Shown: one piece after another, positions 1 to 64,000 of the stretch | Layout of the letters: every line of letters starts with the position of its first letter | Position numbering within the stretch: position 1 is the first letter of the stretch | NCBI RefSeq assembly: GCF_041381155.1 | Contig: NC_091143.1 | Span: forward strand, 38,269,996-38,333,995 | Source of the DNA: Argopecten irradians | Taxonomy: Eukaryota > Mollusca > Bivalvia > Pectinida > Pectinidae | Length of the DNA stretch: 64,000 nucleotides | Reading direction: 5' to 3' | Notes under the pieces: model-generated | Database searches by the model: none | Told to the model about the DNA's origin: nothing | Seen by the model: the letters and a program-made list of their open reading frames with translations, nothing else | Made by a program: the position numbers and the translations under genes

Positions 1-1
1 C

Positions 2-270
2 TTTTGTTTGTGTCATCCTGTGTGTATGATCAGTAGATATTTTATTATTGTTTTGGGTGCTCCTAAGTTCTACAATGACTGTAGCTTTTGTTTGTGTTGT
101 CCTGTGTGTATGGACCAGTAGACATTTTATTATTGTTTTGGGTGCTCCTAAGTTCTACAGTGACTGTAGCTTTTGTTTGTGTCGTCCTGTGTGTATGGAC
201 CAGTAGACATTTTATTATTGTTTTGTTTGTGTCGTCCTGTGTGTATGGACCAGTAGACATTTTATTATTG
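2..270. repeat. 85-bp minisatellite, 2 full and 2 shortened units
   Basis: Two units of about 85 bp begin TTTTGTTTGTGTC and end at GACTGTAGC. Two further units of about 50 bp follow and stop at TTTTATTATTG. The array probably continues left of the window. It ends about 60 bp upstream of the CRTC exon acceptor, so it lies in a CRTC intron. Confidence 0.85.
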
Positions 271-331
271 TTTTGCATCATTTCTGTTGTACATAGTTGT
301 GTGTACTATTTTATATTTTTACAATGTTTAG

Positions 332-3300
332 GTTCCAAATCTTGACCCCAGTAAGCTTTCTTTGGACCCCCGGTTAAAACAGCAGTATTTGCTATACTTA
401 CACCAGCAACAACAGCAGAGACAGCGAGGGGGGCACACCCGCCCCCCGGCCCCTTCCAACAGTAATCTGCGACAGGTGCCTCAAGTTCATATCACTTCCG
501 CATGTGACCAAAATAATTCTCAGGTAATTACTAACAAAATCTGTGCAGGTGGCCGCATGTGGCTATAGCAAGCAACTAACATACTACAAACAAACATGGC
601 TATACAGTGATGCATGACTAGACCTATATAGTAAATAAGATATAAAGATGCAGTACTTCCAGTGATAAACCTGCTAACTTCATCTGATGCTCGACTAGTC
701 CTGTAAAGTAGATGTAAAATATTATAGTCTGCCAGTGAAACCAGCCAAATTCCTTGTTGTACGGTCAAAAATTTGAAGGGATAGTTCATGAGCACTTTAG
801 GTCGTTCATAAGACATCAGCAGAAATAGGTCAGAAACATTTTAGGTCAGTCATAAGACATCAACAGAAATAGGTCAGAAACATTTTAGGTCGTTCATAAG
901 ACATCAGCAGAAATAGGTCAGAAACATTTTAGGTCGTTCAAAAGACATCCGAAGAAATAGGTCAAGAACACTTTAGGTCATTCATAAGACATCATCAGAA
1001 ATAGGTCAGGAACGCTTTAGATCGTTCAAAAGATAAGCAGAAATAGGTCAGAAACACTTTAGGCCGTTCATAGCACATCAACAGAAAGAAGTCAGAAACG
1101 TTTTTGGTCATTCATAAGACATCAGCAGAAAAAGGTCAGAAAGAAGTGCAAAATCCAAGATGGACAACAAAGTCGCCATATTAAAAAACATATCTATTTC
1201 TTATACTTGTTTCAAGGTTGCCAGATGACAGTTAAGGCTCTTAGGCCTCTTATTTCTAAGGACTTTAGCAATTCCTTGAGCATCCCTGTTCCATGTCATT
1301 TCTTCAAGTTTGATAAAACTTACAAACTTCAAAAACATTTTAAAAACCATTGCCTGATTTGAGTAAATGACTGTTACAACGAATCTACTAAATAGACTGC
1401 ATGCATGTTGTTTCTTAATCTTTGAGTTGTGTACTATGTCTCCCCTTCCTCCTACTGTTGTTTTGTATCGTAGTTAATTTATACTATTCTATAATTGTAC
1501 AACACCTCGTCATTATCTACAAAACGAAAGCTCAATATCGTCATTCTTAAAACTAAAGTGTATAGATCACCATTATTAGACGGTGGGCTATGCAAATCGC
1601 CGTTTGTCCGGGTCTGTCCTTCTGTCGGGTCATCCTTTCGTCTGTCCGTAAACAATTGTTGTTTGAGAAAGAATTCAGGGATATATCTCAAATTTTACGT
1701 ATAGGTTACACACTTACCAACGTCCCGATTCTGTTGGGGAAAATCACAATTTCAGACTCCCTAACCTGTTACCGGATGATATTGTTAAAAATACAATAAT
1801 ATCCTGAATTTGATACACCTTCAATCAAAACAGCTGTCATTATACAAAAAATATCAACAATGCTGATTAGGACGGCTTGTTCTGATATACTCAGGTGGAT
1901 CATTCGACAGACTCATTTGTCAAAGATAAAGTCTTTTCCTCCGTCCAAGCTTTTATATGGAAATTCGGATGTTTAATCAATTGACGGTCAATGACTTAAG
2001 AGTATTTAGGTCACCTGAGACAAAGTCTTAAGTGACCTATAATATTCTGATTGTCTTTTGTCTGTTGTGTTTCATTCATCATCTATTGAATTATTTATAT
2101 TTTCGACTTCTCCAAAACTGCTGAATCAAATTCACAAAACTTCTAACTGTTACCTCTTCACCACTAATATACCAATAGTTTGCTGATCATGATTGCTAAT
2201 TGAGGTGTATCATGTTCTTGTAATTGATTGGAGGAGGTTGTGAGAGGGGCAGAAAGAGGTAAAATTGACTACAATTTCAAAAATCTTCTTCTCAACTCGC
2301 AGATTTGGTAGAATCAAATACTCTTCATAACTATATATATAGAAGTTGGGCCTTAAGGCCTTTAACAGAAATTGTGAAAATCATGGCCCTAGGGTCTCAG
2401 AAATTTCCCTGGGGATGGGGTCAAATTTACTTCTGTAGTTCATATAAGGAAAACATAATTTTCAGCGTTATTTCCATAGAAAATCAGCCAAACTTGATTA
2501 GAATTATAGGTTGAGGCAGCATTTTAACATATCAGGGATGAAATTGTTCAGCCGATTGGCTGATTTCAGCCTTTTTGACTTTCAGAAAATAGGTTTCTGC
2601 TACATGTTATTCCATATAATTTTCCCCTAAAAAACAGTCTTTCAGTCTTTTCCAAAATTTCCCATTTTCATCTCTGACATATCTAAATGTGTTCTGGATT
2701 ATCCCCAGGGGGCAAGGCCAAAATTAGTCAACAGGACTAAAATTTCAAAAATCTTCTGAATTCACAGACATGATGGAATCAATTACTCTTTAATCTTGAT
2801 TGTTCAGACCCATGGGCCTCTAGCTCAAGAATTAGGTCTTATCCTACTTCAAAAAAGTAATCCTTGGAAGCATAGACAAAATTTAAAAAAAAAATTCTTG
2901 TTTAGATCCATCAGATGGACTCTTGTTTGAATTGTCTCCTTTCTTCATTTTAAAGATTTGTCACCATTTTGAGAACAAAGTTAATATCTCTTAGTTTAAA
3001 TTGTTGTAGACAGAAAGTATTGGAACTATAATATTCTTATGAAGCAGATATTGCCCAAAATGTTAGCTTAGCTCTTTCTGTACCAGAATTTGACCACAGA
3101 TGAGTGTTGACAGATGGTGGCCATATTGAATTTTGATATGTTTATTCAATATTTTCAAATGGAAAATGGAACAGAAAGGAAAAGCAAAGAAAATTTTACA
3201 TTGAATGACATAGATCATTTTATGGTTGGCGCCAAGATCCCTCTGGGATCTCTTGTCTAAATATGAAGACAAGATGTAATCACGTTTCTTCTGTTTTAAA

Positions 3301-6164
3301 TAAATACTGATGCTTATTGTGATCCTTTACAGGTTACGAAAGCTAAATTAAGTCATACTTCAATCGTTTGGTATTCTTTTTCATACAATTTAAAAAGAAA
3401 AAGTAAGCCATTTGGACATGGATTAAGCATTAGCATTGTCTTTCATGTACTGTCTTTAGTTTCCATTTTTATCATAATCACAGTAGAATATTCTTATATC
3501 ATAGTATCAAATGGGCTTCAAAACAGCATGACTTCATACACTGTCCTCACAGTTTTGTTTGATTTACTATTATTATTACAGAGTTATCTGCCCTTGCGGG
3601 TAGGTATCGATTGATACGTCATGTGTTTAAGTGTGTAACGTCATACTTTTTGGAGAAAACGATGTGAGTTGCGCTCATAAAATAATGATGTAACAATCGA
3701 TACCTACCCGCAAGGGAGCTTACTCTGTAATATGCAAAGACAGAATAGACATTGCCTTGTTTTATAGATACTGAGGACTACTAAAATTCCGTCTTCTTGT
3801 TTACAGCCATCATTAACACAGTACAGGAATAACGTATCCGAGTCTAATTGCCAGTCACCTACATCTCCTCTGTCGCAAACATCTCACTCTCCAGCTCAGT
3901 CGCCTGGCCTGCCACCAACATCCTGGAACAACTCGCCCTTCACCGACACTTACCAGCATCAACAGCAGCAGCAGACAAATGCTCTACAGCACCAGTTTGA
4001 ACAATTCAATATGGTACGTTAAGCTCCTCTGGCTGAAGGGCTATAGTTACTTGCATTCTAGAGTTGGATTTTAAGTTATTAGAAAAAGAACGGGGGGTGT
4101 TACATACAAATCTTTGTTGGTGCAACACCATCCTTCTGTGATCTCTTGTTTGCTCACCTGGATATGGCTTGAAGGGTCAATGGGCTTATATCATGGTCTG
4201 TTATCCGTCAACATTTTTTTAAAATCACTATTGGTCATAGAGATCTGTATAGATCTTGACTCTGAGCTCCCCTGGGGCAGGAGGGGTGGGGGGTCCCTTT
4301 TTGGATAAACATTGGTAAATCCCTTTAAATTGCTGGAGTTCTGCATGGCTTGTAACCAAATATGGTCAGAAATATCCTTGGGAGAAGGGGAACAAAATTT
4401 GGATAAATCTTGGCTCTATGAAACTTTGGAATCATTGAGAAAATAAAAACCAGTTTGGTGATACAAGCCCTCCAAGGTTTTCTTGTTTGATTAATTAAAT
4501 GAGCAATACAATGCCCTCTGGGGCTCTGGTTATATTTAAAGAAATGTATTGTTTTACCAATGTAACGTTGTTTGTTTGTAGTCACAAGACAACCACTTCA
4601 TATCATCATCATCTGATTCCTCATTGTTGACCAATGGAGCGACAAGCAGTGCTATCTACACATCTCCTCAGAACACTTCAATAAACTTTAGCCAGGCCCC
4701 TGGCCTGTCAGGCAGCAGTCAGGACCTCCACCAACACTATTTTCAACAACAAATGGACTCAGAACGAATTTCTCAAAAATGTGCTACTGTAGCCAACCCT
4801 GCTGTGCAGTATCTTCAACAGCAGCCTGCACAGCAGCAGCAAAATATTTTACAACAACAACAACAGCAGCAGACGAGTGGTAAAATTCCAGATATCATAT
4901 TCACAGGTATCAACTCTTACTTGTTTCCAGGTATCAACATTTCATTACTTTCCTTGTTGGTGTTAGCAATAGGGCCTGTGCATTTTTGTTTTGGTAGCAG
5001 TTTGCTTTTAATTGGTATGTAGAATCTAGCAATTCCTTATTTAAGTGAATACTTATTTTGTTTGCCCCTTTGTGAAAAACCGATTAAACATCTACTCCTT
5101 AACTACTTGGAGGAATTTCAGTGAAACTTAAGCTTGGTGGCAATATTCCTCAAACAAGTAAATCTGGGCGGCCTCCTCCCCTTCCATTTATCGATTTGTA
5201 TTTATTGCTTTGCTTGTGTCTGTTTTGTATTTCTGGATTTTAAGTTGATTTTTACATCATTTGATAGGCACCATTAATACTATGTGTTGTTGTGAACTTT
5301 TAGTTTTTAGCTTTCAATATCATTATTTTCCCAAATAACAACTGCTTATATTATAGAAGTTTTTTTTTTTAAGTTTTGAAGTTTTGATATGTTACTTTCA
5401 TATATATTCACTTCTAATTTCTCAAACCTGATGCTCGAAACTTTTATCCTCATGTGTTTTGTACTGATAGGGAATGCAAGTTATCGTCATTGTTGACTTT
5501 GTCGCCTGCAATACAAAGGCAACATAATAGATATTGTATCGGTGTTCGCAAATAAATTTCAATATCAAACATCAATTTTTCAATTAAAATAATTTTTTGC
5601 ATGTTTAACGCTTTCTCTGATGATGCATTAATCTTTCACAGAAATTTGTCCCCTTATCCTTCATGATGGGGTTGATGTATACTTACTTCCAGTTGGACAG
5701 AGAAACAAATAATTGTGAAAGAATTAAACAGTTTATTGCAGTGTTAAAATATTGTAAATAAAATAACTATATTGAACAATAATCTTGTTATGTCGACATG
5801 GTAGATATGGATGATACTCCAATTTGATATGCTATAGTTTTCCCCACCCTTACTGATCTAAGTTAGATATATATATTGTAGCATGTTTTATAAGCCCACA
5901 TGTTTTTGTGTACTTGACAGTTTACCACTTAATATTGCAGGTGTTGATGATAATTTGATGGGGAAACAAGACTTTGCGAAGGAAATAGGTAACGCAATTA
6001 CAGCTGGCATGCCTGATGCCTTTGATACAGAATTCTTTACTTCTGACGAGGCTCTCAAAGTAGGCCTTGATCCCTTGGACTTAGATGGATTACAGATGCT
6101 AACAGACCCCACCATGTTAACGGACCCAGCCACTGAGGAAAGCTTTAAACTAGATCGCTTATAG
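332..6164 (+). CDS. CRTC: CREB-regulated transcription coactivator (CRTC/TORC), 3' part, four coding exons
   Basis: CRTC proteins bind the CREB bZIP domain in the nucleus and recruit the transcription machinery; in resting cells phosphorylation by SIK/AMPK kinases keeps them cytoplasmic. Four exons join in frame: 332-523, 3807-4013, 4582-4906 and 5941-6164, with intron phases 0, 0 and 1, giving 315 residues plus stop TAG. The N-terminal CREB-binding half lies left of the window. Visible are glutamine-rich tracts (QQQQQ near the start, a run before TSGKIPDIIFT), a Ser/Pro-rich segment (SPTSPLSQTSHSPAQSPG), and the diagnostic C-terminal transactivation segment with LDPLDLDGLQMLTDP and the ending EESFKLDRL, which matches the vertebrate CRTC pattern (I-P-x-I-I-x-T, then DPLxLDGLxML, then a DRL end). 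The third exon could read through its donor into a short alternative tail ending in the following intron, but the spliced form restores the conserved end. Family assignment is firm; paralogue number is not, as invertebrates usually have one CRTC. Confidence 0.93.
785..1143. repeat. About 45-bp tandem repeat, around 8 units
   Basis: Imperfect units carry the core TTCATAAGACATCAGCAG, then AAATAGGTCAGAAACA and TTTTAGGTCG. The array lies inside the CRTC intron that follows exon 332-523. It degrades at its right end. Confidence 0.85.
1213..3270. repeat. Degenerate dispersed repeats filling a CRTC intron
   Basis: This stretch has no supported exon. It holds pieces of several dispersed repeats that recur elsewhere: CAGATGACAGTTAAGGCTC near 1214 (compare 8279 and 24613), a GGTCACCTGAGACAAAGTC segment near 2011 (compare the reverse complement near 46660), GGGCCTTAAGGCCTTTAACAG near 2346, and GGCGCCAAGATCCCTCTGGG near 3228 (compare 22634). 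Together they look like overlapping old insertions. Confidence 0.55.
3560..3747. mobile_element. Short inverted-repeat element, family 1, copy 1
   Basis: The arms read CAGAGTTATCTGCCCTTGC then GGGTAGGTATCGATTG on the left, and the reverse complement CAGAGTAAGCTCCCTTGCGG then GTAGGTATCGATTG on the right. The core has CRE-like TACGTCA and TGATGTAA motifs. The right end continues with AATATGCAAAGACAGAATA, which is also present at the 26.9-kb copy and, inverted, at the left of the 51.3-kb copy, so the element is longer than the obvious palindrome. It has no coding capacity. It lies in a CRTC intron. Confidence 0.7.
4110..4545. repeat. Dispersed 'AGCTCACCTGG' family, degenerate copy
   Basis: It shares the order of motifs with the better copies at 14.3, 20.1, 33.3 and 42.1 kb: a GCTCACCTGGATATGGCTTG start, GTCAACATTTTTTTAAAATC, TAGAGATCTG, a GGGGCAGGAGGGG box, TAACCAAATATGGTCAGAAA, CCTTGGGAGAAGGGGAAC, and a tail with CAATGCCCTCTGGGGCTC. 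No protein is encoded. Confidence 0.6.
5085..5200. repeat. Dispersed repeat fragment
   Basis: ACTCCTTAACTACTTGGAGG followed by AATTTCAGTGAAACTT and GGTGGCAATATTCCT recurs near 35500-35560 (CTCCTTTACTACCGGAGGGG, TTTCAATGAAACTTGGTGGC). It lies in the last CRTC intron. The rest of that intron, to 5940, shows only AT-rich sequence. Confidence 0.45.
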
Positions 6165-6463
6165 GAGATTCCAGCATGCCAATCAGCGCTTTACATTTGT
6201 GTCTTTACAGTTTTTAACGTCTTAGAAATCTTTAAAAAGTTATTGGCTCTGTCAATCAACACATTTAAATTCACCCCAGGATTCCCCTTCCCTTGTAGTG
6301 ACCACAACTACTGCTAGCCGGCAGAAGGAACTGAAAATGAACTGTCACAAAGGACGTACGGTTTTTGTTGTGACTTTTGTACTGGTGAAAGCATTGTATT
6401 ACTGTTCCCTGCATACATTGGCATTCCTTGGTTACTTTTGTGAATTAGGCACAACATTGGTTA

Positions 6464-6513
6464 AGGAGAGAGAGGAAGTTGTAGAGAGAGAGAGAGAGAA
6501 AAAGAGAGAGAGC
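6464..6513. repeat. GA-rich microsatellite
   Basis: Interrupted (GA)n tract: GAGAGAGAGG, then TTGTAGAGAGAGAGAGAGAG, AAAAAGAGAGAGAG. It lies about 300 bp beyond the CRTC stop codon. Confidence 0.85.
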
Positions 6514-7207
6514 ATGCTCAAAAGAATGTGATATATTAATAGATCAACAATGATGTTGTATGGAATTCTGCTGTCTAGATTATTTTACTGTTTAACAAAG
6601 AGTTTTACATCCTGTGCCAGAAATATTTTAATATTCTTACATTAAGCAGGCGAGGTATTTAATACTGATTGAGTAGCTCTTTTATTATGATGAGGTTTAT
6701 ACCTGCAGAAAACAGCACTCGTTATCACTTGCAGAACAAAGTTGTATAAATAAGAAGTTACAAGGTTTGTTACTACTTCCAGTATTAACTTTATTGTCTG
6801 ACATACTTTGTCACCTTTAAAATATCCAAGAGTTCTACTTGGGCAAATCTCCCCTTGTCTGAAGATGTTCATTTACATATGTATTACATCCTGGTACCAA
6901 TATATCAGGCCTTAGATGCAGGGTTGGGCCAGGTATTGCTAGAGTAATCTCCCTTCAATTGACTAGATCATTTTTATCAGCAAAGCTTAAAAAAACAAAT
7001 TTTGATTCTAAAATATACATAGACACACACATTATTTACTTCTTAAATTATAAATGAGCTCAAAATAAAAAAAAATTGAGTTAATGGGATTCTGTACCTT
7101 TATTTAACTATAAATGTTTTTTGATAGTATTTCATTGACTTTAGAAGTGCCCAATATATTGTATGATACCTGCTTGTCAAGCTTGTATACAGGTGTTATA
7201 AACACAG

Positions 7208-7410
7208 TACCGTATTAAACCCAATAAGCGCCCAGGGCGCTTAAGAAATTGATAAAAATGAAAAGGTGCTAAAAAGTCGAAATTATTGCAAATCTATACA
7301 GTTTTATGTAATTTTGGTCCTTATTTATGCATGGGCAATTGAAATTGAGGCCTCAAAAAGGGGGAGGGGCGCTTATAGGGACATGGGCGCTTATTGGGTC
7401 GAATACGGTA
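7208..7410. mobile_element. Short palindromic element with 26-bp terminal inverted repeats
   Basis: Left end TACCGTATTAAACCCAATAA then GCGCCC. The right end is its near-perfect inverse, GGGCGCTTATTGGGTC then GAATACGGTA. The interior of about 150 bp is AT-rich and non-coding. This is a classic MITE structure, but the superfamily is not assigned. Confidence 0.7.
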
Positions 7411-7599
7411 TTAGTCAGTAATCACTGAAAGGCTTGATTGATGGAAAATTTAATAGTAAGGTTTAAATATATGGTGACTTAACTTTTCCAATTTTGGATA
7501 TATAAACCCTTTCCAGTACTGTGTCTATTCCCATATATGACAAGCAGAGATATATTGAAAGATCCCATACCATAGGATTTCCTTGCTAATCATAATTGC

Positions 7600-8290
7600 T
7601 GTTAAGGTCATTTAACCCAGGATGACCTATAGTCATCATGCTTCTTCCATCGTCATGAGCTGTTCGTCGTCTGTGAACTTTTTATTCAAACAACTTCTCA
7701 ATAACCAAAAGGCCCAGGGGGCTGATAAAGGGCCTGTAGCATTCTGAGACAAAGAGCTACCAAGTTTGTTCAAATGCTGGAATGAAGGGATACCAAATTT
7801 GTTCAAATTAATGACCTTCGCATTCTGAGACAAAGAGCTACCAAGTTTGTTCAAATGCTGGAATGAAGGGATACCAAATTTGTTCAAATTAATTACCTTA
7901 ACTGCCATTTAAGGTCACAGGGGTAAAATAGGCTAAAATGTTTAAACACATTCTTGTTTTTGTTTGTTTGATAAATTAAAGTCCTATTACCAGCCATGGT
8001 CATGTAAGGACGGCCTCTCGTGTAAGTAGTGCAATGCATGTGCTAAGTGCGAGGTGCATGTTTTGGGTATAATTCGTGTTGTATCTTGTATAGTTGAACT
8101 CTTGCCCTTTTTATAGTGCTATATCAATACGCAAGAGGCCTAGATACCTGTTAATGTAAAAGTTTGTTCAATGAATGACCTTGACTATCATTTAAGGTCA
8201 CAGGGGTCAAATAGGCTACACTCTTTACCAACTGACTGTGTAGTTCAGTTCTTCTATATATTGTGTTGTATTATAGTCAGATGACCGTTA
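7600..8290. repeat. Dispersed 'GATGACCTATAG' repeat with an internal 81-bp duplication
   Basis: CAGGATGACCTATAGTCATC and the following ATGCTTCTTCC match a second copy near 13300 (CAGGATGACCTATAGTTTTC). Inside, an 81-bp unit starting GCATTCTGAGACAAAGAGCT occurs twice in tandem, at 7739 and 7820. The motif GGTCACAGGGG plus TCAAATAGG recurs near the end, again as at 13.6 kb. CAGATGACCGTTAAGGCCCA follows at 8279. Confidence 0.65.
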
Positions 8291-8640
8291 AGGCCCATTA
8301 GGCCTCTTTGTTTTCAGGCAACCTGGACCTGAAGAGCCGGTTAGCTTATGTCATGGCGTGGCATCCGTACATCACCATTTCCTGGGCAGGAGGGGCAGAT
8401 TAATTGAAGTAAAAATTCTTTGAATTGCTACTAGTCATTATAGAGTTCATAATGAACTGTAAACAACTTTGGCCGGAAACGTCTTTTGGGGAAGGAAAAT
8501 AGAGTTTGTATAAATGTGACCCCTTTGGGACTCGAAGGATGGGGCCCAACCGGGAAATTACAAGTAAATCTTGGAGGAAGTGGACACCACCCCCGTATTC
8601 AGGGCATTTCTTGATTTTTTTTATCTATATATATATATAT
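8291..8640. repeat. Dispersed 'AGCTCACCTGG' family, degenerate copy
   Basis: ACCTGGACCTGAAGAGCCGG, GGAGGGGCAGATTAATTGAA, TAGAGTTCATAATGAACTG and GGCCGGAAACGTCTTTTGGG follow the order of the family. It ends in a (TA)n tract at about 8626-8641. Confidence 0.5.
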
Positions 8641-9350
8641 ATAGAATTTCTTGTTGATTTTAAATAATAGAATGTCAGCAGTTAATGTTGGCATGATGGT
8701 GAAGAAGTGCTTGTTATATAATTTCTAGAGAGATTGCTGAATGTTACATACTTCTGCTTCATTTTCACATTTTACTTTTAAAAGATGAATATAAGAATGT
8801 GTGTTATAAACCTGTTCGTAGATACACATAACAATTGGTTATTTTAAATGTTTAAAATTATGATTTTGAAATGTGTATTAAGTCAAACAAACAATTATCT
8901 ATCCTTAATTATCATGAGTAATTTAGTTGTTTACTGGTTTACTGGAAGCAGTAGTACAAAATTCCAGTTAACATCTGTGTTGCTTAGCTTTTGACAAATT
9001 CAAGTTTGATAAAAAATAAAAAAAATTCTGGGCCTTGAATCAAAATAAAGATTTAAAAGAATCCCTCGTATGACCATATACAAATCTCTTTTTACAGTGA
9101 ATATGTTTTCATTTTTTATTCCAAATTATGTTTGCAGTATTTGAAAATGCGTCATCAATTTCTGAACTGAATTAATTTAGGAAAAAAGAAAGAAAAAAAG
9201 TGATTATAAGTGGAGGAACTGAGAAGAAAGGGTAGTGTGTATTATTACAGACTAGAACAGAAGCTTGGCAGCAAATTTACAGTTGATATTGCAAGATTTA
9301 TAACAAGATTTTAAATATATATTGTCTGTGATTTTAAATGTTTTAATAAA

Positions 9351-10190
9351 AAAATATATGCTGTATTTAACTCTTATTTCATGTGTGTTAACCAGTTATG
9401 GACATATAGATATAAGCCTATGTCCAACATTCAATAATTAACAATTTAGATGTTTAAAAATGTTGAATTTGGACAGCTGATTTATATTTTAACTGATAAA
9501 TTTTGGGTGCCACACCATGAAATATGAGTTATTTACAGTACATTGATATGTAACCCCCTCTGGACAATCAACTGAATTATAACCTTGAAATGTCCTCAAA
9601 CAGCTCCTACAAAAGTACTGGACAGACGCTCTTTAATGGACGTGTCTGCAAGTGAGTGTGTTTTATTGCATAACATGAAATGTTTGTGTTTGGTGTATAG
9701 TAGTTAAATTTGCAGGGACGTTTATTATCGCTATACTTATGTTTTCACTTAAGTCTGTGAATTCTAAACTACAGCGAACAATAGATCAAAGAATTATCAA
9801 ACATTAGTCAACCTAAAAAATGGAATCGAATATATCCCATATAGAAAACTGCGACATATTGAGCCCGCAAATTGCACTTTTTTCACAGACCCAAATTTCA
9901 CGAAACAGTCTCGAGTCTCTAACTTTCTTAAGCTTAGATTTAGCTAACGAAAGATGATATTAGAAAAATTTAATTTTGATCAGTGAAGTATAAATTCAAG
10001 TGTAAGAAAACTGGAAAAAAAATCATGATTTACTGTTGGAATGATTATGCTAAAATAGCTGTCGTCAACATCTGATTCAGTAATCTTCTGTAGAAAATTA
10101 GCTGTCATTGGGAAGGAGATAAAATAGATGTACTTACATGTACAGAGCTGTAAAATCCTTCTACAAGACAAACATTTCATGTTGTGCAAA
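9351..10190. other. No supported feature (AT-rich intergenic)
   Basis: No exon with acceptable splice sites, no RNA gene and no repeat with a partner in the window was recognised here. Short open frames are not supported by composition or junctions. Confidence 0.4.
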
Positions 10191-10196
10191 TCAGTA

Positions 10197-10371
10197 CAGT
10201 AAAACCTGCTATAAAGGACACCTTTATATAAAGGATTCCTGTCTACTAAGGACAGATTTATCAACCCTATTTGGTGCAATTTATTATTTAATTAACCTTT
10301 ATAAAAGACACCTGTCGAAAAAGGACAATGTTGCTGTGTCTCTTGTGTGTCTTTATAGACAGGTTCGACTG
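10197..10371. mobile_element. Pogo/Tigger-like MITE with TA target duplication
   Basis: It begins CAGTAAAACCTGCTATAAAG, then GACACC. It ends with the inverse of a similar terminus (CTTTATAGACAGGTTCGACTG), and TA lies immediately outside both ends (10195-10196 and 10372-10373). Internally GGACACC-type boxes recur in both orientations. The CAGTAAAACC terminus resembles that of the larger element at 16817-18015. Confidence 0.7.
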
Positions 10372-10373
10372 TA

Positions 10374-11224
10374 CTTTATATCCTCTTTGGATCTTGTTTA
10401 GATATTTACAGATTGTACGTCCTAGCTGGGCGTTAGAGTAAGGATGGTGTATTGTTGCCTGTTTCTCACCTGTCGTATCTTTATTATTTGTTGCAGAATT
10501 TATTTATATGTATAGTTGGCTATTATTGGATGGTGCAATGTCGGTGTCATCCTCAAGTGCTGTGTTGCAGCTATGTACATATTACAGATTATCTATTGGT
10601 TTTAGCTCGTTTGTAGTTACAAAGGACCCGCACGGGCAGTTTGACAAATTCAATGGTCTAGTCATACAATAACCCTGTACTGTTCACGAATTTTCAAAAC
10701 ATTAAAAGAAAAATGCATGTGAGTGGAGAGTGATAGAGAATGATGCTATAATTTGGTAATTTTTCATGTAGAAAACTTTTAGGTACTCATACATACAAGT
10801 ATGTATACAGTCATCATGATCATTGATGTTTCATTTGCATTAATACGGATATCGTTTGTCAAATTTCATGCATTGATTTTTATATGTCTTCATTTCTGAT
10901 AATCCACGATTGTCTCCATCATTGTCACAGAAACGGTTTGCATCTCATTGCTCCTTTGTGGTTGGTCGATCAGAACACAGTCACCTGTAAACAGAACTTT
11001 TCACACTTCACTGAATTCATTGTATTGTTATGTATATAGTCGGAGGGAGCTGGTGGTTCTCCGTGATCTGCTGAATGGCGTTTTTAAATGTAGTTTTATG
11101 CTGACTAGCGTGGCCTGTAATTGTAATGTAAACTTAACATTTTATCAATATTCTTAAAATACATGAAATTTCTAAAATGTGTTCCTGAAGGAGCATAGTT
11201 TGTCAAATGTTACTGTTTGTTGAA
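10374..11224. other. No supported feature
   Basis: No exon, RNA gene or repeat pair was recognised. Open frames here have no splice or homology support. Confidence 0.4.
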
Positions 11225-11520
11225 TAGTACACTGGTATATTAACCCGACATATTCGTCTTATTATATTCAGTGTTAATTAATACGATGGTGTATGATCCC
11301 GACATATTTGGCTAATTTTACTCTTTCGATTAGTATGATTGGGTATTATCGCGACATATTTGGCTAATTTTATTCTGTCAATTAATATGATTGGGTATTA
11401 CCCCGATATATTTGGCTAATTTTACTCTTTCGATTAGTATGATCGGGTATTACCCCGACATATTTGGCCAATGTTGCTGTGTGTCAATTGGTATACTGGC
11501 ATATTATCCCGACACAAAGT
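11225..11520. repeat. About 52-bp tandem repeat, 5-6 units
   Basis: Units contain GGTATTACCCCGACATATTT, then GGCTAATTTTACTCTTTCGA and TTAGTATGAT. The central three are the best conserved and the outer ones are diverged. Confidence 0.85.
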
Positions 11521-12430
11521 AACAATGACATGTTGTCATGGCAATCATTACATGGTCTTGGGGGTACCCTGAAGTGTTACGGGCGCTAAGGTGGCTTCTC
11601 TTGTTGTGATAATGTTTGACGTAGTATTGTAAATGTCATTGATATTAGTGTACAGCTCGCTTGGTCTCCTAATTGTGTCCGATACCTAGTGTTAAAAAAG
11701 AGTAAATTTACCACCCATTCATAATCACAGCTATAGCTGACCTAGTGTCCTGTTGGTTACATGATAGACAGACACTTTACTAAAAAAACTACGGTGAAGG
11801 TAACTGGCCTGAATATACTATAAAATATATGTACAAGACCAAGTTTTATGTAGTCAATAAATACTTGAGCTTGCTACTTGTATAACTTATACAAACCATT
11901 TCATTGAGATACCGGTGTTTTTGTTACCATTTGTTACCTGTATTTATGTTCTTAATGTCCATTGTTAAGCTCTATTTGTTGATAATGCAGGTTGCTATAC
12001 TTGAGGCATTGATCTGTGGTTGTGTCTAACTATCCATCACATCCTTGTCAAAAGGCTAGTTACTAGTGTAAGAATCACTGATTATAGGATATTGTTTCTA
12101 AGCCAAGTTGAGCCCTTTGTTACATTCCACTGGTGTTGTTGATGAACATGTATTTTACAGCTTATTGTTATGTGTTAGGTAAAGGACAAAACATTTTGTT
12201 TGATGTGACCTTGTTGTAGACCCCCAACATTGCATTGTAGAACCTTTTTAGGTCATCCTCTCTATAATTCATATACATTACATTTTTTATGGCTGCGTTG
12301 TATATCTACACCTCTAAACTGTAATTTTTGACTGAACTCATTTAAGCTTGTGACCTGGACTTCTAAGACATTAATAAGGACATTGTCGTATAGACTGAAA
12401 CTTTAGATCACATGACAGTGAAGACTGAAT
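11521..12430. other. No supported feature
   Basis: Intergenic sequence with no recognised exon, RNA gene or partner repeat. Confidence 0.35.
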
Positions 12431-12439
12431 TTTCTGACC

Positions 12440-13110
12440 ACCTGTTTGACTTGTAGGTCAATGATCACCTGGCCTGTACACTGACTTTGTGTGACCTTAT
12501 GACCTTGTGTGTGACCTTATGACCTTGTGTGATACGGGGTTTACTTTTCTCTTACTGTAGGTGATCTGAAGTTTGACCTATGACCTTGTGTGATACAGGG
12601 TTAGTTTTCTGTTACTATAGGTGACCTGAACTTTGACCTATGACCTTGTGTGACAAATGGGTAACTTTTCTCTTACTGTAGGTGATCTGAACTTTGACCT
12701 ATAACCTTGTGTGACACACAGGGGTTACTTTCTCTTACTGTAGGTGACCAGGACTTTGACCTATGAGTTAGTTGGTATGGCACATCGAGGTGGCTGTGTT
12801 CTGTTACTGTATATGACCTGAATTCTGACCTATGATCTTGTTTGACACCCAGAGGTTACTTTCTGTTACTGTAGGTGACCTGAACTTTGACCTATGATCT
12901 AGCTGGTAAGACACATAGGGGTGGCTGTGTTCTGTTACTGTAGATGACCTGAACTCTGACCTATGACCATATGTGACACATTGTGACCTGAACTTTGACC
13001 TATGATCTAGCTGGTAAGACACATAGGGGTGGCTGTGTTCTGTTGCTGTAGATGACCTAAACTCTGACCTATAACCTTGTGAGATGCAGGGGTGGCTGTG
13101 TTCTGTTACT
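12440..13110. repeat. Imperfect tandem repeat (unit about 60-70 bp), around 9 units
   Basis: The recurring core is GACCTGAACTTTGACCTATG, then ACCTTGTGTGACAC and GTTACTTTTCTCTTACTGTA. Unit length varies because of internal indels. The right half has a variant with AGCTGGTAAGACACATAGGG, then GTGGCTGTGTTCTG. Confidence 0.8.
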
Positions 13111-13284
13111 GATCATTCTGATGTACTATATTGCTTTTTACAGTCTTAGAGGGTTATAACATTGACTGTTGTATGTTTTGTTACCATGACGTTTGTCATC
13201 ACATGTTGTCCAGTACCATAACCCCTCATTCTACTGGAGTAAATATACTACGTATGAAACGTTGTTGGTTTTGTCTTTACATTA

Positions 13285-13760
13285 GGTCATGTGACCTGAA
13301 GGGTCAGGATGACCTATAGTTTTCATGCTTTGTCGTCGTGCACCAATGGTAAACTTTTCATTCAAACGACTTCTTCTCAATAATAGAGAAGTCCAGGCCT
13401 CGATTTCCCAAAGCAAATGTGACGACTTAGGTCAAAACTTAAGTCATTTCTGTTAAGTAATCTATGTTAATAATTTTAGACTTATGTTCGTTTTTGACTG
13501 AAGTTTGTTTCAAGAAATCGGGTAATGATATTTGGCCTGTGGCATCCTATCAAGATTGTTCAAATAAATGACCTTGACTTTCATTCAAGGTCACAGGGGT
13601 CAAATAGGATAAGAAAAAAATCTTTAAACAATTTCTTGTGTATAGCTTAGAGGTCTAGAGACCTGATATTGGACTTTAAGCATGTTGACATGAAGGAATA
13701 CCATTTTTATAAAAATGAATGACCTTGACCATCATTCAAGGTATAATTCATCAAAACCTA
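13285..13760. repeat. Dispersed 'GATGACCTATAG' repeat, second copy
   Basis: GACCTGAAGGGTCAGGATGA, CCTATAGTTTTCATGC, TTCATTCAAACGACTTCTTC and TCAAGGTCACAGGGGTCAAA appear in the same order as the copy at 7.6-8.3 kb. Confidence 0.6.
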
Positions 13761-13925
13761 TCATATCAGAACCTGAAGAGTTCTTTATTCAATCTGTTTA
13801 AAATACAGATCTGTATTATCACTACATTTGAAGTACAGGTAGTATAAAGGTCCCCAAATGAGATGTTGTCAGATCCTCTATTGAACTGAGTGGTTATAAA
13901 ATCTGTATTTTGATCAGATTGGTTC

Positions 13926-14298
13926 GATAATTTTCCTTTCAAAATCATCCTACACATTTATACAAAGTGTCGTCATTAAGACGATATAAGCCCAAATATA
14001 ACAAACATCTTGAAAATCATCTAATTAAAATTTATACTGTCTGTGTGGCCGATATCAATCAATCTTTTATTTATTAAAAATTTACCATTGATATGATAGG
14101 CATGAGCGAGGCTTAGGCTGCAATCTCATTGGCCAGCTATAAAAAGTTTCTCTTCTCGGGACATTGATATAAACAACTGTGGACCTTTTATAGCCGGCCA
14201 ATGAGATTTCAGCCGAAGCCTCGCTAATGCATCTTATATCGGCTTAATGACGGCACTTTGTATAGATGTGTAGGATGATTTTGAAAGAAAAATTATCG
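13926..14298. mobile_element. Inverted-repeat element with long arms (about 370 bp)
   Basis: The left arm (GATAATTTTCCTTTCAAAAT, CATCCTACACATTTATACAA, AGTGTCGTCATTAAGACG) returns inverted at 14225-14298. A second inner pair, GCGAGGCTTAGGCTGCAATC (about 14107) and its inverse ending AGCCGAAGCCTCGC (about 14222), makes the whole element foldable. Non-coding. Confidence 0.75.
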
Positions 14299-14330
14299 CT
14301 CTTTCCAACTTGCTAGACTGATGTGTTTTT

Positions 14331-14545
14331 AGCTCACCTGGTCAGAAGGGCTGGTGAGCTTGTCATCGCGCAGCATCCGTAGTCTGTCGTCTGTCCGTCA
14401 ACATTTTCTTTACATCGCTACTAGTCATAGAGATCTGCATTGAATGTAACCAAATTTGGCCAGAAACATCCTTGGGGAAGGGGAACAGAGTTTGTTTGAA
14501 TTTTGGCTCTGACCCGCCACCACCCCCCCCCCCCCCAGGGGGGGC
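14331..14545. repeat. Dispersed 'AGCTCACCTGG' family, 5' part
   Basis: It starts TTTAGCTCACCTGGTCAGAA then GGGCTGGTGAGCT, the family hairpin. GTCAACATTTTCTTTACATC, GCTACTAGTCATAGAGATCT, ACCAAATTTGGCCAGAAACA and CCTTGGGGAAGGGGAACAGA follow. It is truncated after a poly-C run at 14523-14537. Confidence 0.8.
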
Positions 14546-14889
14546 AGGATTTAGTAATCTCCATATTTGAATTTTTCAGTGGTAAGGGAAATATATAAAC
14601 CGAAATACAGATGGTTTTGAAATTTAACTCTTTCTCTTCTCTATTTACTCCATGGACTTTTTGAGGAGTGTTTCTATTATGCCAGAATGACTCAACTCGA
14701 CTACTTTCATTTTTCCACAGTTCAGATACAAAGAGTATATTTATATAAATGATAAAGATGTGTGAAGATTATTGATGAAAAAATAAAGACTTTGATGCAT
14801 GATATGATTGTCCAAATGTCACCGACGATCCACAATAACGCCATGTTAAGTTTGTCACCTTGGAGTGCGTGACATTGATGGTTCAAAAT

Positions 14890-15475
14890 CAGGCTGTATC
14901 TACAACGACATTGGCTCTGCCGGACAGTACCGCTTCTCAATTGATCAGGCTGTATTTAGGACGACATTGGCGGTGCCGGGCAGTGACGGTCCACTCTGCA
15001 TTGATCAGGCTGTATTTAGGACGACATTGGCAGTGCTGGGCAGTGACGTTCCACTCTGAATTGTTCAGGCTGTATTTAGGACGACATTGGCAGTGCCGAG
15101 CAGTGACGGTCCACTCTGATTTTTCAGGCTGTATTTAGGACGACATTGGCAGTGCCGGGCAGTGACGGTCCACTCTGGATTGTTCAGGCTGTATTTTGGA
15201 CGACATTGGCAGTGCCGGGCAGTGACGGTCCACTCTGAATTTATCAGGCTGTATTTAGGATGACATTGGCAGTGCCGGGCAGTGACGGTCCACTCTGGAT
15301 TGTTCAGGCTGTATTTAGGATGACATTGGCAGTGCCGGGCAGTGACGGTCCATTCTGGATTGATCATGCGGTATTTTCGACAACATTGGCAGTGCCGGGC
15401 AGTGACTGTCCACTCTGATTGATCAAGCTGTATTTAGAACGACATTGGCGATGCCGGGCAGTGACAGTCCAGTTT
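14890..15475. repeat. 60-bp minisatellite, 10 units
   Basis: Units start CAGGCTGTATTTAGGACGAC, continue ATTGGCAGTGCCGGGCAGTG and end ACGGTCCACTCTGGATTGTT. They begin near 14890, 14947, 15007, 15067, 15126, 15186, 15246, 15306, 15366 and 15424. The period is a multiple of three, so several frames stay open for long stretches on both strands. I read this as an artefact, not a gene: there is no start context, no splice sites, and equal openness in opposite frames. Confidence 0.9.
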
Positions 15476-16007
15476 TAGGTCTTAAGTTTACAAATAAGAG
15501 CTGAAAATGATTTAGGCAATACTGCCAAAAATTCCATCCACAGCGCAGTCAAATAATTATATACGGTCAGACAATAACTCCATGTTATGGTCTGCAAAGT
15601 TTTACATTTTCACATTGACTAATAACTGTATATTAATTTCTGCAGGTACAGTTTATCTTTCCATCTAAACATGCATAAGGCATAAAAACAATATTTTAAC
15701 AGTGCATAGATTACGTATCGTTACTTATGTGTATAAGGCATCCTACATGTACATGTTTGTCTGTCCATTTGAATGATTTTCACAGCATAATTGATCAAAC
15801 ATGGTGGTTTTCAAAAAATCACTGAAGAAAAAATAGCATGTCAAAATTTTCGCCCAGTTACTGCACATCTAACGTTAATTGTACAAGTACAAATAAGAGC
15901 TTAAAAACTGAATTTTGGCGCAGTATTGCCAAAAATCATGATACATTTGTACATTCATATGTACATGTACAGTGTACGTCTACAATATTAATGCAGTATA
16001 AAATCTT
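15476..16007. other. Intergenic, with a weak 50-bp direct repeat
   Basis: TACAAATAAGAGCTGAAAAT near 15489 and TACAAATAAGAGCTTAAAAA near 15888 start two similar stretches, each followed by TACTGCCAAAAAT or TATTGCCAAAAAT. Nothing else was recognised. Confidence 0.4.
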
Positions 16008-16054
16008 TAGAGTTCCTTTGAAAACCACAGAGAGAGCGACGCCCAACTCCAAAG

Positions 16055-18420
16055 CCACACTAAGAAAGAGGCAGAATCACAGCTTCAACATGGGGACATC
16101 GTTAGAACGGTAGCTTTGGGTAGACAAGGGCTCGGAGTGACAACAGGGAAAAAGTGGACATCAAACCAGGAGGAGAGGAGACATCTTGTTCAGAAGGAAG
16201 TTCGTGCAATGGAAGAACAGTCACGAATGGTTAGAGCCACTGGTATGAAGAAACAAGGAAGTTTGCTGAACTGGGAAAGCGCTCACCAAAACAAATTGTC
16301 ATGGAATGACATTTGGTGCATGGAGCCTCAGAGGCTGCAATTCCAATGAATCTGTCTACGACGTATTACCGACTCCATCTTACTTGGCAACGTGGGGAAT
16401 GACAGACGACCCAGCTTGCAAACTCTGTAAAAGACTGGCCAATTTAGAACATATAATTTCTTCTTGCTCAGTGGCCCTAGCGGATGGACGGTACACCTGG
16501 CGTCACGACAAGGTGCTTTCTGTACTTGCAGACAACTTCCAGACCAGCAGAAAGAGACCAAAGAGGGATAAAGGCGGCTTGAAATTTATCAATTTCGTCA
16601 AGGCCGGAGAACAGAGTGTGAAAGGCGGTGTGAAAGGCAGTGGAGTGCTGGATTCAGCAGTTGAGGACATATCTGAATGGCCGGATGACGTTCCCACCAG
16701 AAATAGCAGTAACCAATTGAAGGTCAGAAATAGTAATTTGGTCTTTATTTCGTCCAAACAGGCTGACAGTGGGAGGATCGAATCAACGACGCCTACGAGA
16801 GAAAACAGACCAAGTACAGTAAAACCCCTCTAACTCGAACCCGGATTCCTCGAATACCCCCTATTCGTCGAACTGGTCGTACGGTTCCGACCGTCTCCCT
16901 ATATAATCTATGTAACAAAACCCTGGATAGCTCGAACAGCTATTCGTCGAATACCCCTTATTCCTCGAACAGAATAATGTCCCCGTTTCATCAAATATAT
17001 AGTATTTACCCATGTATTCGTCGAACAGGTGTTCAGCCCTTGAGATTTTTTTACCTGTGTCACACCTGACTGCACCGACCGACATGGATAATTGCTCACG
17101 AAATTGTGTTTATACAGTTAGCGTGTCAAGCCTTTAGGTAATTAAGAGATTAACGGTGTCATTATTACCTACCTACACGATCTCAAGTCGTTGTTTGATG
17201 CTAACTTTATTTGAATATTTCAGAAAAGTTATTGATGTTTCTCTCGTAATAATCTTCGCTGTAAATACGAAAATACGGAAGTGGTTGATCTGTGTTAATA
17301 GAAAGTATGCATTGTGAAATGACAAAAGAGGCAGAAGATATTGCTGACGTCCACCTAATTATAAAAGTTTCTTTTTTAATTTCTTTGTTGGTTTCATTCG
17401 ACAGGCTAACACAATGTTATTTATCGAAAGATGTAAACGATATCGAACGATATATGCAAAGTACATTTTATCAGTGCATTCCGTATCTCGTAAATTGTAT
17501 TTTGTAACTTTACTCGTAAACACATGTAACCCAATTCAACGTTAGCTTTTACTAAATAGACATCTATAGATATCATTTCTTATGTCCGTAAATATGCTGG
17601 TTAATAACTTTATTGTGAGTATATATTTTGTAAATGTTTTAAATGAATTATGATAATTAAATAATAGAAAATGTACTCCTTGTTGACCAATATGGATTCT
17701 ACATTGACCTAGATGACGATCACTTACTCTACTGTGAATGATTTAGGGCTTTCTCGATAGCTTTTTCAAACGCTATATTTTATGTTATACATTTTTTTTG
17801 CAACTTGATATTGCTATCAATGAAACACTTAAATAAAGAAATCCAAAATGTTGAAAGATAGGTAATTAAAATGTCAATGTCGTGCATTGTTTGTCATAGT
17901 TTGAGACCGTTAATTTTGATTGTTGATCGTGACCAACCTCGGATGAGTCGAATAACCTGTATTCCTCGAACTATTGACCTGGTCCCCTGCTGTTCGAGTT
18001 ATAGGGGTTTTACTGTACCAAGATTTGGTATCAGACTGTCAGCATCGAAGATGGATAATGTGGTGTCTTCCTGTAAATGTTGGTTGGCGTGGTTTCGTTG
18101 GGCAGTCTATGTGGAGGGCTCTGCGGATCATCGGCATCACTGGCATAGAAAGAAAAAGATTGATAGGGCGGCTCTGCAGCGAGGCTGAGGTGGCATCAAT
18201 GTGACTGTGGAAGAAGAGAGAGGAGCAGTGGAGAGGGCAACACCAGTAACATCAAGTTGTGTATAAACATTAACTATCAGAACAACAGTGTTGCAATATA
18301 CTAGCGGACAGCTGAGTGGTTCCGGGCTGGGACCTGATCACCTCAGTCAGCGCACCTCCGGAGCTTGCACAGTGAACAGCGCCGAAACAACCAAGGAAGG
18401 AGGATTCACCTAACGACGGG
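16055..18420 (+). pseudogene. Decayed non-LTR retrotransposon ORF, 3' part (zf-RVT region), split by a DNA transposon
   Basis: The frame from about 16055 reads LQHGDIVRTVALGRQGLG, then ERRHLVQKEVRAMEEQ and LSWNDIWCMEPQRLQFQ. After a frameshift near 16340 it continues VYDVLPTPSYLATWG and CKLCKRLANLEHIISSC, a Cys-x2-Cys...His-x4-Cys zinc finger of the zf-RVT kind, then GRYTWRHDKVL. I know this order from the end of reverse-transcriptase polyproteins common in cnidarian and mollusc genomes. Near 16760 sequence is lost and the frame shifts. The reading frame WEDRINDAYERKQTK then meets the insertion at 16817-18015 and resumes after it with YQDLVSDCQHRRW and MWRALRIIGITG. Stops and frameshifts show it is dead. 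The reverse-transcriptase catalytic domain itself is not present in this window. The 3' limit is uncertain. Confidence 0.75.
16817..18015. mobile_element. Pogo/Tigger-like non-autonomous DNA transposon (1199 bp) inserted in the retrotransposon relic
   Basis: Left terminus CAGTAAAACCCCTCTAACTC then GAAC. The right terminus is the inverse with one mismatch (GTTCGAGTTATAGGGG then TTTTACTG). TA flanks both ends (16815-16816 and 18016-18017). Removing the element plus one TA restores the retrotransposon reading frame, codons K then Y, which fixes the boundaries to the base. Subterminal ATTCGTCGAA and ATTCCTCGAA boxes repeat at both ends, as expected for transposase-binding sites. I see no transposase ORF inside. 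It is either a deletion derivative or a long MITE. Confidence 0.85.
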
Positions 18421-18679
18421 ACCATGACGTATCAGTACCATCCAAGATATGTATATAGGGCCGTTTTCGTTTATTCGGAACAACCGGTTCGACCGTTGGT
18501 TAAAGTCATTAATATTATTTCAAGTATAAATCCTGACGGACCTGCAGTTTTTGATACAGGCCTGTTAGGGCTTTGCCAAGGCTCGTCTGAAAACAATATA
18601 AAATCACCAGGTCCGTCTTTTATTAATAATCGAAAACGGTCTAGTAAAATAAAGTCAATCACAGTACCCGTTATACAAC

Positions 18680-18790
18680 TGTAAATTACCTGTTCTGTTC
18701 TGTTGCCTTCAGTTTTACTATGAGATAGTCCAGGGGTGTAGAGATCGTAGTTAAAGTGGAGTATCGAGGTTGGCTCAAACAAGGAAACCA
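18680..18790. mobile_element. Family 2 inverted-repeat element, right arm only
   Basis: TTACCTGTTCTGTTCTGTTG, then CCTTCAGTTTTACTATGAG and ATAGTCCAGGGGTGTAGAGA, matches the right arm of the full copy at 44996-45312. A matching internal fragment (GAAAACCACAGAGAGAGCGA) sits at about 16018-16055, left of the retrotransposon relic. Confidence 0.6.
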
Positions 18791-18878
18791 AATTGCGGTC
18801 TACCATTTAAAAGGTGATTTCAGTAATCGTACATGTACAAATGTACATTGTACAATTGTAAGTATTTATACAGTACTT

Positions 18879-19283
18879 AAAGGCCCATTACCTTTCCTAA
18901 GCAAAATATAAAGGTTTCTTAAAAGACATTAACAACTTCAGAAAATGCATATCGATGACCTAAAATAAGGTTACGACACCAAACATATGCAAGATTTCCT
19001 GCGTATACATATGAAAACAGTGGAGAGTCAATTCGCTGTTTTGCCGTCTGGCGCAGTGATAGTCAACTACCGCGCAGTATTTAGGACGACGGCGGGAAAC
19101 ACAAGACGACCCGCGTTATGAAAATAAACATTTTATTTATTTTAATCAAATCGTTCACAAGATAATGATTAATGTAGTATTAACGGTAATTTAATAATTT
19201 ATAAGACTCTACAAAATTATCGATCTTGTTTTACATTCCCATTTCAAAAATTAAAAGCCGTTTCGGAAAGGTAGTGGGCCTTT
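18879..19283. mobile_element. Short inverted-repeat element, family 3, copy 1 (405 bp)
   Basis: The termini are AAAGGCCCATTACCTTTCC and its inverse GGAAAGGTAGTGGGCCTTT. The internal landmark CGCTGTTTTGCCGTCTGGCG, then CAGTGATAGTCAACTACC, and TATTAACGGTAA recur at 46.2-47.0 kb (same orientation) and 61.4-61.8 kb (opposite orientation). Non-coding. Confidence 0.8.
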
Positions 19284-19515
19284 AAGGGCACATTGTTTGT
19301 AACAGGAGATGAGAGAATGTACTGAGTTACCTGGTCACCAATTAATGATCGACTCAATACAATCCCGCTACATATCTTTTTTTTTGTTATATATTCATTA
19401 TTGATATTATATTCTTGACAGAACGTCAAGCTTCAAACTCGGACCCGGGCGCGGCTCGGGATACACCATTTAGCCCACCGTATAATCAGGATCACCGAAA
19501 CGCTTGAAATGAAAA

Positions 19516-22500
19516 ATGGAAACTGAAAGTGAAGGTGTATCGCAAATCTCTAGCGAAGAGGACTGTCCGTCCTCTGTTGCGTTTACCGAAGCATTAATGG
19601 GTCAAATCAAGGGTACTGACGTAGCAGCCATGGTCGAACTACAGAGAGACATGTATGTATAGGTTCATATGTACTCCATTTGGTAGTTGTTTTTGTCAGT
19701 CGTTTGTTTATCTGCAGTAGCCTAATATAACTTAGGCCTAGTTAGACCCAACCAGTAGGCCTATACTGTACTGTAGTCGTGACAGAACAGTAGTCGTTAT
19801 TGTGTGCATAATTAATCTACTGTACTGTGCGTCAAGATTTCCGAATGCCTGGAACTTTTAACGAATACTTCATGATGGCGTTGTTTTGTTTATGTCGAAA
19901 TAATATGTTTCATGAGATACAAATTATTTTTTATGTGGAACTAATATGTTTCATGAGATGCAAATTATTTTTCCCAAATCACGACTACTGTTCCTTTACG
20001 ACCACTGGTAGGGTACATGGGACAATTCAATGAAAACGAATGTTGTTAAACATTTTTAGCTCACCTGGTTCGAACGGCCGGTGAGTGTATGCAATGGCGC
20101 AGCATTCTTCGTCAGTCAACATTTCCTGTAAATTACTACTACTTAGACATTCAGTAGAGTTCTGTATGGATTTTAACCAAATTTCGTCAGAAATATCCTT
20201 GGGGAAGGGGAACAGAGTTTGTATAAATCTTGGATCTGACCCCCTGGAGCAAAAAGAGTGGGACCCAATAGGGGGAATATATGTAGAGTCAATTATTTCG
20301 GATCCTTTAGAAAATAAACAGTGATCCTGTTTTCAGAACATAACTTGGCATTACAAAAAAGTGAGCGATACAGGCCCTCTGGGCTCTTCAGGTTTCCAAA
20401 ACTAGTTTACTGTAATGTTATATATGACTCCCATCCTCGATACTCCAGGGGTTACTATCACTGTCATTATATCTACCCCTGGACCATCTCATAGGAAGAC
20501 TGAAGGCAGTTCAAGAGAAAAAAATCTTACAAATCATAGGCCTGTTGATAGGCATCCTTTGAAGACTACAAAGAGAGCGACAACCAACTTCAATGCCACC
20601 TATACAAACAGAGTGTACCGTTATACGGCATTGATGTCATCTTTGTTTCACTTATAATATTGTTGTCGAGGAATGGACAACGCCCAGTACAATATTATGA
20701 TGAGAAACATTGAATAGTAAATATAAAAAAACGCAGCAACATTACGATGACGCCAAGGAATAGTGACATGGCAAAACACAGATTGAGCTAAAATTTGCCT
20801 GAAATGATTTATTCTGATGTTGTTCCAACCAAGTGCTATTACCTTTTTAGGTGATTCGAATGGATATAACTCATATTTTATATGTAGAATTCTCTTGGAT
20901 TGTAGATTCAAATTTGTACATATAGTTGGACTGACATCCTGGGGCCAGAGGGCAGGGCAAATAGGTATAATTTGGATTTCTTGTCAGATGATGGTTGCTT
21001 CTGTTTCAGGCTTTCCCGATATGAGAAAACAAATGAAATGCTAATCAACTTTAATATCTTGTCCTCTACACGGTTTGATGCTACTAGCCAGGCGTTCAGA
21101 GCACACACACTCTTATTGTATGAAATGAAGAAGGATCTTGATGCAGTCTTCAGAAGGATCAGGTATGTAGCTTGTCATCAGTTCACCACTTACAAGTTCA
21201 TGGACATGATCTGCTTGTAATATCCACTTTCGTAAAAATTTTATTTCCATTTAATTTATTTAAATATATTTTATTGTGTTTGAAAAACATTTATAAGGTC
21301 ACCTGACCGAAAGATTCTTACCGCTATTTCTCAGGAAGTACTGACAGGATCTGTCTTAAATTTCATATGTAGGGTTCCATGGGGCCCTATTTGTGGATAT
21401 TGCATTTTCGGAACTACCTTTTGTTTGTTTTATTTTCAGAATTTTAAAACAAAGGCTGGGCAAATTATATCCAGAAGCCTTTTCAGGTAATATCATTTAA
21501 CTTGTTTAAGTTTTAATTCTATAAATTCAGTGTTACCATCATCAGGTGTTGGGCAAAAAATCACACAATCATATCCCAGGGATTAAAATCGAAATCAAAT
21601 CGCCTTTCGTCCGTGGTCCGTCCGTCCATCTGTCCATCTATCTGTTAACAATTCTTGTTACTACTATCTTTTCAAATAGTACAAAAGGGATCTGTCCCAA
21701 ATTTCATTTGAAGATTCCCCTTGGACACAAAACATTCATATTGCATTTTGGGACTGATCTGTCAACAAGATAACCGACAGGTACTGCATATTGCTTGGAT
21801 TTTGATAGTTAGTTTGTTACTGCTATTTCTCAGAAAGTGCTGAAAGGATAGGCCCTAAATTTCATATGTAGGTTCCCTTTAGGCAAGGGCCCTAGTTGTG
21901 TATTTTGGGACCAAATTTGTCAACCAGGTGGCAGACGGACAGGCTGCCATCTTGGAATTTTTATAATTGAAATTTGTTACTGTTACTTCTTGGAAAGCAC
22001 TGCAGTGATCTTTCTCAAATTTCATATGTAGGTTCCCCTAAGGCCTTAGTTGTGCATATTGCATTTTGGAACTGAATGTCAACAAGATGGCTGACAGGCT
22101 TCCATCTAGAATCTTGATAGTTGAAGTTTGTTGCCACTCTTTCTTAGAAAGTACTGGAAATAAAATATGCCCCAAATATCATATGTAGGTTCCTAGGACC
22201 CTACATATGTAGTTGTGCATATTGCTTTTTTGCAATTGGTTGGTCGACAAGGTGGCTGACAGGCCGCCATCTAGGATCTTGATAGTTGAAGTTTGTTACC
22301 GCTATTTCTCAAAACTTGTGAAAGGATCTGTTTCAAATTTCATATGTACAAAAAAAGTAGGTAAACAAAATGGCTGACAGGCAGTCATCCTAGATTTTGA
22401 TAGTTGAAGTCTTTACCGCTATTTTTCAGAAAGAACTGTAGGGATCTTTCTCAAATTTCATATGTATAGGCTCCATATAGATCTTATTTGTATATATGGC

Positions 22501-22955
22501 GTTTTGGGACTGATCCATGAACAAGACAGTCTACAGGCTGGCCTGCCATGTTGGATTGTGGTAGTTACTGTTTGAAAAGCAGAAAAAACCAAAGATCCCT
22601 TTTCCATTGTCAGATATAGATTATTCTTTGGTGGGCGCCAAGATCCCTCTGGTATCCCTTGTATTGTAAATCTAATAAAATAAATTACATTGTAAAAGTA
22701 TATTTGAGTAAATAGATGTAAATTGGGATGGGATTTCTTTTTGATGGAGCTGATCCAGTCCTATAGTAATTATCTCTAGTTGTGATGTTGTCAAAAGTTT
22801 CCTGTATTTTTTGAAGTCTTTTAATTTCTTTCATTTCAGCATGCAGCGATGTATACAATGTATTAGAAGACGAGGAAGAAGAGTTTAGGGAAGAGAACAG
22901 AGAAACAACAAAAGAAGAAAAAGATGAAAATGACTCTGCTGAAGACAATGGCTAA
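19516..22955 (+). CDS. KXD1: KxDL motif-containing protein 1 (BORC/BLOC-1-associated), four exons
   Basis: KXD1 is a small coiled-coil subunit of the BORC complex on lysosomes, which couples them to kinesin via Arl8 for movement along microtubules, and interacts with BLOC-1. Exons 19516-19652, 21010-21162, 21440-21486 and 22840-22955 join in frame with phases 2, 2 and 1 to give 150 residues. The core [16 protein letters not shown], then [18 protein letters not shown], contains the name-giving K-x-D-L (KKDL) motif. [14 protein letters not shown] follows, as in human KXD1. The C-terminus is acidic ([13 protein letters not shown]). The ATG at 19516 was chosen because the ATG at 19509 hits a stop after five codons. 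AATAAA overlaps the stop at 22954-22959, but the real poly(A) site may lie further on. Start and exon 1 are inferred from frame and donor GTATGT. Confidence 0.9.
20057..20395. repeat. Dispersed 'AGCTCACCTGG' family, near-complete short copy
   Basis: It starts TTTTTAGCTCACCTGGTTCG then AACGGCCGGTGAG and ends with CTTGGCATTACAAAAAAGTG, then AGCGATACAGGCCCTCTGGG. This copy and the 42.1-kb copy define the likely two ends of the family. It lies in KXD1 intron 1. Confidence 0.8.
20432..20640. mobile_element. Family 2 inverted-repeat element, left part
   Basis: CATCCTCGATACTCCAGGGG, TTACTATCACTG, CCCTGGACCATCTCATAG, then AAGAGAGCGACAACCAACTT and GTGTACCGTTATACGGCATT match the left two thirds of the full copy at 44996-45312. 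The right arm is missing. It lies in KXD1 intron 1. Confidence 0.75.
21295..22665. repeat. Dispersed repeat with about seven degenerate internal units (about 150-170 bp)
   Basis: Recurring landmarks are TTGTTACCGCTATTTCTCA, GATCTGTCTCAAATTTCATA, TGTAGGTTCC, TGCATATTGCATTTTGGGAC and AAGATGGCTGACAGG. The end GGTGGGCGCCAAGATCCCTC matches the sequence at about 3228. Exon 3 of KXD1 (21440-21486) lies within its left edge, so the repeat grew around the exon in introns 2 and 3. Confidence 0.65.
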
Positions 22956-23419
22956 TAAATAGATTGTTAATATTTGATAAGTATATGGTAAATATTTTAA
23001 AGAACATCTGAGACTGTCTATTGTCCATTGTCTGTCCTTCATTCGATGTCAAAGAATAGGTGTTCATGATGATGATGGGGCCACATACGGAGGAATCAGA
23101 GGAAAAATAACCAGTTTCTCCAACCATGCACTGATTTGTCACCAGTTTCAGCTATGAGAAATGTCTCTGTCACCAAGGGTATCACAGACTGCATGTTAAG
23201 ACTCTTGAACCTGGAGTAACAATTACATGACGTCATGACTTCATGAATTTAACAGTGGCCTGCATTGTTGATGACGTCATTAAAATTGAAGTGCAGTCGA
23301 TCGCGACGGAACCACATTCATGTCGCAGTAAACATGCTTCTTTTTCAGCTATTATCATATATTTTTCTTTTGTATATGGGAGAAAGAGAATCATTCCCTA
23401 CCTCTGAGAGTGTGACAAC

Positions 23420-24655
23420 TAAACCACAACCCTCGGGGTAATTTGGCATGCCTGAGACCTTGGGTTGGAAGTTCATGAATTACCGAAAAGCCTACTCCCT
23501 CACTTCATCCTTTTGATGGATTTCATTCCATATTTGGTTTTGAGCATCATTAGGGAAGGTCAAATCATATTTTATATAAATGGAGCCTGGCTCCCGACCC
23601 CTAGGGGCTGAGGGGTGGGGCACCAAAAAGGTGCAAATTTTCTGCTTTAAAATCCTACTCCTCCTTCATCCTGGATTGGATTTCTTTTTTTTATCCATAT
23701 TTGGTGTGAGTTGTAATTAGCATTAATTTTAAAATCCTACTGGTGAGCCTCCTTCATCCTTGGGTGGATTTCCATCCCATATTTGGTGTGAAGGAAACAA
23801 ATTATTGATGAAGGACAATCATACTTTATATAAATGCCTTAAATTTGGGAACGGACAATCATATATTATATAAATGAGCGTGGTCCAACCCCTAGGGCTG
23901 ATGATGGGGGCCCCAAATGGGGAAGACATCCATATTTTACAATCACATTTGATTTAGCTTTTAATGGATTTCATCCATTTTTGTTGTGAAACATCATTGG
24001 GGAAGGCGCTGAGAACAACTAAATTTTAGCTTTAAAGTCCAACATTTTTATCCATATTTGGTGTTGAAATAAGGGTGTGGGGCCCAAAAAAAATGTTCAG
24101 TCTCCGACAATAAAAAAATTGGTCTATAGGGGTGATGCCGAACAACATGTCGTAAAGATTTTGGTAGTTTCCAAGATGGCCGCTGGCCCACTTCCTGTTT
24201 TAAGGTTCCGATCTCAATGAAAATTCTATAGGGGGTTTTAATTGAAACATTTTCGAGTAAAGAATTTTGGTATTTAATGGCCGCTGGCCCACTTCCTGTT
24301 TTTAAGGTTTAATCGAACAACATGCAAACATTTTCGTAAAGATTTTGGTATTTAATGGTCGCTGGCCTAATCATGAAAATTGGTCTATAGGGGTTTTAAT
24401 TGATGCCGAACAACATGCAAACATTTTTGTAAAGATTTTGGTATTCAAGATGTAAGGTTTCAGTCTCCGATCTCAATGAAAACTATAGTGGTTTTAATTG
24501 ATTCAGAAGGGAGAACTTTAGGTAAGGACAACATATTTTATAAAGGACCGAGGTTTTGTTTCCAAAAATCTGAAATGATTATATTTACCTTTTTTTGTGA
24601 CTTTGTAAAAGTCAGATGACCGTTAAGGCCCATGGGGCCTCTTGTTTATATTGCT
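23420..24655. repeat. Dispersed repeat block with internal duplications
   Basis: Two kinds of unit recur. One carries TCCTACTCCTCCTTCATCCT and GGATTTCATCCCATATTTGG. The other carries GCCGCTGGCCCACTTCCTGT, GAACAACATGCAAACATTTT and CGTAAAGATTTTGGTATTTA. It ends GTCAGATGACCGTTAAGGCC then CATGGGGCCTCTTG, the same terminal sequence as at about 8278. No coding potential. Confidence 0.6.
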
Positions 24656-25711
24656 AGAAACAAACATCATTCAAAACATTATTTATCGAAATCTGTTAAG
24701 TTTTGTATGTTTTCTTCTTTTATAATGATTCAAAAGCAAATCTTGGACTCTTGATTGAAAGCCAGTTATGATGCATATGGACTGCTTCTCGTTTGGCTAT
24801 CTCTAACATTTCAGATTCATATAGGGTACAGCCATCTCATAATTCATAACCCTATTCTAAAACTGGCAAAATAAATTATTTATAGATTTTTAAAAGAAAA
24901 TTCCTAATTAAAATATATTTCAATTGTCAAAGAAATTTGTTTGTTTTCATTACTGATGTCATAAATATTGTAAGACAAGTGTGTAATAACACTCGTGTGA
25001 CATCACCGGCAATAATGATGTCATAATCAGACGTCTCACCTTTGTCTCGATAGGCAAAAACCTAAAATCCAAGCCTGATTTTGCCATTGCCACTCTTATA
25101 AAAAACAGAATACTACCTCAGATTTCTAACCAAAACTTAAATTTCAAGACGTAAAAATGGTGTTCTGAAAAGAGATGAGTACTGAGCTAATTTGAGAATG
25201 CCTGCAATGTCATTACTATTAATAAAAGAAAAGAAGACCAAGGAAAGATCCTTGGGGAACACCTGAAAAACGATGACCTAAATGAGAAAAGAATTATTTC
25301 TAAATATCCTCTGATGTCTATCATTCAAACAAACAGTTTTTGATCTTCAAGTCATGATGACCCTTTGGCATAAAAATACCTAAGGGCATATTATTATTAA
25401 AACAAAATTACACAAAGACTAAAACACGACCAAATTCACGTCTTTGTTGATCTAACTCAAAAAAAAAAGTGGAAGACCAAGGAGAAGGGGAGGCAAAGCA
25501 TGAAACACAGATAAAGGGACTCTGTAAAGGTATGGTAAGCATAGCTAGTGGATAACGGTTTTACAAAGCAAACCATGATTTTAGTTCATTTATTTTTCAG
25601 TTTTCCAAAGTTAAATACCTTTTATTACATAGCCGAATAGTGCATTGGATAATAAACAAATGAAAGAAATTCTGTTATTAAAGCTTCAACCCCATGAGTA
25701 CCAAAATATCT
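24656..25711. other. No supported feature
   Basis: AT-rich intergenic sequence. No exon with convincing splice sites was found here for the three-exon gene that follows. Confidence 0.4.
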
Positions 25712-26049
25712 AAAGATGCTCCATCGCCCACAGAGCATAAATGACATTCACCCTAGAACAATAATTGGTGTTTAATCTGTATAAACACAAAAGATAATAT
25801 AAAATAATTTATTTTGCGTTTGGTGCATGCGCAATCAGTACTTCATTCCATATAAGATAAGTTCCACGATTTTATTTCGGGATGCAATTAATTATATTTT
25901 GTAATTTTAACATGAAGTGAAATTAGAAGCTCAAACTTTCCAATGGTGGTATTGGTGTATAATAAGTAACTTTTGTAACTAAGTACTAAATCGTCTACTT
26001 CTGTTTTTAATAGTGAAAAAATACCATTTGTCAGCGGTGGAGCATCTTT
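25712..26049. mobile_element. Short inverted-repeat element, family 4, copy 1
   Basis: The termini AAAGATGCTCCATCGCCCAC and inverse GTCAGCGGTGGAGCATCTTT match three other copies (31559-31880, 51595-51965 and 60610-60845). The shared interior includes GGTGCATGCGCAATCAGTAC and TTTCCAATGGTGGTATTGG. Confidence 0.8.
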
Positions 26050-26136
26050 AACGATTTAAATCTTTATCCTTCCATAATTGTACATTTAAGTCAACTTGAT
26101 GACAGTTGCTAATTAAACTATTTTATCTTGAAACAG

Positions 26137-28567
26137 GATGTATAGAAATATTGCATGCCTTATACACTGTATATGACAGAGAGAACAGAGACTCTTCTGG
26201 TCAGGATATATCCATAAGATGTGAAAAAGACTATTTATCTTTATTTGAGCTGTTCTTGGGACCAAGCAATGGAAAATCATGTTCTGGTGACAAGATGAAT
26301 TGTCTTGCTGGTAATCAAAGTGATCCCTATATAATATTTCAAACACTTTATCACACATCCAATATTTGCTTTCAAGATGTGTACTTATTTGGCCTTCCCT
26401 TTCATTCACCCGCTGTGTTTTTATATTGATAAGATAATACTCATATGTACTCAATGTTACTCTATTGTAATACAGTAAGAAGGCCGTTCGTCTCTTTTGA
26501 ATTGAATACCTCAGCACAAAATCCACAATTAATTTTTCCGATGACTACCTTATTATAGGTCTGTTCCTCTCGAAAATCGTATCTAGGTAGACGAATGACT
26601 GATGTAAGATTCTTATACGCATGAAAATCAACGACATTTTCTTTCACGATATAGCTCCAGTTGTTGTAAGATTACATTATCTTAACAGAAGTAGAAAGTA
26701 TGGATTAAAACAACACATTTCAACTACGCTGAATATTCTGTATTTGTCTATTACAGAGTTATCTGCCCTTGCGAGTAGGTATTGATTGTGACGTAATATG
26801 TTTGCGAGCGTAACGTCATGCTTTTCGGAGAAAACGACGTAAATTGCGCCCATAAAATAATGACGTCACAATGGATACCTACCCGCAAGGGAGCTAACTC
26901 TGTAATATGCAAAGACGGAATAAGGAATCTCAAAAGAATGAAGACATACTCTGTAGAGATTTAGACTGAGAGGCACAAAAACGGTAATGTAGTTCGAGTT
27001 CGGGCTAATGTGACGCTATCCAAATGCTACCCAAATTGGTACACTTTTAATATACACGAAGCAGAATTTTCTGTTTACACTCTATACTGACAATACTTGT
27101 CCTGAACAAAAATTAAGGTGATTAACAGTAACTATGACATTTTTTAAATGTCATATTCTTTCATCGTTGGTTGTAATCTCTATTTTAACATGAAAATAAT
27201 GAAATTGTAAAAAAAATCCGTAAGAGGGAAACGGACAACCTGTGGAAAAACAGGCGGATCGTGCGACAAACCCTAAAATCACCATATATTTTAAAACACG
27301 GGAAAACAATTGCTGAATGGGATATTTTTGACAGATATGTAAAAGGCTTTAATCAACTAAAAAAAATGTTTCATAAGTCTACCAACTTTCCTTAAATGAA
27401 TTCAAAACATTTTTTTATTATGTCTAGACATTTATAAATCAAGTCAAAATTTAGGAGGTGTACCATTTTGGGTACTCAACTTTTTTCACGTCCCGATTCC
27501 GGCCATTACTTTTGAGTGAAAGACACCTAAAAAATCCCCGACCTACCGACACTATTTTGTTACCCTAAACAGAAATGTTTTTTTTTTTTTTTTTGCCTTA
27601 GCATAGCATTTACATGGATTCGCGGTGCAATGAGTTTATTCATAGTTTCAGAAACTCTAGAGCGAATTTCTGTTATAACGATTTATTTCTCCTTGTCCCA
27701 TGGGATTCATGATAGCAATTTTTTTACTGTAGTACAAATGTATATACTGTATATAAATATATATGAATGTAAAATAAAACAGTATTTAAGTAATAAGACT
27801 GTTGATTTACTCTATAGGACAAGAAAGCGCCTGTGCTGTAATTAAGTCAACAAACCAGACCCTGGAGACAGAGGGGTGTGGCTCAGACAGTGGGAGCTTT
27901 GCTTTGGAATCGAAACGATTTTTTTTTACATATTATATGAATCTTTCATTCTACCCGCGTGTAACAACATGTTGTAAAACCCGAGGCTTGCCGAGGTTTC
28001 CTCGACGTTTTATTGCAATTTTTTATTTCTGTAATTAATTCACCATTTTGAAACAAATTTGGGGGAAAAAATCGCGACTGCAAATTAATTCTCCATACAT
28101 GAAAATTGCGTGATTTTGTCAACGCAAATCCCGTTGTTTGCATATTTTAAAGTGAGCCCAACCTAGTTTCTGAAAAAAGGTTAAAAAGTAGTGAGGAAAT
28201 AGTAATTTTGATGACGCTGTGACGTCACGAGACTTTATTGCATGGGTAGCCATGCAATACAGCCTTGGGCGACATGAGTGTATTGCCCGAGACCAGCCAG
28301 TGTCTGTAGGTATGAGAGAAAAATATATAAATGAAAAAAATGTTTAACTTCAAATTTCTGGTTATCACTAAAAAAAACTGCCATGGAATAAATATTGGTA
28401 ATTATTGAGATCTTTTGAAAGCGAGAAATAGAACATTTTTTTTTTCAGATGACAGGATAGGTTCTGGGCCTCTTGTTGATTCACCTGTACCAAAGACACG
28501 ATTGTCTGGTGGGAAATCCCAGATGACACAACAGATAACCTCAGGACGAACAAAAATTGTCCATTGA
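26137..28567 (+). CDS. Unrecognised gene, three 3' exons (hypothetical protein)
   Basis: I do not recognise this protein. Three candidate exons join without a break: 26137-26310 (acceptor AACAG, donor GTAATC), 27818-27889 (acceptor CTATAG, weak donor GTGGGA) and 28449-28567 (acceptor after a T-run, TTTTTCAG, ending in TGA). Every junction is phase 1, and the intron phases agree independently. The first exon encodes GCIEILHALYTVYDREN, then CEKDYLSLFELFLGPSNGKS and three more cysteines. The second encodes SACAVIKSTNQTLETEGCG. The last encodes a Ser/Thr/Lys-rich tail (VDSPVPKTRLSGGKSQMTQQ). AATAAA occurs at 28782. No upstream exon or start was found, so the gene is partial, or a relic. The cysteine-rich first exon might suggest a lectin-like fold, but I cannot support that. 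Confidence 0.35.
26734..26922. mobile_element. Short inverted-repeat element, family 1, copy 2 (about 189 bp)
   Basis: Both ends can be seen: TATTCTGTATTTGTCTATTA then CAGAGTTATCTGCCCTTGCG on the left, and inverted TATTCCGTCTTTGCATATTA then CAGAGTTAGCTCCCTTGCGG on the right. TGACGTAA and TGACGTCA occur near the arms. It lies in an intron of the unrecognised gene. Confidence 0.8.
27430..27605. mobile_element. Family 6 element fragment
   Basis: TCCCCGACCTACCGACACTA, TTTTGTTACCCTAAACAGAA, then a T-run and GCCTTAGCAT match the right half of the element at 34981-35208 (GACCTACCGACCTGCC, TGTAACCCTAAACAGAGATT, CTTAGCCTTA). Confidence 0.6.
27943..28325. mobile_element. Family 5 element, copy 1 (about 380 bp)
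   Basis: TTTCATTCTACCCGCGTGTA, AAAACCCGAGGCTTGCCGAG, ATTGCATGGGTAGCCATGCA and ATGAGTGTATTGCCCGAGAC are collinear with 54587-55066. The ends are weakly inverted (TTTCATTCTACC... and ...GTAGGTATGAGAG). Confidence 0.7.
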
Positions 28568-29501
28568 TTACTTACATCACCGCATAAAGGTAAGGCCAGA
28601 TTTATTCTAAGTTTGTTTCCCATTTCAGCAGATTGCATTTGGTTACTTTTATAGATTTAATAGCAAAATGAAAGTGTCAATCTCAGCATACAGTATATAT
28701 GGAAAAGACCGGTATAGGCCTTGCCTGTTGTCCAATCCAATATCGTTAATACATTTTGTATGTAATATACCTTCTTGTATGAATAAATAAAATACTTTTG
28801 TTGTTGACAATAAAATATTTTGAAATGAAAATCAGTATACATTTCAGCGTTTGTTAGAAATACTGGCAAATTTTATTCATTTATGGAAGTTAAAAATAGT
28901 AAAGGACTGGACCTTTTAATGCGCTATGCGTTACTTTCAATGTCGTTCGGCAGGTTCCCAGAGAGAAATACATGCCAGTATTTTATTACAAAGATTAAGA
29001 AGATAGATGCGGTTTTTCTGGTAAACTGAAATCCAATAAATCAGTAGTTTTGTTTTATAAGATGGTGGTCAATCAAGTATTCCTTAAAATTCCCAATAAG
29101 ATCGATGTAACGTTGAAAATGAACGTCTGTTGTTAAATTGATTTTTGTGACATCGAAGATGGACCATGAATCTCGTTGAAAACTAAACTAATAAGAGCAT
29201 TTTCAAGAATATGGATCCCGTTGAACAGTGACCCCATAAAATGGTCTCCTTGTATGTAACCCGATTATATAACTAGACTTGTCAAAATTTAAGGTCACGT
29301 TTTTATTGTTCGATATGCCAAGATACCGGGACCATATAGCTTTTATAAGATATGTATTGTCTGTTTATTTATATTCAAAGGTAGATGTGTATGATGCCAA
29401 ATTTCCTGAATAAATCAAGGGACCTAAATAATGGAATAACACCATACAGACTTTTAAAATACTAGCATTAATTCAGATTCTAAAATGGTAAACAATTTTT
29501 G

Positions 29502-29549
29502 CACCCCCTCCCCCCCCCCCCCCCCCCGCCACCCTAAAAAAAAAAAAAT
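29502..29549. repeat. Poly-C tract followed by poly-A tract
   Basis: A C-run of more than 20 at 29502-29530, broken by T and G, is followed by CACCCT and an A-run at 29536-29548. Length is prone to assembly error. Confidence 0.85.
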
Positions 29550-29799
29550 ACGATTTTCATGCATATCATTATTGTTTGATAATTTACGCTACACGTTAAT
29601 GAATTTTGAAAAAAAAATCTTTCCGTATATTTGACATTTAAACCTTTAATTTCAATCTGAAGCCTTCCTATTTTCTGTTTCTTTGAAACCTTTGTCATAT
29701 TTTTTTTTCAAATGTCTATTTGATTACAAAATACATTGAAGAGTGTCTTATATGGTCATACACACACTAATAATACTTCGCATGCTGGTTTTAACTTTT

Positions 29800-30310
29800 A
29801 ACCATAGCATGGAGCACCCAATGGGTAAACGTAGGCTTCATCCCGCTACTATTGTCCGGAGATTCTGCAAAACATCTTATGACTGGGCTTCTTGTAATAC
29901 CTGTCATACCAATGCAAGTGCCTGCTGCGTTCAAGTCGATTGGGCAGGTAAACCGCTTCAGCTTACTTCAACAATGAAGAGACATACAATTCTGCACTTT
30001 GTCATCATCTGCCATACTTGATATTGTTTTCTTCTCAATCCTCTTCCCATGGTACTGTCAGTTCTATTGTGATGAGAACTTTTAAATTCACGATTTTAGG
30101 ACAATATCGGAGAAGACTAGCTTCATGTACAAATACGACTTCATCTCCCACGTCTGTGCTTTGTACATGGAAGATTTGCTTTTCAACTGTTCTTCCCTCA
30201 TTTCCTCCTCTTTCACAAACCAAACAGAAGGCTGCTTTACAGGGTGTTTTGTCCACTTTCTCCATCTTTCTACCTCCAGGATATAAGCCAACAATCTTAG
30301 TACATTATCA
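29800..30310 (+). pseudogene. IS21-type (IstA-like) integrase-core transposase relic
   Basis: Two overlapping frames, shifted near 30015, follow the motif order of the IS21 IstA transposase. Frame one (from 29809) has EHPMG, RRFCKTSYDW and CVQVDWAG (29929-29949). VDWAG carries the first catalytic Asp in IstA. Frame two has LPY, HGTVSSIV (second Asp region; an adjacent frame reads CDENF at about 30069) and STVLPSFPPLSQTKQKAALQ then GVLSTF (30184-30261). IstA proteins usually have a VLP...P..KAxxEGxV block here, with the catalytic Glu; this copy reads Gln. No IstB partner, terminal repeats or N-terminal helix-turn-helix were seen. This rests on remembered family motifs, not a search. A eukaryotic DDE element of similar fold remains possible. 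Confidence 0.45.
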
Positions 30311-30399
30311 TACATTCATTATCAGATCCCTAGATTAATAATTCTGAAGTTTGACATTGCAGATATATATTTTTGAATATGAATAAATATGCAACGATA

Positions 30400-31270
30400 T
30401 GTCTTGATAAAGGGGCAGATCGCCTCGAAAATTTGACAATTTTGTTTTGTCCACATGGATGGAATTACTTCCTTGTCCCATAGATATGCAATATATATCC
30501 TAAGATACTGACGGCCATATTAGTCCGCCATCTTCTTAAATTATAAAAGCATTATATCGCTAATGAATCCTTAAAACTTTTATGTCAATAGTCATTGTAT
30601 TCGGTTAGAATGTTAAAGAATATATTACAACTTCGCAATTACAGAGGTCAAGAGAACTACACACCCATCTGGATATCATTACATACATGTGTACCAACAT
30701 GCAATATCCAGCAGGAAACAAAAACTAAGCAAGATATTTATGGTCGGGGCAAAAACTGCTTTTTGGCGTCCAGCTTATACAAAATGATTTATTATAGATT
30801 TTGGCGACATTTTGGTCCGCCATGTTAATTTAGCAATGATAAAATATTCTTTTCAAGATATATATTTTTAAAACGTCCGTTCTTTTATTATTTAAGCCAT
30901 GTACACGTGTATTTGACATTAAACAGGCCTTTGTTTTAAACAAACCTTTATATTGTAATTTTAATCGTTTTTTAGTCATATTTGGAGATACTTTGTCAGC
31001 CATCTTGGTTTTCTTTATTAATGTAGTTACTATATTTTACTTCCGTTTTTACCAGTTGTATCTTAGAAATCTTTAAAATGAAATAGATGTTAGTTTTATG
31101 TGATTTCTGAAAATTTCAATATTCGGCGGCCAACTTGGAATATTTCAAAAATTTCAAGGGTGACAACTCCACATCTACCTGGACTTTATTATATACAAAC
31201 CGATAGGCAATATTCGGCAGAGAAAATAATAAATCACAGATATTTGGGTTAGGGCTATTTGGCGTCCGGA
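30400..31270. repeat. Degenerate tandem dispersed repeat ('CCGCCAT' units, about 190 bp)
   Basis: Three to four diverged units carry landmarks such as CTGACGGCCATATTAGTCC then GCCATCTTC (about 30508), GGCGACATTTTGGTCCGCCA (about 30803) and ACTTTGTCAGCCATCTTGG (about 30991). It lies directly upstream of the MSP130-like gene 1 5' exon. Confidence 0.5.
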
Positions 31271-31325
31271 CTATTAGTATTCTTTAAATCTATATGGTCA
31301 TTGCTTTTATGCGTGGTAACTTCAG

Positions 31326-31361
31326 GAGTTGATGTCGAGCTGTTCTGTCAGAAACACCACC
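31326..31361 (+). other. Probable 5' UTR exon start of MSP130-like gene 1
   Basis: GTAACTTCAG ends at 31325, giving an acceptor 36 bp before the chosen ATG. Gene 2 likewise has an acceptor (TTTTGTAG at 50957-50964) just upstream of its ATG, so both paralogues probably have a 5' UTR intron. An in-frame ATG at 31332 exists in poor context (T at -3). Confidence 0.4.
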
Positions 31362-34300
31362 ATGAAGACGATTTTACTCACCCTTCTGTCTGCATCAACC
31401 GCCCTGGCTGCAGTCACCCTCAACACAACTAGCTACATGAAGCTGCCAAGTTGTGAAAGCGGAAGCGAAGACATGTTTCTAGACAGTGCTGTGAAGGCTG
31501 TTTTTGATCCAGCTAGCAGATTGCTATACGTTACAGGTTAGTCCAGTCAAATCTCGATAAAGATGCTCCATCGCAGACTTTTGGTATTTTTTCTCTGTCA
31601 AAAACAGGAGCAGACAAATCTTCGGTTACAAAAGTTACTTACTTCACACCATTATCACCATTGGAAAATTACTTATTTTAATTCAAGATAAAAATAAAAT
31701 ATAAATATTAATTACGTCCTGGCAAAACTCCATGGCACTATGTCCTATATGGAATTATAAGTACTGATTGTGCATACACCAAATGTAAAATAAACTATTT
31801 TACATGGATTTTTGTGTTAATGAGACATACATATACACTATTAAACATCAGTTATGCTCTGTTGGCGATGGAACATCTTTAATTAAACATAACGGATTTT
31901 ATTTTGAAGGTTCAACATGTTTACATGTGGTTAGCATAGAAAATCCAAGCCGACTGGTTCTTGTATACACGAAGTTTTTTAACAAGGCCAATGACGGGAA
32001 AATCGTCGATATAGCTCTATGTGGAAACAAATTAGCTTTGTTGCTTGAGAGTACATTCCAGTATACTGAGGGCCACTTTTACGACTGTACACGCTTCAAC
32101 TTTAATACTGATCCCCCAGTAGACTGCACCGACGCTATCACAGGTTTGTTTTAACACCAAGTATGTCACTATCGACGGGTGTCAATGAGATATATCTACT
32201 GGTCTCAAGGAGAAATGTATGAGTGTCAAGGAGAAATTTATGGGTGTCAAGGAGAAATGTATGGAAGTTAAGGAGAAATGTATGGATGTCAAGGAGAAAT
32301 GTATTGGTGTCAAGGAGATGTGTATGGGTGTTAAGGATAAATTTATGGGTGTCAAGGAGAAATGTATTGGTGTCAAGGAGATGTGTATGGGTGTCAAGGA
32401 GAAATGTATGGGTGTCAAGGATAAATTTATGGGTGTCAGGAAGTGTATGTGTCAAGAGAAATGTATAAGGAAATTAATGGTGTCAAGAAATGTGAGGGTC
32501 AAGGAAATGTTGGGTGTAAAGGAAATTATGGTGTCAAGGAGAAATGTATGGGTGTCAAGGAGAAAGGTAATGGGTGTCAAGGAGAAATGTATGGGTGTCA
32601 AGGAGATGTGTATGGGTGTTAAGGATAAATTTATGGGTGTCAAGGAGAAATGTGTATGGGTGTCAAGGAGAAATGTATGGGTGTCAAGGAGAAATGTATG
32701 GGTGTCAAGGAGATGTGTATGGGTGTCAAGGAGATGTGTGTGGGGGTGTAAGATAAATTTATGGGTGTCAAGGAGAAATGTATGGGTGTCAAGGAGAAAT
32801 GTATGGGTGTCAAGGAGATGTGTATGGGTGTCAAGGAGATGTGTGTGGTGTTAAGGATAAATTATGTGGGTGTTCAAGGAGAAATGTATGGGTGTCAAGG
32901 AGATGTTGGGTGTGAAATGTATGGGTGTCAAGGAGAAATGTAGGTGTCAAGGAGAAATGTATGGGTGTCAAGGAGAAATGTATGGGTGTCAAGGAGAAAT
33001 GTACCGGCGTAAAATATAAAACTTACTTTAAAACGCTACTTGCCATAGACACCAAATTTGGCTAACAAATCCTTGGGCATAGGGAAACCGAGTTTTAATA
33101 AATCTTGGCTTTGAACCCCTTAGGACAGGAAGGGATGACGACAGTGGTGAAAAAAAAATATTTGAGGTGAAGGAAAGAAGTACGAATGTAAAAGACGAAA
33201 AAGAAACATTTTATTTAAAGTAAAACATTTTATTTAAAGTAGAGGGGAGTCGTAGCGACCGATCTGTCCTTTTCATCTTTTTGTTGAAATCCTTTCATTT
33301 TTAGCTCACCTGGGCCGAAGGGCTGCTAAGGTTTTATCATAACGCGGTGTCCGGTATCCGTCCGTCTGTCCAGTTCCCCGTCCGCCAGTCCGTCAACATT
33401 TTCTTGAAATCGCTATTAGTCATAGAACTCTGCTCGGATTATAGCCAAATTTGGCCGGAAACATCCTTGGTCAAAAGGAAATAGAGTTTGGAGATTTTTT
33501 GCTCCGAGTATCCAAGGCAGGAGAGTAGGGCCTCATCGGGAAAGCCAGAAACATCAATGGGCGAAGGGGAGCAAAATTTATATAAATCTTGACTTTGAAC
33601 CTAAGGCAGGGCGGGCATTAAGGTTAAATAGTGGTAAATACTTTAAACCGCTACTAGTCATAAAGGTCTGCATGGATTGCAACTTTGGCCAGAAACAACA
33701 TTGGGCGAAGGGGAATAGAGTTTGTATAAATCTTGGTTCTGAACCTAGGGCAGGAGCGGGAATTGTGTGAATGGGAAAAGAGTTTGTATAAATCTTGGTT
33801 CTGACACCCCTGGAACAGGTACGAAGCCAAATAGAAAAATAAATTAAATCTTTAAAATCATTGAGAAAATAAAACCAGGTGAGCGACAGGCCATCTGGGC
33901 ATCTTGATATCATGATCACTATAACTAAAAGTTTATAATTAATCAGCCTTAAATCCACTTAATATCATACTTCATTCATTTGTTAAGTTGTGTGTCAAAT
34001 GTCACTTAAGCTGTGCAACATGTCGGCCTTTCAGTTGGAGAATCTCCAAAGAGCATGGCTTTTACACCTGACTGTTCAAAGTTAGTAGTGGCCAATGAAG
34101 GGCGAGCTGGGACACTAAATGGACGACGAACAGATCCCGATGGGTCAATTACAGTGGTCACTATGAATTCCGACCCTTCGTATAGCAGAAAACTATCTTT
34201 TACACATTTCAACAATAAGTAAGTAATTAAGCAAATGAGGCGGATGTTTCGCCCCACTTGTAAAGCACGACCTCGTTCCTTGCCTTTTTCAGCTTACCTG

Positions 34301-37300
34301 GTCCTGAAGACAAAATCATTGTAAGTGGAGATTCAAAATTGTATAAATGGTCTGACAGACCCTACTGGGGGCAGTGGGTGCTTTGGGCCTGAGGGGCGGG
34401 GCCAAACGTGATCAATTTTGCTTTTTTAACTTGTATTTTTTTGTAATAATTACTGTAACAGAGTGCAGGATTTTATTAAAATGTAATCGCTCTGGATCTC
34501 TAAATTGCTAGTCTGACGCTCAACTGATCGAGCTAAAGAGATGTTCTCTCAAGCCAAAAAGTATATTTCGGCGACAAAGACCTTGGGACCTCTTGTTTAA
34601 TCAAATGTTAATTGATGACATATGCTTTTGGTGGAGGGCTACATATATGCAAAAATAAACAGCAGTTTCCTAAGATATTCACGTAAAATAAACCATATTT
34701 TAATAATTCATTACAAGAATTAGATTTAAACATATTTAACAGAAAGTTGTTTGTATTTTTTCAGCTACTTATCTTATATAGAAAAAGGAGTCCGAAATCC
34801 TTTCAGCGATGACGTCACCACGACGTTTTCCCAGGACATTGAGCCGGAAGCGGTTGCCATCAGTGATGATGGCCAATGGGCTTACATTACACTTCCGGTA
34901 AATTTCAGTTTGCATGTGGTAAAAATGTGGTTTCGCTTTCTTGTTTGATTTGTTGGTTCTCTCGACATTATGTCGTATTTAGGCAAAAAAAATAATGTCT
35001 GTTTAGGCTTAACCGACCGACCTTAATTTGGACCCTCGACCCTATTTTTTCCCCATTTTTATACGAAAAATAAAAAAAGTCGGGATTTCGATCTTAGACT
35101 CCGGTTCGGCTTATTATTTTAAAGTGAAAAACACTAAAAAAAAGGAAAAAAATTCCTCCCGACCTACCGACCTGCCAATGTAACCCTAAACAGAGATTTT
35201 CTTAGCCTTATCTGTTGTGCCGTCTAGTTTCTTTCTATGATGTACATCAGAGAAGGTTTTTTTTAATAAAGATTTAGTTACACATACATATACCAATGAT
35301 GACAATGAATTAGTCGACATATTGCGAAATAAAACTAGCTTTTTTTAACATTTGAGCTATCGACCTTATTTACAAATGTTATATGGTCCTATAGCTAGTG
35401 ATTTACACAAAAAAATATATATATACACACACCTATTATACATCCACGACGAAGTAAATTGGATTGAGTTTGTCGGTGTGTAGACACAACGATCGACCAA
35501 CTACTTCTCCTTTACTACCGGAGGGGTTTCAATGAAACTTGGTGGCAATATTCCTTATACAATGTATATGAACGTTATCTATATTTGAACAAAGCACCTT
35601 CATCCTTTTTTAGCGTTGATACAGAAACGATAAAATGACTACTCCTCATAAACTACTGGATGAATTCGAATGATACTTAATGGAAAATGTCCTTGTAAAG
35701 TGTAGATGTGTATAATCTATATCTAAACCACATATCTCCGTCTTTTGCATGATGTCCCTTTATTACAAGCTGGACGGGTACGTGTTAAAATGATAATTTC
35801 GAAAGATGAGGAAAGAAAGGTATACATTGGCCTAAATCCATCAAGCCAACACGTTTTTCAATGACTTGTAAAGTGTGGCCTCTTCACCATCAAGATTGAC
35901 TACAAAAGTATTTCGTACTTAGATGTTGAAATGTTTTTGCTTTTTTGTTTATCTCGATTTTTTTGAACATTTTTGCAATTCATTAAAGAATTCTGTGTCA
36001 AGGACAGTAATGTAAATTACTATTTAATCGCAATGCTATTTTTACTATTGCTCTAATCGGCTAACCACGAAAATATCTATCCACGAAATTTTGTCTAAGC
36101 TCCTCGAAAGAAAGAACCCACAAATATTTCATGCCAGGCACACACCTAGCCTGTACGTTTTAGTTCAAACGTCATGCGAATTCATGAACATTTTTAAGCA
36201 ATGGTTTATTTAGCATTAAAACATAACTTTCATGCTGAAAACTTACTAATTATTATTTATTAGATATTCAACTCTTTAATTTACATTTAAACGCTGATTA
36301 TATGAATCATCCTCTATACTTCAGAGGTAGCTATCACTGACGTCATATCCATCCCAGGGCTATCTCATAGTAAAACTGAAAGCAGTTCTGAAGAAAAGAT
36401 CTTCCTAAAACAGGCTTGCATATGCTACCTTTGAAAACTACAGAGAGAGCGATGCCAAACTTCAAAGCCACACATTTATCCACAGTATACCGTTATACGA
36501 TTCTTTTGATGTACATCAAAGGACTGAATTACCTGTGGCTGTTGTTGCCTCCAGTTTTGCTATGAGGTAGTCTAAGGGTGGATATAACGTCAGTGATAGT
36601 AACCCCTGCAGTGGTGAGGATGAGGGTCTATAAACTATTAGTATACGGAATGTTGTAAAGGTGAAAAGAATTTCCATTTTGTTTTTGAAGGAAAACAATG
36701 CAATGGCGATTATAAATTTGGTGACTGAAGCCTGGGATGATATATATCCATTAGGCACCAAAGCCTGGGGAGGAAGCCGCTTGTTTGATGGCAGCGACAT
36801 AGACGGAGGTAAGTAATTGATTACTCGAGGGGGGTCAGTTTTATTGATACATTTATTATCATGTAACTATAAGTATTAAAAGTTGGATAACGTTTTCTGT
36901 TGTTGGTGATTACCTTCTGTAATTATGGTGATACTAGGTATTAAATGATCTAAAGCACAATGCCTTACAAAGTATGTATTAAAAGTGGTGACGTCATTAC
37001 GACGTCAATGATTTTCATTTCATACAAACAAAAAACAACAACTTTGGATTGCATGATTGCATGTTTTTGTATAGATTGATATATTTCCGTTGCTTGTGTA
37101 TGGTATTGCTTTGTTAGTTAAACGTTCTGTTAACATCCAGGGTCATATTCTGTGTGTTTTATTATGTAAATTCGACAGTAGTTTGCAATCGTTATTTGAA
37201 TTACTGGTTTGCCCAATACAATATCGTATAGATAAAAATGGTCATTTTGAATTGTGCTGCTTTTTATCATCTTATTGTATGGCAATAAAAACCTATTTAC

Positions 37301-40300
37301 TCAAAGCTGTGTAACACATTTTGTATCATTCATAACCAGAGAAGCGTATCAAATAGAAAGAAATAGAAGAAAGCAAGCTAACATAACATGTTCATAACAT
37401 AACATTAACATGTAGGATTGGTTTCTTCTATTTAAATGCAAGAAGTATCCGCTACAAAGTTTTTAATTTGATATTGATTAATTAACTAAGATTTGAACAA
37501 CATTTGTGGAAGAAAGTTGATACCTGTTTGAATTAAATCAAATTATTATCATCTTCTAAGCCCATTTTGTTACATTTACTCTGTAAAGTTAATAGCCATC
37601 GTATCAGCCAACCAGAGGCGGCGATACTATGTCGTGTGACAAAATGCAGCCAATGAAAATGCTCGTTACAAATACGCTTCTCTGTCCTCCAGGTCCATTT
37701 TTGAATTCGTATGATGTTCGCGGGATGTACCAGCCGACAGGAGCTGTGTTCGTTACCACGGGCATATCGTCTTATGTTGTGACGGCCAACACTGGCGCTC
37801 CCAAGGTCTACACTACTGCTGAACAAGGGGTCGACTTTACAGATGCGATATCTGCGGCCAACGCAATGGCCAGTGAGTAGATATACATATATAATAGTAT
37901 AAAACGTGCAAGGAATAATATTGGGGATGTGACAATAGTTGAATACAAGTACAATTCAATTTTGTGTCACAAAAATCAGTTTTGTCACCGAATCCAAATA
38001 TGGATATGCAAATGAAATGTCTCATCACGATTTTGTAACGTGGCCTCTCAATGGATATAGTGACTGTTGGTATGGCACGCGCACACGGTGTTAAACCAAT
38101 GTGTGATTACATAATGGATAGGCTGCAAGCACCTGTATTTGTATCATCCGTTTAATTTTTGTGGATGTTTAATATACTTACAGTGATCAGCAGAATATGT
38201 CCCAACTTCTTGTGAAAGACGCATGTCCTAAAATATCATTTATTAGGCCTATTAGAAGAGGAAGGAGGTTACGATATCAAATGCAAGCCTATTAGGTACA
38301 TACAGAAATGGATAATCTATGGAAAATACTAGTAGTCTTTCATGGGAAATGCACATGAATTGTCATAAGCGTAATGATTACATATATATATTCATCAAAT
38401 ACTCGTTCACTATCATAACTTCAAAGTATGGTTACCCTTCGCCAAAGAATGAGTAAACTGTAAGCGTTTCAACAGATCGGTTAGGAGCTTACAAGTAAAG
38501 GTCAAACATGGACTTATTTGCATACTGAATTGACGAAAATTTGTCATAACAACAGGATTTTTGTCCGCTGAAATATAATTTTTGTTATTTTTGTCATTAC
38601 GGAAATGAAGTTGTTATAAAAAAAACATTGTTTGTTAGACGAAAATGATTTTGTTACGACAGAATTCAATTTGGTGTTCACAAAATGGAATTTTGTCTAC
38701 AAAATTGAATTTTGTCTTGACTTTTGTCCACTGAAAGATTGTTTGTATAACAAAACTTATTTTTGTAATATGTTATAAATTTTGTTAATCTGAACTCATT
38801 TTTTTTACCATAATTCATTTTTGTCTACATAAAATCTGATTTCGTGTACAAAATCACAAGTGTCCCATTTGGCGCCCCGTTTTTGAAACATATCTGACAG
38901 AAACGTGGTGGAAATATATAATAATAGATAATTATATCTAATCCATTCGACTCACATGAAATACCTGAAAGTCTGAATGGGAATGTGAGTATACCCTAAA
39001 ACTAGTTCCATTCTACATCACGTGACATTTTACCTGCAGAACATATTTAGCTCGAGTCAGCGCTGTGTATTATGTGTGGCCTTTAGCTATGCATGAGGAA
39101 AGTGAACTTACCTTTTTGTTTTGTTCTCTGCAGATAACCTTATTGACCAAACAGAGATATCCGGTTCCCTTGCTCTCGATTTGTCTTCTGATTACAGACT
39201 AGGTAAGCGATAAAGTGTAAATAAGTCAGTGTTAAATAGTATATCTGAGGTAAGTAATATTATGTAAATAAGTTAATTGTATTGGGTATCTATAATGTCA
39301 GATGAGTTATTCAGTAAGTAGTATGGTGTAACAAGTAAATTGTATTGAGTATCTAGAATGTCAGATGAGCTAAGTAACATTATGTAAATAAGTAAATTGT
39401 ATTGGGTATCTAGAATGTCAGATGAGCTAAGTAACATTGTGTAAATAAGTAAATTGTATTTGGTATCTAGAATGTCAGATGAGCTAAGTAACATTGTGTA
39501 AATAAGTAAATTGTATTTGGTATCTAGAATGTCAGATGAGCTAAGTAACATTGTGTAAATAAGTAAATTGTATTTGGTATCTAGAATGTCAGATGAGCTA
39601 AGTAACATTAGTAACATTGTGTAAATAAGCAAATTGTATTGGGTATCTAGAATGTCAGATGAGCTATAACATTGTGTAAATAATTTATTGTATTGGGTAT
39701 CAAGAATGTCAGATGAGCTAAGTAACATTGTGTAAATAATTTATTGTATTGGCTATCTAGAATGTCAGATGAGCTAATTAACATTGTGTAAATAAGTAAA
39801 TTGTAGGTATCTAGAATGTCAGATGAGCTAAGTAACATTGTGTAAATAAGTAAATTGTATTGGGTATCTAGAATGTCAGATGAGCTAAGTAACATTGTGT
39901 AAATAAGGTATCTAGAATGTCAGATGAGCTAAGTAACATTGTGTAAATAAGTTAATTGTATTGGCTATCTAGAATGTCAGATGAGCTAAGTAACATTGTG
40001 TAAATAAGTTAATTGTATTGGGTATCTAGAATGTCAGATGAGCGAGCTAAGTAACATTATGTAAATAAGTAAATTGCATTGGGTATCTAGAATGTCAGAT
40101 GAGCTAAGTAATATTATGTAAATAAGTAAATTGCATTGGGTTATTGGGTATCTAGAATGTCAGATGAGCTAAGTAACATTGTGTAAATAAGTAAATTGTA
40201 TTTGGTATCTAGAATGTCAGATGAGCTAAGTAACATTATGTAAATAAGTAAATTGTATTGGGTATCTAGAATGTCAGATGAGCTAAGTAACATTATGTAA

Positions 40301-43300
40301 ATAAGTAAATTGTATTGGGTATCTAGAATGTCAGATGAGCTAAGTAACATTGTGTAAAAAAGTCAATGTGAATGGGTGAACACATAACTTGGAAACACTG
40401 CACTGTAGATATGAATATACATTGTACTTGATTCGTGAGTATGATTATTACGGCGTATATAACTTTAAGATAGAAAGCTTACCCCTCGGGTTTAGATTCT
40501 CCTGTCTCACTCCGAAGAGTTGAAGGATTCTAATAATCTTACCTTATGGTAAAACAAACTACGCGAGAATTTTGCATTTTTTCAACAATTATATGAGGTT
40601 ATCATTGCTTGCATTGTCGACACATCATTATTGGAGACACAAATTAAAGTTGCGCACGGGGTAAGAGAAAAAAAAATTAACCCTCTTTGGTGTGAGGCAG
40701 GAGATCTCCATCCTCGATATAATATTCTTAAGCTGTCAAACACTCGCCACAGGTTTAGATTCTCCTGTCCCCTGCCACAGCCTTGTGTTTGACAGCTTAA
40801 AAGTCGTAGCCTTGGGTTGATATCATCCATTATCCCGCCTCAGACAAGGATCTTGTATTCCTATTGGTTAAAATGTCGTCACGTGATATCCCAGATATAG
40901 TCGTATCAGGTTAGTAGAAATCGTATCAGGTTTGGACGACGATAGAGTTATCGTTCCTTGCCCCTAACGTCATTAGCAACAAGATGGCGGTCAAGTAACG
41001 CTTCGCGACGACGGCACTGAAAGTGATGAAGACAAAATATTTGAATGATAGCGCTGATGATCGTTTTCAAAGCAAACCGGAATCGGCAACACTTATTTAG
41101 GATTATTTAGCAGAAATGGACCATGACAACGCATTCTAGTCTTCAATGAGGTGAAGTTTTGAGTCGTTTTGGTTTCCATACTCCGTGCATTATTTGCATT
41201 TTGCAGTTACTTCATCGAAAGGGTCCTCGACGGGATAAATTCGTTACACAGTTTGTTAGTGAGCTAATACGGAAAAAAATATTGGGTCTAAAATAACATG
41301 TATCAGGCTCGGCTTCGCCTCTCCCGATACAAGTTTATTTTAGACCCAATATTTTTCCGTATTAGGTCACTAACAAACTGTGTAACTAATAGTCTAATCC
41401 CAATACTTGCTATCGCGATTAAGCAGGATTTAATCCCCTTGTTTGTAACTCACCTTTTTGGAGAGTTCCACTAATCGCGATAACAAGTATTTGATTGAAT
41501 TATTAGTTTATTATATTAGCTCTTGATAGAAGTTGTATTTATTATGGCAGAAAACACGGTAGATACATGTAGCAAAAAGGAAAAGCTACAGTCAATTGGG
41601 TATATTTCTACGACTTCAGACGTCAAAATTAAATATAAAAAAACATCAATTCGTATGTCACCTTTTTATAAAACATTGTTAAAGTCCGCCATGACGATTT
41701 AGAATCTGCTATCTTAACCACATTTGTCGGTATGTTACTGTTCGAAAACTTCCTCCAGCGTTCAGAAAAGTGTCAATCGAGTTGATCTTAGGCGATGGTG
41801 TTCTTACCTGGCCTCATTTGTTGATCTTAACAATTTTTTATAGGTAGACTCCTCATCAGCAATAGAGATGGGAGGAGCGAGACCATCAATACCCTAATTA
41901 AAACTGTCCATTTGTTCGGTGGTCGAGACATAGGATTTTTTAACACAGCCACAAAAACTTTTTCCTTCACCACAAACGATGACCTGGAGAAAAAGGCACA
42001 AGAACGCTATCCTGCGGTTTTTAATGGCGACTGTTCTAACGCGTCTGTGTCCCCAGCTGCCGAGATGGACAGCAGATCGATCAAATTGGTAAAGCATTCA
42101 AACAGTTTTTAGCTCACCTGGCCCGAAGGGCCGGTGAGCTTATGTCATGGCGCGGCGTCCGTCGTCCGTCGTCCGTCCGTCGTCCGTCCGTCCGTCAACA
42201 TTTCCTTTAAATCGCTACTAGTCATAGAGTTCTGCATGGATTGTAACCAAATTTGGCCACAAACATCCTTGGGGGAGGGGAAACAGAACTTGTATAAATT
42301 TTGGCTCTGTCCCCCCCCGGGGCAGGAGGGGCGGGGCCCAATAGGGGAAATAGAGGTAAATCCTATAAATCGCTACTTGTCCTAGAGTTCTGCATGGATT
42401 GTAACCAAATTTGGCCACAAACATCCTTGGGGGAGGGGGAACAGAACTTGTATAAATTTTGGCTCTGGTCCCCCGGGGGCAGGAGGGGCGGGGCCCAATA
42501 GGGGAAATAGAGGTAAATCCTTTAAATCGCTACTAGTCATAGAGTTCTGAATGGAATGTAACCAAATTTGGCCACAAACATCCTCTGGGGAAGGGGAACA
42601 GAACTTGTATACATTTTGGCTCTGGTACCCCGGGGGCAGGAGGGGCGGGGCCCAATAGGGGAAATAGAGGTAAATCCTTTAAATCGCTACTTGTCGTAGA
42701 GTTCTAAATGGAATGTAACCAAATTTGGCCACAAACATCCTTGGGGGAAGGGGAACAGAACTTGTATAAATTTTGGCTCTGACCCCCCGGGGGCAGGAGG
42801 GGCGGGGCCCAATAGGGGAAATAGAGGTAAATCCTTTAAATCGCTACTAGTCATAGAGTTCTGAATGGAATGTAACCAAATTTGGCCACAAACATCCTTT
42901 GGGGAAGGGGAACAGAACTTGTATAAATTTTGGCTCTGGTCCCCGGGGGTAGGAGGGGCGGGGCCCAATAGGGGTAATAGAGGTAAATCCTTTAAATCGC
43001 TACTAGTCATAGAGTTCTGAATGGAATGTAACCAAATTTGGCCACAAACATCCTTTGGGGAAGGGGAACAGAACTTAATTTTGGCTCTGACCTCCTGGGG
43101 GCGTTAGGGGTGGGGCCCAATAAGGGGATTTAGAGGTTAATATTAAAATTCCTTCAGAAAAGAAACAATGAACCTGTATTCAGAACATTACTTGGCATTA
43201 CAAACCAGATGAGCGATACAGGCCCTCTAAGCCTCTTGTTTATGTTCGGAATTTCAATCCGTTTACTATGGACAAAATTATGATCAAAGATGTAAGAACT

Positions 43301-44749
43301 AGATCAAAAGATGGATTGACTAGGTCAAAGAGTTTAAGGACTAGGTCAAAAGATATATGGACTAGGTCAAAAAGTTATAATGACTAGGTCAAAGGGTGTA
43401 AGGACTAGGTCAAAATGTTATAATGACTAGGTCAAAAGATGTAAGGACTAGGTCAAAAGGTGTAAGGAGTCAAACTAAGGACTAGGTCAAAAGGTGTAAG
43501 GACTAGGTCAAAAGGTGTAACTTGACTAGATCAAAAGGTTTAAGGACTAGGTCAAAAGGTGTAAGGACTAGTTAAAAAAGGTGTAAGGACTAGGTCAAAA
43601 GGTGTAAGGACTAGGTCAAAGATGTAAGGACAAGATCGAAAGGTGTAAGGACTAGATCAAAAGGTGCAAGGACTAGGTCAAAAGGTGTAAGGACTAGGTC
43701 AAAAAGTGTAAGGACTAGGTCAAAAAGTGTAAGGACTAGATCAAAAAGTGTAAGGACTAGGTAAAAAGGTGTTAGGACTAGGTAAAAAGGTGAAAGGACT
43801 AGGTCAAAAGGTGTAAGGACTAGGTCAAAAGGTGTAAGGACGAGGTCAAAAAGTGTAAGGACTATATCAAAAAGTGTGAGGACTAGGTCAAAAGGTGTAA
43901 GGGCTAGGTAAAGGGTGTTAGAACTAGGTCAAAAGGTGTAACTTGACTAGATAAAAAGGTGTAAGGACTAGGTCAAAAGGTGTAAGGACAAGGTCAAAAG
44001 GTGTAAGGACTAAACCTAAGGGTGTTAAAACTAGGTCAAAGGATTAAGGACTAGGTTAAGAGTGTAAGGACTAGGTTAAGAGTGTAAGGACCAGGGCAAA
44101 GGATGTAATACATGTATATTATAGACGTACAATTTGACTTCATAGGTCCTTTTATGCATTTCTTTAATAGAAAGTCGGAGAAAAGGTGAGCATTTTCAGC
44201 CTATTTGAATTATTTGTATTTATACAAACATTTTTTTATATACGTTGACTGTCAGATGACACGTTTCCATACATATGTGTTTGGCACGTGCTTTAAATAC
44301 AGACGGACATTTATTTTCTGTTTCCTTTTTATGTTCTTAGGGTCCAGAGCCAAATGTCGTGGTGGCTGGAACATTCAATAGGGTACCTCTTATTGCAGCC
44401 GCTACGCGCAACGGTTTGATATATTTGTACTCAATGGCCTTCGACTCCCCATTTTACGAGAGTGTGTATAGATACGGAGATCCTAATGAAAGTTGGGACC
44501 AAAATCAGGACGGACTCATTTCGGACATGGGGTAAGATTTGTTTTATTACTGAGAACGGTAATTCAAAAGAGCCGCGTCATGCAATGGTAGTATGTAATT
44601 AGCTATTTGAAGGATGTTTTTATGGATTTGATAAAATTCTAATTTTCAGCTACATCAATGAAAATGTTCTCGCTGGTGGTAGACCCCATCTCTTTGTGGT
44701 CAGCAAAGGAACTGGTTCTATCAGCTTAAAAGAAATTAGAAGTGAATAA
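31362..44749 (+). CDS. MSP130-like secreted glycoprotein, copy 1 (choice-of-anchor I beta-propeller family), ten coding exons
   Basis: MSP130 is a biomineralisation-associated surface glycoprotein of sea-urchin skeletogenic cells; relatives occur in molluscs and bacteria. Exons: 31362-31536, 31910-32143, 34035-34218, 34765-34897, 36691-36808, 37693-37872, 39134-39202, 41844-42088, 44341-44531, 44650-44749 (phases 1,1,2,0,1,1,1,0,2). Product: 542 residues. Residues 1-16 form a signal peptide (MKTILLTLLSASTALA). Propeller-type motifs follow: SPKSMAFTPDCSKLVVANEG, DPDGSITVV, EPEAVAISDDGQWAYITLP with ENNAMAIINL, SYVVTANTGA, HLFGGRDIGFF and GPEPNVVVAG. Seven cysteines match copy 2. DQNQDGLISDMG (about 499-510) resembles an EF-hand loop. 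The C-terminus (SLKEIRSE) is polar, so no GPI anchor is predicted, unlike my recollection of sea-urchin MSP130. The ATG at 31362 has a strong context (CACCACCATG). Poly(A) signal AATAAA at 44803. Confidence 0.9.
31559..31880. mobile_element. Family 4 element, copy 2, filling intron 1 of MSP130-like gene 1
   Basis: AAAGATGCTCCATCGCAGAC at the left and GGCGATGGAACATCTTT at the right are inverted. The interior (TTACAAAAGTTACTTACTTC, ACCATTATCACCATTGGAAA) is the reverse complement of copies 1 and 3. It takes up nearly the whole 373-bp intron. Confidence 0.75.
32205..33005. repeat. 21-bp minisatellite, around 37 units, intron 2 of MSP130-like gene 1
   Basis: The unit is GGGTGTCAAGGAGAAATGTA then T, with variants GATGTGTAT and GATAAATTTAT. 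It starts about 60 bp after the exon 2 donor at 32144. Period 21 keeps frames open on both strands for up to 211 codons, but it is intronic and low-complexity, so I do not call a gene. Confidence 0.92.
33299..33910. repeat. Dispersed 'AGCTCACCTGG' family, copy with 2-3 internal units
   Basis: It starts TTTTAGCTCACCTGGGCCGA then AGGGCTG. The inner block TAGAGTTTGTATAAATCTTG, with GGCAGGAGCGG and CATTGGGCGAAGGGGAATAG, is repeated. It ends CCAGGTGAGCGACAGGCCAT then CTGGGCATCTTG. Confidence 0.75.
34981..35208. mobile_element. Family 6 inverted-repeat element (about 228 bp), intron 4 of MSP130-like gene 1
   Basis: Left end AGGCAAAAAAAATAATGTCT then GTTTAGGCTTAACCGACCG. The right end is the inverse: GACCTACCGACC, GTAACCCTAAACAGAG and TTTTCTTAGCCT. 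The interior is AT-rich with no ORF. Confidence 0.7.
35495..35765. repeat. Dispersed repeat with two diverged units
   Basis: CTCCTTTACTACCGGAGGGG with TTTCAATGAAACTTGGTGGC, then ACTCCTCATAAACTACTGGA with GATACTTAATGG, match the fragment at 5085-5200. The rest of the intron (35766-36300) shows nothing recognisable. Confidence 0.5.
36308..36622. mobile_element. Family 2 inverted-repeat element, full copy (315 bp), intron 4 of MSP130-like gene 1
   Basis: Left CATCCTCTATACTTCAGAGG, then TATCACTGACGTCATATCCA. The right arm is inverted: GGATATAACGTCAGTGATAG, then TAACCCCTGCAGTGG and GAGGATG. The interior is shared with 45.1 kb (ACAGAGAGAGCGATGCC, GTATACCGTTATACGATTCT). It ends only about 70 bp before exon 5. 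Confidence 0.8.
38500..38870. repeat. Low-complexity 'AATTTTTGTC' region
   Basis: Many diverged copies of AATTTTTGTC or AAAATTTGT with TAACAA spacers occur in intron 6 of MSP130-like gene 1. There is no regular period. The rest of that intron (37873-39133) is otherwise plain AT-rich sequence. Confidence 0.5.
39203..40370. repeat. 57-bp minisatellite starting at the exon 7 donor, around 20 units
   Basis: Unit: GAGCTAAGTAACATTGTGTA, AATAAGTAAATTGTATTGGG, TATCTAGAATGTCAGAT. The first units begin at the splice donor of exon 7 (GTAAGCGATAAAGTGTAAAT, then GTAAGTAATATTATGTAAAT) and so carry donor-like GTAAG. Later units read CTAAG. Period 57 keeps minus-strand frames open, with no gene implied. Confidence 0.92.
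40470..40860. repeat. Inverted-repeat segment in intron 7
   Basis: AAGCTGTCAAACAC at 40731 and its inverse GTGTTTGACAGCTT at 40787 form a stem. GGTTTAGATTCTCCTGTC occurs directly at about 40490 and 40752. Likely an old palindromic element. Confidence 0.45.
41243..41386. repeat. Long near-perfect palindrome (144 bp)
   Basis: The left arm GTTACACAGTTTGTTAGTGA, GCTAATACGGAAAAAAATAT, TGGGTCTAAAATAA returns inverted after a short loop with GGCTCGGCTTCGCC. Only a few mismatches are seen over about 60 bp. Intron 7 of MSP130-like gene 1. Confidence 0.85.
41384..41508. repeat. Second palindrome abutting the first (125 bp)
   Basis: Left AACTAATAGTCTAATCCCAA, TACTTGCTATCGCGATTA; right TAATCGCGATAACAAGTATT, TGATTGAATTATTAGTT. 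It starts at the end of the preceding palindrome, sharing GTAACTAAT. Confidence 0.8.
42104..43242. repeat. Dispersed 'AGCTCACCTGG' family copy with six 157-bp internal units, intron 8 of MSP130-like gene 1
   Basis: It begins TTTTTAGCTCACCTGGCCCG then AAGGGCCGGTGAGCT, a hairpin, and a (GTCCGTC)n stretch. Internal units starting ACCAAATTTGGCCACAAACA occur at 42246, 42404, 42561, 42718, 42874 and 43031. It ends ACTTGGCATTACAAACCAGA, then TGAGCGATACAGGCCCTCT and CCTCTTGTTT. Confidence 0.9.
43264..44110. repeat. 21-bp minisatellite, around 39 units, intron 8 of MSP130-like gene 1
   Basis: Unit AAGGACTAGGTCAAAAGGTG then T, with many point variants and a few indels. It starts about 20 bp after the preceding dispersed element ends and stops about 230 bp before exon 9. 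Confidence 0.92.
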
Positions 44750-44802
44750 TTCTCTATTTGGTTAAATCTTTTCTGATTTTTTTATGTACATACACTTACA
44801 TG

Positions 44803-44808
44803 AATAAA
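44803..44808 (+). terminator. Poly(A) signal of MSP130-like gene 1
   Basis: AATAAA lies 54 bp beyond the TAA stop (44747-44749), a normal spacing for a short 3' UTR. Confidence 0.65.
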
Positions 44809-44995
44809 GCGTACGGCTCTATTCGTCTTCTTCGCACTTCCTTTCTCACCAACCTTACTGCTGACCATTTCCTCGGAGGCTTAGATTTATGTTCTATCAG
44901 TTTTCTGACCCCTGTGTATATTGAGAGTTATATCAGTTTTCTGACCCCTGTGTATGTTGAGAGTATTTTTTAGCGAGTATGCTGTATCTAATAGT

Positions 44996-45312
44996 CATCC
45001 TCGATACTCCAGGGCTTCCGATCACTTACGATCTCTACACCCCTGGACTATCTCATAGTGAAATTGAAGGCAGCTCAGCGGAAAACATTTGACCAATCAC
45101 AGGCTAGCAAATATTTCATTTGAAGACTATAGAGAGAGCGACGCCTAACATCAAAGCGACAGAGTCAACCACAGTGTACCGTTATACGGCTCTTTTGATG
45201 TACATCAAATGACTAAGTTACCTGTTCTATTCTGTTGCCTCCAGTTTTACTATGAGATAGTCCAGGGGTGTAGAGATCGTAAGTGATCGGAACCCCAGGA
45301 AGATCGAGGATG
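44996..45312. mobile_element. Family 2 inverted-repeat element, full copy (317 bp)
   Basis: Left CATCCTCGATACTCCAGGGC, CACTTACGATCTCTACACCC, CTGGACTATCTCATAGTGA. The right arm is the inverse: TTTTACTATGAGATAGTCCA, GGGGTGTAGAGATCGTAAGT, GAAGATCGAGGATG. The loop contains ATAGAGAGAGCGACGCCTAA and GTGTACCGTTATACGGCTC. It sits about 250 bp after the stop of gene 1. Confidence 0.88.
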
Positions 45313-45471
45313 GCTGAATCTAAACATCTCTACAACCACATTTGTTAAGGTCGTGTATACATGTAGTTCAACTACATTATATTGCAATGCTGTCCTTCAA
45401 AAGTGGATATAATAACTGTTGAAATGACTGGCAGAATGGTTTATTAATATCATCATTATTTTGTTTCACTT

Positions 45472-45616
45472 AAGCATTGAAGTCACTACTTTTTAATTTC
45501 ATCGGGGTATGAAAGCAATTTTGTTTGCAAAGTGTGTGAATCGCTCTCACAAAAAGTTTGCAAACAAAATTTATTTCATACCCCGATGAAGTTAAAAAAT
45601 AGTGACTTCAATGCTT
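45472..45616. repeat. Long palindrome (145 bp)
   Basis: AAGCATTGAAGTCACTACTT, TTTAATTTCATCGGGGTATG, AAAGCAATTTTGTTTGCAAA returns inverted from TTTGCAAACAAAATTTATTT to GTGACTTCAATGCTT. The loop is about 25 bp. Flanking 45620-45800 has no gene. Confidence 0.85.
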
Positions 45617-46229
45617 ATAATTAATTTTCCCGGTTACTTTATAAAATGAAATACGTTTACACGTACGATTCCATTGATTTTTTCCAAGGGATTATTTTTT
45701 CTTAATCGATACGCAACGTCAATATTTCTATTGTGACGCCACGATAACGTCAGGTTTCCGCGCCATTCTCGGAATTATTTTGTCATCGTGGAATGAAAAA
45801 AAAATAATAGGCCAACCAGAAAGACAGAAAAAAAAAGAGAAAATTGATTATAAATAATTGAAATGAAATATTTATTTTGTAATTTCTTCGAATTGTTAAA
45901 TTACCAACATCAATGTATATACAATACCATTTTCTCAGGCTTTTAAACCATCGACCTTATCAAGTCACATTGTCAGTTCTTGACTTCACTTTCTTTTGTA
46001 GCAAATAAAAAAATGCGATACTTGTAAACCTTTTCTGTATTATGTTTAATAGCGATAAAGTAATGCATCAATATCATCTCCTTGCGGTTTACCCTTTAAT
46101 TATTTGACAGACATTGTTGCCCCTATTTTTCAACTTATTGCAACATGACCTGGTTTATTACATGTCATACACATAACCTTAAATCTGCCTGATGTTGAAG
46201 TTTGATATATTTCATAACAATCTTTGTTT

Positions 46230-46996
46230 AAAGACCCACTACCTTTACGAAACATTACACAATCTTTAAAACAACAAGAGGCCCAAGAGGCCTTGACGGT
46301 CACATGACTTAAACCCCTTCTCCGGGGGAAACCTGAGACCCACGGGTCATATAATTCACAATTTTTGTAGAGGGCTTTAACTTTCTATCTATGAAGAGTA
46401 TTTGATTCTACCACATATGTGAGTGGAGAAGAAGGTTTTTGAAATTTTAGTCAATTTTACCCCTTTTGGCCCCTCCCACAACCCCGGGTGGGTTCTTATA
46501 ATTCACAATCTTAATTGGCCTTATGCCTTAGAACGTTTTGCAAAATTTCATTGAAATTGCTTCAGCAGTTTTTGAAAAGAAGTGAAAATGTAAATTGTTT
46601 ACGAACACACGACGCACGACAACGGACAAAAGGCGATTAGAATATAGGTCACTGGAGACTTCGTCTCAGGTGACCTAATAAAAGCGTATGGAAATGACTA
46701 AGAATGAGGTTACAACAACAAGCAAATGACATTTCCTGCGTAATATATGTTAATATAAGATTCATTTCGCTGTTTTGCAATCTGACGCAGTGATAATCAA
46801 CTAACGCGCGGTAATTAGGACGACCTGCGTTATGAAAATTAACATTCAATTTATTTTAATTACAATGTTCACAAGGCGATGATAAGTATATTATTAACGG
46901 TAAGCTAGTAACTTTTTCAGCTCTACAAAATTATCAATCTCTTTTTACATTCCAATTTTAAAAATCAAAAGCCGTTTCGGAAAGGTAATGGGCCTA
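46230..46996. mobile_element. Family 3 element, copy 2, interrupted by another repeat
   Basis: AAAGACCCACTACCTTTACG at the left and CGGAAAGGTAATGGGCCT at the right are the family termini. The interior (CGCTGTTTTGCAATCTGACG, TATTAACGGTAAGCTAG) resumes after an insert at about 46268-46680. Confidence 0.75.
46268..46680. repeat. Dispersed 'AGGCC' repeat nested in the family 3 element
   Basis: ACAACAAGAGGCCCAAGAGG, then CCTTGACGGTCACATGACTT, GGGAAACCTGAGACCCACGG, GCTTCAGCAGTTTTTGAAAA, ending GAGACTTCGTCTCAGGTGAC. It is the reverse complement of the repeat class at 2.0-2.5 kb and 24.6 kb. Confidence 0.65.
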
Positions 46997-49970
46997 ACAG
47001 TTATAGCACAAAGAAAGATTTAAGTAGCAACAAAATGGATACGTAATGGCTACAGGTAATGAAGTGTATGTCAATATTTGGGAATGGACTTATTCAATAA
47101 TGGAGTATGTATACTGTAAATGACATAAAACCAAATGAATAAATAAAACCTGAAGAAAAACGCCTCCATTTATATCAAACTAGTTTACTGTATGTCAATG
47201 GCCCTTTGTGTGATAAGGTCATAAAATAGATGCAAACGTGAGAAAAATACTTTTTTTAAAAATTAATTTTTGAAAATACTATGTTTTCAATTTATTTGAT
47301 TTTCAACACATCGATGTATCATGATAAAGAAAAATAATTATAGATTGTAATTTGGTTTTGTCAAAATTCGAGCAAACACACAAATGACCTCCATGTGTAA
47401 GCTTTCATAATACTTATCTGTCATGGCCGCTAGAGGGTGCTCAAACTTATGTCCCTCTTTTAACATTTCATTTATTTATGAAACTAATACGGAAATTATC
47501 CAAACTTACTGTCTGTACTATATTCATGGGCGTGACTAAGGACTCCATGTTATTTGAGATTCTGCAACAACGAGTCAGGAGGTTTGAAATCATATGATGG
47601 CATCAAGCGTCGAGTTGAGTGTATCTTAGCAACGATAATGCTTACGGTACCAAAAGTTCTAAATTTTGAATTACATGTAATTATTGTCTTGTTGACGAAA
47701 ATGATGATCGTTTAGATTGCAACATTCCATCGTCTGTCTTATCAGCCATTGTTTGTAACGTCATATTGAATGACACTTATCACCATTCAATAGTGCTAAA
47801 ACATTCATCATTTCTAACCCAGTACACAATACAATTTCACATTTTTTTTTAAATCGAGAACTAAATCAACTCTCCGTTATCGGATCTACAAGTACACCTT
47901 TACCTATAACTATAAACAGACCTCTCCACTATCAGTTACATTACATAAGATGTTTTTTGTAATCTGATACACAGAAAACACAACAGAGAATGTTGATGTA
48001 TATTAACTATAGTGACCTCTAAGCAGTCCGACAATATTTTCACTCAATATTGACTAATTAGAACAAAGCATTTATAGTGACAATATCGTTTTGGTGGGAA
48101 TGACTGTTTTTGAAATAACACACGAAAACATAATACATTTTTTGTATATCTTTACAATTTTTGTACATTTTTAATTGTTGGAGCATAAAATTGATGCTTA
48201 TTGGAATATATATACAGGTACCAGTTGACCAAATTTAGACGCAGATGAAAAAATTATATAAATAAAGGATCTTACATGTGTGGATATGTAATATGAAATG
48301 TATCGAACGAGTGCAATTATTTGATATGCCACATGGCAGACTTCTCTGTCCTACTCTCTTCTCTAGGAAGGGAATGATCCTTTATCTGCCCCTGTAATTC
48401 CCCCACCCCAATGTTGAAATCAACAAATACGCGATTAAAAGAAAACAAAAATAATCAATAAATCGACTTGGAGTTTTCCATATCACTTCGTCAACATTTT
48501 TTGTTAAACTGGTTGCACTGTGACAAACAAGAATCTAAACAAGTTTTAAATATTCACAGCCATAGAAATCTTAACTAGTAGTGTTAGACTGGTTCCCGCC
48601 TCAGTTACCTCCCTTGTGTACGCTTCACTGAGCGGAGCGCAGCCTGGCGAAGAGTAGAGAACTAAGGGAAGGGAACCAGTCTACTAGTAGTGTATGGAAA
48701 CCTGTTAAATATGTATCAAAGAAAATGTGAAGGTAGGTGGAATTCCGATTGCGATGATCATTAGGTCAAAGTTCAGCACGCTCGTGAAGCACGAGCTCGA
48801 GTTCGAATGTGATATTAATTGTCTGCACAGGTTAATTTTACTTGCATTTGACATTTTATTACTTCCAGTTTATCACGCGAATATGTTCGACGCTTGCGGG
48901 CTGTCTTGCCTTTGGTAAAACAGAGAACTCTGACACTCACCGGAAGTACAGTCATCTCTGTCAGATGGGGTGGAATAGTTGTTCTCCCAAACTTCACTTG
49001 GATGTCTCGTGGTTACTAGTAAAAAAATAACTCTTTATAATATTTTTTGCAGCGACATATACAGGTTTTGCAATGAGCATAAAAGCGATATACTTCACTC
49101 CAGTGAAAATATCAATTTTGATATTTTCATTCGCTTTCGACCAATCGGAATGCAGCATTGACAGTTAAGACATCATTTTGATTGTTATCGTCATTTGTTT
49201 GTGCGCGAAAATGACGTCATATTTATGTGTAGAAATATGACGTTATGCTCACGAATACGACGTGATTATCGCAACGGTAAATAACTCTGTAAATTGCAAT
49301 GGCGAAAAAACCTTTGACGGAACTAGAAGTGACGGTCTTCTGTAAATGGAAGCGAGAAAACAAATGTTGTAGATAGAATATTCCTTTGTTTCTTGACGAA
49401 TACCTGTAATTTTCACCTGAGGATGTGAAAACTTTAATTTTTTTCCACATTTTTTTTTCTAACCTCATTCGATGAAATATAAATGGTATTCATCAAGAAA
49501 CAATGAATGTCCTCTTGTAAGTAGGGGGGATAAGACAGCACACATGCGCTAGCTATTGAAGTGATGTCATTAATCCATCGGCCTAACCGTAACGTGCATT
49601 ATCGATGACGTCATCAATTGTAAAGCACAACGACGTTCCTTGGATAATGGCGGGAAAGCGACTGAAATTTCTTGGGTTTTTTTATAGTAAGTACGTACTA
49701 TCACGTAAAAGGGTTATCTCAACCCTCGTGAAAGATTTTGGCCGTCAATAGTCAAGGTCAGCATCGTACATGTGAGTGCCATTTTGTTTTAACTCCTATA
49801 TGTTAATTATTTTGACATAATGCGGAGCGTGGACGGGTTATGTACGTTTTACTTTTATTGTCTCTTTTAAAATTCTACTAAAACATGGAAAATATCGCAA
49901 GTAATGTCGACCTACTGTACATGTTCAACGACTTCCACGATGCTCTATAGGTCACGCTGACCAACGGTTG
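46997..49970. other. Intergenic between the two MSP130-like genes, no gene seen
   Basis: No exon was supported. Local structure: a 116-bp inverted repeat at 48575-48690 and a small stem GTGAAAATATCAATTTTGAT then ATTTTCATTC near 49106. Several TGACGTCA or ATGACGTCAT palindromes occur at 49211, 49561 and 49606. Confidence 0.45.
48575..48690. mobile_element. Short inverted-repeat element (116 bp)
   Basis: CTAGTAGTGTTAGACTGGTT then CCC is mirrored by GGGAACCAGTCTACTAGTAG. The centre has GCTTCACTGAGCGGAGCGCA. Single copy in the window. Confidence 0.6.
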
Positions 49971-49980
49971 ATTGGATGAT

Positions 49981-50119
49981 TATAAAACGATCGGTGACGT
50001 TTCTAATCTCGTTATCGTGACCTCACTATCTGAGATAGTCATGTTACATGCCATCTGACGAAACTGATAAGCCTTGATTGGAGTTCTACCTGTTTCTGCT
50101 TTGCCACGCCAAGTCACAG
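49981..50119 (+). promoter_or_regulatory. Candidate promoter and 5' UTR exon of MSP130-like gene 2
   Basis: TATAAAA at 49981-49987, with ATTGG just before it, could place a start near 50012. A donor-like CACAG|GTGGGT ends a possible exon at 50119. The acceptor TTTTGTAG at 50957-50964 lies 8 bp before the gene 2 ATG and fits splicing from such an exon. This is inference only. Confidence 0.22.
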
Positions 50120-50964
50120 GTGGGTTCTAAATTCCGACATCTTTGCTTCCATAATATCTAATCGTAATGAGTTTTGATTAGAATATTCCAATTGAGTAAA
50201 TTGTTGGTAAAAGTTTTATTTTTTAAAACTTACCAGAAATTATCAAGTTATATTTTCGAAAACGACTGTTAAAAGGACATTTCAACCTAATATGTATATA
50301 TAAATATATCGGACAGAAATCATTTGTAATGAAATTTGGAGTAGTTGGCATCAAAATACGACCAACAATTGTCATTGTGGTTAGTGTGTGAAATATGCCA
50401 AACCCTGGCACGCGCCAGTGGAGAAAGGCAACGTTTGCCTAGAACTCCTCAAATCGCTCTTACAGTAGCATATTTACCTTATTAAGTTCGTGTTCTAAAC
50501 TGGAAAAAAATATTATCATCAACACTTCGCTGGCTATTTATTGTAGTATTTGTTTAACTTACGTGACATATACTCGGGTATGGGTATAGCGTACATTTTG
50601 TACTTAATTTATCGTTTAACGATACGATTTTAAATTTTTAAATTATCCGTTGAAATTGGTAACAATATCGTAGAATTTGTCGGCACATTTTTTTCATAAA
50701 GATTGTAGAACAATAGATATATGTCACAATTGCTTCTTGTTTATGTAACAGCATTAGCATCACTAAAGCGTCCCTTCAACAGACGGAAATCCGTCTTCAT
50801 ATCGCATTCAAGGTTTTTATATATATGTCTATTTCTTATTTTTATGTCAAAGATGTACATGTTACATATAATTCGCTTTCATTAATTTTTAAAAATTATT
50901 TTTTTCAACTTAATATGAATTAAACATCTCATTTAGTATATAATTGTAAATATATATTTTGTAG
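50120..50964 (+). other. Probable 5' UTR intron of MSP130-like gene 2
   Basis: AT-rich sequence with no open exon or repeat partner. It ends in a pyrimidine-poor but usable acceptor, ATTTTGTAG|G, right before the start codon. Confidence 0.3.
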
Positions 50965-50972
50965 GTTAAACC

Positions 50973-53900
50973 ATGCGGAGCTGCCTGTGTTTCATCTTTT
51001 TGTTCGCCACTACCGTCGCCCAAACTTTAAATTTGGAAAATGTTGGTTACCTGAAATTACCGGACTGTAGAACTGCCAATATGCAGATGTTTTCCAACTC
51101 GGCGATGAAGGCGGTGTTTCATGAAACGTCACGGTTGTTGTACGTAGCAGGTAGGAAACTTGCTTTGTGTTTGTCAATATATAGTGTCGCAGTGTACAAT
51201 GGTGAATAAATCGCACAAATATATGTTGTACCAATACTTTATGGCAGGCAAGACTACCATGATCATTTCTAACATGAGGTTACATGTATTCCGCCTTTGC
51301 ATTTTACAGAGTAACCTCCCTTCCAGATAGGTATCAATTGTGACGTCATTATTTTGTGAACGCAACTCACGTCAATTTCATTGAATAATATGACGTTATC
51401 TTCGGAAACACATGACGTCACAATAAATACCTTCGCAACTGTTTTCAATAAAAAGTGGCGCTGACCATGATCTGGAACATGTTTAAACTATTCTGATTTT
51501 CTATAAATACAAGTTTGGAGTACTCATTTCAGTAATTTACACACATTTACACGTAACAATCTTGGCCTAGTTTCATGAACGTTTCTTTAAATTTAAAGAT
51601 GCTCCACCGCCGACAGAGCATAAATGATATTTATCATTTGAACAATAATTGGTGTTTAATCGTGTATATATATGTATATATGTATATGTCTAATAACACA
51701 AAAATTTACATAAAATAATTATTTTGCCTTTGGTGCATGCGCAATCAGTACTTCATTCCATATAGGATATAGTCTCACGGAATTTTTTCGGGATGCAATT
51801 AATGATATTTTGTAATTTTAACTTAAAGTCAAATTAGAAGCTCAAGCTTTCCAATGGTGGTAATGGTGTAAAGTAAATAACTTTTGTAACTGAAGAAAAA
51901 TACTAAATCTCTGCTCCTGTTTATGATAGTGAAAAAGTACCATTTGTCAGCGGTGGAGCATCTTTGAGGAGTTCCTTAACTTAAAATTATCCATAGGAAC
52001 GCATTACATATTTTAAGGAAAACTCCTTAACTTAAGCTTGTTTCCTTAACTCTTGTAATTCCTTCCTATGGTGTATTTTAAGTTAAGAAATTCCTTTGCT
52101 TTCCTATGGTGTATTTTAAGTTAAGAAATTCCTATGCTTTCCTATGGTGTATTTTAAGTTAAGAAATTCCTATGCTTTCCTATGGTGTATTTTAAGTTAA
52201 GAAATTCCTATGCTTTCCTATGGTGTATTTTAAGTTAAGAAATTCCTATGCTTTCCTATGGTGTATTTTAAGTTAGGAAATTCCTATGCTTTCCTATGGT
52301 GTATTTTAAGTTAAGAAATTCCTATGCTTTCCTATGGTGTATTTTAAGTTAAGAAATTCCTATGCTTTCCTATGGTGTATTTTAAGTTAAGAAATTCCTA
52401 TGCTTTCCTATGGTGTATTTTAAGTTAAGAAATTCCTTAAAATTGAGAAATGTTAATGAAACTGAACCCTGGACAAATATTGATAATCGGGAGTATTGGG
52501 ACCAGACAAGTTGTTGTAACTATTGTTTCTGTTATTTACATTGACCCAAATTTACATTCGTAAGAGGCATTACTACGTCACACTTCTATATATAGTGGCT
52601 CAAAGTATGAGTGACTCCATAGTATTAGATATGTTGATTTCGTGTCAAACATTAAACTATATAAAAAGTGCAATAATTGACCTACAAAGAACGTAAACAT
52701 TTAGATATCCGTATTACAAATTAATTATAACAAATAACAAATAGTATTTAAGTGGAACTTCTGGTCTGTCGAATTGGAAATAAATAAATCAATAAAAATA
52801 AATAAATATTATAGATCATTTATATATAACTGATCACAGATATCATAGGTCATTTACATAAAGGTTATCAGAGATATCATAGGTCATTTACATATAAGTT
52901 ATCACAGATATCATAGGTCATTTATATATAGCTTATCACATTTATCATAGGTCATTTACATATATAACTATCACAGATATCACAGGTCATTTACATATAG
53001 CTTATCACAGATATCATAGGTCATTTACATATAGCTTATCACAGATATCATAGGTCATTTACATATAACTTATCACAGATATCATAGGTCATTTACATAT
53101 AACTTATCACAGATATCATAGGTCATTTACATATAGCTTATCACAGATATCATAGGTCATTTACATATAACTTATCACTGATATCATGGGTCATTTACAT
53201 ATAACTGATCACAGATATCATAGGTCATTTACATATAGCTTATCACAGATATCATGGGTCATTTACATATATAACTATCACAGATATCATAGGTCATTTA
53301 TATGTAACTTAACACAGATATCATATGTCATTTACAAATAACTTAACATAGATATCATATGTCATTTACATATAACTGATCACAGATATCATAGGTCATT
53401 TACCTATAACTTATCACAAATATCATAGGTCATTTACATATAACTTATCACAAATATCATAGGTCATTTACATATAGCTTAGTTCATGTATCATAGGTCA
53501 TTAACATGTATTGTAAAAACGTCTATGACATATGTAGAGTTCTAGATGTGTAGCTCCAAATATATGTAATATGTTGTTAATTATATTGTTATATCATTTA
53601 ACAGGTGAATCGTGTGTACACGTCGTTAATGTTGGTATAGCAAGTGCACCTACCCGCATTAAAACGCAGCTTTTTAATGATGGGTTGGACGGAAAGATAA
53701 AAGATATTGCGGTCTGTGACAACACGATAGCAGTATTGTTAGAGGGTCCAGAAGCTCTAGGCGAAGGTCACGTGTACCTATGCGACCCCTACTCGACCTT
53801 CACTAATGAAATGGACTGCACGCGACAGAACAGAATTATAGGTAAGTATATATAGTCTACTATTAATTATGAAAACTGTTATCGTGATAAGTCAACAAAA

Positions 53901-56900
53901 GGAAAGGAAAGTACAAAACGAGCGTTTTGCAGTATTTGCTTCCTACCGAAAAAATAAAAAAAATATACCATATACAAGTATGAAGACTTAAATATTCATA
54001 AATAAGAAATAACTTTTATGCACAATATGTGTTTAAAGAACTTTATGACTACCATGAACTTGCCCAGGATTTATAACTACCAGAATTGCCATGAACTTTA
54101 CCCGGATTTATAACACCAGAAACACCATGACCTTGATCTGGATTTTAACTACCAGATTCACCATAACCTTGACCTTTGTTGTTATTTTAGACCTCTAAAA
54201 CACACTGCACTTTCTTTCCAAAATCCAAGATGGACGTCAAAGTCATTATCTTGGAGCATGTTTTAATCTTTTTCCTATTCGAATGGTGCCAAGCTTATAA
54301 GGTTGCATTGTCTGATGACTACTTCTCTTGTCTATTGTAGTCGGCGATTCACCGACGAACATGGAATACACCAGTGACTGCAAAAAGCTGCTCGTAACAA
54401 ATTCAGGCCGCGCTGGATTAATAAATGGAGTATTCACAGATCCCATAGGCTCAGTCACCATCATTGACAAACGTTTAGCGACGGAGGGAGCTCCCTGTAC
54501 GAGAGAACTTTCATTCACCTACTTTGATGACCGGTGAGATTTAGAGTGAGCATGTGGTAGACAATACTATCAGAGTGTGTCAATATGTGGATATGAAGGA
54601 TAGGGATATTCTACCCGAGGGTCACAAAATGTAGTAAAACCCGAGGCTTGCCGAGGGTTTTGCAACATTTTGTGACCCCGAGGGTAGAATATCCCTATCC
54701 TTCATATCCACTTATGAAAGAGTATTTTTCTTTCATACTTCGACGTTTTATTGAAATTTTACAACTAAAATATCCCGCCATTTTGAAATAAATTCGAATG
54801 AAATCCACGACTGGAAGTCGTTTTCCCATACAAGAAAAATTACATGATACTTACAACACGAATTCCGTTGTTTGCATCTTTTAGAGTAAAATCAGTCATA
54901 TTTGTGAAAAAAAATGTTAAAATTTTAGCGAGGAAATAGAGATTTTGTTGACGCCGTGACGTCACGAGGCTTTATTGCATGGGTAGCCATGCAATACAGC
55001 CTCAGGCGACATGAGTGTATTGCCCTGGACCAGCCAGTATTACACGTGTAGGTATGAAAGAAAATAATATCATGGTGTGCCAATATAATAGGGTTGTTTC
55101 ATTCAGCACCGACTATCTATCTTTAGAAATGGCAGTCTCTACCTATTTTCTCACATTAGGACATTGGTTTCTCTCTAATATTTTAGCGAAAGTGCTGGGT
55201 AGCTCAGAACGATCATAGAGGAGTTAACTTATTCATTGACTATTATTATCATGAGTGCTCGGTAGCTCGGTAAGATCGGAAATGAGTTAACTTATTCATT
55301 GACTATTGTTATCAGTGAGTGCTCAGTAGCTCGGTAAGATCGGAGATGAGTTAACTTATTCATTGACTATTATTATCATGTGTGTCGGTAGCTCGGTAAG
55401 ATCGGAGATGAGTTAACTTATTCATTGACTATTGTTATCAGTGAGTGCTCAGTAGCTCGGTAATATCAGAAATGAGTTAACTTATTCATTGACTATTGTT
55501 ATAAGTGAGTGCTCGGTAGCTCGGTAAGATCGGAGATGAGTTAACTTATTCATTGACTATTATTATCATGAGTGCTCGGTAGCTCGGTAAGATCGGAGAT
55601 GAGTTAACTTATTCATTGACTATTATTATCATGAGTGCTCGGTAGCTCGGTAAGATCGGAGATGAGTTAACTTATTCATTGACTATTATTATCATGAGTG
55701 CTCGGTAGCTCGGTAAGATCGGAGATGAGTTAACTTATTCATTGACTATTATTATCATGAGTGCTCGGTAGCTCGGTAAGATCGGAGATGAGTTAACTTA
55801 TTCATTGACTATTATTATCATGAGTGCTCGGTAGCTCGGTAAGATCGGAGATGAGTTAACTGATTCATTGACTATTATTATCATGAGTGCTCGGTAGCTC
55901 GGTAAATCGGAGATGAGTTAACTTGATTCATTGACTATTATTATCATGAGTGCTCGGTAGCTCGGTAAGATCGGAGATGAGTTAACTTATTCATTGACTA
56001 TTATTATCATGAGTGCTCGGTAGCTCGGTAAGTCGGAGATGAGTTAACTTATTCATTGACTATTATTATCATGAGTGCTCGTAGCTCGGTAAGATCGGAG
56101 ATGAGTTAACTTATTCATTGACTATTATTATCATGAGTGCTCGGTAGCTCGGTAAGATCGGAGATGAGTTAACTTGTTCATTGACTATTATTATCATGAG
56201 TGCTCGGTAGCTCGGTAAGATCGGAGATGAGTTAACTTGTTCATTGACTATTATTATCATGAGTGCTCGGTAGCTCGGTAAGATCGGAGATGAGTTAACT
56301 TGTTCATTGACTATTATTATCATGAGTGCTCGGTAGCTCGGTAAGATCGGAGATGAGTTAACTTGTTCATTGACTATTATTATCATGAGTGCTCGGTAGC
56401 TCGGTAAGATCGGAGATGAGTTAACTTGTTCATTGACTATTATTATCATGAGTGCTCGGTAGCTCGGTAAGATCGGAGATGAGTTAACTGATTCATTGAC
56501 TATTGTTATCAGTGAGTGCTCAGTAGCTCGGTAAGATCGGAGATGAGTTAACTGATTCATTGACTATTATTATCATGAGTGCTCGGTAGCTCGGTAAGAT
56601 CGGAGTGAGTTAACTATTCATTGACTATTATTATCATGAGTGCTCGGTAGCTCGGTAAGATCGAGATGAGTTAACTTATTCATTGACTATTATTATCATG
56701 AGTGCTCGGTAGCTCGGTAAGATCGGAGATGAGTTAACTTATTCATTGACTATTTTATCATGAGTGCTCAGTAGCTCGGTAAGATCGGAGATGAGTTAAC
56801 TTATTCATTGACTATTATTATCATGAGTGCTCAGTAGCTCGGTAAGATCGGAGATGAGTTAACTTATTCATTGACTATTATTATCATGAGTGCTCGGTAG

Positions 56901-59900
56901 CTCGGTAAGATCGGAGATGAGTTAACTTATTCATTGACTATTATTATCATGAGTGCTCGGTAGCTCGGTAAGATCGGAGATGAGTTAACTGATTTCATTG
57001 CACTATTATTATCATGAGTGCTCGGTAGCTCGGTAAGATCGGAGATGAGTTAACTTATTCATTGACTATTATATGACTACTCGTAAGTTATACATATAGT
57101 GCTCGGTAGCTCGGTATCGAGATGATAACTATTCATTGACTATTATTATCATGAGTGCTCGGTAGCTCGGTAAGATCGGAGATGAGTTAACTTGTTCATT
57201 GACTATTATTATCATGAGTGCTCAGTAGCTCGGTAAGATCGGAGATGAGTTAACTTGTTCATTGACTATTGTTATCAGTGAGTGCTCAGTAGCTCGGTAA
57301 TATCAGAAATGAGTTAACTTATTCATTGACTATTATTATCATGAGTGCTCGGTAGCTCGGTAAGATCGGAGATGAGTTAACTTATTCATTGACTATTATT
57401 ATCATGAGTGCTCGGTAGCTCGGTAAGATCGGAGATGAGTTAACTGATTCATTGACTATTATTATCATGAGTGCTCGGTAGCTCGGTAAGATCGGAGATG
57501 AGTTAACTTGTTCATTGACTATTATTATCATGAGTGCTCGGTAGCTCGGTAAGATCGGAGATGAGTTAACTTATTCATTGACTATTATTATCATGAGTGC
57601 TCGGTAGCTCGGTAAGGTCGGAGATGAGTTAACTTATTCATTGACTATTGTTATCAGTGAGTGCTCAGTAGCTCGGTAATATCATAAATGAGTCAACTTG
57701 TTCATTGACTATTATTATCATGAGTGCTCGGTAGCTCGGTAAGATCGGAGATGAGTTAACTTGTTCATTGACTATTATTATCATGAGTGCTCGGTAGCTC
57801 GGTAAGATCGGAGATGAGTTAACTTGTTCATTGACTATTATTATCATGAGTGCTCGGTAGCTCGGTAAGATCGGAGATGAGTTAACTTGTTCATTGACTA
57901 TTATTATCATGAGTGCTCGGTAGCTCGGTAAGATCGGAGATGAGTTAACTTGTTCATTGACTATTATTATCATGAGTGCTCAGTAGCTCGGTAAGATCGG
58001 AGATGAGTTAACTTGTTCATTGACTATTGTTATCAGTGAGTGCTCAGTAGCTCGGTAAGATCGGAGATGAGTTAACTTGTTCATTGACTATTGTTATAGT
58101 GAGTGCTCAGTAGCTCGGTAATATCAGAAATGAGTTAACTTATTCATTGACTATTATTATCATGAGTGCTCGGTAGCTCGGTAAGATCGGAGATGAGTTA
58201 ACTTATTCATTGACTATTATTATCATGAGTGCTCAGTAGCTCGGTAATATCAGAAATGAGTCAACTTGTTCATTGACTATTGTTATAAGTGAGTGCTCAG
58301 TAGCTCGGTAATATCGAAATGAGTTAAATTCATTGACTAGTTATATGAGTGCTCGGTAGCTCGTAAGATCGGAGATGAGTTAACTATTCATTGACTATTG
58401 TTAAGTGAGTGCTCAGTAGCTCGGTAATATCAGAAATGAGTTAACTTATTCATTGACTATTGTTATCAGTGAGTGCTCAGTAGCTCGGTAATATCAGAAA
58501 TGAGTTAACTTATTCATTCACTATTATTATCATGAGTGCTCGGTAGCTCGGTAAGATCGGAGATGAGTTAACTGATTCATTGACTATTGTTATCAGTGAG
58601 TGCTCAGTAGCTCGGTAATATCAGAAATGAGTTAACTTATTCATTGACTATTGTTATAAGTGAGTGCTCAGTAGCTCGGTAATATCAGAAATGAGTTAAC
58701 TTATTCATTGACTATTGTTATCAGTGAGTGCTCAGTAGCTCGGTAATATCAGAAATGAGTTAACTTGTTCATTGACTATTGTTATAAGTGAGTCTGTTAT
58801 TGTGGTATAATATTTGCAGAAAAGACAACTGAGGATATCTGCATATACATAGCCGATACTACAGGGGTTACTATCATTAATGTTATATCCACTCATTGCA
58901 GTACATCAAAAGAATCGAATAACGGTACACTGTGGTTGATTGTTTTGCTTTGAATCGGGCGTCGCCCTCTCTGTAATCACCATGGAAGTTTTTGCTGACC
59001 TGCGATTGGTTCAGGTTCTTTCTCCTGAGCTGCCGTCAATTTTAATTTAAGATAATCCAGGGATGGATATAATGTCAGTGATAGTTACCCCTGGGATATT
59101 GAGGATGTTGCATATATAGTTCGACAAGAATAACTTGAAAGATATTTAATAAAGCATGAGAAGTGATACGAATCCCAACCGCCAAATACCTAGCTCATTA
59201 AGAAAACCATCCGGCTGGTGTTAGGAAACCATCCGGCTGGTGTTAGGAGGTCACTAGTTCAAACCCTGGTCTGGTCGCTATAGTTTCCCGTGACCTGTTA
59301 AGCATATAATTATTTCCATAAGTGACGATACGATATTATAAAACCAATATTTGTAAAAAAAAATAATAAAGACGTGCAAAATAAAGTGAATACCTTTTAT
59401 TGCGGTCAATAAACCGCATGACCAAATTATTATAAAATTATAGTGTCATATATCCTTAAATATTTGTTTGGGTAACAGTTTACAATACTATATGGCCCAA
59501 GGATTGCGGTGGACCTATAGAGGAGACCATAATAATGGTATCGTCACCAAGTTTTCAAACGACCTAGAACCATCGCATGTAACCATCAATGGCGACAATA
59601 CCCGGGCGTACGTCACCTTACCGGTAAGTTTGTGTGTGATTTTGTCTCTGTGTAGCTTAGTTATCTGCCCTTGCTATCCACCTTATTAAGTTTCTGGGTG
59701 ATTCTGTCTCCCAGGTAGCCGGGGTATCTGCCTTTGTTATCCACCTTATTGGTAAGTTTGTGGATGATTCCATCTTCTCGGTAGGTGGGTTATCTGCCCT
59801 TGGAATGCACCTTATTAAGTTCGTGAGTAATCCGGTTGCGCCGGATGCTTAGTTATTTGTCCTTGGTAATCACCTTGTTGGTAAGATTTTGTGCGATTAT

Positions 59901-62900
59901 GTCTCCTTTGTAGCTGGGTTATCTACCCTTGGTGTCCACCTTATTGGTAATTTTGTCGGCCATTCAGTCTCCTCGGTAACTGAGTTATCTGCCCTTGGTA
60001 TGCACATTAGCGATAAGTTTGTTTGTGATTCCAATTTCTCGGTGGCTGGGTTATCTGACTTGTTACCCACCCGATCAAGTTTGTGGGTTATTCTTTCTCC
60101 CCAGAAGCTGGACTATCTTCTTTTCATACGTGTAATGAAGAGAAATGTAAAAACAAACCTAAAACTGAATGTTTCATATGCCACATATGTATAAGTTTGT
60201 AGTAAGTTTGAGCACCCGATATTCCTTATCACGTACCTACAATAGCACTTACAATACGTTACATAATGCAGAGCAGGTACTATACCGTCTTTGTAATTGA
60301 CAGGTGGCCAATGGCATTGCGGAAATAGACCTGACAACAGATTCCTGGGTAGACATGTATAATATGGGCTACAAAGATCTTTCAGCCTTCCAAATTGACG
60401 CAAGTGACTCTGATTTCGGTGAGTTCGTTAAAGATTATTTCTCAAGACCATGGGGCAAGTGACTATCACTTTTGTTAGTCACGGTTTTACAAATATAACT
60501 GTTGTAATTTTACAAGATAATTAACGCCATTGACTATTTCTATAATGCATTAAATGCTGAACGTTACCGGACTATTCAGGTCAGTGACGATTTCTGTGAT
60601 ATATCAAACATGTTCCACCGCCGACGAATGATACTTTTCAGATTATTTATTATTTTTCTTCAGTTACAAATTACCTTACGTTTTACCGTCACTACCACTG
60701 AAAAGTTTGAGCTATTCTTTTCTAATTTTAATTCATGATTAAAATATTAAAACTAATCAATTGCATCTGGAATAAATGGAGTACTGATTGCTTATACACC
60801 AAATCCAAAATGAATTATTTTATTATGTTGCGGAGGGGCATCTTTAAATGCTGAACATTTCCTGAATATTAATGCTTGTGACTATTTCTATGATACATTA
60901 AAATTGTTTGCCATGTTAACAGATGTTTAAAGCTAATAAGGAATCAATCAATAAATGTGATACTTTAAATATTCAATTGTTTTAACGCCTCGATGCAGAA
61001 ATGTTATTTCAGCGCAGTTTCTCATGGGAAATACACTAATTAAAACTACATATTTACTTAATGTATTTTATCCACTGAAAGAAAAATATATGTTTAGATA
61101 ACGATTATAAATATATATTTGTATTCAGGTGTCAATATGGTCAGCGGTTATACGATAAGAGCTTTAAAACAACCAACTGCGGCCGTTTTTGTGAAGGGAT
61201 CATCGATTGATTACGTCGTTACAGCAAATACAGGCGCAATGAGAACTTACACGATGGACGTTCATGGAGTGGACTACACGGATAACGCTAGAGGACAAAC
61301 AGTGTTTTTCGGTAAACAAAGATTTATTCATTTATTCTTCAGACATTATAAAATATTCATAATTTATAAAAAATAATAATATGTTTAAAGGCCCACTACC
61401 TCTTTAAAACGGCTTTTATATTTTAAAATTGAAATGTAAAACGAGATTGATCATTTTGTAGTCACAAAAGTTTTAAGCTTACCGTTAATACTACGCGTAT
61501 CATCACCTTTTGGGCAATTAAATAGAAATAAATAAATGTTTATTTTCATAATTTGGGTCGTCTATGTTTCCTGCCGTCGTCCTAATTACCGCGCGGTAGT
61601 TGATTATCACTGCGCCAGACGGCAAAACAGCGAAATTAATCTTCACTGTTAACATAAATGACGCAGGATATCTTGCATTTGTTTGGTGTTGTAACCTCAT
61701 CTTATGCCGTCGATATATATTTTTTCGTTTGTTATTATCGCTTTTAAGAAACTTTTAATTGTTATTTCGGAAAAGAAGTTGCCTTTAATCATTTTATCGA
61801 TTGGTTAAGCAGCTTAACTACTGCAAAAGAAAAAAAAGTGTTTTGTTTTTATTTAAATTTTTATAGACAATCAGAAAAGGTCATATGTAAATTATTTCAA
61901 TACACACATGGTTTTTTATGATATCTAAATACATGTATGAGCTACATTGAAGTTCTTACTATCAATCAGATGGAGAACTTGACAACACGGAAATCTCTAG
62001 CACACTTGGCTCCGACCTGAATGCCAACTCACGTCTTGGTATGGTTTCATATCTTTCTTTTATTTTAGCGTCTGTTTTTTATGCTTTGCTTTGATATAAA
62101 ACATCTTGTCAAAGTGCATTGATAAATGTTCTACCGGGAAAGGAAAATTCCATATCGATAACAAAGACGGCATTGCCGTCATAAGGAAAATAAAAAATGG
62201 ACACAAATTACAGAAATAAATAAATAAAAATCTGGCGATATGTGATCTGCTAAACACTAAAATCCACATGGGAACAAGGCAACAGGTGTATACATATAAT
62301 ATGCTTAAATGTACATTTTTATCCAAGGCCGACTGCACATGAGCACTGTGGATGGACGAAGTTTTGTGTCTGGGCTTATCACCAATCTGTACACTTTTGG
62401 CGGAAGAGAACTTGGCTTCTGGGACCTTGCATTCAATACCAACACGTCAACTGCTGATGATCTGGAAACTATTGCTGCCAGTTCGTATCCCTCTGTTTTC
62501 AATGGCGATTGCTCTGATGCGACGTTAAGTCCGGCGGACGAAGCTGACTCACGCTCGGATGATCTGGTAAAGCCTACATTGTACAGGTCTAAAGCATGTT
62601 TGATTATTTAGCCCGCTACGTGTTTGTTACATAAAATATAGTTTTTGTTTTATTTACTGCATTTACCTAGTGGGTGATAAGGCTACGACTAATCTATTTA
62701 CTTGGTTCTTACATGAACATGTCAAAGTTCTAGAAGTTCTAGATTTAAGTTTACAAAATATCACCTACAGACAATCTTTTGTCAGAAGGCCTACCGTACA
62801 CTTGACTTTCTATTAACATTATTAAATTAACTAAGACAAGACATTCCGACAGCTAATGATTACGTTACTTCAATCAACCCATCCTTTCAAAACAATTGTG

Positions 62901-64000
62901 TGACCTGATCGCACAACGTACCTTAAACATCGTGCGCACATCGTACAGTCGTGCGCTCGATGTCTGCACGATGTTCTTTGGTACTCTGTGCGAACAGGTC
63001 ACTCAACTGTTTATAATCATGTAAAATGTAAATCAAGTCATATTAAAGTTTATTTACTAATACCGTATCTAAACAGAGATCCTCTTCACAGGACTCAAAA
63101 CACTTAAGATAATATATCAAAGAGTACAATGTACATGATGTTACTAAACCTTCAGATTTCAGATTTATAACTTTTATGATTCTCCCAACGCTTCTTTAAT
63201 CTGTTTTAAAATCTAAAGACGTTTTTATTTGGTTCTAAAACAACATTTTCGGGAAACTTGCTCAATATTTTTACCATTCTGAAGGCAAAAAATCTCTTGG
63301 GAAAATCCATTCTTGAATGCCGTGGGAAAAAATCAACGGACGTTTTACCATTCTGAAGGCAAAAAATCTCTTGGGAAAGTCCATTCTTGAATGCCGTGGG
63401 AAAAAATCAACGGATGTCCCCTACTACACTTACTGTGTGTGGAAGAATGGACGATGTTAGGGCCCCGAACATTGTGTACATTTTATCGTATGTTAATTTG
63501 TAGGGCCCTGAACCTTGTATACATTTTTATTGTATGTTAATTTGTAGGGCCCTGAACCTTGTATACATTTTTATTGTATGCTGATTTGTAGGGCCCCGAA
63601 CCTTGTATACATTTTTATCGTATGTTGATTTGCAGGGCCCTGAACCTTGTATACATTTTTATTGTATGTTAATTTGTAGGGCCCCGAACCTTGTACACAT
63701 TTTTATCGTATGCTGATTTGTAGGGCCCCGAACCTTGTACACATTTTTATCGTATGCTGATTTGTAGGTCCCTGAACCTTGCATACATTTTTATCGTATG
63801 CTGATCTTGCTAATTTGTAGGGCCCTGAACCTTGTATACATTTTTATGGTATGCTGATTTGTAGGGCCCTGAACCTTGCATACGTTTTTTGTAGGGCCCT
63901 GAACCTAATGTACTTGCCACCTATAAGTACAATGAAACTCCGCTGATTGCTGCTGCCGCACGGAATGGACTGATGTATCTCTATATAATGGCTTTCAATA
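50973..64000 (+). CDS. MSP130-like secreted glycoprotein, copy 2 (choice-of-anchor I beta-propeller family), nine exons, 3' end outside the window
   Basis: Tandem paralogue of copy 1 and probably the same role: a secreted glycoprotein of the MSP130 family. Exons: 50973-51150, 53605-53841, 54341-54533, 59479-59623, 60304-60418, 61129-61311, 61970-62038, 62328-62566 and 63895-64000 (continuing), phases 1,1,2,0,1,1,1,0. 488 residues are encoded before the edge. Signal peptide MRSCLCFIFLFATTVAQ. Domain landmarks in order: YLKLPDCRTANMQMFSNSAM, HVYLCDPYS, GDSPTNMEYTSDCKKLLVTN, DPIGSVTIID, EPSHVTINGDNTRAYVTLP, ANGIAEIDL, IDYVVTANTGAMRTY, LYTFGGRELGFWDL, SYPSVFNGDCSDATLSPADE and GPEPNVLATYKYNETPLIAA. 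All seven mature cysteines match copy 1. One sequon of copy 1 (CSNAS) is lost here (CSDAT). The last exon or exons, and any anchor signal, cannot be judged. Introns are swollen by minisatellites. Confidence 0.9.
51287..51432. mobile_element. Family 1 element, copy 3, intron 1 of MSP130-like gene 2
   Basis: TATTCCGCCTTTGCATTTTA, CAGAGTAACCTCCCTTCCAG and ATAGGTATCAATTGTGACGT form the left end. The right arm is partly inverted (ATGACGTCACAATAAATACC) and truncated. Confidence 0.7.
51595..51965. mobile_element. Family 4 element, copy 3 (371 bp), intron 1 of MSP130-like gene 2
   Basis: AAAGATGCTCCACCGCCGAC and GTCAGCGGTGGAGCATCTTT are inverted termini. The interior is collinear with the copy at 25712-26049. 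Confidence 0.85.
52030..52440. repeat. 38-bp minisatellite, around 10 units
   Basis: Unit TTCCTATGCTTTCCTATGGT, GTATTTTAAGTTAAGAAA; nearly identical in the middle. Intron 1 of MSP130-like gene 2. Confidence 0.92.
52830..53510. repeat. 34-bp minisatellite, around 19 units
   Basis: Unit ATAGGTCATTTACATATAAC, TTATCACAGATATC. It ends about 95 bp before exon 2 of MSP130-like gene 2. Confidence 0.92.
54050..54185. repeat. About 36-bp degenerate tandem repeat, 4 units
   Basis: ACTACCAGAAACACCATGAC, CTTGACCTGGATTTTA and variants, in intron 2 of MSP130-like gene 2. Confidence 0.6.
54587..55066. mobile_element. Family 5 element, copy 2, with a 125-bp hairpin at its left end
   Basis: 54587-54711 is a near-perfect palindrome: GTGGATATGAAGGATAGGGA, TATTCTACCCGAGGGTCACA, AAATGT, loop with ACCCGAGGCTTGCCGAGGG, then the exact inverse. 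The remainder matches 27943-28325 (ATTGCATGGGTAGCCATGCA, ATGAGTGTATTGCCC). It begins 53 bp after exon 3. Confidence 0.8.
55185..58800. repeat. 63-bp minisatellite/satellite, about 57 units (3.6 kb), intron 3 of MSP130-like gene 2
   Basis: Unit: GAGTGCTCGGTAGCTCGGTA, AGATCGGAGATGAGTTAACT, TATTCATTGACTATTATTAT, CAT. Variant classes differ at fixed sites (GTTATCAGTGAGTGCTCAG; AATATCAGAAATGAG; TTGTTC or TTATTC or TGATTC) and are interspersed, a sign of repeated local amplification. Period 63 leaves long minus-strand frames (21-residue repeat). I regard these as non-coding. Confidence 0.95.
58846..59107. mobile_element. Family 2 inverted-repeat element, diverged copy
   Basis: GATACTACAGGGGTTACTAT, AACGGTACACTGTGGTTGAT, CGGGCGTCGCCCTCTCTGTA and ATGTCAGTGATAGTTACCCC, ending TATTGAGGATG. 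The central part is inverted relative to 44996-45312. It abuts the 63-bp array. Confidence 0.7.
59185..59285 (+). repeat. Possible tRNA-derived SINE fragment
   Basis: CTAGCTCATTAAG resembles a degraded A box and AGTTCAAACCCTGG a B box about 65 bp on, the spacing enlarged by a 23-bp direct duplication (AAACCATCCGGCTGGTGTTA). It does not fold as a functional tRNA by eye. Confidence 0.35.
59624..60130. repeat. About 64-bp minisatellite starting at the exon 4 donor, around 8 units
   Basis: The first unit begins at the real donor: CACCTTACCG|GTAAGTTTGT. Later units repeat CACCTTATTGGTAAGTTTGT, then GGATGATTC, CTCGGTAGCTGGGTTATCTG and CCCTTGGTATG, so donor-like GTAAGT recurs at about 59752 and 59881. 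It fills most of intron 4 of MSP130-like gene 2. Confidence 0.88.
60610..60845. mobile_element. Family 4 element, copy 4, diverged, intron 5 of MSP130-like gene 2
   Basis: ATGTTCCACCGCCGACGAAT and GTTGCGGAGGGGCATCTTT form the ends. The interior keeps GGAGTACTGATTGCTTATAC in reverse sense to copies 1 and 3. Confidence 0.6.
61387..61800. mobile_element. Family 3 element, copy 3, opposite orientation, intron 6 of MSP130-like gene 2
   Basis: It starts AAAGGCCCACTACCTCTTTA. Internal TTACCGTTAATACTACGCG and GCGCCAGACGGCAAAACAGC are reverse complements of the 18879-19283 copy. The right end is decayed. Confidence 0.75.
62630..63268. other. Intron 8 sequence, plain
   Basis: No repeat partner or exon. 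A short palindromic run around ATCGTGCGCACATCGTACAG then TCGTGCGCTCGATG occurs near 62930. Confidence 0.35.
63269..63416. repeat. About 74-bp direct duplication
   Basis: TTTACCATTCTGAAGGCAAA, AAATCTCTTGGGAAA, TTGAATGCCGTGGGAAAAAA, TCAACGGA occurs twice with two mismatches. Intron 8 of MSP130-like gene 2. Confidence 0.9.
63461..63894. repeat. 44-bp minisatellite carrying copies of the exon 9 splice acceptor, around 10 units
   Basis: Unit: GGGCCCTGAACCTTGTATAC, ATTTTTATCGTATGCTGATT, TGTA. Each unit holds TTTGTAG|GGCCCTGAACC, the same bases that form the real acceptor and the first codons of exon 9 at 63891-63905. Copies differ mainly at CCC/CCT and TATAC/TACAC. Confidence 0.93.

Follow-up and report, generated by a model that had tools for sequence, protein, structure and literature searches.

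A tandem trio of MSP130-family genes in the scallop Argopecten irradians, with old shared introns and graded loss of conserved glutamates

Gene models at the locus and in the rest of the genome

The window, a stretch of 64,000 nucleotides of the Argopecten irradians genome, carries two neighbouring genes of one family on its forward strand, and a third follows beyond its right-hand edge on the same contig (C10). Joining of the exon models revealed that copy 1 is complete, running from 31362 to 44749 on the + strand in 10 exons with an open product of 542 aa. Copy 2, also on the + strand, starts at 50973, and the window edge falls inside its exon 9; exons 1-8 (50973-62566) give a joined product of 453 aa as far as exon 8, and the window also contains the first 106 bp of exon 9 (63895-64000). 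All splice sites in the two models are GT..AG. The exons are listed below in window coordinates, or in contig coordinates where C10 is given; each was obtained by exon joining and spliced alignment unless stated otherwise.

31362-31536, +, copy 1 exon 1, start codon and hydrophobic N-terminus
31910-32143, +, copy 1 exon 2
34035-34218, +, copy 1 exon 3
34765-34897, +, copy 1 exon 4
36691-36808, +, copy 1 exon 5
37693-37872, +, copy 1 exon 6
39134-39202, +, copy 1 exon 7, 69 bp, phase 1 on both sides (also candidate scoring)
41844-42088, +, copy 1 exon 8
44341-44531, +, copy 1 exon 9
44650-44749, +, copy 1 exon 10 with the stop, AATAAA about 50 bp downstream (exon joining)
50973-51150, +, copy 2 exon 1
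53605-53841, +, copy 2 exon 2
54341-54533, +, copy 2 exon 3
59479-59623, +, copy 2 exon 4
60304-60418, +, copy 2 exon 5
61129-61311, +, copy 2 exon 6
61970-62038, +, copy 2 exon 7, 69 bp
62328-62566, +, copy 2 exon 8
63895-64000, +, copy 2 exon 9, first 106 bp (spliced alignment; whole exon C10:38333890-38334098)
C10:38335541-38335631, +, copy 2 exon 10, beyond the window, modelled short of the stop (spliced alignment)

The spliced aligner, which was written for this analysis, re-derived copy 1 exactly, and copy 2 as well at a raised intron penalty; at a lower penalty it placed three false micro-exons in intron 3 of copy 2 and shortened exon 4, all of which the higher penalty removed. For exon 4 of copy 1, a start at 34782 and then another match both broke the frame, which was restored by the start at 34765. 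Between exons 6 and 8 of copy 1 there are 32 open AG..GT candidates of 57-81 bp, among which exon 7 ranked first, scoring 52 while the next scored 2.

An earlier note on this DNA described a tandem pair of same-strand genes about 6.2 kb apart, well diverged in protein, with a 69-bp exon 7 in each and eight comparable introns. The details were borne out: the distance from the stop of copy 1 to the ATG of copy 2 is 6,223 bp, exon 7 is 69 bp in both, the proteins are 43.3% identical by BLASTP and 46.9% identical over 535 aligned residues of the family alignment, and the eight introns are identical in position and phase (1,1,2,0,1,1,1,0). The pair itself, however, proved to be an incomplete description, as the neighbouring copies are real but the array is a trio and five further family loci lie elsewhere. 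A protein search with copy 1, followed by spliced modelling, located copy 3 on the same strand at C10:38347373-38361396, 12 kb past copy 2. Protein searches and spliced models together gave at least eight family loci in the genome, a lower bound since the search of the 846 million bases scored best candidates only. The spliced models outside the array are as follows.

C10:37.32-37.33 Mb, locus d
C9:7.43-7.45 Mb, loci e and f
C9:22.68 and 22.76 Mb, loci g and h

A search with h returned nothing past the eight loci except one match on C2 (E 0.56). Spliced alignment for more copies gave only noise to the left of copy 1 within the window on both strands, only chains of tiny exons (scores 144-192) on the + strand between copies 2 and 3 and to the right of copy 3 as far as C10:38393000, and only noise (scores 28-33) in the flanks of d (+ strand) and of e and f (- strand). 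Locus f (C9:7434665-7441190), which adjoins e, has in-frame stops and irregular exons and is likely a pseudogene. Exon 8 of g (C9:22678398-22678641) matched as two overlapping pieces in two frames, perhaps a frame break or an assembly error, and no base was altered to join them. The weaker parts of the models are exon 1 of e, g and h (that of h is cut at the fetched edge), exons 7-8 of g, and a micro-exon in e that is likely false.

The other genes of the window were surveyed by a Pfam scan of 30 of its 61 stop-to-stop open reading frames. An open frame at 5862-6161 contains a TORC/CRTC C-terminal domain (PF12886, E 3.2e-19), and another at 20906-21217, upstream of the array, contains a KxDL domain (PF10241, E 2.7e-12). 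A weak zf-RVT match below the cut-off at 16270-16830 is perhaps a retroelement remnant.

Minisatellites occupy 3,877 of the 13,388 bases of the copy 1 span (29%) and 5,891 of the 13,028 bases of the copy 2 span (45%), with 2,925 of 31,361 bases to the left of copy 1 and 114 of 6,223 between the copies (overlapping rows merged by hand). Intron 3 of copy 2 is largely taken up by 57 copies of a 63-bp unit (55191-58793). The repeat scan also found two arrays in copy 2 that repeat splice junctions.

59614-60071, +, copy 2 intron 4 minisatellite, 66-bp unit repeating the exon 4 donor and starting in the last 10 bp of exon 4
63458-63889, +, copy 2 intron 8 minisatellite, 44-bp unit with 10 copies of the exon 9 acceptor before the real one

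From every decoy acceptor in intron 8 of copy 2, the reading frame meets a stop after at most 41 codons. Intron 8 of copy 3 holds six exon 9 acceptor decoys (C10:38360085-38360331), the intronic part of which differs from that in copy 2. A 22-base repeat pattern had 9 exact matches in the genome, 4 in intron 8 of copy 2 and 5 in intron 8 of copy 3, and its reversed control had 0. When 63 introns of seven genes were scanned with 28-30-base junction probes at up to 8 mismatches, two or more copies appeared only in introns 4 and 8 of copy 2 and intron 8 of copy 3, and single donor-like matches in intron 9 of copy 2 and introns 5 and 6 of d; no splice-junction repeats were seen in the introns of copy 1, and 126 reversed probes gave 1 match.

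Family, introns and relationships of the paralogues

The earlier note had placed the genes in the MSP130-like or choice-of-anchor I family and proposed a profile search, and this search agreed: both copies match one Pfam family, the choice-of-anchor I family PF22494, which we take to be the family of animal MSP130, with 118.3 bits for copy 1 and 71.4 bits for copy 2 against a gathering score of 32. Their scores with NF038117, the NCBIfam model of a bacterial subfamily, were 204 and 167 bits (E 3.9e-60 and 7.8e-49), below its cut-off of 300, and the copies were therefore filed in the wider family outside that subfamily. Read by eye, the N-termini of copies 1 and 2 are hydrophobic, and the C-terminus of copy 1, SLKEIRSE, is a charged stretch without a hydrophobic tail. 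A sequence search of copy 1 against solved structures matched only the archaeal surface-layer protein 1l0q (E up to 1). The predicted structure of the bacterial relative L055 is a beta-propeller whose structure matches include YncE, 1l0q and WDR5, of the YVTN/WD40 type. By homology with L055, on which the prediction was made, copies 1 and 2 would also fold as beta-propellers, presumably with 7 blades as in the matched WD40/YncE folds.

The agreement in gene structure extends well beyond the eight introns first compared. A ninth intron, of phase 2 and in copy 2 beyond the window, is common to copies 1 and 2, and all nine positions and phases are common to copies 1, 2, 3 and d. In h, eight introns lie at matching positions, while the sixth, next to a shorter exon 7 (60 bp), is displaced by three residues; eight introns were recovered in e, where exon 1 is unsure, and eight in g, where the seventh, at the poorly modelled exon 7, was not. 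One-residue shifts (281/282, 342/343) and the pair 510/517 were scored as the same intron because they lie at alignment gaps. Exon 7 measures 69 bp in copies 1-3 and 72 bp in d and e. Paralogues outside the array are only 23-30% identical to its members, and the same intron set in proteins at most 30% identical means that the sharing is more than chance. The proposal in the earlier note that the introns were gained before the duplication is therefore true yet understated, as nearly the same set in paralogues so diverged makes the introns far older than the duplication that separated copies 1 and 2. This ancient common gene structure is already published and is not new here: conservation of msp130 gene structure across Bilateria is stated in the title of Szabo and Ferrier (2015) and is their conclusion as told in an excerpt of PMC7351957. 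That the locus is a three-gene array of MSP130-family members with old introns is, in our judgement, highly probable.

For the tree, 43 of 80 fetched bacterial loci were used and locus f was left out; the bacterial set came from a pattern search with at least 583 matching stretches, so widespread is the choice-of-anchor I family in bacteria, and the pattern includes the glutamate E220. The seven readable paralogues (copies 1-3, d, e, g and h) form one side of a branch against the 43 bacterial proteins, with support 100/98. Locus d joins the array with long branches on both sides, and this join is unsure. Copies 2 and 3 share 75% identity and pair as sisters in the tree, copy 1 having split off before they separated. 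Between copies 2 and 3, dN is 0.17, dS 0.55-0.60 and dN/dS about 0.3, indicating that both are under purifying selection, and dS of copy 1 against either is beyond estimation.

Conserved glutamates and cysteines

We then compared the paralogues at 90 alignment columns that are at least 90% conserved in the 43 bacterial rows, 23 of which are acidic. Copy 1 keeps 10 of the 23 acidic columns and copies 2 and 3 keep 8 each, while d keeps 15, g 21, h 19 and e 20 of 22. Five glutamates (L055 positions 133, 220, 293, 422 and 475) are invariant in all 43 bacterial rows and lie at or just past strand ends in the predicted L055 structure. E220 was partly pre-selected because the retrieval pattern of the bacterial set contains it; six plasmid proteins retrieved pattern-free, by similarity to copy 1 (6 of the 10 matches listed, out of 17 records), have glutamate at 29 of 29 readable positions, with one position in a gap. 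As read in copies 1-3, d, e, g and h, with locus f left out, four of the five glutamates are kept in each of d, e, g and h, two in copy 1, and none in copies 2 and 3. Glutamate 475 is absent from all seven paralogues, and so the animal set held at most four before the array arose.

When copy 1 and copy 2 were each taken singly, loss at acid sites did not significantly exceed loss at the other conserved positions (Fisher p 0.23 for copy 1 and 0.15 for copy 2). Contrasts of loss between paralogues were significant: for copy 1 against h, p was 0.013 at acid and 0.041 at other sites, and for copy 2 against e it was 0.00015 and 0.047; these pairs were hand-chosen with copy 3 and d outside the contrast, the sequences are related, and the tests are not independent. 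Relaxed constraint alone, on a branch that evolves fast, could account for the loss of acids. The stepwise pattern, which is the new point of this analysis, suggests from the sequences that the function of the array proteins may have changed. On this evidence an acidic site, maybe for calcium or a charged substrate, would have been kept at the other loci and dismantled in the array.

The seven conserved cysteines claimed by the earlier note stand: in the family alignment each of the 7 cysteines of copy 1 lies opposite a cysteine of copy 2, which has 10 as far as exon 8, although Cys131 of copy 1 slides off its pairing in the larger alignment with bacteria. Every one of the seven paralogues has Cys 96 and 150 of copy 1; among 42 bacterial rows the former occurs in 1 and the latter in 0. 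The five others are common to copies 1-3 and were not seen in d, e, g or h, where the position of one of them, Cys 31, falls in an unmodelled stretch in e and h and in a gap in g.

Proposed history and comparison with known systems

MSP130 has figured in the literature as a gene of bacterial origin that aided animals in building mineral skeletons. The single clade against 43 bacterial rows and the common intron positions and phases argue for a single origin of the paralogues in this animal, an argument that is limited to this genome and says nothing on other phyla, nor on when or whether transfer occurred. Several independent transfers, with the array and the C9 paralogues derived from different bacterial sources, would accord with the wide bacterial distribution of the family (at least 583 matching stretches) and with the view of multiple independent transfer attributed to Ettensohn (2014) in an excerpt of PMC4536745, which itself doubts that there were many. 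However, intronless donors would not supply identical introns twice, and we regard separate transfers within this genome as extremely improbable. Introns common to paralogues down to 23% identical argue instead that the gene entered this lineage once and that its intron set is single and ancient.

In the history that we propose, two local duplications would have built the array from an ancestor with nine introns, copy 1 splitting first and copies 2 and 3 later. The proteins would be secreted, and as 7-bladed beta-propellers they would derive from a wider family (the four other readable loci and bacteria) in which glutamates are predicted at the end of the equivalent strand in five blades; these most likely form an acidic ring binding metal or substrate, their meeting in space being judged from strand positions. 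In the array this acidic set would have been dismantled in steps, with two of five left in copy 1 and none in copies 2 and 3, and extra cysteines would have been gained. The array copies would thus most likely have ceased to act as an acidic-site protein and would work as secreted binding proteins of a matrix or surface, stabilised by disulphides. Secretion, disulphides, the meaning of the glutamates and a role in mineralised tissue are all putative for these proteins, and we hold the step to a changed function tentatively. Its more specific form, in which the array turned from an acidic-site into a cysteine-rich structural propeller (4, 2 and 0 glutamates along the duplications) and the intron 8 decoys (10 and 6) also damp the output of copies 2 and 3, is possible but rather doubtful.

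Subfunctionalisation, in which the copies would keep one common biochemical function and divide tissues or stages among themselves, is compatible with the dN/dS of about 0.3 between copies 2 and 3 and with three open models, as intact retained duplicates fit divided expression. The whole array, however, is without conserved acids that the four other readable paralogues keep, which points to altered chemistry and not only altered expression; since the array diverged from its paralogues at the conserved acidic set, a changed function fits better than a simple split, and we consider such a division unlikely. Decay of the array, with copies becoming pseudogenes and the lost glutamates as mere by-products, could be read into its long branches, its repeat-rich introns (29% and 45% of the gene spans) and its decoy splice sites. 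Yet all three copies have ten GT..AG-bounded exons and no internal stop (the models reach neither the start of copy 3 nor the stop of copy 2 or copy 3), copies 2 and 3 retain a dN/dS of about 0.3, and the cysteines are conserved, so that decay appears very improbable. The family and its old gene structure are already known, and what is worth following is the trio and its loss of conserved glutamates; the graded loss offers a residue-level test between acid-rich and acid-poor paralogues of one animal.

The bacterial choice-of-anchor I proteins (PF22494, NF038117) have the family profile and conserved columns in common with the window genes. Among the matches listed, identity to paralogue h is 32-40% for bacterial loci, and identity to copy 1 is 25-30% for plasmid-encoded proteins. 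All five glutamates are present in 43 of 43 bacterial rows, whereas each of the seven animal cysteines is found in 0 or 1 of 42 rows, and the window genes carry introns, unlike their bacterial relatives. The YVTN/WD40 propellers (YncE, 1l0q, WDR5) have their fold in common with L055, at an identity of about 8-14% among the matches listed and with no common function implied. Judged by the Pfam domain, and on our assumption that PF22494 covers MSP130, the array belongs to the same family as MSP130 of sea urchins and of mollusc and brachiopod shells. According to excerpts of PMC6368272 and PMC4536745, MSP130 belongs to the matrix of the shell or skeleton in urchins, molluscs and brachiopods; PMC6368272 calls its function unclear. 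Sea urchin msp130 is lipid-anchored according to the title of a reference, whereas copy 1, read by eye, ends in a charged stretch with no hydrophobic tail.
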